The notes beneath the pieces were generated by a model. That model did not search any database, was not told the origin of the DNA, and was given only the letters and a program-made list of their open reading frames with translations. A stretch of 56,620 bases of DNA. Origin: Collinsella sp. AM33-4BH (GTDB taxonomy: Bacteria > Actinomycetota > Coriobacteriia > Coriobacteriales > Coriobacteriaceae). Numbering within the stretch: the first letter of the stretch is position 1; every line of letters begins with the position of its first letter. Where the stretch lies: contig NZ_QSIN01000014.1 in assembly GCF_003469205.1 (NCBI RefSeq), positions 1 through 56,620 of the forward strand, given 5' to 3'. Below, in pieces: positions 1 through 56,620 of this stretch. The position numbers and the translations under genes were made by a program.

Positions 1-37
1 CAGGAATACCTCGATACATACGAGGGAGGTGAATGAC

Positions 38-382
38 ATGAAACTATTTGAACAGCTGAAGTCCAATGCGTCGCGCATGGCTGTCTACGCCATCCTCGTG
101 GCAACGGCTTTATGCGGAATCGCGGCACCCGTCTATGCGCTCAACGGGGAGAAAGGCGATGTCGAACCCGCGTACATGGCTTCGACGGTTAAGGACCGGT
201 ACAAAGCCTTCTCTGGAGACACGTTTTACGTAGCAGAGTACGACACGACCTACCGTCAGCTTCGCTACAACAAGGGCTACGACTATCTAGGCGCAGAGGC
301 AATCAGCTATACATCGGGTTGGTACGGCTCAAACTATGGACACATAACCCAGTTCAAGTGTAACTACCGTGTGTACAACTAA
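38..382 (+). CDS. small secreted protein of unknown function
   Basis: The protein has 114 residues. ATG at 38 is preferred over the in-frame GTG at 29 because GAGGGAGG (22-29) sits at normal spacing from it. The first ~35 residues are a typical Sec signal: positive N-terminus, hydrophobic stretch AVYAILVATALCGIAAP, then a likely AxA-type cut near VYA-LN. The mature part of about 80 residues is Tyr/Gly-rich, has one Cys and ends in KCNYRVYN. I do not recognise the family. A secreted peptide or small bacteriocin-like product is possible, but no immunity or export gene is visible within the window. The gene ends at its own strong terminator, so it is probably transcribed alone or as the last gene of an upstream operon. 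Confidence 0.6.
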   Translation: MKLFEQLKSNASRMAVYAILVATALCGIAAPVYALNGEKGDVEPAYMASTVKDRYKAFSGDTFYVAEYDTTYRQLRYNKGYDYLGAEAISYTSGWYGSNYGHITQFKCNYRVYN

Positions 383-397
383 AGCAACCGGCCGGGA

Positions 398-432
398 CGA
401 GGGGTGACGCAAAAGCGTCGCCCCTCGTTTTT
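398..432 (+). terminator. rho-independent terminator of the small secreted protein gene
   Basis: A 13-bp stem (398-410 with 415-427, one G-T pair), a 4-nt loop and a run of five T follow the stop codon at 382. Confidence 0.85.
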
Positions 433-441
433 AACCATGTC

Positions 442-460
442 AACTGAACCTAGTTCAGTT
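442..460. other. 8-bp-arm palindrome AACTGAAC/GTTCAGTT
   Basis: Perfect 8-bp arms flank a 3-bp centre in the gap before rpmE. The size suits a dimeric regulator's operator, but no regulator can be named. The gap 383-749 otherwise holds two terminators and the rpmE leader. Confidence 0.3.
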
Positions 461-523
461 TGGTTGATTTCCGATCTCAGCCGAACACATTGAGCGGAAA
501 GGCCGTTCCCGCAGTCAGTCGAA

Positions 524-563
524 CGTCCCCGGGGCCCTTCTCAGGCCCCGGGGACGGCATTTT
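524..563 (+). terminator. GC-rich terminator-like hairpin
   Basis: A perfect 13-bp stem (524-536 with 544-556) is followed by GCATTTT. No gene lies between it and the previous terminator. It may insulate rpmE from upstream transcription or be a relic. Confidence 0.55.
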
Positions 564-636
564 CCCAGTTGAAGGAACGGTGGAGATGTGTTTCGATGGG
601 TCAGATTCGTGTCGTTCCGAAAAGACCGTGAACCTT

Positions 637-665
637 TTGTGGGACGCGCGGCGCCGTGGTACCAT
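637..665 (+). promoter_or_regulatory. possible rpmE promoter
   Basis: TTGTGG (637-642) and TACCAT (660-665) are 17 bp apart. This would give a leader of about 80 nt before rpmE. Both boxes are imperfect. Confidence 0.35.
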
Positions 666-670
666 AGCCG

Positions 671-749
671 AGTTTGTTGTCTTGGTCGGAAACCAAGACG
701 CCTTATGCGCTGATCGGTAACCAGCGCCTGACCAATAAGGAGTCCTACC
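671..749 (+). promoter_or_regulatory. structured 5' leader of rpmE, candidate L31 autoregulatory leader
   Basis: An 8-bp perfect hairpin (679-686 with 692-699) is followed by a GC-rich stretch with partial self-complementarity and then by the ribosome binding site. Leaders of bL31 genes, including a Coriobacteria class, have been described as ribosomal-protein-binding RNAs. The position and structure fit, but I could not test it against a covariance model. Confidence 0.5.
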
Positions 750-1175
750 ATGAAGCAGGGTATCCATCCCCAGTATGTCGAGTGCACGGTGACGTGCTCC
801 TGCGGCAACACCTTCAAGACGCACGCTACCGTGTCCGAGATGAAGGTCGAGCTTTGCAACGAGTGCCACCCGTTCTACACCGGCCAGCAGAAGTTCGTCG
901 ACACCGGTGGACGCGTCCAGCGCTTCGCCGACAAGTTCGGTGGCGCCGCTGCCGCCCAGCTCAAGAAGGCTGAGGAGGCCAAGGCTGCCAAGGCCGCCAA
1001 GGCTGCTGAGGCCGAGGCCGCTCGCAAGGCCGCCGCTGAGGCTAAGGCTGCCGAGAAGGCTAAGCGTGCTGCTAAGTTCGCCGAGGAGGCTGCCAAGCAG
1101 GCCGCCGAGGCTCCCGCAGAGGCTCCCGTCGAGGAGGCCGCTGCCGAGGCCGAGACCACCGAGGCTGCTGAGTAA
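750..1175 (+). CDS. rpmE: 50S ribosomal protein bL31 with Ala/Lys-rich C-terminal tail
   Basis: The first ~65 residues are a normal zinc-binding bL31: MKQGIHPQY start, Cys16, Cys18, Cys36 and Cys39 as zinc ligands, and the [17 protein letters not shown] block. This is the C+ form. It belongs to the large ribosomal subunit at the inter-subunit bridge region. A tail of about 75 residues follows, made almost only of Ala, Lys, Glu and Arg with AKAA-type repeats, then an acidic end. Usual bL31 length is 70-90, so the 141 residues are nearly double. The tail should be a long charged helix. The ribosome binding site AAGGAG lies directly upstream. The gene appears monocistronic, between its leader and its own terminator. 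Confidence 0.95.
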
Positions 1176-1210
1176 ATAGCTCGCCGCGGAATCGCTCGCA
1201 TTCATGGCAC

Positions 1211-1252
1211 AAGGGCCGTGCATCCATTTGGGTGCGCGGCCCTTTTCTTTTT
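1211..1252 (+). terminator. rpmE terminator
   Basis: Stem 1213-1222 with 1233-1242 (one G-T pair), flanking AA/TT and a T-rich tail. The top of the hairpin, GCATCCATTTGGGTGC, recurs almost exactly in the hairpin at 5564-5591. Confidence 0.85.
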
Positions 1253-1253
1253 A

Positions 1254-1354
1254 TTGGTGCAAGCTAACCTGTCCCCGTGGCACCAAATGGCAGAGAGACG
1301 GCGTTTGCTCAGATAAAACTTGCCAAAATAAACCTGTCCCATTGTGGCAGGTTG
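1254..1354. repeat. two REP-like palindromes carrying AACCTGTCCC
   Basis: Unit 1 (1254-1286) has arms TTGGTGC/GCACCAA around AACCTGTCCCC. Unit 2 (1316-1354) has arms AAACTTGCCAAAA and TTGTGGCAGGTT around TAAACCTGTCCCA. Unit 2 is nearly identical to the element at 13439-13477. Elements built on GGGGACAGGTT are typical of REP sequences dispersed by RAYT transposases; no such transposase is in the window. Confidence 0.6.
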
Positions 1355-1482
1355 GTCATAGTTATTACGTGGCGGTCGAGGTCGACCGTATAGGCCGCGC
1401 CTTGTTTGGCTAAAGTACAATCATCTGTGTTTAACTCGCCCGCAGCTGCACGGCGTGGGCGATGGCCAAAAAGGAAAACCAC

Positions 1483-4289
<2,807 letters not shown>

Positions 4290-4290
<1 letters not shown>

Positions 4291-5438
4291 TGGCTGAGGC
4301 TTTAGAGGTAACGCTCGCCGAGCTGGACGCGTTTGCGGACCGGCTCGGCGAGGTCGAGTCGTATCTCCACTTGGACGAAAAGCGCACGCGCGTGACCGAG
4401 CTCGAGGCCAAAAGCGTGGCCCCCGGCTTTTGGGATGACGCCGACGCCGCCCGTGCCACCATGGAGGAAATCGCGCGCACCAAGGAAGATATCGCCGCCG
4501 TGGACAACGCGCGCGGCGAGCTTTCCGATGCCCGCGCCGCGCTGGAGCTTGCCGAGGAGATGGGGGATGACCCCGATGCCGCCGCTCTTCGCGAGGAGGC
4601 TACAGCCACGGCTGAGCGCCTGGCCCGTGCCATCGATGAGCTTGAGCTTTCGAGCTGGTTTACCGGTGAGTTCGATCACGGCGATGCCATTGTGACCATC
4701 AAGCCCGGACAGGGTGGTCTGGAGGCCCAGGACTGGACCTTCATGCTCTTTAAGATGTACATGAAGTACTGCCAGCGTCGCGGCTGGAAGGTCACGATTA
4801 ACGACTGCCCCGCTGCTGAGGTCATCGGCATCGACCGCGCGACCTTTACCGTCGAGGGCAAGGACGCATTTGGCATGCTGCGCGCCGAGGCCGGCGTCCA
4901 CCGCTTGGTTCGCATTAGCCCCACCGACGACAAGAAGCGCCGCCAGACCACGTTTGCCGGCGTCGAGGTCATCCCCGTGCTACCCGATGATATCGACATC
5001 GAAATCAGTCCCGATGACATCCGCGTGGACGTGTACCACGCGAGCGGCCCGGGCGGTCAGGGCGTTAACACCACCGACTCCGCCGTGCGCGTGACGCATT
5101 TCCCCAGCGGCATTGTGGTCACCTGCCAAAACGAGCGCAGCCAGATCCAGAACAAGGCCGCGTGCATGCAGATCCTCAAGGCTCGCCTGTACGAGATTGA
5201 GCTCGAGAAGCGCGCCGAGGCCCTGGATGAGATTCGCGGACCCAAAACCACGATTGGTTTTGGCAACCAGATCCGCAGCTACGTGCTCTACCCGTATCAG
5301 ATGGTTAAGGACCTACGCACGGGCGTTGAGACCAGCAACGTCGAGGCAGTTCTTGACGATGGCGACCTGGACCCGTTTGTTATTGGCTATCATCGCTGGG
5401 CCACCGGCAACGCCGATGCAGAAGGCTCGGAGATCTAA
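4290..5438 (+). CDS. prfB: peptide chain release factor 2 with SPT in place of SPF
   Basis: RF2 ends translation at UGA and UAA. The 382-residue product has the RF2-type N-terminus (APGFWDD), the catalytic GGQ at residues 255-257 (SGPGGQGVNTTDSAVR), and normal domain order. In the codon-recognition tripeptide, RF2 normally reads SPF. Here residues 210-212 read S-P-T, 45 residues before GGQ, the same spacing as in E. coli RF2, so the alignment is firm. The gene is one open frame: the UGA-containing +1 frameshift near codon 26 that autoregulates many prfB genes is absent. It overlaps the secA stop by one base. Only three of the 44 protein genes called here end in TGA, which may be connected. 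Confidence 0.95.
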
Positions 5439-5499
5439 AACATCGGGCGGCTTCAAGCCGATGCTAAGCCCAACGGTTGGACGGGTTTGTATCCGGAAT

Positions 5500-5523
5500 A
5501 AACCCTGCGCAGGGGTGGTTTTT
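5500..5523 (+). terminator. weak terminator after prfB
   Basis: A short stem (ACCCT/AGGGGT around GCGC) is followed by GGTTTTT. The stem is short and imperfect. Confidence 0.35.
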
Positions 5524-5563
5524 GTCCGGCGAATCGGTAGAATCGAATACAGCAAGAAGTTCG

Positions 5564-5591
5564 AAGCGCATCCGTTTGGGTGCGCTTTTTT
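5564..5591 (+). terminator. terminator just ahead of the YitT gene
   Basis: A 10-bp stem (5564-5573 with 5578-5587, one G-T pair) is followed by six T. It ends only a few bases before the ribosome binding site of the next gene, so it could act as an attenuator as well as ending the secA-prfB transcript. Confidence 0.7.
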
Positions 5592-5603
5592 GAGGGAGGC
5601 AGC

Positions 5604-6494
5604 ATGGCATATCGTCTGGACATTAAGCGTATTCTTTCGATGAACTTCTTTCACGACCTGCCCCAGATTATGTTGGGGTGCGCTCTGGCCGCTATTGCGA
5701 CCGACCTGTTTTTGATTCCCAACGGCCTTGCTGCCGGTGGCGTTACGGGCCTTGCCACCATTATCCAGGCGGTCGGCGCATCGCGCGGTCTATCGCTTCC
5801 CGTTGGTATTCAGACGATCGTGATGAACGCCTTGCTGCTGCTGGTCGTTATGCGCGAGGGTGGCATGTTCTACGTGGTGCAGACGGCGACGGGCTTTGTG
5901 CTGCTGGGCTTTTTCACCGACCTGTTCGCTCCGTTTGTGGCGCCGCTGGCACATGCCGATCTGATGCTGCCCGCTATGTGGGGCGGCATCATCACGGGCA
6001 TCGGTTATGGCATGGTGCTGCGCGCCGGCGCCAACACCGGCGGCTCGGACACGATTGGCCAAATCATCTCGCGTAATACCTCGCTGCCCGTGGGCTCGAC
6101 CGTCATGGCGATCGATGTTGCCGTATGTGCGCTGTCGGCTCCGGTCTTTTCAATCGAAAATGCACTATATGCAGGCCTTTCGATGGTCATTAGCGGCTAC
6201 GTGATCGATGCCGTGGTCGATGGTGGCAACAAACGCCGTATGGTACTCATCATCTCGGACAAGTTCCCCGATATCGCTGCCGATATCATGTATGGCCTGG
6301 GTCGTGGTTGTACCAAGTTTAAGGCGACTGGCATGTATTCGGGTGCCGAGAAGCCGGTGATCATGGTCATCGTGAGCCGTCGGGAGCTCAATACCCTCAA
6401 GACGATCGTGCGCGAGCGCGATCCTCACGCCATTGTGACGGTCGCCGACGTTACGGAAGCCTTCGGCGAGGGATTCAAGGACATTAGCGCGTAG
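5604..6494 (+). CDS. YitT family membrane protein
   Basis: The protein has 296 residues. ATG at 5604 follows GAGGGAGG at good spacing; the frame opens upstream inside the terminator. The N-terminal ~200 residues hold about five membrane segments, with the family-typical FLIPNGLAAGGVTGLATI and the glycine-rich GIGYGMVLRAGANTGGSDTIGQI. The C-terminal ~80 residues (VLIISDKFPDIAADIMYGLGRG and onward) form the soluble DUF2179 domain. The biochemical function of YitT proteins is not settled; roles in transport or regulation at the membrane are guesses. No operon partner is evident. Confidence 0.88.
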   Translation: MAYRLDIKRILSMNFFHDLPQIMLGCALAAIATDLFLIPNGLAAGGVTGLATIIQAVGASRGLSLPVGIQTIVMNALLLLVVMREGGMFYVVQTATGFVLLGFFTDLFAPFVAPLAHADLMLPAMWGGIITGIGYGMVLRAGANTGGSDTIGQIISRNTSLPVGSTVMAIDVAVCALSAPVFSIENALYAGLSMVISGYVIDAVVDGGNKRRMVLIISDKFPDIAADIMYGLGRGCTKFKATGMYSGAEKPVIMVIVSRRELNTLKTIVRERDPHAIVTVADVTEAFGEGFKDISA

Positions 6495-6701
6495 GGCCGA
6501 CCGCGTCCCATCCAAAAGACGTTCACATTGATAAACCGTTTCATCAGCGGTTCTGCCTGCTCAATTGTTCAAATAATGATAAAAACTCTGGTAAAGCCAT
6601 CAGTTTCCAGCATAATGAATGACGTACGTGCATTGCGGCTGTGTTGGGATTACCTTCGGTGCCGTGCGCATTTTGTCTAATGAGGATGAAAGGAAGGCAC
6701 A

Positions 6702-7532
6702 ATGAGCGACGAAGAGCTCAAAAAGGTTGCCAACGAGGTAAGGAAGGGCATCGTCACCGGCGTGCACGCTGCCAAGTCCGGCCATCCGGGCGGTTCGCTC
6801 GGCGCTGCCGACATCATGACCTATCTGTACTTTGAGGAAATGAACGTCGACCCGTCCGATCCCCGCAAGGCCGATCGCGACCGTTTTGTGCTCTCCAAGG
6901 GCCATTGCGCTCCGGGCCTGTACGCCGTGCTCGCCGAGCGCGGGTTCTTCCCCAAGGAGGATCTTGAGACGCTGCGCCACATCGGCAGCCACCTGCAGGG
7001 TCACCCCAACATGAACGACACCCCGGGCGTCGACATGTCCACCGGCTCGCTCGGCCAGGGCATTTCCGCCGCCGTGGGCATGGCCGTTGCCGCCAAGCAC
7101 TGGGGCGATACTTATCGCACGTACGCCCTGCTGGGTGATGGCGAGAGCGAGGAGGGCCAGGTCTGGGAGGCCGCCATGTTTGCCGGCAACCAGCAGCTCG
7201 ATAACCTCTGCGTGATCGTCGACCACAACGGCCTTCAGATTGACGGTCCCGTCGAGGAGGTCAACGACCCCATGCCGCTCGCCGACAAGTTCCGCGCGTT
7301 CAAGTTCCACGTGGTTGAGCTCGCCGACGGCAACGACTTCGACCAGATCCGCGCCGCCTTTGCCGAGGCTCGCGCCACCAAGGGGCAGCCGACCGCCATT
7401 ATCGCCGAGACCACAAAGGGCAAGGGCGTGTCCTTTATGGAGAACCAGGTTGGCTGGCACGGCAAGGCCCCCAACGATGAACAGTTTGAGCAGGCCATGG
7501 CAGAGCTCACGGCCGCCGGAGAGGAGCTCTAG
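6702..7532 (+). CDS. transketolase, N-terminal (thiamine diphosphate binding) subunit
   Basis: The 276-residue product is the first half of a split transketolase of the non-oxidative pentose phosphate pathway. It moves two-carbon units between sugar phosphates. The marks are GHPGGSLGAADIMTYLYF, the SKGHCAPGLYAVLAERG segment, and the thiamine diphosphate motif GDGESEEGQVWEAAMFAGN. The ribosome binding site is GAAAGGAAGG. One base separates its stop from the start of the C-terminal subunit, so the two are made together and should form one active enzyme. Split transketolases are common in anaerobes and archaea. Confidence 0.95.
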   Translation: MSDEELKKVANEVRKGIVTGVHAAKSGHPGGSLGAADIMTYLYFEEMNVDPSDPRKADRDRFVLSKGHCAPGLYAVLAERGFFPKEDLETLRHIGSHLQGHPNMNDTPGVDMSTGSLGQGISAAVGMAVAAKHWGDTYRTYALLGDGESEEGQVWEAAMFAGNQQLDNLCVIVDHNGLQIDGPVEEVNDPMPLADKFRAFKFHVVELADGNDFDQIRAAFAEARATKGQPTAIIAETTKGKGVSFMENQVGWHGKAPNDEQFEQAMAELTAAGEEL

Positions 7533-7533
7533 G

Positions 7534-8475
7534 ATGGCAGACGTCAAGAAAATCGCCACGCGTGTAAGCTACGGCGAGGCCCTCGTCGAGCTTGCCAACG
7601 AGCACGATGACTTTGTGGTCCTCGACGCCGACCTGGCCGCCGCCACGCAGACCGGTAAGTTTAAGGCCGCTTGCCCCGACCGCTTCTTCGATGTGGGCAT
7701 TGCCGAGAGCAACCTGATGGGCGTCGCCGCCGGTATCGCGACCACTGGTCGTGTTGCCTTCGCGAGTACCTTTGCCATGTTCGCTGCCGGTCGCGCCTTT
7801 GAGCAGGTCCGCAACTCCATCGGCTACCCGCACCTCAACGTCAAGATCGGCGCCACGCACGCCGGTATTTCGGTCGGCGAGGACGGCGCCACGCATCAGT
7901 GCTGCGAGGATATCGCCCTCATGCGCGTCATCCCCGGCATGACCGTGATCGTTCCCGCCGACGACGTCGAGGCCCGCGCCGTGACGCGCGCCGCCTACGA
8001 GTGCGACGGCCCGGTGTACATGCGCTTCGCCCGTTTGGCCTCGCCGGTTATCAACGACCCCGAGACCTACAAGTTCGAGTTGGGTAAGGGCATTGTCATG
8101 CGCGAGGGCGCCGATGTGACCATCATCGCTTGCGGTCTGATGGTCGGCGAGGCCCTCGAGGCCGCCGAGCAGCTCGCTGCCGAGGGCATCGACGCCGAGG
8201 TCATCAACATGCACACCATCAAGCCCATCGACGCCGACCTGGTCGTCAAGAGCGCTACCAAGACCGGCCACGTCGTGACCGTCGAGGAGCACTCCGTGAT
8301 CGGTGGTCTGGGCAGTGCCGTTGCCGACGTCCTGTGCGAGCAGTGCCCGACACCGCTCAAGAAGATCGGTGTCAACGACACCTTCGGCGAGTCCGGCCCG
8401 GGTGCCGAGCTCCTGCACAAGTACGGCCTGGACGCCGCCAACATCGTGGCGACCACCAAGGAGTTCTTGGCCTAG
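7534..8475 (+). CDS. transketolase, C-terminal subunit
   Basis: The 313-residue product is the second half of the split transketolase. It starts at ATG 7534 (MADVKKIATRVSYGEALVELA); a longer in-frame extension upstream lies inside the N subunit gene and is not used. It has the pyrimidine-binding domain with DADLAAATQTGKF, FDVGIAESNLMGVAAGIA and the TFAMFAAGRAFEQVRNSI helix, then the C-terminal domain ending in FGESGPGAELLHKYGLDAANI. It resembles the Tkt-C and DXS families, but the pairing with the N subunit settles it as transketolase. A good terminator follows. Confidence 0.95.
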   Translation: MADVKKIATRVSYGEALVELANEHDDFVVLDADLAAATQTGKFKAACPDRFFDVGIAESNLMGVAAGIATTGRVAFASTFAMFAAGRAFEQVRNSIGYPHLNVKIGATHAGISVGEDGATHQCCEDIALMRVIPGMTVIVPADDVEARAVTRAAYECDGPVYMRFARLASPVINDPETYKFELGKGIVMREGADVTIIACGLMVGEALEAAEQLAAEGIDAEVINMHTIKPIDADLVVKSATKTGHVVTVEEHSVIGGLGSAVADVLCEQCPTPLKKIGVNDTFGESGPGAELLHKYGLDAANIVATTKEFLA

Positions 8476-8522
8476 AGCAGCTATCGCTCAATCGGCAACA
8501 AGCCAATCGCATTCAAATGCAG

Positions 8523-8556
8523 ACAGGGGCGTCCTCAAAGAGGGCGGCCCTGTTTT
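8523..8556 (+). terminator. transketolase operon terminator
   Basis: A GC-rich interrupted stem (ACAGGG to CCCTGT, inner GCG and CCTC/GAGG pairs around AAA) is followed by TTTTA. Confidence 0.75.
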
Positions 8557-8696
8557 ATATTTCAGCTAAATCAGAGCCGCACCAAGCGAGGCTTTCTCCG
8601 GGAAGAGAGCCCAGTACAGCAAAGTGCAATTCAGACCCTTCCAACTTTGTATATGCAGCACCCCAAGATAAACGCGGCGGCCCCTTAGTAGCCGCA

Positions 8697-8819
8697 GGCC
8701 GCGTACAGGGTTACCTCCCAAATCTTTCCGCAGGACGGAGGAGCCCCCGCAGCGCGAAGCGCGCAGCGGGGGCTCCGACATGTCCGAGGACGATTTGGGA
8801 GGTAACCCTGTACGCGGCC
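8697..8819. repeat. 123-bp element with perfect 28-bp inverted ends and inner hairpin
   Basis: Arms 8697-8724 and 8792-8819 are exact reverse complements over 28 bp. Inside, arms 8741-8750 and 8766-8775 (GAGCCCCCGC and its complement) form a second hairpin capped by GCGCGAAGCGC. The whole could fold as one long cruciform or RNA rod. It fills much of the 446-bp gap between the transketolase genes and ftsE. No ORF lies in it. It resembles a MITE or large REP-type element rather than a terminator, because no T-run follows and the loop is structured. Confidence 0.75.
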
Positions 8820-8921
8820 GGAGGGACCAGGCCCCGCCATGCTTCTTATGTGCATTGAAGGCAATCCTGCTAAAATACAAAGCGCTCATGTAGTTTAAAC
8901 GCACGACGATAAGGAGCACCA

Positions 8922-10142
8922 GTGGGTAACCACTTCCGTACCTCCGGTGCGGGCGATGATGCCCCCAAGACGCAGACAGGCGTCCAGGGCAGTCGTTTCG
9001 CCACTCCGGATTCAGAGGGCCAGCCTGTTGCTCAGGCCCCCGCTCAGCCGGCAGATCAGGCACAGCCGGTATCCGATCCCTTTGCCTACAATCCCACCAG
9101 CGATGTCGCGCTTTCCGGCACGGCGGGTTTTGAGCCCGTTCAGGCCGTGACCGCTCGCGTGGAGCAGCCTCAGGCTGGCGCCGCCACGCCGCAGCCTACC
9201 ATGGCCGGCATTCCCGACCCCATGGCCCCTGCGACACCGGCTCCTCAGCCTGCGCAGTCCGGTCTCTTTGCCGCTATTCCCGATCCCACGCAGCCTGCTG
9301 CCCCGGTGGTCGAGAACGATCAGGCCGCCGAGGTCGCAAGCCTCGATAACGCGCTCAACAACCCCGATTTTACGTCGGTGTTTGCGCCCATCGATCCGCA
9401 AGCCAGCCGCAAGAAGATGGCCAAGCAGGCCGGTGTCGAGCCCGTCATCCTTATGGAGCATGTCACCAAGATCTATCCGGCACAGCCCAACAAGCCTGCA
9501 CTCGACGACATCAACATCGAGATCTATCCGGGCGAGTTCGTCTTCCTGGTCGGTCATTCCGGCTCGGGTAAGACCACGCTGCTGTCGACGCTCAACCGCG
9601 ACGTCAAGCCGACGAGCGGCCGCATCTTGGTTGCCGGTCAGGACCTCATGAAGATCAAGAACCGCAAGGTTCCGTTCCTGCGCCGCCAGATTGGCGCCGT
9701 GTTCCAGGACTTTAAGCTTCTGCCGCAAAAGACCGCCTACGAAAACGTGGCGTTTGCCCTGCAGTGCATCGGCAAGCCTAAGGGCGTCATTCGCAGCCAG
9801 GTGCCGGAGGTGCTGCGTCTGGTCGGTCTGGCCGATCAGATGGACTCGCTGCCCGACCAGCTTTCCGGTGGCGAGCAGCAGCGCGTCGCCGTCGCCCGCG
9901 CTATGGTCAACCGTCCGCCGCTGCTGATCTGCGACGAGCCCACGGGTAACCTCGACCCGGCGATCTCGCTGGGCATCATGAAGCTGCTCGAGCGTATTAA
10001 CCGCACCGGCACCACCGTGATCGTCGCCACGCACGACCGCGAGATGGTCGATAGCATGCACCGTCGCGTGATCGCCCTCGAGGGCGGCCACGTTATCCGC
10101 GACCAGGAGAGGGGAGGTTACGGCAACTATGGCACCAACTAA
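8922..10142 (+). CDS. ftsE: cell division ATPase FtsE with 170-residue N-terminal extension
   Basis: FtsE is the ABC-type ATPase that with FtsX controls peptidoglycan hydrolases at the division septum. The GTG start at 8922 follows AAGGAG. Residues ~173-406 are a full FtsE: Walker A GHSGSGKT (~211-218), Q-loop FQDFKLLPQKTAYENV, signature LSGGEQQRVAVARA, and Walker B LLICDEPTGNLD. Residues 1-172 are an unusual low-complexity region rich in Pro, Ala and Gln (PAQPADQAQP, PAPQPAQSG, with repeated IPDP). Typical FtsE proteins have ~225 residues. The composition stays G/C-rich and in frame, and the ribosome binding site is at the far start, so the extension looks real. The ftsX start overlaps its end by 14 bp. 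Confidence 0.93.
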   Translation: MGNHFRTSGAGDDAPKTQTGVQGSRFATPDSEGQPVAQAPAQPADQAQPVSDPFAYNPTSDVALSGTAGFEPVQAVTARVEQPQAGAATPQPTMAGIPDPMAPATPAPQPAQSGLFAAIPDPTQPAAPVVENDQAAEVASLDNALNNPDFTSVFAPIDPQASRKKMAKQAGVEPVILMEHVTKIYPAQPNKPALDDINIEIYPGEFVFLVGHSGSGKTTLLSTLNRDVKPTSGRILVAGQDLMKIKNRKVPFLRRQIGAVFQDFKLLPQKTAYENVAFALQCIGKPKGVIRSQVPEVLRLVGLADQMDSLPDQLSGGEQQRVAVARAMVNRPPLLICDEPTGNLDPAISLGIMKLLERINRTGTTVIVATHDREMVDSMHRRVIALEGGHVIRDQERGGYGNYGTN

Positions 10143-11049
10143 CGTGGGCTACTCCTTCAAAGAGGCAATCAGTCACTTCTTCCGTAACTGGACTACCTCG
10201 CTCGGCGCCGTCATCACGATCTTCCTTTCGCTGTTTATCATCGGCCTGTTCATCATGGGCTCCGCGATGCTGAACTCCGTGATCGGCACCGTCGAGGATC
10301 AGGTTGTCATCAACGCGTTCATTAGCGATGACGCCGATCAGGCCGATGTTCAGGCTTTTGAGGCCGAGCTTAAGACGTGGAATAACGTCAAGTCCGTGAC
10401 CTATAAGGACAAGGACGACGCGCTGGCCGAGTATACGAGCAAGATGTCGGGCAACGCCGACGCCACCATGAGCGCGCTCGATGGCCAGAACCCGCTGCCG
10501 GCTTCGTTTGCAATTGAGATGGACGATCCGTCCAAGGTCGAGAGCACGGCAGAGAAGCTCAAGAAGAACGCCGACTTCCAGAAGATCGCGGATGACGGCG
10601 ACGTCAACGCGAGCGTGCTGTACGGCCAGGAGGAAGTGAGCCGCCTGTTCCAGGTGACCAACTACATCCGCATCGCCGCCGTGGTGCTCGTTGGCCTTCT
10701 GACCTTTATCGCATTCATCTTCATCAACAACACGATTCGCCTGTCCATCACGGCGCGTCGTCGTGAGATTGCGATTATGCGTCTGGTCGGCGCCAGCAAC
10801 GGCTTCATTCGCGGCCCGTTTATCACCGAGGGCGTACTGCAGGCCATTTTGGGCTCGCTGCTTTCCATCGGTGTTCTGGAGCTGCTGCGCAATCTGATGA
10901 TTCCGCGTCTGCAGGAGAGCATCGGCTGGATGTCGTTTGCCCTGCCGATGCAGTACTACCTGGTGACCTATGCTGCGCTGATTCTGGTCGGCGTGATTAT
11001 CGGTCTCTTTGGTTCTGCCATCGCCATGCGCCGCTACCTGCGCGTGTAG
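10129..11049 (+). CDS. ftsX: cell division protein FtsX
   Basis: FtsX is the membrane partner of FtsE. The 306-residue product has a short cytoplasmic N-terminus (GYSFKEAISHFFRNWTTS), a first membrane helix (~25-45), a large extracellular domain (~50-180) that in the family contacts peptidoglycan hydrolases or their adaptors, and three C-terminal helices (VVLVGLLTFIAFIFI and onward) ending in RRYLRV. Length and layout are normal. Its start lies inside the ftsE end with GAGAGGGGAGG just ahead, so translation is coupled. A terminator follows. Confidence 0.94.
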   Translation: MAPTNVGYSFKEAISHFFRNWTTSLGAVITIFLSLFIIGLFIMGSAMLNSVIGTVEDQVVINAFISDDADQADVQAFEAELKTWNNVKSVTYKDKDDALAEYTSKMSGNADATMSALDGQNPLPASFAIEMDDPSKVESTAEKLKKNADFQKIADDGDVNASVLYGQEEVSRLFQVTNYIRIAAVVLVGLLTFIAFIFINNTIRLSITARRREIAIMRLVGASNGFIRGPFITEGVLQAILGSLLSIGVLELLRNLMIPRLQESIGWMSFALPMQYYLVTYAALILVGVIIGLFGSAIAMRRYLRV

Positions 11050-11072
11050 GCATGCCTGGAATTCACCCTTCC

Positions 11073-11106
11073 AACGGGTCGTCTCTTATGGGGCGGCCCG
11101 TTTTTT
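11073..11106 (+). terminator. ftsEX terminator
   Basis: The stem 11073-11084 with 11091-11102 uses some G-T pairs and runs into a tract of six T. Confidence 0.85.
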
Positions 11107-11183
11107 GATCCCTAGGGGACGGCAGGAAAGCGAATCATTTGGGTAGACTCTTTGGAGTTCGCAATCGATAGCAAGGAGGCGCC

Positions 11184-13319
11184 ATGGGGCGCAATAACAA
11201 GCATAAGCGTGGAGCTCGCAATAAGCGCGGGCCGGTGCGCAGCGAACGCCGTCCGAGCCTGACCGGGCGCGTGCAGCTCCATGAGCACAGTGCCTATGTC
11301 ATAACCGAGAATGGCGACTACAAGGTCATGGGTCGCGGCAAGCGTGAGATCATGGACGGCGATACCGTTGCCGTGAGCATTAAGAACAGCCCGCATGGCG
11401 AGCGTCGCGCCGTGATCGAGGGCGTGGTTGAGCGCGCAGCTATAAGCGTGGTGGGCACGTACCAGACCGCCGGTCCGCTCGGTGTGATTGAACCGCTCGA
11501 TTCGCGCCTGAAGGCCGACTTCTTCATTCTGCCTGAGGATACCTCGGCGGATCGTCTGGGTGTCCACCCGGGTGATGCCGTTGTCGCGCGCATTTTGACC
11601 TACCCGACGCGCCTGGAATCGGGCACCGTGACGATCGAACGCCGCATTGGCGGAGATGACGCGCCCGATTTGGGCGTTCAATATGTGATGGCGCGTTATG
11701 GCTATACCGATAGCTATCCCGAGGCCGCGCTGGACGAGGCCGAGGGGCTTTCGCTCGATGTGGCCTCGGCGCTTAAGGACCCGCTCCGCCGCGATCTGCG
11801 CGACCGCTTTGTCATCACGATCGACCCGGTCGACGCGCGCGACTTTGACGATGCCATTTCGCTTGAGCGCACGCCCGAGGGTGGCTACAAGCTGGGCGTG
11901 CATATCGCCGACGTTTCACACTATGTGGCTTGGGACGGGCATATCGATCTTGAGGCTCGCCATCGTACGACATCGGTGTATCTGGCCGATCGCGTGCTTC
12001 CCATGCTGCCCGAGCGCCTGTCTAATGACCTGTGCTCGCTTCGCCCTGACGAGGACCGTCTTGCGTTTACCGTCGATATCGAGCTCGATGCGCAGGGTCG
12101 CGTGCGGCATTACGATCCGTACCCCAGCGTGATTCGCTCGCGTGTGCGTATGGACTATGACGGCGCCGAGGCGCTGCTGGTGCGTGCCGGCGCGGTGGAG
12201 TATGGGGTGCTGGAGGGTGCCGCCGAGGATGTTGCGGCTGCCGAGGCCTCGCGCGAGGAGGCGCTTGAGCGTGGGCTTGCATGCGAAGAGGCAGCCCGCG
12301 GCTATAACGTCGACCTCGGCGATTTCCTTGTCGCCGCCAACGAACTCGCCGAACTTCGCCGTCGTATTCGTCGTGCCCGCGGCTCAGTCGATTTTGACAC
12401 GGCCGAGATTCGCGCTCTATTGGATGAGGACGGAGTACCCGTGCAGATTGTGGCGCGCGAGCGTTCGTGTGCCACGTCGCTTATCGAGGAAGCCATGCTA
12501 CTCGCCAACGAGTGCGTTGCAGAGTGGCTGGCAGACCGTGATATCGAGGCCTGCTATCGCGTGCATGAGGATCCGAGCCCCGATAGCCTGCACGGTGCCG
12601 CCGTTGCGCTGGCGCAGCTAGGCATCATCGACGATCGCCGTGCTGCCGGTATCGCCCTGGGGAGTCCCGATGAGCTACAGGCTGCAGTTGATGCTGCCGC
12701 CGGTACGGCCAACGCACCGCTCGTCAACACGCTGCTTCTGCGCAGCATGCAGCGCGCACTGTACAAGCCGCGCAACGAGGGCCACTTTGCGCTCGCCGCG
12801 CCGTGCTACTGTCACTTTACGAGTCCCATCCGTCGCTACCCCGATCTGGTGGTGCACCGCGTGCTCAAACTGCAGTTGGCCTATGAGCAGCTCGGCGGCA
12901 AGGACGCCCTGGTCCGTACGCCGCGGCTGATCGGCAAGGGGCGCGAGTCGCTGCCGCGCATTCTGCCGCAGATCTGCCGCGCATGCAGCGATGCCGAGCG
13001 CGCGGCAGATGCCGCTAGCCATGCGACGCAAAAGATCAAGATTGCCCAGTACTATGAGGACCGTCTGGGCGAGCGCTATGCCGGAACCGTCTCGTGGGTT
13101 AGCAGCATGGGCCTCTTTGTGCGCTTGGACCTGACGCAGGTCGAAGGCTTGGTTTCGATCAAGAGCCTGGGCAACGAGTGGTTCGAGTTCGACGAGGATG
13201 CGCTCACGCTCACAGGTGCCGACACGGGGACTCGCTATGAACTGGGTCAGCGCGTGATTATCGAGGTCTCGCGCGTCAATACCACGCGTGGGCACTTGGA
13301 CTTTAAGCTTATCCATTAG
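11184..13319 (+). CDS. rnr: ribonuclease R family 3'-5' exoribonuclease
   Basis: The enzyme is a processive RNA-degrading hydrolase that handles structured RNA and works with tmRNA/SmpB in degrading stalled messages; smpB lies 4 kb downstream. The 711-residue product starts at ATG 11184 after AAGGAGG. It has a basic start (NNKHKRGARNKRG), cold-shock domains, then the RNB domain with VDARDFDDAISLER holding the metal-binding Asp residues, LPMLPERLSNDLCSLRP, and FTSPIRRYPDLVVHR. The C-terminal S1 domain runs from YAGTVSWVSSMGLFVRL to the end. The protein stops right after S1, without the long basic tail of E. coli RNase R. Confidence 0.95.
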   Translation: MGRNNKHKRGARNKRGPVRSERRPSLTGRVQLHEHSAYVITENGDYKVMGRGKREIMDGDTVAVSIKNSPHGERRAVIEGVVERAAISVVGTYQTAGPLGVIEPLDSRLKADFFILPEDTSADRLGVHPGDAVVARILTYPTRLESGTVTIERRIGGDDAPDLGVQYVMARYGYTDSYPEAALDEAEGLSLDVASALKDPLRRDLRDRFVITIDPVDARDFDDAISLERTPEGGYKLGVHIADVSHYVAWDGHIDLEARHRTTSVYLADRVLPMLPERLSNDLCSLRPDEDRLAFTVDIELDAQGRVRHYDPYPSVIRSRVRMDYDGAEALLVRAGAVEYGVLEGAAEDVAAAEASREEALERGLACEEAARGYNVDLGDFLVAANELAELRRRIRRARGSVDFDTAEIRALLDEDGVPVQIVARERSCATSLIEEAMLLANECVAEWLADRDIEACYRVHEDPSPDSLHGAAVALAQLGIIDDRRAAGIALGSPDELQAAVDAAAGTANAPLVNTLLLRSMQRALYKPRNEGHFALAAPCYCHFTSPIRRYPDLVVHRVLKLQLAYEQLGGKDALVRTPRLIGKGRESLPRILPQICRACSDAERAADAASHATQKIKIAQYYEDRLGERYAGTVSWVSSMGLFVRLDLTQVEGLVSIKSLGNEWFEFDEDALTLTGADTGTRYELGQRVIIEVSRVNTTRGHLDFKLIH

Positions 13320-13344
13320 CCAAATCTCGACTCATGGCGGGAGA

Positions 13345-13380
13345 GCGGAGGGCGGTCTTTCGGGGCCGCCCTCCGCATTT
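13345..13380 (+). terminator. rnr terminator
   Basis: A perfect 11-bp stem (13345-13355 with 13366-13376) is followed by only ATTT, so it is weaker than its neighbours. Confidence 0.55.
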
Positions 13381-13438
13381 GGATCATGGCTACCTTGCCG
13401 TCTGCTCGGCCGCCCGCTTACCTGCTATTCGAGAGGTA

Positions 13439-13477
13439 AAACCTACCAAAATAAACCTGTCCCTTTTTGGCAGGTTT
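13439..13477. repeat. REP-like palindrome AAACCTACCAAAA / TTTTGGCAGGTTT
   Basis: 13-bp arms with one mismatch flank TAAACCTGTCCCT. It is nearly identical to the copy at 1316-1354. It ends about 20 bp before the serine recombinase start. Confidence 0.65.
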
Positions 13478-13496
13478 ACAAGAAAGCGGGGATGAG

Positions 13497-14102
13497 ATGG
13501 CGACGGTGTACGGTTATGCGCGGGTGAGTTCGCGCGATCAGAATCTGAATCGGCAGCTGGATGCGCTGGGCGCCTATGGCGTGGGCTCGGCGAATATTTA
13601 TGCCGACCATGCGAGCGGCAAGGACTTCGATCGCCCGCGGTATCGCGAGCTGCTGCACATCCTGGGAGACGGGGACGTGCTGGTGGTGCTTTCTATCGAC
13701 CGACTTGGCCGTAATTACTCCGAGATTCTTGAGGAATGGCGACGCATTACCAAGGAGCTCGGGGTTGCCATTGTGGTGTTGGACATGCCATTGCTTGACA
13801 CGCGCGTCAGGGCCAGCGGCACGCCGGATGTGACCAACACCCTGATTGCCGATATTGTGCTGCAACTGCTGAGCTACGTGGCGCAGGTGGAGCGCGAGAA
13901 TATCCATCGGCGCCAGGCGGAGGGAATTGCAGCTGCGCGGGCGCGAGGGGTCCGTTTCGGTCGACCTCGCAAGCCGTGCCCTCCTCAGTTTGAGCTGGTG
14001 CGCGATAGCTATGAGGCGGGCGATATAACCCGCAGCCAGGCAGCAAAGTGCCTGGGCGTGTGCGTGGGGACGTTCGATCGCTGGATGCGCGAGGCGGGGT
14101 AG
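13497..14102 (+). CDS. small serine recombinase (resolvase/invertase type)
   Basis: The 201-residue product has the catalytic domain of the resolvase/DNA invertase family: YGYARVSS with the nucleophile Ser11, FDRPRYRELL, and LSIDRLGRNYSEILEEW with the active-site Arg residues. The long E helix (LSYVAQVERENIHRRQAEGIAAARARGVRFGRP split over ~120-160) and a C-terminal helix-turn-helix (ITRSQAAKCLGVCVGTFDRWM) follow. ATG 13497 is used; the frame opens earlier inside the REP-like element. No transposon ends, no resolution site and no invertible segment with flanking inverted repeats are visible next to it. It looks like an orphan recombinase left from a mobile element or acting at a distance. Confidence 0.9.
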   Translation: MATVYGYARVSSRDQNLNRQLDALGAYGVGSANIYADHASGKDFDRPRYRELLHILGDGDVLVVLSIDRLGRNYSEILEEWRRITKELGVAIVVLDMPLLDTRVRASGTPDVTNTLIADIVLQLLSYVAQVERENIHRRQAEGIAAARARGVRFGRPRKPCPPQFELVRDSYEAGDITRSQAAKCLGVCVGTFDRWMREAG

Positions 14103-14207
14103 AGGTTTGCGTCGCTTTGTCGCTTCCTGTTGCGATTCAAATTTTGATACGGTGACGATGTCATTTGGGGCTACACTCGCTGATATTCAAAAAAAGGAGG
14201 TTGGCCC

Positions 14208-14789
14208 TTGTCGCGCGTAAAACAAATAATCGGATGGACCGCGATCGTTCTGTTCGTTGTAACGCTGGCGGGCATCTGGGTGCTGACGGAGCAAAATGCG
14301 GTGGAGACGTCGTTGCTGAGCGAGTCCACCGCGCGTGTGGTAGAGGGTCAGGCTACGGGCGTTCAGGCTGTCGATGCCACGGGTGAAGCCCAGACGGAGA
14401 ACGGAATGACCGGGGGCGCCGATTCGGCTGCCTCGAATGTCCGGTCTGGCCGACTTGCTTCCATTCGCATGTGGGTGGGCACGAACGTCCGTCGCGTTGC
14501 CCATACCGTAGAGTTTTTCTTCGTCGGATTGTTCGCCTCGGTGGTCGTGGTTTGCTTTTCCAGGCGTCCGTGGAGCGTATGCTCCCGTTGCGTGCCCGTA
14601 TTGCTCTTTTGCGCCGCCTGCTCCGTTGGCGATCAGGTACATAAGATCTTTGTTCCCGGCAGGCATTTCGACGTTATCGATCTAGGATTCGATGCTGCGG
14701 GCTATGTCACCGCCATGCTGTTGGTATTGCTGGCGGCGGCGTTGGTGCGCCATGCGAATCGGCCGATCGGCGCCCATGCGAGGCGCTAG
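14208..14789 (+). CDS. VanZ-like membrane protein
   Basis: The 193-residue product starts at TTG 14208, which is the first start codon after a strong AAAAAAAGGAGG site. It has an N-terminal membrane helix, a Ser/Ala/Gly-rich outside segment (~30-85), and then the VanZ core: HTVEFFFVGLFAS, a Cys-rich second and third helix, and DQVHKIFVPGRHFDVIDLGFD. The core pattern (His-Glu in helix one, DQxHxxFVPGR, D-D in the loop) is that of the VanZ/teicoplanin-resistance family. Family function is poorly known; it is not evidence of vancomycin resistance by itself. Confidence 0.8.
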   Translation: MSRVKQIIGWTAIVLFVVTLAGIWVLTEQNAVETSLLSESTARVVEGQATGVQAVDATGEAQTENGMTGGADSAASNVRSGRLASIRMWVGTNVRRVAHTVEFFFVGLFASVVVVCFSRRPWSVCSRCVPVLLFCAACSVGDQVHKIFVPGRHFDVIDLGFDAAGYVTAMLLVLLAAALVRHANRPIGAHARR

Positions 14790-14911
14790 CCTTAAGACGA
14801 GACATCGCGACTGCCTGCGCTTCGACATTGACTACAATAACGGCTGCAATCGCGAGTGGCCGTCGATGTGCAGTTTTCCAGACACCTGTTTTCTCTAAGA
14901 AAGGAAATCCC

Positions 14912-15271
14912 ATGACCGTACTGTTTGTTGAATATCCCAAGTGCTCGACCTGCAAAAAGGCCAAGGCGTGGCTGGACGAACACGGGGTAGAGTATATCGA
15001 CCGCGATATCGTTTTGGACAATCCCACGGCTGATGAGCTAGCGACCTGGATTGCTCGTTCGGGGCTGCCGGTGCGGCGCTTCTTTAATTCGTCGGGCATG
15101 AAATATCGAGAGCTGGGCCTGAAGGCGCGCCTGGATGCGGGCATGACGGATCGGGAGTGCTACGAGCTGCTGGCGACCGACGGCATGCTGGTCAAGCGTC
15201 CGCTGCTGGTGGGCGACGACTTTGTGATTCCCGGCTTTAGGGAATCGGCTTGGGCCGAGGCGTTGCTGTAG
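14912..15271 (+). CDS. ArsC/Spx-family thioredoxin-fold protein
   Basis: The 119-residue product starts at ATG 14912 after AAGAAAGGAAA. It opens with VLFVEYPKCSTCKKAKAWLDE, the CxxC-bearing first strand of the ArsC/Spx/YffB group, and keeps the FFNSSGMKYRELGLK and LVKRPLLVGDDFVIPGF blocks. Members are arsenate reductase-like thiol proteins or, as Spx, RNA polymerase-binding regulators. The CSTC motif and length fit the YffB-like branch better than Spx. No other arsenic gene is near, so a role in arsenate reduction is unproven. Confidence 0.85.
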   Translation: MTVLFVEYPKCSTCKKAKAWLDEHGVEYIDRDIVLDNPTADELATWIARSGLPVRRFFNSSGMKYRELGLKARLDAGMTDRECYELLATDGMLVKRPLLVGDDFVIPGFRESAWAEALL

Positions 15272-15316
15272 CGGCTGCGGAAAGTACGTCCCATTTCGAG
15301 TGCGGGCCTGCCCCAG

Positions 15317-15727
15317 TCAGTCCTTCAGCTGTGCCCATTCGTGCGGATCGTAGACCTTTACGTGCTTGTTGGGCTTGCCGCTCCAGTACTCCTCGTCCAT
15401 AAAGGGCAGGTATGCCTGAATGCCGGGGCAGATAAAGGGAATCCGCTGCTGTTGCAGTCGCTCGCGCTGGCGCTGCTCCAGGCGCGCCTCGGATATGACG
15501 GTCGGCATGCCGGACAGCTCGACGAGGCTTGCCTGGATTCGCTTAAGGTCGGGGAGTCCCGCGTGCCATGACATCCGCATGATCAAAAAGGATGCACGGC
15601 GGTAGTTTGCCTGCATCACCGTGATGGCGGGGCGCAGTGTGGGATGGATTTTGTCCCGTTCGGGCCAAAGGTCAGCAGTGATCTCGAGGCCCAGGGTCTC
15701 CCATAGGTAATCAAGCTCTTCGTCCAT
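15317..15727 (-). CDS. conserved-looking protein of unknown function
   Basis: The 136-residue product starts at the ATG at 15727, with GAGG about 7 bp upstream on the minus strand. It is acidic at the start (MDEELDYLWETLG) and has a middle helix rich in Arg/Gln (RLEQRQRERLQQQRI), then FICPGIQAYLPFMDEEYW. The IPFICPG-YLPF pattern recalls the C-terminal part of some MarR-like regulators, but no DNA-binding wing is recognisable, so I make no functional call. It is convergent with the ArsC-like gene and ends in TGA, one of only three such genes here. Confidence 0.6.
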   Translation of the reverse strand: MDEELDYLWETLGLEITADLWPERDKIHPTLRPAITVMQANYRRASFLIMRMSWHAGLPDLKRIQASLVELSGMPTVISEARLEQRQRERLQQQRIPFICPGIQAYLPFMDEEYWSGKPNKHVKVYDPHEWAQLKD

Positions 15728-15930
15728 GGCGCCTCGATATCTACGCGATCATTGATACTCCGATTGTGTTGCCTGGTGCTATCGTTTTCACGGTAGAATC
15801 TGCCAACGGTTGACGGCTACCGCTCGCGGCGTTTTGCCCTTCGTGTGCAGCGGTCGGCTTCACAGGTCCTTCACCGGTTGGACTAAATTAGGCCAATTTG
15901 GCTGAATTTTAAAAAAGTCAAAATTGGGGC

Positions 15931-15959
15931 TTGCGTCACGGCGGTACTTCCCGTATATT
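15931..15959 (+). promoter_or_regulatory. promoter of the tRNA-Gln/tRNA-Glu transcript
   Basis: TTGCGT (15931-15936) and TATATT (15954-15959) are exactly 17 bp apart. The predicted start falls about 40 bp before the first tRNA. An AT-rich stretch (15904-15925) lies just upstream, as an UP-element would. Confidence 0.75.
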
Positions 15960-16003
15960 TCTTTCTTGCGCAAAGGCACAGCCGAGCGCAGCGATGCAGT
16001 CAT

Positions 16004-16077
16004 TGGGATGTCGTCTAATGGCAGGACAGCGGATTCTGGTTCCGTCAATGGGGGTTCGACTCCCTCCATCCCAGCCA
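16004..16077 (+). tRNA. tRNA-Gln (anticodon CTG)
   Basis: The acceptor stem is TGGGATG (16004-16010) with CATCCCA (16067-16073), followed by G and an encoded CCA. The anticodon loop is TTCTGGT, giving CTG. The T arm GGGGTTCGACTCCC is intact. Confidence 0.95.
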
Positions 16078-16094
16078 TTGCATTTGCTACATAT

Positions 16095-16171
16095 GGCCCG
16101 TTCGTCTAGCGGTTTAGGACGCCGCCCTCTCAAGGCGGAGATCACCAGTTCGAATCTGGTACGGGCTACCA
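16095..16171 (+). tRNA. tRNA-Glu (anticodon CTC)
   Basis: The acceptor stem is GGCCCGT (16095-16101) with ACGGGCT (16161-16167), then A and an encoded CCA. The anticodon stem CCGCC/GGCGG holds the loop CTCTCAA, giving CTC. The T arm is CCAGTTCGAATCTGG. It is co-transcribed with tRNA-Gln, 17 bp apart. Confidence 0.95.
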
Positions 16172-16181
16172 AAATTGAACG

Positions 16182-16209
16182 CCCGGGCCTCGTAAGAGAC
16201 CCGGGTTTT
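16182..16209 (+). terminator. tRNA operon terminator
   Basis: A 10-bp stem (16182-16191 with 16196-16205) with one mismatch and a GTAA loop is followed by TTTTG. Confidence 0.75.
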
Positions 16210-16268
16210 GTGTATTGACCGATATTTAAGGCGCGCGTTGAGTCTGCCGCCCGGACCGAGGAGTTGTC

Positions 16269-17186
16269 ATGGACCTGCCTATCAGCTTGGAAGACATCAC
16301 GTATGCCGAGAACTATCTGGCGCAGGGCGACCTGGCTACGGCGACGCCGCTGTTGGAGCGTCTGGTGGAGCTCGCCGAGGAGTATATCGACGCCGAGTGC
16401 AAGACGGAGGAGAAGCGCCAGTACTTTAGCTTCGACAGCAAGTTTGAGCGCCTGGCCTATCGCCGCGTGGAGAAGGATCCGCGCGAGCTGGTGCAGGTCG
16501 AGGTTCCCTTTGACCGCCTGTACTCCGACATGGCGTTTGCCTACATTCGCCAGCAGGATTATGTGAGTGCTCGGAATGCCCTGATGCAGGCCGTGCGTTG
16601 GGATCCCATGAACTGCAACTATCGCTTGGACTTGGCCGAGCTGTTCCGCGCGCTCGAGGACAAGCAGGAGTGGGCATCGCTCTCGTTCTCGGTGCTGGAG
16701 CGCGCGAGCGACGGTAAGTGCGCCGCACGCGCCTACACCAATTTGGGTCAGTACTTCTTGGAGCCCGAGACCGAGAACATTTCGGCTGCCGTGGGCTGCG
16801 CGCGTCTGGCGCTGCGCCTGGCGCCCAACGATGCGCATACGACGCGCCTGCTCAACAAGATCCATACCACCTATCCGGATGCCGCGGACGAGAGTGACGA
16901 CCATGTGATGGGTGAGCTCGCCCTGCAGGGCGTGCCGACCTCGCCTTCGGCCGAGATCGCCATCTGCCTGATCATGTGCGCGACCGATGCTGCAAGCGAC
17001 GGCGACAAGCAGGAGGCTACGCGCCTGACGGTCCGTGCCCGCGACCTGGTGGGCGAAGAGGCGTGCGCGGCGATTATCAAGCTGGTGCGCGAGAGTGATG
17101 CCGAGCTTAACGCCGAGCGCAAGGCAAAGCGCGAGGCTGCGGGCTCAAACGCCGATGGCGCCAAGGAGGCCGGCGATGCCCAGTAA
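16269..17186 (+). CDS. TPR-type helical repeat protein
   Basis: The 305-residue product starts at ATG 16269 after GAGGAG. Residues ~10-200 form helix pairs of tetratricopeptide type: AENYLAQGDLATATPLLERLV, SDMAFAYIRQQDYVSARNALMQAVRWDP, and ARAYTNLGQYFLEPE. These repeats usually mediate protein contacts. No signal peptide or membrane segment is seen, so it should be cytoplasmic. The C-terminal end is Lys/Ala/Glu-rich and overlaps the smpB start by 11 bp, which suggests coupled expression with trans-translation. Confidence 0.8.
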   Translation: MDLPISLEDITYAENYLAQGDLATATPLLERLVELAEEYIDAECKTEEKRQYFSFDSKFERLAYRRVEKDPRELVQVEVPFDRLYSDMAFAYIRQQDYVSARNALMQAVRWDPMNCNYRLDLAELFRALEDKQEWASLSFSVLERASDGKCAARAYTNLGQYFLEPETENISAAVGCARLALRLAPNDAHTTRLLNKIHTTYPDAADESDDHVMGELALQGVPTSPSAEIAICLIMCATDAASDGDKQEATRLTVRARDLVGEEACAAIIKLVRESDAELNAERKAKREAAGSNADGAKEAGDAQ

Positions 17187-17646
17187 GCGCGAGCGCAAGC
17201 TCATTTCCAAGAATCGCTCGGCACATCACGAGTACTTTATCGATGAGACGTTTGAGTGCGGTATTGAGCTGAGCGGTACCGAAGTCAAGTCGATTCGCGA
17301 GCGCGCGTGCCAGATTACCGATACCTTTGCACTGATTCGTGGCGGGGAGTGCTGGCTCGTCGGCCTACATATCCACCCTTATAGCCATGGTGGCGTGTGG
17401 AATCGCGATCCCGACCGTCGGCGCCGTCTGCTGCTGCACCGCAAGGAGATCGACTTTCTTGACGGCAAACTTCGCAACCGTGGTTATGCGCTGGTTCCGT
17501 TGGAGCTCTACTTTAATACCGACGGCCGCGTAAAGCTGCTGCTGGGCCTGGGCCGAGGCAAAAAGCTCTACGACAAGCGCGAGGACATGGCCAAACGCGA
17601 TGTTCAACGCGAGATTGACCGCGCCCTCAAGGAACGCAACCGCTGA
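17176..17646 (+). CDS. smpB: SsrA-binding protein SmpB
   Basis: SmpB binds tmRNA and brings it to stalled ribosomes. The 156-residue product starts at ATG 17176 with AAGGAGG ahead, inside the 3' end of the TPR gene. It has KLISKNRSAHHEYFIDETFECGIELSGTEVKSIR in family order, the core GGECWLVGLHIHPYSHG, and the basic C-terminal helix GKKLYDKREDMAKRDVQREIDRALK that reaches into the decoding site. Length is normal. No tmRNA gene could be found in the window. It ends in TGA. Confidence 0.96.
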   Translation: MPSKRERKLISKNRSAHHEYFIDETFECGIELSGTEVKSIRERACQITDTFALIRGGECWLVGLHIHPYSHGGVWNRDPDRRRRLLLHRKEIDFLDGKLRNRGYALVPLELYFNTDGRVKLLLGLGRGKKLYDKREDMAKRDVQREIDRALKERNR

Positions 17647-17661
17647 CCGTCCTTCATAAGT

Positions 17662-17722
17662 TGCGGTGGAATACGGACTGTTTTGCCTGTTTGAGGGGCT
17701 ATTCAGTCCCTATTTCACCGCA
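17662..17722. repeat. long imperfect hairpin with 19-bp arms
   Basis: Arms 17662-17680 and 17704-17722 match at 17 of 19 positions (TGCGGTGGAATACGGACTG and its partner) around a 23-nt loop. No T-run follows. A fragment TATTTCACCGC with a GCGGTA partner recurs near 45052-45076, so it may belong to a dispersed family. Confidence 0.5.
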
Positions 17723-17767
17723 GCTGCGGGTGTCTCATCTTTCTTACTGTTCTGACACATATGTTTC

Positions 17768-17801
17768 AAAGGCGGCGTCCGTTATGGGCGCTGCCTTTTT
17801 T
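17768..17801 (+). terminator. smpB operon terminator
   Basis: A 10-bp stem (17768-17777 with 17789-17798, one G-T pair) ends in a T-run. Confidence 0.75.
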
Positions 17802-17852
17802 GTGGGTACATACATCCATGAGGTTCCAACCCGAGCTAGGGGAGTGATCGTT

Positions 17853-18356
17853 ATGGACAAAACTGCGTTCTTTACCATGCCGAGCGGCCTGTACGTGGTG
17901 AGCGCCGCGGCAGACGGGCTGCGCGCCGGCTGCGTCATCAACACTGCGGTGCAGGTGACGTCCATGCCGCCGCGCATTTCGGTTGCCGTGAACAAGGACA
18001 ACGTCACCTCGGGCGTCATCGCTTCGGCCAAAGCGTTCGCGCTGACCGTGATCGATCAGACCGCCGATATGCTCTACATCGGTAACTTTGGGTTCCGTAC
18101 CAGCAGCGATTATGACAAGTTTGCCAAATACGAGACCCGCGAGACGGCTCTGGGCATGCCCTATGTGCCCGAGCACGCGGCGGCCCTGTTTAGCTGCCAT
18201 TTGATCGACACTGTGGATGTTGGCACGCATCTACTGTTTATCGGCGAGGTCGAGGATGCCGAGCGCTTGAGTGACGAGACGCCGCTCACCTACGATTACT
18301 ACCATAAGGTCCTGAAGGGCAAGACGCCTCCGAAGGCGTCCTCGTATCAAGGCTAG
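17853..18356 (+). CDS. flavin reductase domain protein, partner of rubredoxin
   Basis: The 167-residue product starts at ATG 17853 after AGGGGAG; an upstream in-frame ATG lies in the terminator region. It is a flavin reductase-like FMN-binding barrel: AGCVINTAVQVTSMPPRISVAVNKDN, SAKAFALTVIDQ, and the final LTYDYYHKVLKGKTPPKASSY, typical of the domain in high-molecular-weight rubredoxin. In Moorella-type organisms that protein is a fusion of this domain with rubredoxin and passes electrons from NADH to a flavo-diiron oxygen or NO reductase. Here the rubredoxin is a separate gene 90 bp downstream. Confidence 0.85.
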   Translation: MDKTAFFTMPSGLYVVSAAADGLRAGCVINTAVQVTSMPPRISVAVNKDNVTSGVIASAKAFALTVIDQTADMLYIGNFGFRTSSDYDKFAKYETRETALGMPYVPEHAAALFSCHLIDTVDVGTHLLFIGEVEDAERLSDETPLTYDYYHKVLKGKTPPKASSYQG

Positions 18357-18373
18357 AAATGTTTTAAAAATAC

Positions 18374-18401
18374 TTGCATTATATTATTGAGAATCTATAC
18401 T
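18374..18401 (+). promoter_or_regulatory. promoter of the rubredoxin gene
   Basis: TTGCAT (18374-18379) and TATACT (18396-18401) are 16 bp apart in a strikingly AT-rich gap. The AT-rich ATTATATTATTGAGAAT between and around the boxes could hold a metal or peroxide regulator site, but this is a guess. Confidence 0.6.
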
Positions 18402-18445
18402 GATAAATGAAGTACATCACCAGTCGCGTTCGAGAGGAGAACATC

Positions 18446-18589
18446 ATGGCTGAGGAGAAGAAGACGTATAAGTTCGTGTGCATCGTTTGTGGCTACGAGG
18501 TTGAGGTCGACACGCCCGAGCTGCCCGAGGACTACGTGTGCCCGGTCTGCGGCGTCGGTCCCGATCAGTTTGAGCTCGTCGAGGAGTAG
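18446..18589 (+). CDS. rubredoxin
   Basis: The 47-residue iron protein starts at ATG 18446 with AGAGGAG upstream. The iron site is CIVCGYE and [12 protein letters not shown], four Cys in two knuckles, and the surrounding Asp/Glu-rich surface is usual for electron-transfer rubredoxins. It is probably the electron partner of the preceding flavin reductase and serves in oxidative-stress defence, while having its own promoter so that it can be made in excess. A strong terminator follows. Confidence 0.93.
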
Positions 18590-18630
18590 CTCGTCGGCAC
18601 GCGGCTCACGGCAACATATAGCTCTGTCCA

Positions 18631-18668
18631 AGGGTCCCGGTCGGATATCCCGGCCGGGACCCTTTTTC
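18631..18668 (+). terminator. rubredoxin terminator
   Basis: A perfect 10-bp stem (18631-18640 with 18654-18663) leads into five T. Confidence 0.9.
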
Positions 18669-18733
18669 TCCGCCCCCAAGGGATCACGGTTGCTGTTGGC
18701 CGATCCTGTCTGTTGTGAGTCCGGCCGACCTTT

Positions 18734-18951
18734 TGTCTTAATCTGTAACGTCTAACGGCTCAAAACGGGTCTTCCTGTTACAGATCGAGACAAACCAAAA
18801 CCGTCCGGCAGAAGGTCTCAATCTGTAACATCTAACGGTGAAAATTGGGTCCACTTGTTACAGATTGAGACAAACGGAGCTGTCCCTCGGAATAATCTCG
18901 ATCTGTAACATCTAGATATTAAAAGCGTGTCTAGATGTTACAGATTGAGAC
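18734..18951. repeat. palindromic array A, three units at 81-bp period
   Basis: Units lie at 18734-18792, 18815-18871 and 18896-18951. Each has left arm TCTCRATCTGTAAC, right arm GTTACAGATYGAGA, and a ~25-bp variable centre with an AAAA run. Unit starts are 81 and 81 bp apart. It fills the gap between the convergent rubredoxin and mntH genes. In unit 3 the pairing extends further (ACATCTAGA with TCTAGATGT). Confidence 0.9.
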
Positions 18952-18978
18952 GTTTGCCTGGGTAGGTGCCCCGCCCCA

Positions 18979-20235
18979 TTACATCCCCGTCAATAACACG
19001 ACATCGAGAATCGTCACGATGGCGCCGATCCCTATGAGCAGCGCGTTGAGCGGGCGCGAGTTGGCGTATTTGCCCATGACGCGGCGTGAGCTGGTGAGCC
19101 GTATGAGCACAAAGACCGTAATCGGCAGCTGAAGCGACAGCAGCGCCTGACTCCAGATGAGACCTTCAAAAGGATTTGGGACGACCAGGCACGCCGCCAC
19201 TGCGCCGACGAAACTGGCCGCCACCCCGATCGAGGAATGTCGGTCGTGGATGTCGTATTCCTCGTCGAACATTCCCGCGGTGATGGTGCCTGCCGCCATG
19301 CCTGCCGTCACACTACTCGAGAGGCCCGCAAACAGCAGCGCCACCGCAAAGATGGTCGAGCTTGCCGGGCCCAGAATGGGGGAGAGCGTATCCGCTGCGA
19401 CGGCGAGGTCGTCTACGACAATGCCGTGCGCAAAGAAGGCCGTTGCGGCCAGGATGACCATGGCCGAGTTGATTGCCCAGCCCACGCCCATCGAAAAGAG
19501 CGTGTCGAAGAGCTCGTAGCGCAGACGCTCTTCGATAACCTGCTCGCCTTGGCCTTCGAAGTGCATGGATTGGATGACCTCGGAGTGCAGAAAGAGGTTG
19601 TGGGGCATAACGACCGCGCCTAGGACACTTACGATAATCGCGGCCGAGCCGGTGGGCATACTGGGCGTGATCCAGCTTGCGGCGGCCTGCGGCCAGTCGA
19701 CCTTGACCAGTACGAGCTCGGCCAAAAACGAGAGTCCCACCACGCCCACGAAGGCGATGATCCATCGCTCGGCGCGTTTGTAGGAGCTCGTCATAAGCAT
19801 CGCCATCGATATTGCCGCCACGATGATGCAGCCGGCGCGTACAGGCAGGCCAAAGAGCATTTGAAGGGCAATCGCACCACCCAGGACTTCGGCCATGGCG
19901 GTGGCGATGGTCGCGAGATAGGCACTGCCGAGCACAGCGCGCCCAACGAAGCGGGGGAGGTAACGTGTCGTGGCCTCGGCAAGACAGGCGCCCGTGGCGA
20001 TACCCAGGTGTGCCGCGTTGTGCTGCAGCACAATGAGCATAATCGTGGACAGCGTGACGATCCACAGCAGCGCGTAGCCAAACTGCGAGCCCGCGGCCAT
20101 ATTGGAGGCCCAGTTGCCCGGGTCGATAAAGCCGACGGTCACGAGCAGCCCGGGGCCGATATGCCGCGCAATGTCTAGGCCTCCGTGACCACCGGTGCGC
20201 CGGGAGCCAAAATGTTGTTTGAGATGGTTGAGCAT
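18979..20235 (-). CDS. mntH: Nramp-family divalent metal transporter
   Basis: The 418-residue membrane protein imports Mn2+ or Fe2+ with protons. The metal-binding helices are intact: DPGN in helix 1 (VGFIDPGNWASNMAAGSQFG) and MPHN in helix 6 (SVLGAVVMPHNLFLHSEV). About eleven hydrophobic segments are seen, as usual. The start at 20235 follows CAGGAGCTCACC. It lies 75 bp downstream of gpmA on the same strand. No Mn riboswitch or MntR box could be recognised in that short gap. Phosphoglycerate mutase next door is the cofactor-dependent type, so metal import is not directly linked to it. Confidence 0.93.
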   Translation of the reverse strand: MLNHLKQHFGSRRTGGHGGLDIARHIGPGLLVTVGFIDPGNWASNMAAGSQFGYALLWIVTLSTIMLIVLQHNAAHLGIATGACLAEATTRYLPRFVGRAVLGSAYLATIATAMAEVLGGAIALQMLFGLPVRAGCIIVAAISMAMLMTSSYKRAERWIIAFVGVVGLSFLAELVLVKVDWPQAAASWITPSMPTGSAAIIVSVLGAVVMPHNLFLHSEVIQSMHFEGQGEQVIEERLRYELFDTLFSMGVGWAINSAMVILAATAFFAHGIVVDDLAVAADTLSPILGPASSTIFAVALLFAGLSSSVTAGMAAGTITAGMFDEEYDIHDRHSSIGVAASFVGAVAACLVVPNPFEGLIWSQALLSLQLPITVFVLIRLTSSRRVMGKYANSRPLNALLIGIGAIVTILDVVLLTGM

Positions 20236-20310
20236 GGTGAGCTCCTGTGTATGGGCGGCGTGACGTCACATCTGGGCCGTGCGGCGCCACGCGTCGGTTT
20301 TGGGTTGGGG

Positions 20311-21084
20311 CTACTTGTGTGCTTTGCCCTGATTGGCCACGGCGTCGATCTTGGCGGCGATGGTCGCCGGGTCGCCGATGTAGCGCTTGTCGAGGACATT
20401 GAAATCGGTATCGAAGGTGTAGACGAGCGGCACGCCGGTGGGGATGTTGACCTTGAGGATCTCCTCGGGCGTGAGGTGTTCGAGCTTCATGACGAGTGAG
20501 CGCAGGGAGTTGCCGTGTGCGGCGATGAGTACGCGCTTGCCGGCGAGCATCTGGGGGCGAATCTCGTCTTCGAAATAGGGCCAGGCGCGGGCGATCGTGT
20601 CCTTGAGGCATTCGGTATAGGGCAGCTGATCAGGCGCGACATCACGGTATTGCTCCTGGGTGTGGGGATCGCGCGCGTCGTTCGGCTCGAGTGCCGGCGG
20701 GCAGATATCGAAGGAGCGGCGCCAGATGAGCACCTGTTCGTCGCCGTGCTCCGCGGCGGCATCGGCCTTGTTGAGACCCTGCAACGCACCGTAGTGGCGC
20801 TCGTTGAGCTTCCAGGATTTGATGACGGGCAGCCACTCGCGATCCATTTGGCCGAGCACGATGTTGAGGGTGTGGATCGCGCGCTTGAGACGCGAAGTGT
20901 AGCAGACGTCAAAGTCGAAACCGGCTTCTTTGAGGGCGCGGCCGCCTGCTGCCGCCTCTTCGCGGCCCGTGTCGGTGAGCTCGACATCGGTCCAGCCGGT
21001 GAACAGGTTGAGCTTGTTCCACTCGGACTCTCCGTGACGGATAAGGACGAGTTGCATCGTCTGCTGGTCTGCTTGGTGCGCCAT
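20311..21084 (-). CDS. gpmA: 2,3-bisphosphoglycerate-dependent phosphoglycerate mutase
   Basis: The glycolytic enzyme interconverts 3- and 2-phosphoglycerate. The 257-residue product carries LVLIRHGESEWNKLNLFTGW with the phosphorylated His of the RHG motif, CYTSRLKRAIHTLNIVL, WKLNERHYGALQGLNK, and the second catalytic His in VLIAAHGNSLRSLV. The start at 21084 has AAGGAGG at good spacing; a second ATG ten codons in is less well placed. Length is normal for the dPGM family. Confidence 0.96.
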   Translation of the reverse strand: MAHQADQQTMQLVLIRHGESEWNKLNLFTGWTDVELTDTGREEAAAGGRALKEAGFDFDVCYTSRLKRAIHTLNIVLGQMDREWLPVIKSWKLNERHYGALQGLNKADAAAEHGDEQVLIWRRSFDICPPALEPNDARDPHTQEQYRDVAPDQLPYTECLKDTIARAWPYFEDEIRPQMLAGKRVLIAAHGNSLRSLVMKLEHLTPEEILKVNIPTGVPLVYTFDTDFNVLDKRYIGDPATIAAKIDAVANQGKAHK

Positions 21085-21136
21085 AGGGGCCTCCTTGATC
21101 TGGCACGGTGTGCGTGCCGTTTGCTTGACGCCGCAA

Positions 21137-21164
21137 AGGATACCCGTTTAAGCTTAAAAGTTAA
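21137..21164 (-). promoter_or_regulatory. possible gpmA promoter
   Basis: On the minus strand TTAACT (21164-21159) and TATCCT (21142-21137) are 16 bp apart, about 50 bp before the gpmA start, in an AT-rich stretch. Confidence 0.35.
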
Positions 21165-21219
21165 CCAAGACTAACAAAATTGTTCTATTTGAATGGGATG
21201 GTGAAGGGGGCTGCCGAAA

Positions 21220-21437
21220 TGTCTCGATCTGTAACAACTAGGGATGGAAATTGGGCCTAGGTGTTACAGATCGAGACAGGAAGAAATGGTCCTATGGAAA
21301 ATCTCGATTTGTAACAGCTGGCCGCCAAAACCGGCCCTTCGTGTTACAGATCGAGACAAACCAAAACCGCTCCGCAGAAAATCTCAATCTGTAACATCTA
21401 GGCGCCAAAATTGGGTCTTCCTGTTACAGATTGAGAT
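21220..21437. repeat. palindromic array B, three units at 80-81-bp period
   Basis: Units lie at 21220-21278, 21301-21358 and 21381-21437. Starts are 81 and 80 bp apart. This array sits between the divergent gpmA and gltB genes, so it cannot be just a terminator. The spacer between units 2 and 3 (ACCAAAACCGCTCCGCAGAA) closely matches the spacer between units 1 and 2 of array A. Confidence 0.9.
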
Positions 21438-21593
21438 GTTTGAAGCGGTGAGCTTACAGGCCGAACTTGGGCGTCTTGTTGCCGCCCTTGAGGCCTGCTG
21501 TGTCGAGCCCCATCATGCAAAAGTCCGCATGGCCCTTGTTTCCAGAATGATTCAAAGGGGCCAGATGCATATGTGCCGGCTGTCCCTGCACTA

Positions 21594-21658
21594 AAACGTG
21601 TACGTCAGCCTCCAAAGATGTCAAATTTCGACATGTTTGGGGGCTGACGTACATGTTT
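21594..21658. repeat. 65-bp hairpin with 29-bp arms
   Basis: Arms 21594-21622 and 21630-21658 pair along their length with about four mismatches; the inner 22 bp (21601-21622 with 21630-21651) differ at two positions. The loop is AAATTTC. The sequence is unlike the array palindromes. The rest of the 703-bp gpmA-gltB gap (21438-21593) shows nothing I can name. Confidence 0.65.
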
Positions 21659-21787
21659 GATAGCAAGACGTTGATGGTCGGTGTGCGTTACGCGATTGTT
21701 TCGAAACGGGCGGGAAACACAACGGGCCGGCGATGCTTCTAGTATGCCTATTCAACTGACTGTCTAAATATCTAGGGGAGGATCGCG

Positions 21788-24700
21788 ATGCAGGCAGATT
21801 CCGCTCAGCAGCAGGGCCTTTATCGCCCCGAATTCGACCACGATGCATGTGGCATCGGCGCGCTTGCCGATATCAACGGCGAGCGCCATCACCAGATTCT
21901 GGACGACGCACTGTCCATTCTGGTCAACTTGGAGCACCGCGGCGGCACCGGACTCGAGAAGAACACCGGCGACGGCGCCGGAATCCTGTTCCAGGTTCCG
22001 CATCACTTTTTCCGTAAAGAGGCCCAAAAGTGCGGCCAGATTCTGCCGGCAGAGGGCGACTATGGCGTGGCCATGCTGTTCTTCCCGCAGGACGACAAGG
22101 GCGTAGAGGATGCTCGCCGCGTGTTTGAGGAGGGCTGCGCCGAGGCCGGCGTGCCGCTGCTCTTTTGGCGCGAGGTGCCCGTCGACCCGCACGACCTGGG
22201 TGAGACGGCCCGCGCCTGCATGCCTACCATCCTGCAGGCCTTTCTGGGCCGCCCCGACGACACGCCGGCCGGCGACGCATTCGAGCGCCGCCTGTACGTG
22301 TGCCGCCGCACCATCGAGAAGAAGGCTGACGCCGAGTTTGCCCTGCGCGACAAGATTTTCTACGTCTGCTCCATGAGCTCGCGCACCATCGTGTACAAAG
22401 GCATGCTTGTGGCCACGCAGATGCGCCGCTTCTTCATCGACCTCAACGACGCCGCCGTCAAAACGGCCGTGGCGCTCGTCCACTCGCGCTACTCCACCAA
22501 CACCACACCCAGCTGGGAGCGTGCGCACCCCAACCGCTTTATCATCCACAACGGCGAGATCAATACCCTCAAGGGCAACGTCAACTGGATTCGTGCCCGC
22601 GAGCCCAACCTGTACAGCCCCGTGCTGCAGCACGATCTTGAGCGCGTGATGCCCATCATCAACCGCGAGGGTTCCGACTCCGCGATTCTGGATAACGTGC
22701 TCGAATTTTTGGTCATGAACGGTCGCCCGCTTACGCGTGCCGCGTCCATGCTGCTGCCCGAGCCGTGGGATCACAACGACAGCCTGAGCGAGGAGCGCCG
22801 CGCCTATGACGCTTACCAGTCCATGCTCATGGAGCCGTGGGATGGTCCGGCGGCCATTGCCTTTACCGACGGCCGTATCCTGGGTGCCGCCCTCGACCGT
22901 AACGGCCTGCGTCCGGCTCGCTACTACGTGACGCGCGACGGCCGCTTTATGCTGGCGAGCGAGGTGGGCACCATCGAGGTGAGCCCCGAGAACATCCTGA
23001 CGAGCGGCTGCCTGGGACCAGGCCAGATGCTCGAGGTCGACTTTGCCCGCGGTCGCGTCATCTACAACGACGAGCTGCGCGCCCGTTACGCTAAGGAAAA
23101 GCCCTACCGTGATTGGATTGCCGAGGAGACGCTGACCGTCGACGCGCTCGATAGGCCTGCCGCGGCAACGCCCGCCGAGGACGCCGAGGTGCCCGCCGCC
23201 GTGCGTATGGCCAAGCTCGGCTACCACTGGGATGACGTCGACGAGGTCGTGCGTCCCATGGCCCAGCAGGGCAAGGCACCGCTCGCTTCGATGGGCATCG
23301 ATGCGCCGCTGGCCTGCCTGTCCAAGAAGACGCGTTCGTTCTTTGACTACTTCTATCAGCTGTTCGCCCAGGTCACGAACCCGCCGATCGACGCCCTGCG
23401 CGAGCATATGGTGACTTCGACCACGCTCTACCTGGGCAACCACGGCAACTTGCTCGAGGACTCCCGTACGGCCTGTCAGCTGGTGCGCCTGGAGCGCCCG
23501 CTGCTGAGCGAGGAGGAGTTTGACCGCATTTGCGCGATTGACCGCGTGGGCTTTAAGACCCGCCGGTTCCGTGCCGTGTACCGCCGCGACGCGGGTGAGG
23601 GCGCGCTGCAGGCTGCGCTCAAGCAGCTTGCCGAAGACGTCGAGGCTGCGGTTCGCGATGGCGTGAACATCGTGGTGCTGAGCGACCGTGCCGCTGCGGG
23701 CGAGGTGCCCGTGCCGTCGCTGCTCGCCGTGGGCTGCGTGCACAACCACCTGATCCGTGCCGGCGTGCGCACCTTTGCCGATATCGTGGTGGAGTGCGGC
23801 GATGCCGTGTCTCCGCACGACTTTGCGGCGCTGGTGGGCTACTCCGCAAGCGGCATCTACCCGTACAACGCGCATGCGTGCATCCGCAATCTGGCGGCAC
23901 GCGGCGACCTGGACGTGACGGCCGAGCAGGGCATCGCCAACTACAACAAGGCCGCGACGGCGGGCATCGTCTCCATCATGTCTAAGATGGGCATCTCCAC
24001 GGTGCAGAGCTACCATTCGGCGCAGATCTTCGAGGCCGTGGGCTTTACGCCCGAGTTCGTCAACGCGTACTTCGCCGGCACGGTGAGCCGTGTGGGCGGT
24101 ATGGGCGTCGAGGACGTCGAGCGCGAGCAAAACGAGCGCTACGACGCCGCGCTCGCTATCCTTAAGAGCCCAGCTCCCGATCAGCTGCCCACGTTGGGCC
24201 TGACCAAGTGGCGCCCGCTCGGCGGCGAGGATCACCTCATCGATCCGCAGACTGTCTACCTGCTCCAGACCGCCTGCCGCGAGGACAGCTACGACGCCTT
24301 TAAGGAGTACAGCGCCCGCCTGCACCGCACCGGCCGTGCCGTGCGCCTGCGCGACCTGCTGGACTTTGATGCCAGCGGCCGCACGCCGGTGGCACTCGAC
24401 GAGGTGGAGCCCGCGCTCAACATCGTCCGCCGCTTTAACACCGGCGCCATGTCGTACGGCTCCATCAGCAAGGAAGCACACGAGTGCATGGCCATCGCCA
24501 TGACTCGCCTGCACGGCCGTTCCAACTCGGGCGAGGGCGGCGAGGACCCGCGTCGCGAGACCCCGCTGGCCAACGGCGACTCCAAGAACTCCGCGATCAA
24601 GCAGGTGGCAAGCGCGCGCTTTGGCGTGACAAGCCGTTACCTGTGCAGCGCCTTCGAGATTCAGATCAAGATGGCCCAGGGCGCCAAGCCCGGCGAGGGC

Positions 24701-26485
24701 GGCCACCTGCCCGGCAAGAAGGTCTACCCCTGGATCGCCGAGGTCCGTCAGTCCACGCCCGGCATCGGCCTGATCTCGCCTCCGCCACACCACGACATCT
24801 ACTCTATCGAGGACCTGGCAGAGCTGATCTTTGACCTTAAGAACGCCAACCCCGGCGCGCGCGTGTCGGTCAAGCTGGTCAGTGAGGCGGGCGTCGGCAC
24901 CATCGCCACCGGCGTTGCCAAGGGTGCTGCCGACAAGATCTTGATCAGCGGCCACAATGGCGGCTCGGGTGCCGCTGCTCGCGATTCGATCTGGCACGCC
25001 GGTCTGCCGCTGGAGCTTGGCCTTGCCGAGGCCCAGCAGACGCTGCTGCAAAACGGCCTGCGCTCGCGCGTGGTGCTCGAGGCCGACGGCAAGCTCATGG
25101 ACGGTACCGATGTCGCCGTTGCCTGCCTGCTGGGCGCCGAGGAGTTTGGCTTTGCGACCATGCCGCTCATCTCGATGGGCTGCCTCATGCAGCGCGACTG
25201 CCAGCAGGATACCTGCCCCGCCGGCATCGCCACGCAAAACTGCCGCCTGCGTCGCGGCTTCCGCGGCAAGCCCGAGCACGTCGAGCACTTTATGCTCTTT
25301 GTTGCCGAGCAACTGCGCGAGATCATGGCGAGCCTGGGCTTCCGCACCGTCGACGAGATGGTCGGCCATCCCGAGTGCTTGCGCCAGATCGAGGTCCCGG
25401 GCAATCGCAAAGCTAACCTGCTGGATCTGTCGCCTGTGCTGGCAAGCGCGACCTGCGAGTTCGGTGCCCATATCCCGGGTGCCGACGGTCGTCACTTCCT
25501 GCCGCAGATGGCCGCGGACAGCGAGCTCGACAAGACGCTCGACTCCACGCTGTTCGTGCCCTATACGGCCGATGCCCGTGCCCACTTGCGTCCGATTCGC
25601 TTCCGCGCTGATATCGCCAACGTCAACCGTTGCGTGGGCACCATCCTGGGTAACGCGGTGACCAAGGCACATCCCGAGGGCCTGCCCGCCGGCTCCATTA
25701 CCATCGATTGCGATGGTTCGGCCGGTCAGAGCTTTGGCGCGTTCCTGCCGCGCGGCATTACGCTCAACGTATGCGGCGACGCCAACGACTACTTTGGCAA
25801 GGGCCTCTCGGGCGGCGAGGTGTCGGTGCGCCCCAACCCGCATGCGACCTACAAGTTCGACGAGAACATCATCGTGGGCAACGTTGCGTTCTTTGGCGCC
25901 ACGAGCGGCCGTGGCTTCATCAACGGCCTGGCCGGCCAGCGCTTTGGCGTACGCAACTCCGGTGCCACTGTGGTGGTCGAGGGTTGCGGCAACCACGGTT
26001 GCGAGTACATGACGGGTGGCCTGGCGCTCATCCTGGGCGAGGTCGGGCAGAACTTCGCTGCCGGCATGACGGGTGGCGTGGCTTATGTCTTTGACCAGTA
26101 CGGCACGCTCGATGCCCGCGTGAACCACGAGAGCGTTGAGCTCAAGGCCCCGACGGCCGGCGAGCTGGCGCAGATTCGCGAGCTCATCCAGGAGCACGTG
26201 GACGCGACGCAGAGCCCGCGCGGCATCAAGCTGCTCTACAGCTTTGAGACGATGAGCAAGCACTTTGTGAAGGTCATTCCGACCGAGTACGAGCGTGTGC
26301 TGGCGATTGTCGCCGCCGCCGAGGCCGTCGGCAAGACGCATGCGCAGGCCGAGGAGCTGGCGTTTGACATTGTGACCGGTCGCGCGAGTGCCGCGGATGT
26401 CGCTCGCTTCGATGTGGCGGGTGGTGTCGCTGGTGCTGTGCCCGCCGCCGCCAGCTCTGTTGCTTCGACCAAGAAGGAGGCGTAA
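21788..26485 (+). CDS. gltB: glutamate synthase, large (alpha) subunit
   Basis: GltB takes the amide nitrogen of glutamine and, with GltD, reduces 2-oxoglutarate to glutamate. The 1565-residue product begins MQADSAQQQGLYRPEFDHDACGIGA split here into leader and Cys21, the amidotransferase nucleophile exposed after removal of a short leader. The order is glutaminase domain (to ~440), central domain, FMN-binding synthase domain (GAMSYGSISKEAHECMA through GGSGAAARDS) with the iron-sulfur Cys cluster CLMQRDCQQDTCPAGIATQNC, and the C-terminal beta-helix domain with GGLALILGEVGQNFAAGMTGG. Length is typical. AGGGGAGG precedes the start. It forms an operon with gltD, five bases apart. Confidence 0.97.
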   Translation: MQADSAQQQGLYRPEFDHDACGIGALADINGERHHQILDDALSILVNLEHRGGTGLEKNTGDGAGILFQVPHHFFRKEAQKCGQILPAEGDYGVAMLFFPQDDKGVEDARRVFEEGCAEAGVPLLFWREVPVDPHDLGETARACMPTILQAFLGRPDDTPAGDAFERRLYVCRRTIEKKADAEFALRDKIFYVCSMSSRTIVYKGMLVATQMRRFFIDLNDAAVKTAVALVHSRYSTNTTPSWERAHPNRFIIHNGEINTLKGNVNWIRAREPNLYSPVLQHDLERVMPIINREGSDSAILDNVLEFLVMNGRPLTRAASMLLPEPWDHNDSLSEERRAYDAYQSMLMEPWDGPAAIAFTDGRILGAALDRNGLRPARYYVTRDGRFMLASEVGTIEVSPENILTSGCLGPGQMLEVDFARGRVIYNDELRARYAKEKPYRDWIAEETLTVDALDRPAAATPAEDAEVPAAVRMAKLGYHWDDVDEVVRPMAQQGKAPLASMGIDAPLACLSKKTRSFFDYFYQLFAQVTNPPIDALREHMVTSTTLYLGNHGNLLEDSRTACQLVRLERPLLSEEEFDRICAIDRVGFKTRRFRAVYRRDAGEGALQAALKQLAEDVEAAVRDGVNIVVLSDRAAAGEVPVPSLLAVGCVHNHLIRAGVRTFADIVVECGDAVSPHDFAALVGYSASGIYPYNAHACIRNLAARGDLDVTAEQGIANYNKAATAGIVSIMSKMGISTVQSYHSAQIFEAVGFTPEFVNAYFAGTVSRVGGMGVEDVEREQNERYDAALAILKSPAPDQLPTLGLTKWRPLGGEDHLIDPQTVYLLQTACREDSYDAFKEYSARLHRTGRAVRLRDLLDFDASGRTPVALDEVEPALNIVRRFNTGAMSYGSISKEAHECMAIAMTRLHGRSNSGEGGEDPRRETPLANGDSKNSAIKQVASARFGVTSRYLCSAFEIQIKMAQGAKPGEGGHLPGKKVYPWIAEVRQSTPGIGLISPPPHHDIYSIEDLAELIFDLKNANPGARVSVKLVSEAGVGTIATGVAKGAADKILISGHNGGSGAAARDSIWHAGLPLELGLAEAQQTLLQNGLRSRVVLEADGKLMDGTDVAVACLLGAEEFGFATMPLISMGCLMQRDCQQDTCPAGIATQNCRLRRGFRGKPEHVEHFMLFVAEQLREIMASLGFRTVDEMVGHPECLRQIEVPGNRKANLLDLSPVLASATCEFGAHIPGADGRHFLPQMAADSELDKTLDSTLFVPYTADARAHLRPIRFRADIANVNRCVGTILGNAVTKAHPEGLPAGSITIDCDGSAGQSFGAFLPRGITLNVCGDANDYFGKGLSGGEVSVRPNPHATYKFDENIIVGNVAFFGATSGRGFINGLAGQRFGVRNSGATVVVEGCGNHGCEYMTGGLALILGEVGQNFAAGMTGGVAYVFDQYGTLDARVNHESVELKAPTAGELAQIRELIQEHVDATQSPRGIKLLYSFETMSKHFVKVIPTEYERVLAIVAAAEAVGKTHAQAEELAFDIVTGRASAADVARFDVAGGVAGAVPAAASSVASTKKEA

Positions 26486-26490
26486 GTGCC

Positions 26491-27972
<1,482 letters not shown>

Positions 27973-28333
27973 AGTAGTCATTTAAGAACGTCCTCAATGA
28001 CTAGTCATTTTTTGTCTAGTCGTTGGGGACACTCCTTGCGGATTTGCGAGCGATTTGCTCGTTTGTCGACGTACGGGTGTTCATTTGTCGACTTCTTGGG
28101 CTGTGGTCACCTGTTGTTTCTGTGGTGGCTGCGGGCATCTGGCTCAAAAGGGCGGGTTGGCTGTCTATGTCTACCTGCGGTTTTGTTGCGGTGGACTCAT
28201 TCGGTCAAGTGTCCCGTCAAGTGTTTGGTTAGCATCTGGTTTGCAGTCGAAGGCCTATTTTGCCCGCGCTTGCCTCGGTTGCCCACCCTCCTCGTAAGCT
28301 CAAATTGAGGTCCATCAGTTTGAGGAGGATGCC
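27973..28333. other. 361-bp gap with one split REP-like palindrome
   Basis: At 27991-28029 arms TCCTCAATGACTAG and CTAGTCGTTGGGGA (12 of 14 matching as inverted repeat) flank a T-rich loop. The same motif is found twice at 51684-51730. The rest has direct repeats TTTGTCGAC and TCAAGTGT. A 103-codon frame here (27997-28308) shows no coding character. No gene is called. Confidence 0.5.
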
Positions 28334-29041
28334 ATGACTGACCAAGTTTTTGATCGAGCGCAGCTGGCCGAGGCCGTCGGCAACGATATTGCCGACATGG
28401 CTCACTTTTGGATGCTGCGGAAGTTTCAATTTCTGGAGCCGGCGCGCGAGCAGTTCGAGATTATCGTCGATCCGTGGCTCAGCTATTGCGAGGAACCATC
28501 TCAAAACGAAATCATGGCCTACAACATGGCGTTTACCGATTGGCTGCTGTTTGAGCGCCCCTATTACCACGGCAAGACGCTGTTGGAACTGTATGTGGAC
28601 GAGCCGCCAGCGTCAATTTCTCCTGCTTCGCTCGGGCGACTTAAGCAGGTGCGTGACACGCAGTATTTCTCGCGCTTTGGCATTTTTGACAAGGATCCCG
28701 CGACTGGCATGGTCGTGCTGAAGGACACGCGCACCGACCGTCGCTTTGACGTCTACGACCCACATATCGTGCAAAAGGAGCGCTGGAACGATGGTGCGAT
28801 TGCGGTGCGACTCGCGTGCGTCGACGATGTCTGGCTGACGGCGGGGCAGCTCTACCTGTATGACATCGCGCGCCTGAGCGACACGACGGTCGACGGGCCG
28901 GGCTCGGTGCATCCCGAGGACCTGGAGGACGGTTTCGACACCTCGTGCATCAGCTTCTTTTTGCGCCTGGTCCGCGACATCATGGGTGCCCAGGGGCGGT
29001 ATGTGAAGTCGCTCAACATCTACGAACAGGAATGGGAGTAG
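28334..29041 (+). CDS. unknown cytoplasmic protein
   Basis: The 235-residue product starts at ATG 28334 after GAGGAGG. It is acidic and aromatic-rich, without signal or membrane segments. The N-terminal half (MAHFWMLRKFQFLEPAREQFE, WLLFERPYYHGKTLLELYV) is helical; the second half (DTQYFSRFGIFDKDPATGMVVLKDTRTDRRFDVYDPH, split here in prose) looks like a beta domain. I do not recognise the family. Codon use is like its neighbours, so it appears native. It stands directly before array C. Confidence 0.7.
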   Translation: MTDQVFDRAQLAEAVGNDIADMAHFWMLRKFQFLEPAREQFEIIVDPWLSYCEEPSQNEIMAYNMAFTDWLLFERPYYHGKTLLELYVDEPPASISPASLGRLKQVRDTQYFSRFGIFDKDPATGMVVLKDTRTDRRFDVYDPHIVQKERWNDGAIAVRLACVDDVWLTAGQLYLYDIARLSDTTVDGPGSVHPEDLEDGFDTSCISFFLRLVRDIMGAQGRYVKSLNIYEQEWE

Positions 29042-29080
29042 GGGATGGACGGTTGTCGCCTGCCTTGCCTTCTGCCTTTA

Positions 29081-29218
29081 TGTCTCGATCTGTAACGTTT
29101 AGGGACAAAAAACCGGTCTACCTGTTACAGATCGAGACGAATACCTGGGCGCCGCTGGTTTGTCTAAATCTGTAACGTTTAGGGGCCTGGAGAACGTCTA
29201 ACTGTTACAGATCAAGAC
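29081..29218. repeat. palindromic array C, two units at 80-bp period
   Basis: Units lie at 29081-29138 and 29161-29218. Array C ends 10 bp before the ribosome binding site of the AbiEi-like gene, so its last hairpin would be in that gene's leader if transcribed from upstream. Confidence 0.9.
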
Positions 29219-29238
29219 GTTTATCAGCGGAGGCAACG

Positions 29239-30315
29239 GTGACAATGGTCCATTTGTCCGATGTGGTGGTGATGGAAGTGTCTAATACCGTTCTCAAACA
29301 CAAGCATACGGCTCGCAACACGTTGGCGCGGAATAGGATGCTTGCCAGGCTCACGGAGGCGGCTGAACTAGGCGTGCTGCTTGTGACGCACGACAATGCC
29401 GAGCTCATGTGGCTGCGGCGCCATGTGGGAACCGACGATATCGCGGAGCCTGAGTCGCACCTGTTCTGTTTTCAGCATGATTGGGATGCGTTGACGCCGA
29501 CGGAGCGAGCGCTGCGGACCATCAAAGGGCTTGCGGAGTTTCATCCCGATTGGGCGTTTTGGGGTTACGACGCGGCACTTTTGTGGGGTCTGGAGGTGCC
29601 AAATGATCTGCTTGGGCCGCGATTTCTTGTTAAGACAGGTTGCTCGGTGCCGCTGAGTGCAGGATGCCGGCTGTTGCGTCCGCAGGCGGCGGGTGCGCTT
29701 GAGCGCGTCGACGGCGTGCGAGTGACGCCGTTTTGGCGCACGGTGAAGGACTGTCTGCTGCGTGCGCCGTTTTCGTATGGTCTGGCGATCGCCGATTCTG
29801 CGCTGCGGGCGAAGGGCATATCGCGCGACGACCTCTGCGAACGGCTCCAGGCCGATTGCGAGGGCAGGCGAGGGTATCGCAGGGCACAGGTGATTGCGTC
29901 GTATGCGGACGGGCTGTTTGAAAACGGCGGCGAGTCTCGGTTCCGAGCATTCTTTATTGCGTACGGCTTTCCGGTTCCGGAGCTGCAGGTGGAGTTTCGC
30001 GACCCGCTCGATCCGAGCCAGGTGTTTCGCGTCGACTATTTTTGGCGGCTCGAGGACGGGACGTGTGTCATCGGCGAGCTCGACGGAAAGGGGAAGTACA
30101 CCTTGCAGAGCGGCGAGGGTCGGGAGTCGGTTGACCCATTCGTGGCAGAGCGTCAGCGGGAATCTCATCTGACAATGCTCGGGCATAAGGTGCTTCGGTT
30201 TACGTTTAACGAACTCAAGAACCCGGGGAACCTGGCTGAAAAGATGAGACTGGCGGGAATTCCACAGCGGGCCGATCTGGCTGAGGAATGGAAGCGTCAG
30301 TGGTATGGGTGCTAA
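29239..30315 (+). CDS. AbiEi-like protein with DUF559-type PD-(D/E)xK domain
   Basis: The 358-residue product has the two-part layout of actinobacterial AbiEi-domain proteins. The N-terminal and middle part include FWGYDAALLWGLEV, TPFWRTVKDCLL and GLAIADSALRAKGISRDDL. The C-terminal part from ~240 resembles DUF559/Vsr-like nuclease folds: ESRFRAFFIAYGFPVPELQ, FRVDYFW with Asp266, GELDGKGKY with Glu280, Asp282 and Lys284, then LTMLGHKVLRFTFNEL. AbiEi proteins are usually transcriptional antitoxins of AbiEii toxins; no AbiEii is next to it. GTG 29239 and ATG 29245 are both possible starts behind GCGGAGG. Palindromic arrays lie 20 bp before and 40 bp after it, as if gene and arrays form one module. 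Confidence 0.8.
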   Translation: MTMVHLSDVVVMEVSNTVLKHKHTARNTLARNRMLARLTEAAELGVLLVTHDNAELMWLRRHVGTDDIAEPESHLFCFQHDWDALTPTERALRTIKGLAEFHPDWAFWGYDAALLWGLEVPNDLLGPRFLVKTGCSVPLSAGCRLLRPQAAGALERVDGVRVTPFWRTVKDCLLRAPFSYGLAIADSALRAKGISRDDLCERLQADCEGRRGYRRAQVIASYADGLFENGGESRFRAFFIAYGFPVPELQVEFRDPLDPSQVFRVDYFWRLEDGTCVIGELDGKGKYTLQSGEGRESVDPFVAERQRESHLTMLGHKVLRFTFNELKNPGNLAEKMRLAGIPQRADLAEEWKRQWYGC

Positions 30316-30355
30316 GGGGTGCAACTGACGCGAATGTGGTTGTTCCTGCCGAGTT

Positions 30356-30655
30356 TGTCTCGATCTGTAACAACAAGGGGCCGTTTGGCCTCGTAGCTGT
30401 TACAGATCGAGACAGAAGGTTGGCTGCCGCTAAAAGATCTCAATCTGTAACATCTAGAGGCCGAAAACCTGTCTAACTGTTACAGATTTAGACGTTTGAC
30501 GACAGGGCTGGAGAATATCTTAATCTGTAACATCTAACGGCCAAAAACCGCTCTAACTGTTACAGATCGAGACAAAGGTTGGACGCGGTGCCGAAAGATC
30601 TCGATCTGTAACATCTGGCTGCTAAAACCCGGTCTACCTGTTACAGATCTAGACA
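30356..30655. repeat. palindromic array D, four units at 80-81-bp period
   Basis: Units lie at 30356-30414, 30437-30493, 30517-30574 and 30598-30655, with start spacings of 81, 80 and 81 bp. Unit 1 is inverted: its centre reads CCGTTTGGCC where others have the A-run, and its reverse complement aligns with the others. It is the longest array of the window and lies between the AbiEi-like gene and the amidohydrolase gene. Confidence 0.9.
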
Positions 30656-30803
30656 TTTCCCGGATGTCGCTGGGATGGGACTGCAATGCATTCCGTTCTC
30701 CGTGTCTCATCCTTTCTCCGTTAACCGATATGTCCGCAGCAACCCTGCCGCACTGGGTGATAATGGACAAATGTTCAAGTTAATCGTGAGGGAGGAGCTC
30801 GAT

Positions 30804-32174
30804 ATGGCATCTGCCGATCGTTCCACGTTGTTTATCAATGCGACCATTCTGGACGGTTCGGAGCATATGGAGCCGCAACCCGATATGGCCGTGACTGTTG
30901 AGCGCGGCGTCATCACCTGGATGGGGCCGAGTGCTGTGGCGCAGGCGCCCGCGGGTGCCGAGGTCATCGATCTGGCAGGGGCGTATCTCATGCCCGGTCT
31001 CATCAATATGCACGCGCACCTGTGCGGCTCGGGCAAGCCTGTCTCGGCCGGCGATGCGGGAGCGCTGATGAAGAAGCTCGATAATCCCGTGGGGCGTGCC
31101 ATCGTCCGCCGCATCCTCAAGGGCAGTGCCCAGCAGCAGCTGGCAAGCGGCGTGACCACGGTGCGCGGCGCGGGCGACCCGCTGTTTGCCGACATTGCCG
31201 TGCGCGACGCTATCGACGCCGGCAAGTATCAGGGTCCGCGCCTGGTAGCGCCGGGAACGGGCGTCACGGTGCCGGGTGGCCATGGCGCGGGCTTGTTCGC
31301 CCAGGTGGCCAACAGCCCCGTCGAGGTAGCCGAGCAGGTGCGAGACCTGTATGCGCGCGGCGCCGACGTCATTAAGCTGTTCGTAACGGGCGGTGTGTTC
31401 GATGCGACCGAGGTGGGCGAGCCGGGCGTGCTGCGTATGCCGGTGGAGGTTGCCGCGGCGGCGTGCAAGGCGGCGCACGAGGTGGGCCTGCCGGTTATGG
31501 CTCATGTCGAGAGCACCGAGGGCGTGAAGGCCGCGCTTGAGGCCGGGGTCGACACGATCGAGCACGGTGCCCCGATGACGCCCGAGATCCTGGAGCTGTA
31601 CCGTGGCGCCGCGGGCACGCAGCTCGAGGGACGTGCGCCCAGCGTTACCTGCACGATCAGCCCGGCGCTGCCGTTTGTGTTGCTCGATCCGGGGAAGACC
31701 CATTCGACTGACACGCAAAAGAAGAACGGCGACATCGTGTGCTCGGGCATTATCGAGAGTGCTCGTGCGGCGCTGGAAGCTGGCGTTAAGGTGGGCCTTG
31801 GCACAGATTCGAGCTGCCCGTTCGTGACGCAGTACGACATGTGGCGTGAGGTTGCCTATTTTGCCAAGTATGTCGGTGTGAGCAACGCCTTCGCGCTGCA
31901 TACGGCTACGCAAGTCAACGCCGAGCTGCTGGGGCTGGGCGGCGAGACCGGTGCGATCGAGTGCGGCAAGGCCGCCGATATCCTGGTGACGCGCAAGAAT
32001 CCGCTCGATGACCTGTGCGCTCTGCGTGAGCCGATACATGTGATGTGTCGCGGTGATCTGGTACGCAAGCTCAAGGTAAAGCGTATTCCCGAGGTGGACG
32101 CCGAGCTCGACGCGATTATGGCCATGCCGGCCGAGGCGCTGGCCGAGGAGCTCGCCCGCGACGGTGTGGCATAG
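30804..32174 (+). CDS. metal-dependent amidohydrolase
   Basis: The 456-residue product starts at ATG 30804 after GGGAGGAG; the frame is open further up, but without a good site. It has the amidohydrolase TIM barrel: INMHAHLCG with the HxH metal pair, DVIKLFVTGG with the probable carboxylated Lys, VMAHVEST and DTIEHG His ligands, and LGTDSSCP with the catalytic Asp. The closest pattern is the imidazolonepropionase-like / Xaa-Pro dipeptidase group, so a cyclic amide or peptide substrate is likely, but the exact substrate cannot be read. No signal peptide is seen. It is monocistronic with a strong terminator. Confidence 0.88.
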   Translation: MASADRSTLFINATILDGSEHMEPQPDMAVTVERGVITWMGPSAVAQAPAGAEVIDLAGAYLMPGLINMHAHLCGSGKPVSAGDAGALMKKLDNPVGRAIVRRILKGSAQQQLASGVTTVRGAGDPLFADIAVRDAIDAGKYQGPRLVAPGTGVTVPGGHGAGLFAQVANSPVEVAEQVRDLYARGADVIKLFVTGGVFDATEVGEPGVLRMPVEVAAAACKAAHEVGLPVMAHVESTEGVKAALEAGVDTIEHGAPMTPEILELYRGAAGTQLEGRAPSVTCTISPALPFVLLDPGKTHSTDTQKKNGDIVCSGIIESARAALEAGVKVGLGTDSSCPFVTQYDMWREVAYFAKYVGVSNAFALHTATQVNAELLGLGGETGAIECGKAADILVTRKNPLDDLCALREPIHVMCRGDLVRKLKVKRIPEVDAELDAIMAMPAEALAEELARDGVA

Positions 32175-32208
32175 GTGTGACAAAGGTGTAGCTCCGTTGC
32201 CGCATGTA

Positions 32209-32246
32209 AAAAGCCGAGGTCTCAACACGAGGCCTCGGCTTTTTTA
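32209..32246 (+). terminator. amidohydrolase terminator
   Basis: A long stem (AAGCCGAGG with CCTCGGCTT, flanked by A and T runs) gives a strong terminator, probably active in both directions, serving the convergent gene at 32308 too. Confidence 0.9.
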
Positions 32247-32307
32247 TCGAACAAATACTTAAGATTTGGGACAAACAAACCTGATTAATTTGTCCCGCGT
32301 GCGGGCG

Positions 32308-32781
32308 CTAGGAGCGGGTTTCCATCTTAGCGTGGCACTTGGGGCAGGTGACGCGGATCTTGCCCTTGCCCTTGGGGACGGAGAGCATCTGGCCGCAGTT
32401 GGGGCACTTGAGGTATGCCGTGGTCTTGCGACCCTTCCACATCTTCTTGGCCGTGCGCTTGGCGCGCTCAAAGTCTTCCTTGCTCGTTCCAGCCGCGCGC
32501 GAGGTGCCGGCCGCCGCAGCGCCGCCGCCCAAGCTGGCGACAAACTTGCCCAAGCCGGGGACGTTCGCGGTCGCGGTGACAAAGGCAGCGTTTTCCTTGC
32601 GACGCGCATCGATGTTTTTGGACAGGCCGCGCAGCACGCCAATCACGATCACGGCGATGGCGATCCAGCTGAGCCACTGGATGCGGGCTATCGATCCGAT
32701 CATCGCGATGACGATGCCGGCAAAACCCATCACGATGGTGAGTTCATCGGCACCATTGCGACCCTTCATAAAGTCATTCAT
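32308..32781 (-). CDS. membrane protein with C-terminal zinc ribbon
   Basis: The 157-residue product starts at 32781 behind GAAAGG. Residues ~15-52 form two close membrane helices (ELTIVMGFAGIVIAMIGSI and WLSWIAIAVIVIGVLRGL). A Gly/Ala-rich linker follows, then a basic stretch and a zinc ribbon at ~126-150: KCPNCGQMLSVPKGKGKI and TCPKCHAKM, four Cys in two CxxC pairs. Such small zinc-ribbon membrane proteins are common in Coriobacteriia and Firmicutes, and their role is unknown. Confidence 0.78.
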   Translation of the reverse strand: MNDFMKGRNGADELTIVMGFAGIVIAMIGSIARIQWLSWIAIAVIVIGVLRGLSKNIDARRKENAAFVTATANVPGLGKFVASLGGGAAAAGTSRAAGTSKEDFERAKRTAKKMWKGRKTTAYLKCPNCGQMLSVPKGKGKIRVTCPKCHAKMETRS

Positions 32782-32834
32782 GCAAATTGCCTTTCGTTCG
32801 ATATGCTGCTCGCCTTTATACCCGATTTAGAGCA

Positions 32835-32917
32835 AGGGGGACAGGTTAATCTGCACCAAGGTGGTGCAAACGTACCTATCCCCGATACACCAAGATGGTG
32901 CAAAGCAGTCTGTCCCC
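32835..32917. repeat. REP-like compound palindrome with GGGGACAG ends
   Basis: GGGGGACAG at the left and CTGTCCCC at the right face each other, with two inner GCACCAAGGTGGTGC-type palindromes (32853-32868 and near 32888-32902). Two REP-like units in opposite orientation make a BIME-like pair between csoR and the zinc-ribbon gene. Confidence 0.6.
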
Positions 32918-32927
32918 AATGCCCCAA

Positions 32928-33200
32928 TTACTTGGAGAGCTTGTCGACGACGCGTTCGATCTCGGCGAGCTTGGCGGCTTTGAGGTCTTCGTCGCCCGAT
33001 TCGATTGCCGAAGTCACGCAGCCCTCGATATGCGCCTTGAGCACATCGGCGTTAATGCGCGCGATGAGTGCCTGCGTGGCCATGAGCTGCGTGGAGATGT
33101 CGACGCAATAACGGTCCTCCTCGACCATCCGCAAGATGCCGTCGATCTGACCGCGTGCCGTCTTGAGCATGCGGGTCACCGATTTATGGTCTGCCATCAT
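32928..33200 (-). CDS. csoR: copper-sensing repressor CsoR
   Basis: CsoR is an all-helical tetrameric repressor that leaves DNA when Cu(I) binds. The 90-residue product is given from ATG 33200 (MMADHKSVTRMLKTARGQID), with GAGGA upstream; the frame opens further up without a start site. The Cu(I) ligands are present as Cys in DRYCVDI, His in LKAHIEGC and Cys in the same motif. This is the copper form rather than the nickel or formaldehyde form. It is the third gene of the copA-copZ-csoR operon, so repression is feedback controlled through the operator at 36015. Confidence 0.93.
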   Translation of the reverse strand: MMADHKSVTRMLKTARGQIDGILRMVEEDRYCVDISTQLMATQALIARINADVLKAHIEGCVTSAIESGDEDLKAAKLAEIERVVDKLSK

Positions 33201-33247
33201 GGCGGGTCCTCGTTTCTGATCGATAGGGGCGGATGCTACCGACGGCG

Positions 33248-33469
33248 CTAGGCTGCGGTCACCGAAAGGGCATGGAACTTCTCGCCCGCGGCCTCGACGG
33301 CGGCAGCGAGCTGCTCGGCGGTCACGGTGTCGGCGCACTCCACCTGGACGGTCTGGGTCTCGTGATCGGCGTCGGCATCGGTCACGCCGGCCACGTTGAG
33401 CAGCGCGGTCTCGACGGTGGCGTCGCAGTGGCCGCACATGAGGCCGGAAGTCTTGATTGTGTAACGCAT
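33248..33469 (-). CDS. copZ: copper chaperone (HMA domain)
   Basis: The 73-residue HMA-domain protein starts at ATG 33469 after AGAGAGGAA. The metal site is SGLMCGHCDATVE, the usual MxCxxC-type loop read here as M-C-G-H-C, followed by VAGVTDADADHETQTV and the C-terminal helix AEQLAAAVEAAGE. It should carry Cu(I) to CopA and to CsoR. The start upstream of the metal site is well defined; the longer open frame is not needed. Confidence 0.9.
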   Translation of the reverse strand: MRYTIKTSGLMCGHCDATVETALLNVAGVTDADADHETQTVQVECADTVTAEQLAAAVEAAGEKFHALSVTAA

Positions 33470-33494
33470 GGGTATTCCTCTCTGTTGCGTCGGC

Positions 33495-33587
33495 TTTCCC
33501 AGGCACCCGACCTTGACCTTCAAGCCGTCGCTCGCGTACCAAAGTACGCGTCGCTCCTCTTTCAGGTCAATCTCGGGCACCTGGAAA
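33495..33587. repeat. large multi-stem hairpin between copA and copZ
   Basis: Outer arms 33495-33519 and 33564-33587 pair with a few mismatches; an inner perfect hairpin has CGCGTAC (33533-33539) and GTACGCG (33544-33550) around CAAA. There is no T-run, so it is probably not a terminator. In the operon transcript it lies between copA and copZ and could set their relative mRNA stability. It could also be an inserted repeat. Confidence 0.55.
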
Positions 33588-33616
33588 ACCCGTTCTAAAT
33601 GGACTTAATGGTGAGC

Positions 33617-35956
33617 TTATTTTGCCACTTTAGGCTTAAAGGATTTCAGGCGCAGAGCATTGCTTACGACGCACACGCTCGACAGGCTCATGGCCGCGGC
33701 GCCGAACATCGGCGAGAGCTGCCAACCGGTGAGGGGGAAGAACACGCCCGCCGCCAGCGGAATGCCGATGCCGTTGTAGAACAGCGCCCAGAACAGGTCC
33801 TGCTTGATGTTGCGGATTGTGGCACGTGACAGCTCGATGGCACGGGCGACGTCCATGAGATCGCTGCGCATGAGCACCACGTCGGCGCCCTCCTTGGCGA
33901 TGTCGGCGCCGGTGCCGATCGCAAGGCCCACGTCGGCGCGCGCCAGGGCGGGGGAGTCGTTGATGCCGTCGCCCACCATGGCGACCTTGCTGCCCGCATC
34001 CTGCAGCCCGCGCACGTGGCGCTCCTTGTCGGCGGGGAGGACGTCGGCGATGACCTGCTCGCTGCTCAGCCCCACGCGGCGGGCGATGGCCTCGGCCGTC
34101 ACGCGGTTGTCGCCGGTGAGCATGCGCACGTCGACGCCGAGCTTGCGGAGCGCAGCGATGGCCTCGGCGCTCGTCTCTTTGACCTCGTCAGCCACGGCGA
34201 TGGTGCCGACAAGCTCGCCGTTCTTGGCAAAGAACAGCGGCGTCTTGCCTTCGGCGGCAAATTGCTCGGCAAGACCCGCGGGCACGGTAACGCCCAACTC
34301 GTCCATCAGGCGCACGTTGCCGGCTGCGATGACATTCTGCCCCTCGCGCGCCGTTACGCCACGACCGGGCACGGCGGCAAAGTCCTCGACCATGCGCGCG
34401 ACAATTCCGCGTGCCTCGCACTCGGCCATGATCGCCTCGGCCAGCGGGTGCTCGCTCGAGCGCTCCAGCGCGGCAGCGAGCTTCAGTAACGCCTTTTCAC
34501 TCATAGCGGGCGAGCCGTCGGCGCGCGCGACAACCACAATGTCGGTCACGGCCGGCTTGCCGCGGGTGACCGTGCCCGTCTTATCGAGCACCACGGTGCC
34601 CACGCTGCGCAGGTTCTCCAGCGCCTCAGCGCTCTTAAACAGAATGCCCATCTCGGCGCCCTTGCCGGTGCCCACCATAATAGCGACGGGCGTGGCCAGG
34701 CCGAGCGCGCACGGACAACTGATCACCAGCACGGCGACGGCGGAGGTAAGCGCTTCGTTGACGCTTCCGGTCAGCACCATCCACGCCACAAAAGCTACGG
34801 CAGAGATTACAAACACCACGGGCACGAACACGCCGGCGACCTTGTCGGCCATGCGGGCGATGGGCGCCTTGGTGGCGTTGGCGTCCTCGACGAGCTGGAT
34901 AATCTTGGCGAGCGATGTCTCGGCACCCACACGCGTGGCGCGGAAGGTAAACGAGCCGGTGCGGTTGACCGTGGCCGCATTGACAGTGTCGCCGGCGGTC
35001 TTCTCCACGGGAATGGATTCGCCGGTGAGCGCGCTTTCGTCCACGGCCGAGCTGCCATCGAGCACCACGCCGTCAACGGGGATGGACTCGCCGGGGCGCA
35101 CACGCAGCACCTGGCCGGGCAGAATGGCATCGACGTCGACGGTGGCCTCGATACCGTCCTCGGCCACGACGGTCGCGGTCTTGGGTGCTAAGTCGATGAG
35201 CGCCTCGATAGCGCCGCCGGTTTTGGACTTGCTGCGCGTCTCGAGGTATTTGCCCACGGTGACGAGCGACAGGATGGTGCCGGCGCTCTCAAAATATAGG
35301 TTGTCCATGCTCGTCATCATGGCCTCGTGCACCTGACCTGCGGCTAGCTGGTCGGCCATGATGAACATGGCGTAGAGCGACCAGGCGATGGACGCGGTGG
35401 CGCCCACGGCGATGAGGGCGTCCATGATAGGCGCGCCGTGCGCGAGCGATTTAAACCCATTGATAAAGTACGCGTCGTTGACATAGACGATGGGGATGAG
35501 CAGGACGAGCTCGGTGAGGGCGAGCGTCATGCTGTGGGCATGGTCGGTGAAGACGCCGGGCAGTGGCCAACCGAGCATGTGCCCCATGCCTATGTAGAAC
35601 AGCGGGATGAGGAAGATGATCGAGACGATGAGGCGGGTGCGCATGGCAGAGGCGGCGGCCTCCAACTTTTTGGTCGGCGACTCCATATGCGCGGCGCCGG
35701 ACCTGGCTTGCGCACTTCCGCTTTGGACAGCGTCGGTGCCCGTGCTGATGGGCGAGGCCGAGTAGCCCGCGCGGTCGACAGCGGTGCAGATGTCGTCGGA
35801 GGTGACCTGCGCGGGGTCGTAGTCGACCATCATGGAACCGGCGAGCAGGTTGACCGCGACGCTTTGGACGCCGTCGAGTTTGCTCACGGCGCGATCCACA
35901 TGCGCCTGACAGGCGGCGCATGTCATGCCGCCCACGTCGAACTTATCTTGAGCCAT
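33617..35956 (-). CDS. copA: Cu(I)-exporting P-type ATPase
   Basis: CopA pumps Cu(I) out of the cell with ATP. The 779-residue product has one N-terminal HMA domain ([16 protein letters not shown], residues ~9-24), then the P1B ATPase core: the membrane metal site [11 protein letters not shown], the phosphorylated Asp in [11 protein letters not shown], the HP motif region ([10 protein letters not shown]), and [16 protein letters not shown]. About eight membrane helices fit. It starts at 35956 after AGAAAGGAGA. It is the first gene of the minus-strand operon followed by copZ and csoR. Confidence 0.96.
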
Positions 35957-36014
35957 GGTTTCTCCTTTCTGCAGTTCGGTGTTGGAATTGTTAACCTGCC
36001 GATACTATATACCC

Positions 36015-36031
36015 ATACCCCCTGGGGGTGT
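36015..36031 (-). promoter_or_regulatory. CsoR-type operator upstream of copA
   Basis: ATACCCCCTGGGGGTGT is a GC-rich dyad of the CsoR operator kind (ATA-poly-C-TG-poly-G-TAT). It sits about 60 bp before the copA start, next to TATATAGT on the minus strand, which could be the -10 box. Repression by CsoR and release by copper would control the whole copA-copZ-csoR operon. Confidence 0.6.
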
Positions 36032-36107
36032 CCAGTGGGGATGAAAATGTATGACATTTCGCTACAGATGCGGGTGGCTGCTCAATCGTTGGCAGCTCAT
36101 GTCAAAC

Positions 36108-36245
36108 ATCTCGATCTGTAACATCTAGCGGGGAAAATGACCTCTAACTGTTACAGATCGAGATTATGTTTTGCGATGTTTGAGTTCGTCTCAATCTGTA
36201 ACGTGTAGACCCGGTTTTGTCTCGTAACTGTTACAGATTGAGACA
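36108..36245. repeat. palindromic array E, two units at 80-bp period in opposite orientation
   Basis: Units lie at 36108-36164 and 36188-36245. Unit 2 is inverted: its centre has CCGGTTTTGTCTC, the reverse complement of the A-run centre of the others. The array lies between the divergent copA and helicase genes. Confidence 0.9.
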
Positions 36246-36311
36246 ATCGGCCCAGGCCCGCCTCGTCCGCTCCGTCATCTGTGGTTTACGTGGGGGCATG
36301 TGAAGCACGGG

Positions 36312-36516
36312 TATACTAACCGGCGGCGAATCTGCTCCATCGTTTAGTGCTGCTGCGTCTGGACGGCGCGTGATAGGGCTGCCAAAGCGATCGCCAGCGT
36401 GCTGAGCAACGTCCTCTCTGTGCGCACCCGTTTTTGTATGTATTAGCGCACTACCAAGCACGCCCGCGCGGCCGCATGCCGTGCCCATTGCGCGTGCAGA
36501 TAAGGAACAACAACAT
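36312..36516 (+). promoter_or_regulatory. possible promoter and long leader of the DEAD-box helicase gene
   Basis: TATACT at 36312-36317 is a good -10 box, but no -35 box lies at 16-18 bp (TTTACG is 21 bp away). It would leave a leader of nearly 200 nt before the start. Long leaders are usual for DEAD-box helicase genes that control their own level or respond to cold. Confidence 0.35.
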
Positions 36517-38787
36517 ATGCGTAATTCTGTATCCGACGTCACCGACGCCGAGATTCTGGACGAGACCCGCGAGGCCATGACCCAGGCTGCCTTCGATGCT
36601 GCCGATGAGGCCAATGCTGCCCAGGCCGTCGAGTCCGCTACCGAGAGCCTGCCCGCCTTTGACGAGCTGGGCCTTTCCGACGAGATGCTTCGTGCTATCG
36701 AGAACCTGGGCTACACGGCGCCGACGCCCGTGCAGGCCGGTTCGATTCCTGTGGTGCTCGAAGGCCGCGACCTGCTTGCCGCCGCTCAGACCGGCACCGG
36801 CAAGACGGCTGCCTTTTTGCTGCCGACCATGAACAACCTGGAGCACATCGCTCCTCCCAAACCCGTGCGCGAGCGCGGCGGCCGCAACCGTCGTCGCGGC
36901 GCCAAGAAGCCCGAGGGCAACGGCCGCGGTCCCGTGATGCTCGTCATCACTCCCACGCGCGAGCTTGCCCAGCAGATCGACGAGGTTGCGAGCAAGATCG
37001 CCGACGTCACCGGCCACGTTGCCGTGACCGTCGTGGGTGGCGTGAGCTACAAGCCGCAGACCGCTGCCCTCAAGTACGGCTGCGACATCCTGGTCGCAAC
37101 GCCAGGCCGTCTGGTCGACTTGATCGAGCAGGGAGCCTGCCATCTGAACGAGGTCAAGGTGCTGGTGCTCGACGAGGCCGATCGCATGCTCGACATGGGC
37201 TTTTTGCCCGCCGTCCGCCGCATTGTGCGCGAGACGCCGGCCGAGCGCCAGACGCTGCTGTTCTCGGCGACCCTCGACGAGGAGGCCGTGGGCGAGATCA
37301 CCGACCTGGTGAGCGACCCGGCCCGCGTGGAGATCGCGCCGGCCACGTCGACCGCCGACACCGTCGACCAGTTTGTGTTCCCGGTGTCCATCGAGGCAAA
37401 GAACAACCTGCTGCCTGAGTTCCTCAAAAAGGAGGGCCCGGAGCGCACCATCGTCTTTATGCGCACCAAGCACCGCGCCGACAGCTGCTGCCGTCGCCTT
37501 GAGCGCAAAGGCATCAAGGCCGCCGCGATTCACGGCAACCGCAGCCAGGCCCAGCGCGAGCGCGCGCTTTCTGCCTTCCGCGACGGCACCGTCGACGTGC
37601 TGGTGGCAACCGATGTTCTCGCCCGCGGCATCGACATTAGCGACGTGCGCTACGTCGTGAACTTCGACGTGCCGGCCGAGCCGACCGACTATATCCACCG
37701 CATTGGCCGTACGGGCCGCGCCGGCGAGCTGGGCTGGGCCATTACGTTTGTGACCGAGCAGGACGTCGACGAGTTCTACGAGATCGAGAAGCTCATGGAC
37801 AAGACCGCCGACATCTACGAAGCCGGCGACCTGCATGTGGGTCCCAACCCGCCTGCGGTTGACCCCGAGCGCGACCCTGCGGCCTTTAAGGTGAAGAAGA
37901 AGACCAAGCGCGGCAAGTCCAAGAGCAAGAAGAAGCTTGAGCAGGCGCGTCGCGACGGCAAGCGCAACGGCGACGATTACGGCGATGTGGCCGGTCGTTC
38001 CAACCGCGGTCGTGACGAGCGCCGCAGCGACGGCGAGCGTCCGAGCCGTCCCAAGCGCGGCGGCAAGACCCGCGTGCGCGAGGGCGTTCAGGCTCGCGTG
38101 GACGAGGCTGTGGAGAGCGTGGCCCGCGAGGTGGCTGCCGAGGAGCGCGGCGGTGCTGCTGCCGTCGAGCAGGCCCCGCGTGGCAACCGTGCCGAGCGCC
38201 GTGCCAAGCAGTTCCAGGGCGAGGCGCACCGCCGTCGTCGTGAGGACGAGGACCGTGGCGGCCGTCGCCGTGTTGAGCGCGAGGACGAGGGCCGTGGTTC
38301 GCGCGGTGGCAAGCGTGGCGCGGGCGATCGCCGTCGTTCCGGTCGCGATGACGAGCGCGGTGGCCGTGATGGGCGTCGCGGCGGCGAAGGCCGTGGTTCG
38401 CGTGACGAGCGTGGTACCCGCGGCGGCGAGTCCCGCGGCGGCAAGCGCTTTGACGAGCGCGGAGGCCGCGAGGGCGGCCGCGGTGGTGAGCGTCGCGAGG
38501 GCGCTCGTGGCAACGGTGGCCGCAGCGGCGCCGGTCGTTCGAATGAGTCGCGCGATCGTCGCGACCCGCGTGCCAGCCGCGATCGTCGCGATGACTGGCG
38601 CAACTACGACGACACCCGCGATGAGCGTCGTGGCGGCTATCGTGGCGGGCGTGGCGGCAACCAGGCCGGCTCCCGCGGCGGCCGTGCCGGCGGTCGCGAT
38701 AATCGTGGCAGCTATGGCAACAGCCGTGGCGGCAAGCGCGGTGGTAGCTCCCGTCGCCCCGGCGACGGCGGCGGCAAGCGCAAATAA
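36517..38787 (+). CDS. DEAD-box RNA helicase with long RGG-rich tail
   Basis: The 756-residue product starts at ATG 36517 behind AAGGA. After an acidic N-terminus the helicase core has all motifs: AAQTGTGKTAAF (I), PTRELAQQ (Ia), ATPGRL (Ib), DEAD in VLDEADRMLDMGF (II), SATL (III), VFMRTKHRAD, ATDVLARGIDI (V) and HRIGRTGRAG (VI). From ~residue 455 the tail is over 250 residues of Lys then Arg/Gly/Asp-rich sequence (RGGxxGG, DERGGR repeats), low-complexity and RNA-binding. The core is of the DeaD/CsdA/RhlE group, active in ribosome assembly and RNA decay. The tail is long for the family and could drive phase separation. A strong terminator follows. Confidence 0.93.
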   Translation: MRNSVSDVTDAEILDETREAMTQAAFDAADEANAAQAVESATESLPAFDELGLSDEMLRAIENLGYTAPTPVQAGSIPVVLEGRDLLAAAQTGTGKTAAFLLPTMNNLEHIAPPKPVRERGGRNRRRGAKKPEGNGRGPVMLVITPTRELAQQIDEVASKIADVTGHVAVTVVGGVSYKPQTAALKYGCDILVATPGRLVDLIEQGACHLNEVKVLVLDEADRMLDMGFLPAVRRIVRETPAERQTLLFSATLDEEAVGEITDLVSDPARVEIAPATSTADTVDQFVFPVSIEAKNNLLPEFLKKEGPERTIVFMRTKHRADSCCRRLERKGIKAAAIHGNRSQAQRERALSAFRDGTVDVLVATDVLARGIDISDVRYVVNFDVPAEPTDYIHRIGRTGRAGELGWAITFVTEQDVDEFYEIEKLMDKTADIYEAGDLHVGPNPPAVDPERDPAAFKVKKKTKRGKSKSKKKLEQARRDGKRNGDDYGDVAGRSNRGRDERRSDGERPSRPKRGGKTRVREGVQARVDEAVESVAREVAAEERGGAAAVEQAPRGNRAERRAKQFQGEAHRRRREDEDRGGRRRVEREDEGRGSRGGKRGAGDRRRSGRDDERGGRDGRRGGEGRGSRDERGTRGGESRGGKRFDERGGREGGRGGERREGARGNGGRSGAGRSNESRDRRDPRASRDRRDDWRNYDDTRDERRGGYRGGRGGNQAGSRGGRAGGRDNRGSYGNSRGGKRGGSSRRPGDGGGKRK

Positions 38788-38820
38788 CATACGCATCGCC
38801 CGCTAGAGCGAGGTGAACCA

Positions 38821-38855
38821 AGGGCCCCGAGCAACTACGTTCGGGGCCCTTTTGT
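38821..38855 (+). terminator. helicase gene terminator
   Basis: A perfect 10-bp stem (38821-38830 with 38841-38850) leads into TTTT. Confidence 0.9.
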
Positions 38856-38962
38856 TTGCCGTATCCGATCGCTAGTTCAAATGTGATTTCCTCGGGAATG
38901 CATCTAGAGGATGCCGTGGGCTTGTTTCCTGCCATGCAGCAATGGGTCCTATGGGGTGCGCC

Positions 38963-39196
38963 GTGCATTTTTTGGAGTATTCTGCAGTTCGAGTTGTCTG
39001 CATATGATTCGACGTCGCCAACGGTGGCCTTCGGATATCCCTAGCGAGCGTTCCGAGTCAGATTTCGCCGTTTTCCGGAGCAGGGGGCGCGTCATTCTCG
39101 CCATGTCGGGACTTAGAATGATACGGCGTCCTACAGTTTTGCCCACCCGCGGCGGTGCTGGCGCGGTCACGTTGCAGAATACTCCGTTTTTTGCAC
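38963..39196. mobile_element. 234-bp MITE-like segment bounded by inverted repeats
   Basis: Left end 38963-38986 and right end 39173-39196 are inverted repeats: GGAGTATTCTGCA pairs perfectly over 13 bp and the outer GTGC/GCAC also match, while the stretch between is six T on both, so unpaired. No gene is seen inside. The rest of the 626-bp gap 38788-39413 (short frames only) shows no coding region. No transposase is near. Confidence 0.5.
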
Positions 39197-39413
39197 GGGC
39201 CAGGATGGGGTACCTCAGGAGAACGCGGCGGTATCCCGTAAATATATACAATCTGTACCGTAATTTATACAAAACGAAGAGGCAGACAGCATAGGGTGGG
39301 TGCATTGGGGTGCCTGGCGCACCGAAACGGGGAGCTCCCCCCATGCGCCGTATACTCTGTCTGAATGTGAAAACGGCTTGACGCGTTGCCAGGCGTAGGG
39401 AGAGGGTGCCTCG

Positions 39414-40175
39414 ATGAGCGTATTCGAAATTGTGTTTAGTCCGACGGGTGGAACGCGGAAGGTGTCTGGCCTTGTGGCCGGGGCGCTGGACAATAATACC
39501 GTTACCGTCGATCTGACCGATAGCGGGCTAGATCTCAGCGCTGTCTCGATGACTGAGGACGACGTGGCCGTAATCTCTGTGCCGGCGTATGCCGGTAGAA
39601 TTCCGGCTGTGGTGGCTGACCGGTTGGGCATGGTGCGCGGCAACGGGGCTCGGGCTGTTTTGGTTTGTGTATACGGAAACCGCGCGTTTGAGGACACGCT
39701 CGTAGAGCTGGAGGACGTTGCGAAGCGCGCCGGATTTAGGGTGGTTGCAGCTGTTTCTGCTATTGCTGAGCATTCCGTTGCTCGTCAGTTTGCTGCTGGG
39801 CGACCGGATGCGCAGGATGCGGCGCAGCTCGCAGAGTTTGCGCAGCAAATTCAGCAAAAGCTGTTGGCTGAGGATGCGTCCGAGCCCTCTATCCCCGGCA
39901 ATCGTCCTTATAAACAAGCTGGAGGTCGCCGCATGGCACCCGAGGCAACAGAGGAATGCGTCTCCTGCAGTGCATGCGCCGCGGCGTGTCCCGTTTGTGC
40001 TATCGACAAGGGCGACCCCAAGCGAGCAGCTGACGAGGCGTGCATCTCCTGCATGCGCTGCATCGCCGTATGCCCGCGAGGCGCTCGCAAGCTTGATCCC
40101 AACAAGCTATCCGCTGTTTCCCAGATGCTGAGCAAGGCTTGCGTCGTGCGGAAGGAATGCGAGCTCTTCATCTAA
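39414..40175 (+). CDS. EFR1-type flavodoxin-ferredoxin protein
   Basis: The 253-residue product starts at ATG 39414 after AGGGAGAGG. The N-terminal ~150 residues are flavodoxin-like, with the FMN phosphate loop FSPTGGTRKVS and the VISVPAYAGRIP strand. The C-terminal ~75 residues have two [4Fe-4S] motifs, CVSCSACAAACPVCA and CISCMRCIAVCPRGA, the classic two-cluster ferredoxin. The EFR1 group is widespread in anaerobes and is thought to carry electrons between flavin and iron-sulfur partners; no partner is visible beside it. Confidence 0.88.
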   Translation: MSVFEIVFSPTGGTRKVSGLVAGALDNNTVTVDLTDSGLDLSAVSMTEDDVAVISVPAYAGRIPAVVADRLGMVRGNGARAVLVCVYGNRAFEDTLVELEDVAKRAGFRVVAAVSAIAEHSVARQFAAGRPDAQDAAQLAEFAQQIQQKLLAEDASEPSIPGNRPYKQAGGRRMAPEATEECVSCSACAAACPVCAIDKGDPKRAADEACISCMRCIAVCPRGARKLDPNKLSAVSQMLSKACVVRKECELFI

Positions 40176-40290
40176 CGCATGCGAAATTGCTGCAAGGAGT
40201 GCCCCTGGGTGCCGGCGGGAAAGGAACGTCCCTAAGTGCCGCCTAAATACCGTTTATCGAAGAAAAAATACCGCTCACCGGTCATAATGA

Positions 40291-40318
40291 TAGACATGGC
40301 TTTGCTATTGCCTACAAT
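40291..40318 (+). promoter_or_regulatory. promoter of the alpha-glucoside PTS operon
   Basis: TAGACA (40291-40296) and TACAAT (40313-40318) are 16 bp apart, each one base from consensus. A transcript starting near 40325 would carry the RAT-like region before the first gene. Confidence 0.55.
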
Positions 40319-40339
40319 AACTCCCGTAAAAAGAAATGC

Positions 40340-40430
40340 GGAAGGTTACCGAGTCCCTCGGACGTGGGCCTAACCAAAGTCTTTGAACGGGTGTGTCTCT
40401 ATGGATGCATTCGCTTGATTTTGGTTGGGC
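40340..40430 (+). promoter_or_regulatory. candidate antiterminator (RAT-like) and competing hairpin
   Basis: GGTTACCGA (40344-40352) pairs with TCGG and TAACC (40358-40375) to form a RAT-like imperfect hairpin. The same 3' half, GCCTAACCAAA (40368-40378), also pairs over 11 bp with TTTGGTTGGGC (40420-40430), which is followed by TATATTTA. The two are mutually exclusive, as expected for LicT/BglG control, and a LicT-type gene is second in this operon. The downstream hairpin has a 41-nt loop and a weak T tract, so the terminator part is less certain. Confidence 0.4.
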
Positions 40431-40455
40431 TATATTTATGAAGGGACATGCCACC

Positions 40456-40968
40456 ATGGGTTTCTTTTCTCGCCTGATGGGCGGTTCGGATGAGCAGAAG
40501 ACTGCAGCTTCCGAGTTCGAAATCCTCGCTCCCGTTTCCGGCGAGCTTGTTCATCTAGAAAATACCAATGACCCCGCTTTTAGCAGCCGTGCCGTGGGCG
40601 ATGGCGTTGCCGTGGTTCCCCAAGAGGGGACCGTGTGCGCTCCTGTTTCCGGTACCGTCGCGGCGCTGTTTCCGACTGAGCACGCGCTGGGCATTATGTC
40701 CGACGACAGCTCTGCTCAGGTGATGCTGCATATCGGAATCGACACTGTTAAACTTGAGGGCAAGGGCTTCCATGCGCTTGTTGCTCAGGGTGACCATGTC
40801 GATGCGGGCCAGCCCCTCGTCGAGGTCGATTTCGACGCGGTTCGCGCCGCTGGCTTCGACCCCACGGTCTTCGTTATCGTGTGCGAGCGCTCGGAGAACT
40901 CGACTCTTCGTGAGCATGCTTCCGGCCCTGTTGCTGTTAAAGAGCCTGTCGTCTGGCTTTCCGAGTAA
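40456..40968 (+). CDS. PTS EIIA component, glucose family
   Basis: The protein receives phosphate from HPr and passes it to EIIB. The 170-residue product is given from ATG 40456 (MGFFSRLMGGSDEQK), preceded by GAAGGGA; an ATG at 40438 is a less likely start. The beta-sandwich core is complete: APVSGELVHLENTNDPAFSSR, GTVCAPVSGTVAALFPTEHALGI with His76, and VMLHIGIDTVKLEGKGF with the phosphorylated His92. It is the first gene of the operon and serves the EIICB that lacks its own EIIA domain. Confidence 0.94.
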   Translation: MGFFSRLMGGSDEQKTAASEFEILAPVSGELVHLENTNDPAFSSRAVGDGVAVVPQEGTVCAPVSGTVAALFPTEHALGIMSDDSSAQVMLHIGIDTVKLEGKGFHALVAQGDHVDAGQPLVEVDFDAVRAAGFDPTVFVIVCERSENSTLREHASGPVAVKEPVVWLSE

Positions 40969-40986
40969 ATTCTTGTGGTGGGTACC

Positions 40987-41841
40987 GTGGTTATCAAGCG
41001 AGTTTTCAACAATAACGTCGCAATGGTCACTTCGGACGATGGCTCCGAGCTCATCGTCATCGGCCGAGGCCTCTGCTTTGGCCGCCATGCCGGCGACGCT
41101 ATCGATGAGGCATCGGTCGAAAAGACCTATGCGCTGCAGGAGGGCACTTCTCAGGATTCGCGCACGATTGACCGCTTGGCACATCTTTTGGAGTCCATCC
41201 CCACCGTCAACCTCGTGATTGCCGAGGACATTGTTCAGATGCTCCGTCGAGAGCTCAATGTTGATATCAACGACAAGATTCTCATTGCTCTCGCAGACCA
41301 TATCAGCCTCGCCCTCGAGCGCGAGCGCAAGGGCGTTCCCTGTGAGAATCCGTTGCTGCTCGAGATCCAGCAGTTCTATCGCAAGGAGTACGCGCTTGCG
41401 GGCCGTGCCCTTCAGATTATCAAGGACTACCTGGGTATCGAGATGAGCGAGGAGGAGCAGGGTTTTATTACGCTGCATATCGTCAACGCCACCATGCCGC
41501 AACGCTCCGACCGTCTAATCGTCTCGGTCCAGCTTGTTCGCGACGTGCTCGCGATTGTTTCCGAGCACTATGCCACGACCCTTGACGTCACCTCGTTGCC
41601 GTACGAGCGTTTCGTTCGCCATCTGCAGTTTTTTGCGCAGCGAGCGCTCGATCCCGCGGCGGGGCAGGTCAATGGCGACGCGCTGTTCCGTATCGATGAA
41701 ACGGCGTATCCGAGGGCGTTCTCGTGTGCGGAGTCAATTGCCGACCACTTAGCGTCTACCTATAACGTTGTCGTTACCGATGCCGAGAAGAGTTATCTCG
41801 CATATCACATTGTTAACCTGCTTGGAGAACCTGGTCTCTAG
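40987..41841 (+). CDS. BglG/LicT-type transcriptional antiterminator
   Basis: The protein binds RAT RNA and prevents termination when its PRD domains are phosphorylated properly by the PTS. GTG 40987 (MVIKRVFNNNVAMV) fits the usual start of the RNA-binding domain; GTG at 40975 is also possible and no strong ribosome binding site separates them. Residues 1-~58 are the CAT RNA-binding domain; PRD1 and PRD2 follow with the conserved His residues in DRLAHLLE, ALADHISLALER, ERFVRHLQFF and YLAYHIVNLL. The length (284 residues) is normal. It should control its own operon through the leader at 40340. Confidence 0.9.
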   Translation: MVIKRVFNNNVAMVTSDDGSELIVIGRGLCFGRHAGDAIDEASVEKTYALQEGTSQDSRTIDRLAHLLESIPTVNLVIAEDIVQMLRRELNVDINDKILIALADHISLALERERKGVPCENPLLLEIQQFYRKEYALAGRALQIIKDYLGIEMSEEEQGFITLHIVNATMPQRSDRLIVSVQLVRDVLAIVSEHYATTLDVTSLPYERFVRHLQFFAQRALDPAAGQVNGDALFRIDETAYPRAFSCAESIADHLASTYNVVVTDAEKSYLAYHIVNLLGEPGL

Positions 41842-41940
41842 GCATAACGTGCCCACACATCGATTGATATAAGGCAAGGCTCACGGTCTTGTCCAGGGCA
41901 CACCTATCTCAATTTGCGGAAAAGGAAGGGGAGTACCGCT

Positions 41941-43557
41941 ATGACCGCAAAAAAGAAGTTCAATTTCAAAGCGCCGTTGGAGGTGTTCGCGAAGTCGATC
42001 GTTCAGCCGATGATGTATCTCTCGGTTGCCGGCATCCTGCTCATCGTGGGCATCATTCTGACCAACAAGACCATCTGCGCCGTGATCCCTGTGCTGGGCT
42101 CCGGTCCGTTCCAGCTTGTGGGCGCCGTTGTCTATCAGTCGCTGATGTTTATCATCAACAACCTCTCGATTCTGTTCTGCGTGGGCATCGCCGGCGCCAT
42201 GGCAAAGAAGAACAAGGGCCATGCTTCGCTTATCGCCCTGATGTCGTTCTTCCTGTTCCTGCAGGCTAACAACATCGTGCTCAACGCTACCGGCTCTCTT
42301 GCCGAAGCGAGCGGCATGCTCGGCCTTACCGGAACCGGCCAGAGCACCGTTATGGGCATTCAGGTGCTCGATACCGGCGTGTTTGGCGGCATCATTCTTG
42401 GTTGCATCACCGGTGCTGTGTTCAACAAGTACTCGAACAAGCAGTTCCCCATTGCCCTTTCGATGTTCTCGGGCGTTCGTTTTCCGTTCCTGATCATGAT
42501 CATCATCTCCTGGATCATGGGCGCTGGCTTCTGCATCGTTTGGCCTCCGGTTCAGGGTGCCATCTCCTCCGTTGCCGGCATCATTAAGGAGTCGGGCAAC
42601 ATCGGTCTGTTCATCTACGGCATGCTCAACAAGCTGCTCGTTCCCACCGGTCTGCACCACCTCATCTACACCCCGTTCCAGTTCTCCGATGTGGGTGGCA
42701 CCCTGACGCTGGGCGATCAGGTTATCGCCGGTGCCTATCCCATCCGTGTCGCCGAGATGGCAATGACGGGCCAGCCCTTCTCCGATAGCACGTATTTCAA
42801 CAGCTACACCTTCAACAACCTGTGGCCCTACATCGGTATCGGTCTCGCCTTTATCTTCACCGCTTACAAGGGGAACAAGGATAAGACCAAGGCCGTTATC
42901 ATCCCGCTGATCATCACCGCCGTGCTCTCCTGCGTCACCGAGCCCATGGACTTCCTCTTTGTCTTTGCCGCTCCCGTGCTCTTTGTCGTTCACTCGGTTC
43001 TTTCCGGTATCTTCCTGGTCCTGCTCAAGGTCCTCTCCGTGCCCGCTTCGACTGCAGGCGGCATCATCAACATCGTGGTTTCCAACCTGGTCCTCGGTGT
43101 CGACAAGACCAACTGGCCGGTTATGCTGGTGCTTGGAGTCGTCAACGCCGCTCTGTACTTCTTCCTCTTCACCTTCCTTATTAAGAAGCTCAACCTCCAC
43201 ACGCCTGGCCGCGAGGAGGAGTCCGAGCTCGCCGAGTCCGTTGCCGAGGGCGAGGCTGCCGCGTCTGTCGCGGTGAAGCAGGGCGCTGTTGCCGCAGCTC
43301 CCGCAGAGGGCGTCGATGCAGGTATTGCCGACCTGGTCGCAGGTCTTGGCGGCAAGGACAACATCGAGGAGCTCGAGAACTGCTTTACGCGTCTTCGCGT
43401 GAACGTTAAGAACCCGGACCTCATCGATGAGAACCTCATCAACCACGTGCCCAACAGCGGTATCAACCGCAACGGCAACAATATCCAGATCATCTTTGGC
43501 ATGAAGGTCGCCGAGATGCGCGACAAGGTCGAAAACGCAATTGAGAAGGAGCAGTAA
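41941..43557 (+). CDS. PTS alpha-glucoside/maltose EIICB transporter
   Basis: This membrane permease takes up and phosphorylates an alpha-glucoside such as maltose. The 538-residue product starts at ATG 41941 after AAGGAAGGGGAG. Residues ~1-430 are the EIIC domain with about ten membrane helices (ISWIMGAGFCIVWPPVQ, VTEPMDFLFVFAAPVLF), with the LVPTGLHHLIYTPF motif of the glucose/maltose family. A Glu/Ala-rich linker follows, and residues ~460-538 are EIIB with the phosphorylated Cys481 in ENCFTRLRV. No EIIA domain is attached; the separate EIIA at 40456 serves it. Confidence 0.93.
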   Translation: MTAKKKFNFKAPLEVFAKSIVQPMMYLSVAGILLIVGIILTNKTICAVIPVLGSGPFQLVGAVVYQSLMFIINNLSILFCVGIAGAMAKKNKGHASLIALMSFFLFLQANNIVLNATGSLAEASGMLGLTGTGQSTVMGIQVLDTGVFGGIILGCITGAVFNKYSNKQFPIALSMFSGVRFPFLIMIIISWIMGAGFCIVWPPVQGAISSVAGIIKESGNIGLFIYGMLNKLLVPTGLHHLIYTPFQFSDVGGTLTLGDQVIAGAYPIRVAEMAMTGQPFSDSTYFNSYTFNNLWPYIGIGLAFIFTAYKGNKDKTKAVIIPLIITAVLSCVTEPMDFLFVFAAPVLFVVHSVLSGIFLVLLKVLSVPASTAGGIINIVVSNLVLGVDKTNWPVMLVLGVVNAALYFFLFTFLIKKLNLHTPGREEESELAESVAEGEAAASVAVKQGAVAAAPAEGVDAGIADLVAGLGGKDNIEELENCFTRLRVNVKNPDLIDENLINHVPNSGINRNGNNIQIIFGMKVAEMRDKVENAIEKEQ

Positions 43558-43560
43558 ACA

Positions 43561-44943
43561 ATGATCATTACTCTGTGTGGTGGCGGATCCACCTTTACCC
43601 CCGGCATCGTCAAGTCCATCGCTCTGCGCAAGGACGAGCTCGACGTTGACGAGATTCGCCTGTACGACATCAATGAGGAGCGTCAGCGCAAGATCGGCGT
43701 GCTCGTGGACTGGATTTTGCACGAGGACCTTGGCCTGGACATCAAGCTTACGGTGACCACCGACAAAAAGACGGCTTTTACCGACGCGAGCTTCGTGTTT
43801 GCCCAGATGCGCGTGGGCGGCTACGCCATGCGCGAGCAGGACGAGAAGATTCCGCTGCGCCACGGTTGCGTGGGTCAGGAGACCTGCGGCTGCGGCGGCC
43901 TTGCCTACGGCATGCGCACCATCTTCCCCATGGTCGAGCTGATCGATGACGTTGAGAAGTACGCCAAGAAGGACTACTGGATTCTCAACTACTCCAACCC
44001 TGCTGCCATCGTGTCCGAGGGCTGCCGCGTGCTGCGTCCCAACGCTCGCATCATCAACATCTGCGACATGCCGATCGCGATCATCGACGTGGTTTGCGCC
44101 GCACTCGATATCGACAAGAAGGATGTCGAGTACGATTACTTTGGCCTCAACCACTTTGGTTGGTTCACCTCGATCCGCCACAAGGGCGAGGAGGTGCTCC
44201 CGCAGCTGCGCGAGTACATCAAGGAGCATGAGATTCTGCTGCCCGACTCCTACCTCAAGGGCATGGGCTCGCTCATGGCAAAGAAGCCCGAGGAGGCCAC
44301 TGACGAGCACCCCGAGCAGAACCGCCACACCAAGGGCAGCTGGTACTACGTCTGGAAGGGCGAGTACGAGATCATGGAGTGCTTCCCGGAGTACCTGCCC
44401 AACACGTATCTGAACTACTACCTGCAGCAGAAGGAGTTCGTCGAGCATTCCAACCCCGAGCGCACCCGTGCTAACGAGGTTGAGGAGACGCGTGAGAAGA
44501 ACCTCTTCGACGGCATCGACCACTACGAGAAGACGGGCGAGATCGACGAGAGCACGTTCTATGCGGGCAGCCACGGCGACTGGATTGCCGATCTGGCTAT
44601 CGCTCTGAAGAACGACACCAAGCAGCGCTTCCTGGTCATTTGCGAGAACAAGGGCGCTATCCCCAACATGCCCTACGACGCTATGGTCGAGCTGCCTGCC
44701 TACATTGGCAAGAATGGCCCCGAGGTCATCAGCCGCGACAACATTCCTCTGTTCCAACAGGGCCTCATGATGCAGCAGCTGAACTCCGAGAAGCTCGTGG
44801 TCGAGGCTACGATCGAGGGTTCTTACGAGAAGGCGCTCAAGGCCTTTACGCTGAACAAGACCGTGCCTTCGATGAAGGTCGCCAAGGAGGTTCTCGACGA
44901 CATGATCGAGGCCAACAAGGGTTACTGGCCCGAGCTTAAGTAA
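43561..44943 (+). CDS. 6-phospho-alpha-glucosidase, glycoside hydrolase family 4
   Basis: The enzyme splits the phosphorylated alpha-glucoside imported by the PTS into glucose 6-phosphate and a second sugar, using NAD+ and Mn2+ by a redox-type mechanism. The 460-residue product starts at ATG 43561, four bases after the EIICB stop. The NAD-binding motif is ITLCGGGSTFTPGIV; metal and catalytic signatures are NICDMP (Cys172) and DYFGLNHFGW with its His. Length and motifs fit the GlvA/AglB/MalH branch. The combination with EIICB points to maltose, trehalose or sucrose-type sugars. Confidence 0.94.
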   Translation: MIITLCGGGSTFTPGIVKSIALRKDELDVDEIRLYDINEERQRKIGVLVDWILHEDLGLDIKLTVTTDKKTAFTDASFVFAQMRVGGYAMREQDEKIPLRHGCVGQETCGCGGLAYGMRTIFPMVELIDDVEKYAKKDYWILNYSNPAAIVSEGCRVLRPNARIINICDMPIAIIDVVCAALDIDKKDVEYDYFGLNHFGWFTSIRHKGEEVLPQLREYIKEHEILLPDSYLKGMGSLMAKKPEEATDEHPEQNRHTKGSWYYVWKGEYEIMECFPEYLPNTYLNYYLQQKEFVEHSNPERTRANEVEETREKNLFDGIDHYEKTGEIDESTFYAGSHGDWIADLAIALKNDTKQRFLVICENKGAIPNMPYDAMVELPAYIGKNGPEVISRDNIPLFQQGLMMQQLNSEKLVVEATIEGSYEKALKAFTLNKTVPSMKVAKEVLDDMIEANKGYWPELK

Positions 44944-44975
44944 AAGCAACAGGGTCGCTGGCCGCATACCTGGAG

Positions 44976-45018
44976 CAATGCCCCGTCCACGTGATTGCGT
45001 GGGTGGGGCATTGTCATT
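44976..45018 (+). terminator. alpha-glucoside operon terminator
   Basis: A 16-bp stem (44976-44991 with 44998-45013, two G-T pairs) ends in GTCATTT. The T tract is weak but the stem is very stable. Confidence 0.7.
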
Positions 45019-45039
45019 TGGTAACGCGTTTTACCAAAT
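45016..45039. promoter_or_regulatory. operator-like palindrome, arms ATTTGGTAA / TTACCAAAT
   Basis: Perfect 9-bp arms surround a 6-bp centre, about 160 bp before the hydrogenase-linked operon. The shape is that of a dimeric repressor site, but the regulator cannot be named. A further hairpin (GACCTAA/TTAGGTC near 45114-45134) lies in the leader. Confidence 0.4.
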
Positions 45040-45199
45040 ATGGCATTTATCTGCGGTAATGTTCTATTTCACCGCCGAGGGTGACATTTCATACCGCCTG
45101 CCGAACTGCGTGGAGACCTAACAACTTTTTAGGTCAGTGTTGTGCGTGTAGCAACTTCGCCCGGCCTCGCCTCCGGGCTGCCATGTGAGAGGGGATCTT

Positions 45200-47032
45200 A
45201 TGGCTCGACTGCACGTAATGGAACGCAGCAACGCTCAGGCCGTCATGGACGACCTGCACGATGCGCTCGGACGTCGTCTGGCGGTGAGTTCGCTCGCCCC
45301 GTGCCCCGTTGAGTTTACGGCAGCGCTCGTCAATCTGTGCTCCACCCAGAGCTGCGGCAAGTGCACGCCCTGCCGCGTGGGCCTGAGCGCGCTGAGCGAC
45401 CTGCTCGCCGATGTGCTCGAGGGCCGCGCCGACGAGTCCACGCTCAACTTGATTGAGCGCACCGCCCGCACCATCTACCTTTCGAGCGACTGCGCCATCG
45501 GCTACGAAGCTGGCGCCATGGCACTCACGGCCATTCACGGCTTCCGCGACGATTTTGAGCACCACATCCGCGAGCACTCCTGTGGCTTTGACCGCGAGGC
45601 CCGCGTCCCGTGCGTCTCGGGCTGCCCGGCGCACGTCGACATTCCCGGCTACATTTCGCTGGTCGAGGCCGGCCGCTATGCCGATGCCGTCAAGGTCATC
45701 CGCAAGAACAACCCGCTGCCGCTCGTCTGCGGCCTGGTGTGCGAGCATCCCTGCGAGATGCACTGTCGCCGTGGCATGGTCGACGACCCCATGAACATCC
45801 TCGCCCTCAAGCGTTTTGCCGTTGAGCACAGTGACCTCAACGACCACAAGCCGCATGTGGTGGACAACACCGGCAAGCGCGTCGCCGTGATCGGCGGCGG
45901 CCCGGCCGGCCTTTCCTGCGCCTACTACCTGGCCGTGATGGGCCACAAGGTGACCATCTTTGAGCAGCGCCACCACCTGGGCGGCATGCTGCGCTATGGC
46001 ATTCCCAGCTACCGTCTGCCGCGCGAGCGCCTGCAGGCCGAGATCGACTGGATCTTGAGCGCCGGCATCGACGTTGAGCTCGATCACTCCGTCAACGGCG
46101 AGGAGCTCGCCCGTCTGCGCGACGAGTTTGATGCCGTCTACCTGGCCATCGGTGCCCATAGCGACAAGAAGCTCGGCCTTCCGGGCGAAGAGGCGCCCGG
46201 CGTGGAGTCGGCCGTCAAGATGCTGCGCGCCATCGGTGACGACGAGCTGCCCGACCTGAGCGGCCAGCGCGTGTGCGTCATCGGCGGCGGCAACGTTGCC
46301 ATGGACGTGGCTCGCTCTGCCGTGCGCTGCGGTGCCGAAAAGGTGAGCATTGTCTACCGCCGCCGCATCTGCGATATGACGGCTCAGGACGCCGAGATTG
46401 CCGGTGCCCAGGCCGAGGGCTGCGAGGTTCTGGAGCTGACGGCGCCGCTCGCCATCGAGACGGGCGAGGACGGTCGCGTGAGCGGCCTGCGCGTGCAGCC
46501 GCAGATTATCGGCGAGCCCCGTCGCGGTCGTCCGGCCCCGCGTGCCGCCGCCACGTCCGAGCAGGTCATTCCCTGCGAGCGCGTGTTCGTGGCCATTGGC
46601 CAGGACATCGATTCCAAGCCGTTTGAGGAGATGGGCATTGCCTGCAAGTGGGGCTGCGTGGTCACCGATTCGGACGGCGCCGTGCCCAACTTCGATGGCC
46701 TCTTTAGCGGCGGCGACTGCCAGACCGGCCCCGCTACCGTCATCCGCGCCATCAATGCCGGCCGCGTGGCTTCGGCAAACATCGACCGCTATCTGGGCTT
46801 CGACCACAAGATTAAGCTTGAGGTCGAGCTGCCGACCGTCCAGTTTAAGGGTAAGCACGAGTGCGGCCGCTGCGAGCTGGGCGAGCGCGAGGCCGGCGAG
46901 CGTATTCACGATTGGAATCTGGTCGAGCAAGGTCTTACCGAGCAGGAGGCACACCAGGAGGCGAGCCGCTGCCTGCGTTGCGATCACTTTGGCTTTGGCG
47001 CGTTCCGCGGAGGGAGGAACCTGGAATGGTAG
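45200..47032 (+). CDS. NuoF/GltD-like FAD and iron-sulfur oxidoreductase, hydrogenase partner
   Basis: The 610-residue product starts at ATG 45200 after GAGAGGGG. Residues ~30-125 resemble the C-terminal iron-sulfur domain of NuoF (CSTQSCGKCTPCRVGLSALSD, later SDCAIG), one [4Fe-4S] cluster. Residues ~135-580 are GltD-like: the CVSGCPAHVDIPGY iron-sulfur domain, FAD site VAVIGGGPAGLSCAYYLAVMG, and NAD(P)H site VCVIGGGNVAMDVARSA. It lacks the NuoF FMN domain. An overlap with hydA (7 bp) indicates one operon, so it likely exchanges electrons between NAD(P)H and the [FeFe] hydrogenase or ferredoxin. Similar fusions occur with electron-bifurcating complexes of anaerobes. Confidence 0.85.
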   Translation: MARLHVMERSNAQAVMDDLHDALGRRLAVSSLAPCPVEFTAALVNLCSTQSCGKCTPCRVGLSALSDLLADVLEGRADESTLNLIERTARTIYLSSDCAIGYEAGAMALTAIHGFRDDFEHHIREHSCGFDREARVPCVSGCPAHVDIPGYISLVEAGRYADAVKVIRKNNPLPLVCGLVCEHPCEMHCRRGMVDDPMNILALKRFAVEHSDLNDHKPHVVDNTGKRVAVIGGGPAGLSCAYYLAVMGHKVTIFEQRHHLGGMLRYGIPSYRLPRERLQAEIDWILSAGIDVELDHSVNGEELARLRDEFDAVYLAIGAHSDKKLGLPGEEAPGVESAVKMLRAIGDDELPDLSGQRVCVIGGGNVAMDVARSAVRCGAEKVSIVYRRRICDMTAQDAEIAGAQAEGCEVLELTAPLAIETGEDGRVSGLRVQPQIIGEPRRGRPAPRAAATSEQVIPCERVFVAIGQDIDSKPFEEMGIACKWGCVVTDSDGAVPNFDGLFSGGDCQTGPATVIRAINAGRVASANIDRYLGFDHKIKLEVELPTVQFKGKHECGRCELGEREAGERIHDWNLVEQGLTEQEAHQEASRCLRCDHFGFGAFRGGRNLEW

Positions 47033-48837
47033 AGCCCAACAAAACCACCGTCAGTGACAACACCGAAAACGGAGCGCACAATATGGCCAAGCTCACTATC
47101 GATAATTGCGAGGTCGTGGTGTCCGAGCGCACCACGATCCTGGATGCAGCCAAGTCCGTCGGCATCCAGATTCCCACCCTATGCTATCTGCGCGATCTGA
47201 ACGAGATCGGCGGCTGCCGCGTGTGCGTGGTCGAGGTTGAGGGCTGTGATCAGCTGGTTGCCGCCTGCAACAACTACGTGCTCGACGGCATGGTGGTCCA
47301 CACCAACAGTCCCAAGGCCCGCGAGGCCCGTCGCACCAACGTGCAGCTGCTGCTGTCCCAGCACGATTCGCAGTGCACGAGCTGCGTGCGCAGCGGCAAC
47401 TGCAACCTGCAGACCATCGCCAACGACCTGGGCATTTTCTATCTGCCGTATCAAAGGCATTTGGCGGGCGAGGGCTGGGATTTCGATTTTCCCATCATCC
47501 GCGAAAACGACAAGTGCATTAAATGCATGCGCTGCATCAAGGTGTGCGAGAGCGTGCAGGGCCTGGGGATTTGGGACCTGACCAACCGCGCCACGCATAC
47601 CGCCGTGGGTACCCGCGGGCGCGCACCGATCGGCAAGACCGATTGCGTCGCGTGCGGCCAGTGCATTACGCATTGCCCGACGGGCGCACTGCGCGAGCGC
47701 GACGATACCGAGACCGTGTTTGACGCGCTCGCCGATCCCGACAAGATCGTGGTGGTGCAGATCGCGCCGGCCGTGCGTAGCGCTTGGGGCGAGGAACTCG
47801 GCATTCCGCGCGAGGAGGCTACCGTCGAGCGCCTGGCTTGCGTGCTGCGTCGCGCGGGCTTTGAATACGTGTTCGATACCGATTTCTCGGCCGACCTCAC
47901 CATTATGGAGGAGGGCTCCGAGCTGCTCGGGCGCCTGGGCGCCGCCGCCAAGGGCGAAGGTGACAGCCGCGGCTGGCCCATGTTTACGAGCTGCTGCCCG
48001 GGTTGGGTTCGCTTTGTGAAGGCGCGTTATCCGGAGTTTGTCGACAGCCTGTCCACGTCCAAGTCGCCGCAGCAGATGTTCGGCGCCATCGCCAAGACCT
48101 ACTACGCCAAGGTGCTGGGCGTGGAGCCCGAGCGTCTGTTCGTGGTGTCCGTTATGCCGTGCACGGCCAAGAAGGCCGAGTGCGCGCTGCCGAGCATGAT
48201 GGGCGAGGGCGGCGCGCCCGATGTGGACGTTGCGCTGACGGTGCGCGAGATGGTGCGCATGATCCGCGCGAGCCACGTGAGCGTGGACACGCTGGTTGAG
48301 GAGCCGCTCGATACGCCGCTGGGCTTTGGCACGGGCGCGGGTGTGATCTTTGGCGCCACGGGCGGCGTGATGGAGGCCGCCGTGCGCTCGGCCTATTACC
48401 TGGTGACGGGCAAGAACCCCGACGCCGACTTCTTTACCGAGATGCGTGGGCTCGACGGTTGGAAGGAAGCCATGGCCGATATCGATGGCACCAAGGTGCG
48501 CGTCGCCGTGGCGCACGGGCTGGGCAACGCCGCCCGCCTGCTCGATGCGATTCGCGACGGCCGTGCGAGCTATGACTTCGTCGAGGTCATGGCGTGTCCG
48601 GGCGGCTGCGTCGGTGGCGGTGGCCAGCCCATCCATGACGGCTGCGAGCTGGCGGCAGAGCGTGGCCAGGTTCTTTGGGACCTCGATGCGGCAGCGGACA
48701 TTCGCTTCTCGCACGAGAATCCCGATGTTCAGGCATGCTATCGCGAGTTCTTGGGTGCGCCGCTCTCGCCGCTGGCCGAGGAGTTGCTGCACACTGACCA
48801 CCACGCCTGGACGATGCCTAACGAAGGGATGTGCTAA
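47026..48837 (+). CDS. hydA: [FeFe] hydrogenase, group A, multi-cluster
   Basis: The 603-residue enzyme makes or uses H2. ATG 47026 overlaps the previous stop, with GGAGGGAGG ahead; an ATG at 47083 is a weaker choice. The N-terminal domain carries a [2Fe-2S] site (PTLCYLRD, GGCRVCVVEVEGC, ACNN), a His-ligated [4Fe-4S] (HDSQCTSCVRSGNC), and two [4Fe-4S] motifs (CIKCMRCIKVCESVQ, CVACGQCITHCPTG). The H-cluster domain has all three signatures: TSCCPGW (~319), MPCTAKKAE (~377), and MACPGGCVGGGGQP (~522). This is the M3-type layout. Maturation genes hydE, hydF, hydG are not in the window. Confidence 0.96.
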   Translation: MVEPNKTTVSDNTENGAHNMAKLTIDNCEVVVSERTTILDAAKSVGIQIPTLCYLRDLNEIGGCRVCVVEVEGCDQLVAACNNYVLDGMVVHTNSPKAREARRTNVQLLLSQHDSQCTSCVRSGNCNLQTIANDLGIFYLPYQRHLAGEGWDFDFPIIRENDKCIKCMRCIKVCESVQGLGIWDLTNRATHTAVGTRGRAPIGKTDCVACGQCITHCPTGALRERDDTETVFDALADPDKIVVVQIAPAVRSAWGEELGIPREEATVERLACVLRRAGFEYVFDTDFSADLTIMEEGSELLGRLGAAAKGEGDSRGWPMFTSCCPGWVRFVKARYPEFVDSLSTSKSPQQMFGAIAKTYYAKVLGVEPERLFVVSVMPCTAKKAECALPSMMGEGGAPDVDVALTVREMVRMIRASHVSVDTLVEEPLDTPLGFGTGAGVIFGATGGVMEAAVRSAYYLVTGKNPDADFFTEMRGLDGWKEAMADIDGTKVRVAVAHGLGNAARLLDAIRDGRASYDFVEVMACPGGCVGGGGQPIHDGCELAAERGQVLWDLDAAADIRFSHENPDVQACYREFLGAPLSPLAEELLHTDHHAWTMPNEGMC

Positions 48838-48839
48838 CG

Positions 48840-49898
48840 ATGCGCGCGTTTGAATTTGAGCTTTCGCGCCGAGGGTTTGCCTCGGCGCTTGCCGCGGGCG
48901 CGCTGTCGCTTGCGTTGGCCGGCTGCAGCGGCGGGGCTGCGGGGGCGGGGTCTTCTGCGGGTTCGGCTGCTGGGTCTGCGGCGAGTGGCGCTGCCGCTGA
49001 GTCGGTCGAGGTGCGCGTTGCCTCGCTCAAGGGACCGACATCGATCGGCCTGGTGCAGTTTATGGACCAGGCGGCACATGACGAGATGCATAACGAGTTC
49101 GACTTTGCGATCAGCGCCGCTGCCGACGAGATCGTGCCCAAGGTCATTCAGGGCGATGTCGATATTGCCCTGGTGCCCGCCAACGTGGCGAGCGTGCTCT
49201 ACAACAAGACCGAGGGCGCGGTGCAGGTCATCGACATCAATACGCTCGGCGTGCTGAGCGTGGTGACGGGCGACGCGGGCGTGACCTCGTTTGCCGACCT
49301 GGCGGGCCGCACCGTCTATATGACGGGCAAGGGCACAACGCCCGAGTACGTCATGAACTATCTGCTGGAGCGCGCAGGTCTGACTGGCCAGGTGGCGCTT
49401 GAGTTTAAGAGCGAACCCACCGAGGTGCTGTCGGCCCTGCTTGCCGACCCGTCCGCCGTGGGCGTGCTGCCGGAGCCATTCAAGACCGCTGCCATCGCCA
49501 AGAGCGAGGGCAAGCTGTCGGCACCGGTGAGCCTGACCGATGTGTGGGACGAGCTCGCGGGTGACACGGGCTCCCGTTTGCTGACGGGCGTGACCGTGGT
49601 GCGCCGTGCCTTTGCCGAGGAGCATCCCGAGGCTGTGGCGGAGTTCTTAAGCTGCCATGCGGCGAGCGTTGAGGCCGTAAACGCGGCACCGGCGGACTGG
49701 GCTCAAGCGGTGGTCGATGCGGGTATCGTCGATAACGCCACGATTGCCGAAAAGGCGATTCCCGGGTGCATGCTCGTGTGCCAGACGGGGAAAGATATGA
49801 AGGCGGCGCTCGGTGGGTACCTACAGGTGCTGGCCGATGCGGACGCGAGCGCCGTGGGCGGTAAGCTTCCGGCTGACGATTTCTACTACATGGAGTAG
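48840..49898 (+). CDS. Tat-type lipoprotein, NMT1/TauA-like substrate-binding protein
   Basis: The 352-residue product starts at ATG 48840 with CGAAGGGA ahead, three bases after the hydA stop. The signal has the twin-arginine pattern LSRRGFASAL and a lipobox LSLALAGC, so it is exported folded and lipid-anchored. A Gly/Ala/Ser linker follows. The binding domain has the periplasmic-binding type II fold of the NMT1/TauA/SsuA group (VRVASLKGPTSIGLVQFMD, IVPKVIQGDVDIALVPANVASVLYN, VLSVVTGDAGVTSFADLAGRTVYMTGKGT). The ligand cannot be read. Its position behind hydA and before the ABC protein ties it to the transporter. Confidence 0.85.
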   Translation: MRAFEFELSRRGFASALAAGALSLALAGCSGGAAGAGSSAGSAAGSAASGAAAESVEVRVASLKGPTSIGLVQFMDQAAHDEMHNEFDFAISAAADEIVPKVIQGDVDIALVPANVASVLYNKTEGAVQVIDINTLGVLSVVTGDAGVTSFADLAGRTVYMTGKGTTPEYVMNYLLERAGLTGQVALEFKSEPTEVLSALLADPSAVGVLPEPFKTAAIAKSEGKLSAPVSLTDVWDELAGDTGSRLLTGVTVVRRAFAEEHPEAVAEFLSCHAASVEAVNAAPADWAQAVVDAGIVDNATIAEKAIPGCMLVCQTGKDMKAALGGYLQVLADADASAVGGKLPADDFYYME

Positions 49899-49901
49899 CT
49901 C

Positions 49902-51281
49902 GTGCGTGCGTTTGCTCGACAAATGACTGAGCGTGCGAAGGCGGTGGCGGCAGTAGGTGCCGTCGCCGCCTTTTGGCTTGCCGTGTGGATCTTTGCGGCG
50001 TCGCTGGTGGCGCAGCCGTTGATTTTGCCGGGGCCGGGCGCTGTTGTGATGGCGTTGCTGCGGCTGGTATGCGATGCCGGCACGTGGGTGATTCTGGTGG
50101 GCTCGGGCGCGCGAATTTTGGGCGGATTGGCGCTCGCTGTGGCATGCGGTGGCGTGCTGGCGGGAGTATCGGTGCGGTCGCGGGCGTTTGCCCGCTTGGT
50201 GGCGCCGGCGCTTTCGTTTGTTAAGGCGACGCCGGTTGCCTGTGTGGTGGTCCTGCTGCTTATTTGGTTGGGGTCGGCGCGCGTGAGCATCGCGGCGGTC
50301 TTTTTGATGGCACTGTCGGGCGTTTATTTCTCACTGGTCGAGGGTCTGGCGCAAGTGGACAAACCGCTGGAGCAGATGTTTCGCCTGCATGGCGTACGGG
50401 GTTGGCGCCTGTTTTGCGCCCATACCTGGCGCGAAGTCCTGCCGTTTGTGCTTTCGTGCGCGCGTGCCGTGATTGGCATGAGCTGGAAGGCCGGCGTGGC
50501 AGCCGAGCTCATCGGCATGGCGACGGGCACCGTGGGCGAGCGCATCTATCAGGCGAAGCTGCTCATCGAGACGGCTGACCTGCTGGCGTGGACCGTGTTG
50601 GTCGTGGCGGCATCGTGGGCATGCGAGCGTGTGCTGGTGTGGTTGCTGCGGGCTTCGGGGCCCGCGGCGTGGCGTGCTGCCGTGCGGGCACATGGGCGTG
50701 GTACTCGCGGGCGTTCGGGCGACCCTGCTGGCGCCGGCGCTGCGGCGGAGCTTGCGCTTGCCGTGGGCGATCGTGCGCCCTGGGCGCCGGCGCTCGACGG
50801 TTTGGAACTCAACGTGCCCGTGGGTGGGCGTATCTGTGTGATGGGCGCTTCGGGCATGGGCAAGTCGACGCTGCTTGCGCTGGCGGCGGGGGAGTGCACG
50901 CCGTGTTCCATGGTGTTTCAGGATGTTCGCCTGGTCGAGGACGTCTCTGCCCTGGATAACGTGCTGGTGTGCGCCGACGCGCGCGTGGATGCCTCGAGTG
51001 CCGCAGCTCTGTTGCGCTTGCTGGTGCCGGGGGTCGATGTGCATGCTCGCGTGGCCGAGCTTTCGGGCGGGCAGCGCCGCCGTGTCGAGATCGCCCGCGC
51101 CCTGCTGTGCTCGGGCGACGCGGTGATTCTGGACGAGCCCTTTACCGGTCTAGATACCGCTGCGCGCGACGCATGCGCCAAGGTCGTGCTCGACTTGCTC
51201 GACGGTCGCATGCTGTTGCTTGCCACACACGATGCCGTCGACGCTCGGGCCCTCAATATCTCGTACATCATCACGCTCTAA
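49902..51281 (+). CDS. one-piece ABC importer: permease fused to ATPase
   Basis: The 459-residue product starts at GTG 49902, three bases after the lipoprotein gene. Residues ~15-250 are a permease of the SsuC/TauC kind (membrane helices, RLHGVRGWRLFCAHTWREVLPF coupling loop region with the EAA-type motif). Residues ~285-459 are an ABC ATPase: Walker A GASGMGKST (~314), Q-loop VFQDVRLVEDVS, signature LSGGQRRRVEIARALL (~387), Walker B AVILDEPFTG (~407), and switch His in LATHDA. Separate genes are the norm for this family. A linker of ~35 residues rich in Arg/Gly/Ala joins them. No stop or shift lies between, so the fusion is real in this sequence. Confidence 0.88.
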   Translation: MRAFARQMTERAKAVAAVGAVAAFWLAVWIFAASLVAQPLILPGPGAVVMALLRLVCDAGTWVILVGSGARILGGLALAVACGGVLAGVSVRSRAFARLVAPALSFVKATPVACVVVLLLIWLGSARVSIAAVFLMALSGVYFSLVEGLAQVDKPLEQMFRLHGVRGWRLFCAHTWREVLPFVLSCARAVIGMSWKAGVAAELIGMATGTVGERIYQAKLLIETADLLAWTVLVVAASWACERVLVWLLRASGPAAWRAAVRAHGRGTRGRSGDPAGAGAAAELALAVGDRAPWAPALDGLELNVPVGGRICVMGASGMGKSTLLALAAGECTPCSMVFQDVRLVEDVSALDNVLVCADARVDASSAAALLRLLVPGVDVHARVAELSGGQRRRVEIARALLCSGDAVILDEPFTGLDTAARDACAKVVLDLLDGRMLLLATHDAVDARALNISYIITL

Positions 51282-51403
51282 CTACTAACTCAGCAACAAA
51301 ATGATCCGTTTTCTTCCGTCTCCATGGGGTCGGGTATGGTATTCTATCTGCGGGGTAATACTTAGGTATACCAAGTAATACCAACGCCGTAGAAACAAAC
51401 TCC

Positions 51404-51462
51404 AGATGCGGGCCAATCGGGTTGCCTTCACAGCCCGTCGCTCAGCCGCGTGGCCCGCATCT
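51404..51462. repeat. hairpin with perfect 12-bp arms in the relB leader
   Basis: AGATGCGGGCCA (51404-51415) and its exact complement (51451-51462) flank 35 nt with an inner CGGG/CCCG pairing. It lies in the leader of the RelB-like gene. Just upstream (51363-51373) GGTATACC with flanking ACTT/AAGT forms an operator-like dyad that may be the antitoxin's own binding site. Confidence 0.5.
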
Positions 51463-51496
51463 ATCCGCACCACCGTCGTTTCAAAAAGGAAGCGCC

Positions 51497-51718
51497 ATGG
51501 CAGAACACATGACCCCGGTTGTCGCGAAGGTCTTGCCCGAGGAGAAGGCGGCCTTCGTGGCGGCAACCCAACTCGTGGGCACCACGCCGTCCAACGCCAT
51601 CCGCATGTTTATCGCCGCCTTCAATCGCTGCGGCACCTTTCCGTTCGACATCTCGCCCAACGGGGCCTTTGGCAAAGACTGTCCCCAACAACTAGTCGTT
51701 GAAGAACGTCCCCAATGA
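51497..51718 (+). CDS. RelB/DinJ-type antitoxin with repeat-derived end, no toxin partner
   Basis: The 73-residue product starts at ATG 51497 after AAAAGGAAG. MAEHMTPVVAKVLPEEKAAF and AATQLVGTTPSNAIRMFIAAF are the ribbon-helix-helix DNA-binding region of the RelB/DinJ family. The last ~16 codons (from FGKDCPQQ) run through the REP-like element at 51684-51730 and end at TGA inside it. In a normal locus a RelE/YafQ toxin gene would follow; here a CPBP protease gene does. The gene appears to have lost its original 3' end and its toxin by insertion of the repeat. Whether it still binds DNA is open. Confidence 0.75.
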   Translation: MAEHMTPVVAKVLPEEKAAFVAATQLVGTTPSNAIRMFIAAFNRCGTFPFDISPNGAFGKDCPQQLVVEERPQ

Positions 51719-51730
51719 CTAGTCGTTGGG
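51684..51730. repeat. REP-like element, two CCCAAYRACTAGTCGTTG copies
   Basis: Copies at 51684-51701 and 51711-51730; the second is a near-perfect palindrome centred on CTAG. The same motif in split form is at 27991-28029. It overlaps the end of the RelB-like gene. Confidence 0.6.
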
Positions 51731-51741
51731 AGGAGGTCGGC

Positions 51742-52653
51742 ATGCTCAATGCGCTGGTTTGGGCGCTTGCCTGTTTTGGCGTCGTCGCTGCCGATATTGT
51801 CCTGAGCATGGTTTTGTTCTCCGTGCTGGACATCGTGTCGGCGCTGACGGGTTTCCCGATCGACAACCTCGATATTCAATGGTTTCAAGCCGTCGCTCAG
51901 ACGGCGTCGTTTTTGATGGCGCTGCTATGGTGGCGTTATTTGTGGCCGCGGTCGTTTATCGCGCGCTGGCAAGGTGAGCGTCCGCTTGGCGGGGGAGTGC
52001 GTAGCGCGTGGAAGCGCATTGCCTGCGTTATCGTGATCGGCTTGGCACTGCAGGTGGTCGTTGGCTACGTGACCGACGCCGTACTGTCATTGTTGCCCGA
52101 GGTCGCGGCCGATTACAGTGAACTTGTCGAGGAAACAGGCATGGGCGACACCAGCTATCTCGCCGTCCTGACTACGGTGCTCGGCGCTCCGTTTTGCGAG
52201 GAGCTGCTGGTGCGCGGCATCATTTTTGAGTTTTCGCTCCGAGCATTTAACCCGCAGTGCCGCCCACTTTGGAAGCGCCGACGTCTCGTGCGACCGCAAG
52301 ACGGCGCCATGGTGCCCTGGGCGGCCCCGAGTACCTGGGGTATCGCCGCGGCGATTGTGCTGCAGGCGGCAATCTTCGGCTTTATGCACATGAATTGGGT
52401 ACAGGGCTGCTATGCGGGTGCCGCCGGCCTCATCTTTGGCTGGGTGCTCGTGACGACCGGAAAGCTCCGCTACACGATCCTGCTGCACTTTGCCTTTAAT
52501 GCCGGCTCGTACCTCATGGGCCTGCTATGGTTTGTGAACACGCCGCTCGACGCGGTAGCCACGGTCGCTATCGCCGGCGTCGTCCTCGTTGAGGCAATGC
52601 GCTCGCTGCGCCACGCGTGTGGGATGGACGCAGCGAGCGCACCACTGCCCTAG
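51742..52653 (+). CDS. CPBP-family intramembrane metalloprotease
   Basis: The 303-residue membrane protein starts at ATG 51742 after GGGAGGAGG. It has about eight hydrophobic segments and the CPBP (Rce1/Abi) signature: CEELLVRGIIFEF with the paired Glu and Arg, FGFMHMNW with the His, and HFAFNAGSY with the second His and Asn. These form a zinc-free or metal glutamyl protease site in the membrane. In Gram-positives such proteins act in bacteriocin self-immunity or protein processing. No bacteriocin gene is adjacent. It shares its stop region with the convergent ygiQ gene (CTAG, 52650-52653). Confidence 0.9.
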   Translation: MLNALVWALACFGVVAADIVLSMVLFSVLDIVSALTGFPIDNLDIQWFQAVAQTASFLMALLWWRYLWPRSFIARWQGERPLGGGVRSAWKRIACVIVIGLALQVVVGYVTDAVLSLLPEVAADYSELVEETGMGDTSYLAVLTTVLGAPFCEELLVRGIIFEFSLRAFNPQCRPLWKRRRLVRPQDGAMVPWAAPSTWGIAAAIVLQAAIFGFMHMNWVQGCYAGAAGLIFGWVLVTTGKLRYTILLHFAFNAGSYLMGLLWFVNTPLDAVATVAIAGVVLVEAMRSLRHACGMDAASAPLP

Positions 52654-54791
52654 TTGCGGCGACCGCCTCCGTTGGCACCCTGACGCCCCTGAGCTGCGCG
52701 GTTGCGCCCGGCGGTGTTCTGCGCGCGGGACATGCCGCCGTGGCCCTTGCTGCCTTTGGGTCCCTTGCCGGCGGCGCCACCGTGGGCCTTGCCGCCCTTC
52801 TTGCCGGTCCCATGTCCGCCGCTAACAGGCGTCTCGCCCGGGCGTGGCGGCACGGGGCGAATCAGACAATGCTTGGTATAGCCGATCAGGTCACGACGCC
52901 CGGCCTTCTCCAGTGCCTCGCGCACGAGCTTGTAGTTCTCGGGCTTGCGATACTGGATGAGCGCGCGTTGCATGGCCTTCTCGTGCGGGTCGCGCGCCAC
53001 ATAGATCGGCTGCATGGTACGCGGATCTACGCCGGTGTAGTACATGCACGTCGACATGGTGGACGGCGTTGGGTAGAAGTCCTGGACCTGCTCGGGCATG
53101 TAGCCCATGTCGCGCACAGCCTCGGCAAGCTCCACCGCTTCCTTCATCGTCGAGCCGGGATGGCTCGAGATCAGATACGGCACCACGTACTGCTTGAGTC
53201 CGTATTCACGGTTTAAGCGCTCAAATTTGCGGCAGAACGCATCGTAGACGGCGCGGCTCGGCTTGCCCATTACGGAGAGCACGGCGTCGCTCACATGCTC
53301 GGGTGCTACGCGCAGCTGGCCCGAAACGTGATGCTCCAGCAGCTCGCGCAAAAACTCGTCCGAGGCGTCGGCCATGGTGTAGTCAAAGCGGATGCCGCTG
53401 CGCACGAAGACCTTCTTGACGCCCGGCAACTGGCGCAGGTCGCGCAACAGCTGCGTGTAGCCGCTCTCGTCGACCACCATGTTCTTGCACACGCTCGGCC
53501 ACAGACAGCGCTTGTTCTTGCAAACGCCGTGCTTGAGCTGTTTGTCGCAGGCGGGACGGCTAAAGTTGGCCGTCGGTCCGCCCACGTCGTTGATGTAGCC
53601 CTTAAACTCGGGGTCGCGCGTGAGCAGCTCGGCCTCGCGTATGATCGAGTCGTGGCTGCGCATCTGCAGCACGCGGCCCTGGTGGAAGGTGAGCGCGCAA
53701 AACGAGCACTCGCCAAAGCAGCCGCGGTTAGAGCTGATGGAAAACTTGATCTCGGCAAAGGCCGGCACGCCGCCTGCCGCGTCGTAGTCGGGATGCCAAT
53801 CGCGTGCGTAGGGGAGTTCGGCCACCTCGTCCATCTCGTCGGTGGTGAGTGTTGCCGACGGCGGGTTCTGCACCACATAGACGCTGTTGGGGTAGGGCTC
53901 TACCAGACGATGTCCGGTGATGGGGTCCATATTCTGCTGCTGCACGTTAAAGCTGCGCGCGTAGTTGAGCTTGTCGGCGGCAAGGTCGTCCCAGCTGGGC
54001 AGCAGGTCGTAGTCGTAGACCTCGTCGAGCGAGCTGGTGCGGTAGACGGTGCCGTTGATATAGGTGATCTGATCGACGGGCAGCCCCGCGTCGAGCGCGT
54101 CGGCGATCTCGACAATCGCGTGCTCGCCCATGCCGTAGATGAGGATGTCGGCGCCCGAGTCGAGCAGCACCGAGCGCTTGAGCTTATCCTGCCAGTAGTC
54201 GTAGTGGGCCAGGCGGCGCAGGCTCGCCTCGATGCCGCCGATGATGATGGGGGCGTCCTTGAACGTCTGACGGATGAGGTTGCCGTAGACCGTGACGGCA
54301 CGATTGGGGCGGTGCCCTTCCTCGCCACCGGGGGTATAGGCGTCGGTGTGGCGGCGGTGCCTGGTCACCGAATAGTGGTTGACCATGGAGTCCATGTTGC
54401 CGGCGCTGACGAGAAAGCCCAGGCGCGGCTCGCCAAGCACGGTGATGCTGGCGGGGTCGGTCCAGTCGGGCTGGCAGATGATGCCCACCTTGTAGCCGTG
54501 CGCGTCGAGGACGCGGCTGACGATGGCCATACCAAAGCTGGGATGGTCCACGTAGGCGTCGCCGCAGATGTAGACAAAGTCGCACTGGTCCCAGCCGCGC
54601 GCATCCATGTCGGCGCGGCTGACGGGGAGGAACTTATCGCGGCCCGGTCGCCAGGGGCGGGCGGGCGTCGCTTGGGAATGCTTGGTGCGGGCGACCGTGG
54701 CCTGCGCCTTGCCGCCGCGCTTTTGTTGCTGGCCCTGTTTGCCCTGCTGACTGCGCTGGTTGTTCTGAGCGTGCTGAGGCTTTTTTGCCAC
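52650..54791 (-). CDS. YgiQ family radical SAM protein
   Basis: The 713-residue product is given from GTG 54791 (MAKKPQHAQNNQRSQQ), behind GGGAGGG; the frame is open further up but lacks a start site. After a Gln/Lys-rich start and a first domain (FLPVSRADMDARGWDQCDFVYICGDAYVDHP in family order), the radical SAM centre is SSNRGCFGECSFCALTFHQGR with CxxxCxxC. KNKRCLWPSVCKNM adds more Cys residues. The C-terminal ~60 residues are Gly/Lys-rich. The function of YgiQ (UPF0313) is not known; the cluster binds SAM. It is monocistronic. Confidence 0.92.
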   Translation of the reverse strand: MAKKPQHAQNNQRSQQGKQGQQQKRGGKAQATVARTKHSQATPARPWRPGRDKFLPVSRADMDARGWDQCDFVYICGDAYVDHPSFGMAIVSRVLDAHGYKVGIICQPDWTDPASITVLGEPRLGFLVSAGNMDSMVNHYSVTRHRRHTDAYTPGGEEGHRPNRAVTVYGNLIRQTFKDAPIIIGGIEASLRRLAHYDYWQDKLKRSVLLDSGADILIYGMGEHAIVEIADALDAGLPVDQITYINGTVYRTSSLDEVYDYDLLPSWDDLAADKLNYARSFNVQQQNMDPITGHRLVEPYPNSVYVVQNPPSATLTTDEMDEVAELPYARDWHPDYDAAGGVPAFAEIKFSISSNRGCFGECSFCALTFHQGRVLQMRSHDSIIREAELLTRDPEFKGYINDVGGPTANFSRPACDKQLKHGVCKNKRCLWPSVCKNMVVDESGYTQLLRDLRQLPGVKKVFVRSGIRFDYTMADASDEFLRELLEHHVSGQLRVAPEHVSDAVLSVMGKPSRAVYDAFCRKFERLNREYGLKQYVVPYLISSHPGSTMKEAVELAEAVRDMGYMPEQVQDFYPTPSTMSTCMYYTGVDPRTMQPIYVARDPHEKAMQRALIQYRKPENYKLVREALEKAGRRDLIGYTKHCLIRPVPPRPGETPVSGGHGTGKKGGKAHGGAAGKGPKGSKGHGGMSRAQNTAGRNRAAQGRQGANGGGRRN

Positions 54792-55047
54792 GATCCCTCC
54801 CGGTGTTTGTATGCTGCACGTAATTGTAACCAGTCTTTTTGGGACGGGGCTAAAAAGACTGGTGGAGTACACGAGGCGTCGGGCGTCGGGTGTGGCGCCG
54901 CGCCCGCCGTTTGTTTCCAGACTGTGTATCTGCGCGTTGGGGAGCCCGTCTCGCGCGCACGCCATGTTGTCAATGGGTTACAGTATGAACGGCGGCTATG
55001 TCTCCGCCAACGCACGAGAGGGTCGTCAACAAGGAGGCCGCACGACG

Positions 55048-55767
55048 ATGCAGCGTGCCAAGCAGATATCGGAGTCCATCGAGCTGGGCATCATTCTGGC
55101 GCTCGCCGGTGGCTTTATGGACGTGTATTCGTACATTGGGCGCGACCATGTTTTCGCCAACGCACAGACGGGCAACATCCTGCTCGTGGGCGTGAGCATC
55201 TCGGAGGGCAACTGGGCACTTGCGGGGCGCTACTTCTTCCCTGTGGTGTCGTTTGCTGTGGGCATTATGCTTGCCGACCTGGTGCACGAGCGTTTTGGCA
55301 GCGTGATTCACTGGCGCCAGGTGACGGTGTTTTTTGAAGCCGTCATCTTGCTGGGTGTGAGCTTTATCCCGGGCGGTAATTTCAACCTGCTCGCCAACTG
55401 CCTCACCTCGTTTGCCTGCGGCATGCAGGTCGAGAGCTTCCGCAAGATCCATGGTCACGGCATCGCCACGACCATGTGCATCGGTAACTTGCGCAATGCG
55501 CTGCAAAACGTGGACGACTACATCATCACCCACAAGCGCGGCTTTTTGGAAAACGGCGTGCTGTACTTTGGCGTGATCTTTACCTTTGTGTTTGGCGCCG
55601 TGCTGGGCAACTGGTGCATCGAGCGCATGGGCCTGCACGCCATTGCGGTGGCGAGCATGCTGCTGTTTATCGCGTTTGCCATCATGTTTATCGATCGCGA
55701 ACGCGACTTGCACAGGAAATGGGCCCGCATCGTAGCTGACTGGCAGACCACGAGTCTTAAGCGCTAA
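55048..55767 (+). CDS. DUF1275/YoaK family membrane protein
   Basis: The 240-residue product starts at ATG 55048 with AAGGAGG ten bases ahead; open frame upstream has no good site. It has six hydrophobic segments and the family patterns LALAGGFMDVYSYIGRDHVFANAQTGNILLVGV, split over helix one and two, FACGMQVESFRK and TTMCIGNLRNALQ. Function is unknown; some members are called membrane proteins YoaK. Ends at a bidirectional hairpin. Confidence 0.87.
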   Translation: MQRAKQISESIELGIILALAGGFMDVYSYIGRDHVFANAQTGNILLVGVSISEGNWALAGRYFFPVVSFAVGIMLADLVHERFGSVIHWRQVTVFFEAVILLGVSFIPGGNFNLLANCLTSFACGMQVESFRKIHGHGIATTMCIGNLRNALQNVDDYIITHKRGFLENGVLYFGVIFTFVFGAVLGNWCIERMGLHAIAVASMLLFIAFAIMFIDRERDLHRKWARIVADWQTTSLKR

Positions 55768-55770
55768 GGT

Positions 55771-55841
55771 GCATGTTCGTAACAACATTCAGGAGCCAGA
55801 AAAACTATCTAGCTCCTGAATGTTGTTACGAACTGCTTTTT
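55771..55841. terminator. bidirectional terminator with perfect 22-bp stem
   Basis: Arms 55775-55796 and 55812-55833 are exact reverse complements with a 15-nt loop; CTTTTT follows on the plus strand and a T-run equivalent is weaker on the other. It lies between two convergent genes. The stem is longer than any other terminator here, so it may have started as a mobile palindrome. Confidence 0.7.
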
Positions 55842-55846
55842 GCGAT

Positions 55847-56383
55847 TTATTCGAGATGCTCTTCAATCCGAGCCCTAAGAAGGGCAATGGCTGTAGGTAT
55901 TCCAATTGCGGCGGCTAATTCGGCTTTATCCAAAACCTGTATGCTAAAGCACGATTGTTTATCACATTGAAGGACGATAACTGAAGATAGCTTCACTTCC
56001 TGTTGGCTGAATATATCGTAATCTCCAAATAGGAAGTTACCTTTTATTGCGTAATTCGGTATGTTCGTTACGCACTTCATCTCAAGTCTGTTTAGACCAT
56101 AATCGAACACCGCAACTTCCTTGTGTTCGATGATGAGCGCAACCCTGGGCATGTTGCTAAAGCCACCGTCGACGACAGTGAAGAGTTTTTCATTCGCATC
56201 GTCATAAACGGTATATTTAAGACTCGATAGCTGTCCTAGTGGACCCGTGAACCCATGTCTTTTGATGTTGAGGTTGTCTCCCGCTGGGTTGATGAGAGCC
56301 AGAGTATGCGGATAAGGATTACCTTCAATTGAGATTCGATATTCGTTTGTAGCTGTCTTGCTCGATTTAGGACCAGTAGCCAT
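55847..56383 (-). CDS. unknown protein, possibly LURP-one-like
   Basis: The 178-residue product is given from ATG 56383; GTG 56386 is a near alternative and only GAGG about 15 bp upstream serves as a site. It is beta-rich and soluble: INPAGDNLNIKRHGF, YTVYDDANEKLFTVVDGG, VAVFDYGLNRLEMKCV, YAIKGNFLFGDYDIF, ending in a helix AAAIGIPTAIALLRARIEE. The alternating strands with a final hydrophobic helix recall the LURP-one/scramblase-like fold, but this is a weak likeness. Its A/T content is much higher than elsewhere in the window, a sign of acquisition. Confidence 0.65.
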   Translation of the reverse strand: MATGPKSSKTATNEYRISIEGNPYPHTLALINPAGDNLNIKRHGFTGPLGQLSSLKYTVYDDANEKLFTVVDGGFSNMPRVALIIEHKEVAVFDYGLNRLEMKCVTNIPNYAIKGNFLFGDYDIFSQQEVKLSSVIVLQCDKQSCFSIQVLDKAELAAAIGIPTAIALLRARIEEHLE

Positions 56384-56620
56384 CACGCGTCATCGCCTCG
56401 ATCGAATTGGAACCGTCTTCTACTTCGTGCGGAGAATTGCGCTGTACGTTGCGGTACATGCAGCTGCAATAACCGCATGGGCAATTTCTAACAAAATGAA
56501 TGACGCTATTTGCTGCATGCATTTTATTTACTATAAAGTATCCTTTTATAAACGTATTGTCAAACATATATTGCTAAAACAGAAATAATTTATAGCCTTG
56601 ATTGGCAACTTCATCCGAAC

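Follow-up and report, generated by a model that had tools for sequence, protein, structure and literature searches.

Intergenic arrays of inverted arms in the Collinsella aerofaciens group: a fixed 80-bp lattice of candidate paired half-sites

The five intergenic arrays in the window, the 56,620-nucleotide stretch of Collinsella sp. AM33-4BH DNA analyzed here, belong to a repeat family of the Collinsella aerofaciens group. Each unit consists of two inverted half-sites of 14 to 15 bp, nearly always separated by 27 bp, and we give an even chance to the reading that the arrays form a DNA lattice of paired half-sites for a putative dimeric DNA-bending protein, rather than an RNA element or a mobile element. 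The place of array B holds units in all 22 repeat-rich genomes, and vertical maintenance of the repeat is our best reading. Most known intergenic palindrome arrays come from families connected with hairpins and RAYT transposases. Collinsella is common in the human gut, and its inverted arms seem to be preserved as putative paired protein sites. That long stems are avoided while the spacing varies by about one base separates a palindrome kept for structure from a palindrome kept for a dimer, and the arrays could lead to a new nucleoid or topology protein.

A sequence-only reading of the window had described 14 palindromic units in five intergenic arrays with a period of 80 or 81 bp, and all of them lie where it placed them (Table 1). 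The repeat unit is TCTCRATCTGTAAC-N27-GTTACAGATYGAGA, a 55-bp core with a conserved block that extends about 4 bp further outward (WWW at -4 to -2 and at 56 to 58), which corrects the earlier description. Within arrays, units of the window start 80 bp apart, with a single exception of 81 bp at the last step of array D. Arm matches with at most three mismatches number 33 in the window against 4.16 expected (SD 1.89), a count equalled by none of 100 shuffles, and the arms of the 14 units account for 28 of them. As described, the first unit of array D and the second of array E have a T-run in their centers. The comparison of inverted units to BIMEs is not supported: in the family, center orientation is nearly random (A-run orientation 186 versus 171; n = 357 units). 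A terminator-like hairpin with a T-run, seen by eye at about 18632 to 18667 and not listed by the hairpin scan, lies ahead of array A.

Table 1. Arrays, example elements, and the open reading frame between arrays C and D (window coordinates; flanking genes named from Pfam matches of the neighbors)
Feature	Position	Strand	Units	Gap or remark	Flanking genes
Array A	18736..18950	none	18736-18790, 18816-18870, 18896-18950	convergent gap	flavin reductase / Nramp transporter
Array B	21222..21436	none	21222-21276, 21302-21356, 21382-21436	divergent gap	phosphoglycerate mutase / glutamate synthase
Array C	29083..29217	none	29083-29137, 29163-29217	tandem gap	
Array D	30358..30653	none	30358-30412, 30438-30492, 30518-30572, 30599-30653	tandem gap	
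Array E	36109..36243	none	36109-36163, 36189-36243	divergent gap	P-type ATPase / DEAD-box helicase
Left arm, first unit of A	18736..18749	+		one mismatch to TCTCRATCTGTAAC	
Right arm, first unit of A	18777..18790	-		27 bp past left arm	
Example 25-bp inter-unit spacer, array A	18791..18815	none		starts CAAAC	
AbiEi-like ORF between arrays C and D	29239..30315	+		no Pfam or NCBIfam match	

Among 43 genomes of the genus Collinsella, 22 carry 26 to 68 units, three carry one, and 18 carry none; none of 35 genomes from other genera has any. The place of array B lacks units at all eight repeat-poor loci read. A scan of 400 kb each of two other Collinsella genomes (G026 and G028) for 14-bp stems with gaps of 18 to 45 bp found no different family with such a lattice. 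The clustering within 18 kb noted earlier holds for the arrays of the window, but the family is genome-wide and the stretch merely a dense part of it: the related genomes G042 and G014 have 18 and 17 array loci, respectively. A trend toward the origin is not significant (P = 0.09 and 0.06). The family is new-looking, as proposed, and Rfam yielded no family at gathering score and only four weak microRNA matches far below theirs.

Loss of the fixed spacing outside the window had been named beforehand as refuting. The spacing persists: neighboring units are 78 to 81 bp apart in 257 of 259 pairs, and the center is 27 bp long in 414 of 419 units and of another length in five, with orthologues and overlapping loci entering both counts repeatedly. 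Across genomes, where arrays have one to eight units, 1,292 arm matches are paired and 39 unpaired. By our reading, 17 of the unpaired arms belong to units with another center length, 10 lie inside a center, 5 are chance matches, 1 reaches Ns, and 6 are true half-units. Both center and spacer keep their length while their sequence is free. Support for helical phasing, suggested from the near-integer period, is weak: outside the arms, A/T periodicity peaks near 10.25 bp (P = 0.0045), and once the arms are added no peak stands out clearly.

This geometry is consistent with a dimeric protein that would grip both arms of one unit and bend or wrap the center, whose A/T steps fall about one helical turn apart. 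Neighboring complexes would touch across the 25- to 26-bp spacer, a contact that would account for one base of play in the spacer and almost none in the center, and together they would form a phased nucleoprotein filament in the gaps that separate transcription units. A more specific version, which we hold to be improbable, has a putative dedicated architectural protein of the C. aerofaciens group wrapping the units and polymerizing along the array in steps of about eight turns, with nucleosome-like or insulator-like blocks at specific sites, between one transcription unit and the next, as the result; if true, this would be a sequence-addressed chromatin lattice in a bacterium. Eight helical turns of about 10.06 bp make 80.5 bp. 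The AbiEi-like protein encoded between arrays C and D, put forward earlier as a binder, has a close orthologue (at least 83% identity) in 19 of the 22 repeat-rich genomes, with an internal stop in G024. The protein is not required, because the orthologue is missing from the other three (G009, G010, and G014), and we judge the ORF to lie outside the repeat system.

The arms are the slowly changing part of the unit. In 93 orthologue groups, chosen by a filter for similar flanks and centers that biases against an arm contrast, the mismatch per site is 0.016 in the arms without positions 3, 4, 50, and 51 (0.034 with them), compared with 0.077 in the center zone (20 to 24 and 30 to 34) and 0.078 in the outer flanks. 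The arms minus the four variable positions therefore change about five times more slowly than center or flanks, and nearly invariant arm positions sit directly beside freely varying ones. Homogenization through recombination between copies could explain part of the low arm divergence.

The arrays show recombination. Across the C. aerofaciens group they occupy the same gaps, and between species they differ by whole 80-bp periods; array A is cut to a half-unit in three genomes (G042, G014, and G007), and single arrays are therefore dispensable. Chimeric units occur in arrays A and B of locus L064 and in array B of L114, and identical center halves number 11 pairs against 0.5 expected. In 34 pairs a center is replaced between unchanged flanks, which we take to reflect independent whole-period deletions from longer ancestral arrays; some of these have a similar center (85 to 89%) at another locus, and conversion between arrays may lie behind them. 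The whole-period differences, chimeric units, and half-centers common to units beyond chance are also what would be seen if the arrays were a selfish or neutral satellite, a palindromic seed spread by slippage, made uniform through recombination, and without function. We doubt this origin: for the most part, adjacent units do not duplicate one another, homogenization alone leaves the invariant arm positions beside variable ones unexplained, and so few centers deviate in length. One center, that of L010 (genome G031), is inverted in place relative to L019, L064, L138, and the window; the stem of this unit is of unusual length, being longer than in most. An invertible switch or phase variation was rejected, as all four inverted pairs involve L010, against 450 pairs of the same orientation.

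The size of 55 to 65 bp, the terminal inverted repeats, and this one inversion in place would suit remnants of MITEs, which we nevertheless regard as highly improbable. Neither target-site duplications nor near-identical copies are seen: the outer bases of the two sides are uncorrelated (-4/58, z = 0.8; -3/57, z = -0.4), and the centers are diverse. With array B as query, phages gave no match and plasmids gave one record, a 0.9-Mb Collinsella piece with core genes. No autonomous element with such ends was met incidentally, outside any systematic search.

Selection on the palindrome itself, proposed earlier from arm mismatches that seemed to keep pairing, is not supported: most arm changes prove uncompensated. 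At pair 3/51, C-G is lost in 127 of 390 units and replaced by another Watson-Crick pair in only 7 of the 127, whereas pair 4/50 shows a slight pairing excess (72/121; Fisher P = 0.046). In-register pairing is below chance both in the center (3.56 versus 4.41 expected; z = -7.6; 124 units) and in the spacer (3.27 versus 4.09 expected; SD 0.19; 77 spacers), while off-register pairing in the center slightly exceeds chance (z up to 3.3). Of 124 units, 12 have a stem extended by at least 2 bp, where 31.5 would be expected. ATC-type extensions are found twice in 5 units, once in 64, and not at all in 53 (Fisher P = 0.0095), and we attribute these heterotypic arms to the same tendency to avoid long stems. 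Across spacers, the heterotypic-arm rule is absent (P = 1.0) and the anticorrelation of GATC and AATC is not significant (77 nonredundant spacers; P = 0.10).

These results bear on an RNA role, in which transcribed hairpins would end, protect, or process mRNAs. Single units do fold well (-17.9 to -34.8 kcal/mol, z = -4 to -11, for the 10 of the 14 window units that were folded), as do three spacer hairpins (-17.5 to -23.5). Yet with swapped halves as a control that preserves the layout, and on which we rely, real units fold 1.2 to 1.5 kcal/mol more weakly on both strands. Dinucleotide-shuffled centers gave the opposite sign, with real units folding slightly better (mean z = -0.74; SEM 0.12). 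This, like the off-register pairing, counts against the DNA reading, but the swapped-halves control reverses the sign. Together with the scant compensation at 3/51 and the avoidance of in-register pairing in center and spacer, this makes an RNA role unlikely.

The gene context points both ways for transcripts. As had been observed, the window arrays occupy mixed gaps, two divergent, one convergent, and two tandem; our simple gene caller, which overlooked the gene between arrays C and D without effect on the gap classes, placed none of 41 arrays inside a called gene. When G042 was compared with evenly placed samples, convergent gaps were enriched (7 of 18 arrays versus 20 of 144 gaps; P = 0.014), which also fits a role at transcript ends, and divergent gaps occurred about as often as in the background (4 of 18 versus 29 of 144), which speaks against it. 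The arms are not followed by a T-run, and on these two grounds, the missing T-run and the background use of divergent gaps, simple terminators are insufficient, in line with the earlier view. A first pooled count had suggested enrichment in divergent gaps, an artifact of array-centered windows and mixed orthologues; G042 shows the convergent enrichment only.

Mobility could also have come from a RAYT (Y1 tyrosine) transposase, with the units as nonautonomous REP, BIME, or REPIN elements later reused as binding sites. The arrays, intergenic and made of inverted pairs, look like BIMEs (PMC2817692), Y1_Tnp is present in 22 of 22 repeat-rich versus 15 of 21 repeat-poor genomes (Fisher P = 0.009, uncorrected for kinship), and a half-unit (L367) has one IS200/IS605 tnpA about 170 bp away. 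However, among the Y1 genes of the 22 repeat-rich genomes, 25 RAYT-type loci were read, with every genome represented, and none held an arm pair. The 14 single arm matches there, at three mismatches, compare with 12 expected from the window background, and six strong IS200-like Y1 loci have no arm match. The arm forms no hairpin by itself, few centers or spacers are copies of one another, and the place of array B shows no newly inserted unit. In many genomes the two flanks of array E are separated from each other, both carrying units, and offer no clean comparison of filled and empty sites. RAYT was rejected as the mover for want of adjacency despite Y1_Tnp being somewhat commoner in repeat-rich genomes, and we consider a REP-type origin a slim prospect.

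Several known systems resemble the Collinsella arrays in part. REPIN doublets likewise have two inverted short repeats with an intervening stretch and are tied to a RAYT (PMC3116915), whereas the Collinsella units lack RAYT adjacency and show no sign of recent spread at the one cleanly tested site, array B. Neisserial intergenic mosaic elements (dRS3 plus RS) also combine conserved short inverted motifs with variable stretches in intergenic arrays; their RS elements are 30 to 160 bp long and grouped in families (PMC3898611), unlike the Collinsella lattice fixed at 27 and 25 to 26 bp, and the NIME motif in the form given by that source, ATTCCC-N8-GGGAAT, is missing from the Collinsella arm consensus. 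BIME-2 and REP arrays of enterobacteria, too, are extragenic, repeated, regularly spaced inverted elements in arrays of heterogeneous length, with binding by gyrase and other proteins proposed (PMC2817692, PMC6379681). For REPs, the gaps reported are mostly unidirectional or convergent (PMC3733652), whereas Collinsella arrays also use divergent gaps at the background rate. REPs and BIMEs are also marked by binding of gyrase, IHF, or Pol I. Further, the Collinsella arms are not hairpins and almost never stand singly, and the center is fixed in length and free in sequence. Two marks of REPs are lacking, as the arm has no internal palindrome (with few pair-restoring departures and a center that avoids in-register pairing) and no RAYT gene is flanked by repeats (0 of 25 loci). 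In our best reading, the Collinsella repeat works like BIME-2 yet fails these two tests of REP membership. Gyrase sites, which are enriched in BIME-2, follow a degenerate motif of about 130 bp with phased GC at a 10.75-bp period (PMC6379681); the Collinsella A/T steps are likewise about a helical turn apart, but the units have arms of sharply conserved sequence. By analogy with the role proposed for gyrase at BIME-2, the putative lattice would likely serve local DNA topology or nucleoid organization.

The Collinsella repeat family is real, clade-wide and under constraint, and it most likely acts at the level of DNA. All 14 units that the sequence-only reading had reported were re-found in their places, with the period of 80 or 81 bp. 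The 55-bp core consists of a 14-bp arm, a 27-bp centre and the inverted arm; a profile of 357 distinct units adds an A at position 14, a T at 40, TA steps at 17-18 and 36-37, an A-run at 26-28 and WWW at -4 to -2 and 56 to 58. In 419 units from 144 sequences (window and extracted loci, arm gaps of 16 to 41 bp permitted), the centre measures 27 bp in 414, 28 in three, 26 in one and 22 in one, and the fixed spacing extends beyond the window: 257 of 259 neighbour distances below 400 bp fall at 78 to 81 bp (80, 145 times; 81, 103; 79, eight; 78, one; the others are 161 and 235), both tallies including orthologues and some overlapping loci, such that counts are not independent. Among 77 non-redundant neighbour pairs, selected at 79 to 81 bp, 41 have a spacer of 25 bp, 33 one of 26 and three one of 24. 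Solitary arms are very rare (1292 arm matches paired versus 39 unpaired); reading each of the 39 identified six as half-units.

Features of the window by position
Feature	Position	Description
Inverted repeat	8692-8824	33 bp, 94% complementary, halves 67 bp apart
Array A	18736-18950	
Array B	21222-21436	
Inverted repeat	21587-21665	39 bp, imperfect (82%), immediately right of array B
Array C	29083-29217	
Open reading frame	29239-30315	Between arrays C and D; no Pfam or NCBIfam match
Array D	30358-30653	
Array E	36109-36243	
Inverted repeat	55775-55833	26 bp, 96% complementary, loop 7 nt

The window belongs to a Collinsella or a close relative: the nearest genome compared has 42% of the window's sampled 31-letter words, and one C. 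aerofaciens record shows an identical gene order. Exact cores were matched in 24 of the 78 relatives searched, all of the genus Collinsella (22 genomes with 18 to 47 units, two with one), and in none of 35 genomes of other genera; a reversed control pattern gave no match in the same search. When up to three mismatches were allowed and the gap was fixed at exactly 27 bp, 26 to 68 units were counted in 22 of the 43 genomes of the genus (repeat-rich), one in three and none in 18. Four genomes (G013, G021, G028 and G030) gave just one unit by one or other search, and these units were inspected. The G021 unit has a 22-bp centre and a truncated second unit alongside, and those of G028 and G030 share a place upstream of a reading frame, which in G028 looks like ClpB when its translation is judged by eye; these single units are taken as putative transfers or relics. 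A scan of genome contigs returned at least 119 matching stretches; among the matches listed, 13 have titles without Collinsella, 12 lacking arm context and one (L136, Coriobacteriaceae) having it. Viral contigs gave 18 matching stretches, and in the one inspected (L292) a pair of units stands at a distance of 81 bp. Array B as query matched no phage and one plasmid record, a 0.9-Mb C. aerofaciens sequence with gltB and smpB. The 0.9-Mb record, NZ_OY725717.1 (L367, named plasmid 6), looks like a piece of chromosome because gltB, smpB and other core genes lie there in the window's order.

Across 93 orthologue groups, the arms diverge at 0.034 per site, or at 0.016 without core positions 3, 4, 50 and 51, which diverge at 0.144; the outer flanks diverge at 0.078 and the zone 20-24/30-34 at 0.077. 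Recombination between copies may also help to keep the arms alike. Differences between orthologous arrays come in whole periods, and some short arrays are plainly chimeric, joining the first unit to a later one. Where array B lies, each of the 22 repeat-rich genomes has one to three units, versus none in eight repeat-poor loci. Of array A, only a half-unit is left in G042, G014 and G007; in G007 an IS200/IS605 lies next to it, and in L367 (NZ_OY725717.1) an IS200/IS605 tnpA adjoins the half-unit left of array A. Separately, position 4/50, where the two arms face each other, is a fast R/Y site that sets whether the arm contains GATC; it differs between orthologues at about 0.15-0.17, versus 0.02-0.03 at the adjacent inner position.

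Array E, between P-type ATPase and DEAD-box helicase genes, matched unbroken in just three genomes (G019, G001 and G014) and almost unbroken in G012. Its flanks are separated in 17 of the 22 repeat-rich genomes, either with about 3.4-27 kb between them or on different contigs. Units are present on the DEAD-box side in 20 of 22 loci (the other two, in G027 and G041, have shorter pieces) and at the left flank in all eight loci inspected; in one separated case (L113) the intervening stretch has reading frames of 330 and 723 aa. Separated flanks with units on both sides suggest gain and loss of array-bounded gene blocks while the lattice seems to stay, as expected if arrays recombine with one another.

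The proposal that the palindrome itself is selected, with arm mismatches keeping their pairing, did not stand. Among 390 units with distinct centres, the facing bases 3/51 depart from C-G in 127, and only seven of these form another Watson-Crick pair. Position 4/50 is paired in 208 of 387 units having R and Y there, and in 72 of 121 in a non-redundant set (p = 0.046). In-register pairing within the centre is below chance (4.60 versus 5.41 expected pairs over 13 positions in 121 units, with none of 2000 shuffles as low; z = -7.6 when repeated on 124 units), with a slight off-register excess in the 124 units (z up to 3.3), and spacers show a similar deficit (3.27 versus 4.09 expected, sd 0.19). 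Compared with controls in which half-centres were exchanged between units, real units are less stable as folded RNA, by 1.46 (sem 0.28) kcal/mol on one strand and 1.19 (sem 0.30) on the other, and 12 of 124 units have a stem that continues at least 2 bp past the arm, versus 31.5 expected. Long stems are therefore avoided or lost. With dinucleotide-shuffled centres as the control the sign was reversed (mean z = -0.74, sem 0.12), probably because shuffling displaces the central A-run. The one in-place centre inversion found affects a unit with extended arms, in keeping with long stems being unstable; plastid genomes are known to undergo small inversions of hairpin loops.

Of 41 arrays, none falls within a gene predicted by a simple caller, which overlooks some genes, for example one between arrays C and D. 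The 18 arrays of the complete genome G042 occupy seven tandem, seven convergent and four divergent gaps. Against the gaps of 100 bp or more found in 20 evenly spaced samples of 20 kb (95 tandem, 20 convergent, 29 divergent), convergent gaps are enriched (p = 0.014) and divergent gaps are not (p = 0.76). A trend of arrays towards the origin (dnaA) was not significant (p = 0.09 and 0.06). Relatives of the tabulated reading frame, at about 24-44% identity, are widespread in the genus, with some match in 39 of 43 genomes.

Other inverted repeats were also noticed. Motif CGTGTACGTCAG of the repeat beside array B recurs with its mate in G042 (L360 5289) and is a second, rarer palindrome. A further family of inverted repeats in G042 has arms resembling TTGCGGTGGAATAG / CTATTTCACCGCAA (L349, L351, L361, L364). 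G026, a Collinsella without the lattice family, has other hairpins with arms GGGACGAATGATTG and AGACCAAGGTATTG starting 50 bp apart (L310, L312, L316, L326), which look like parts of repeated blocks with conserved loops.

Outside the masked arms, A/T steps peak at a period of 10.25 bp (p = 0.0045); with arms included there was no clear peak. By arithmetic, 80.5 bp over eight turns gives a 10.06-bp step. Paired half-sites at a fixed distance, a centre of fixed length but free sequence whose A/T steps fall about one turn apart, and a spacer that varies by roughly one base would fit a proposed model in which one dimer binds each unit, DNA bends around it and neighbouring complexes may touch.

The repeat is not a known Rfam family, as Rfam searches showed. 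Term searches found no Collinsella in the main texts of the RepRanger paper and the GTAG/CGTC REP survey, and among the open-licence papers listed by searches for Collinsella repeats none describes the family. Y1_Tnp proteins, the transposase class associated with REP/BIME repeats, are encoded by 37 of the 43 genomes of the genus: all 22 repeat-rich versus 15 of the 21 repeat-poor (p = 0.009, kinship ignored). No arm pair lies near these RAYT-type genes in 25 loci, at least one per repeat-rich genome, and single arm matches at three mismatches there number 14 versus 12 expected. The repeat shares its array layout with REP/BIME elements, but pairing upheld by compensation and, at the loci inspected, RAYT adjacency, both REP/BIME features, fail in it. 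The nearest working analogues of the Collinsella lattice are BIME-2 and gyrase (PMC6379681, PMC2817692).
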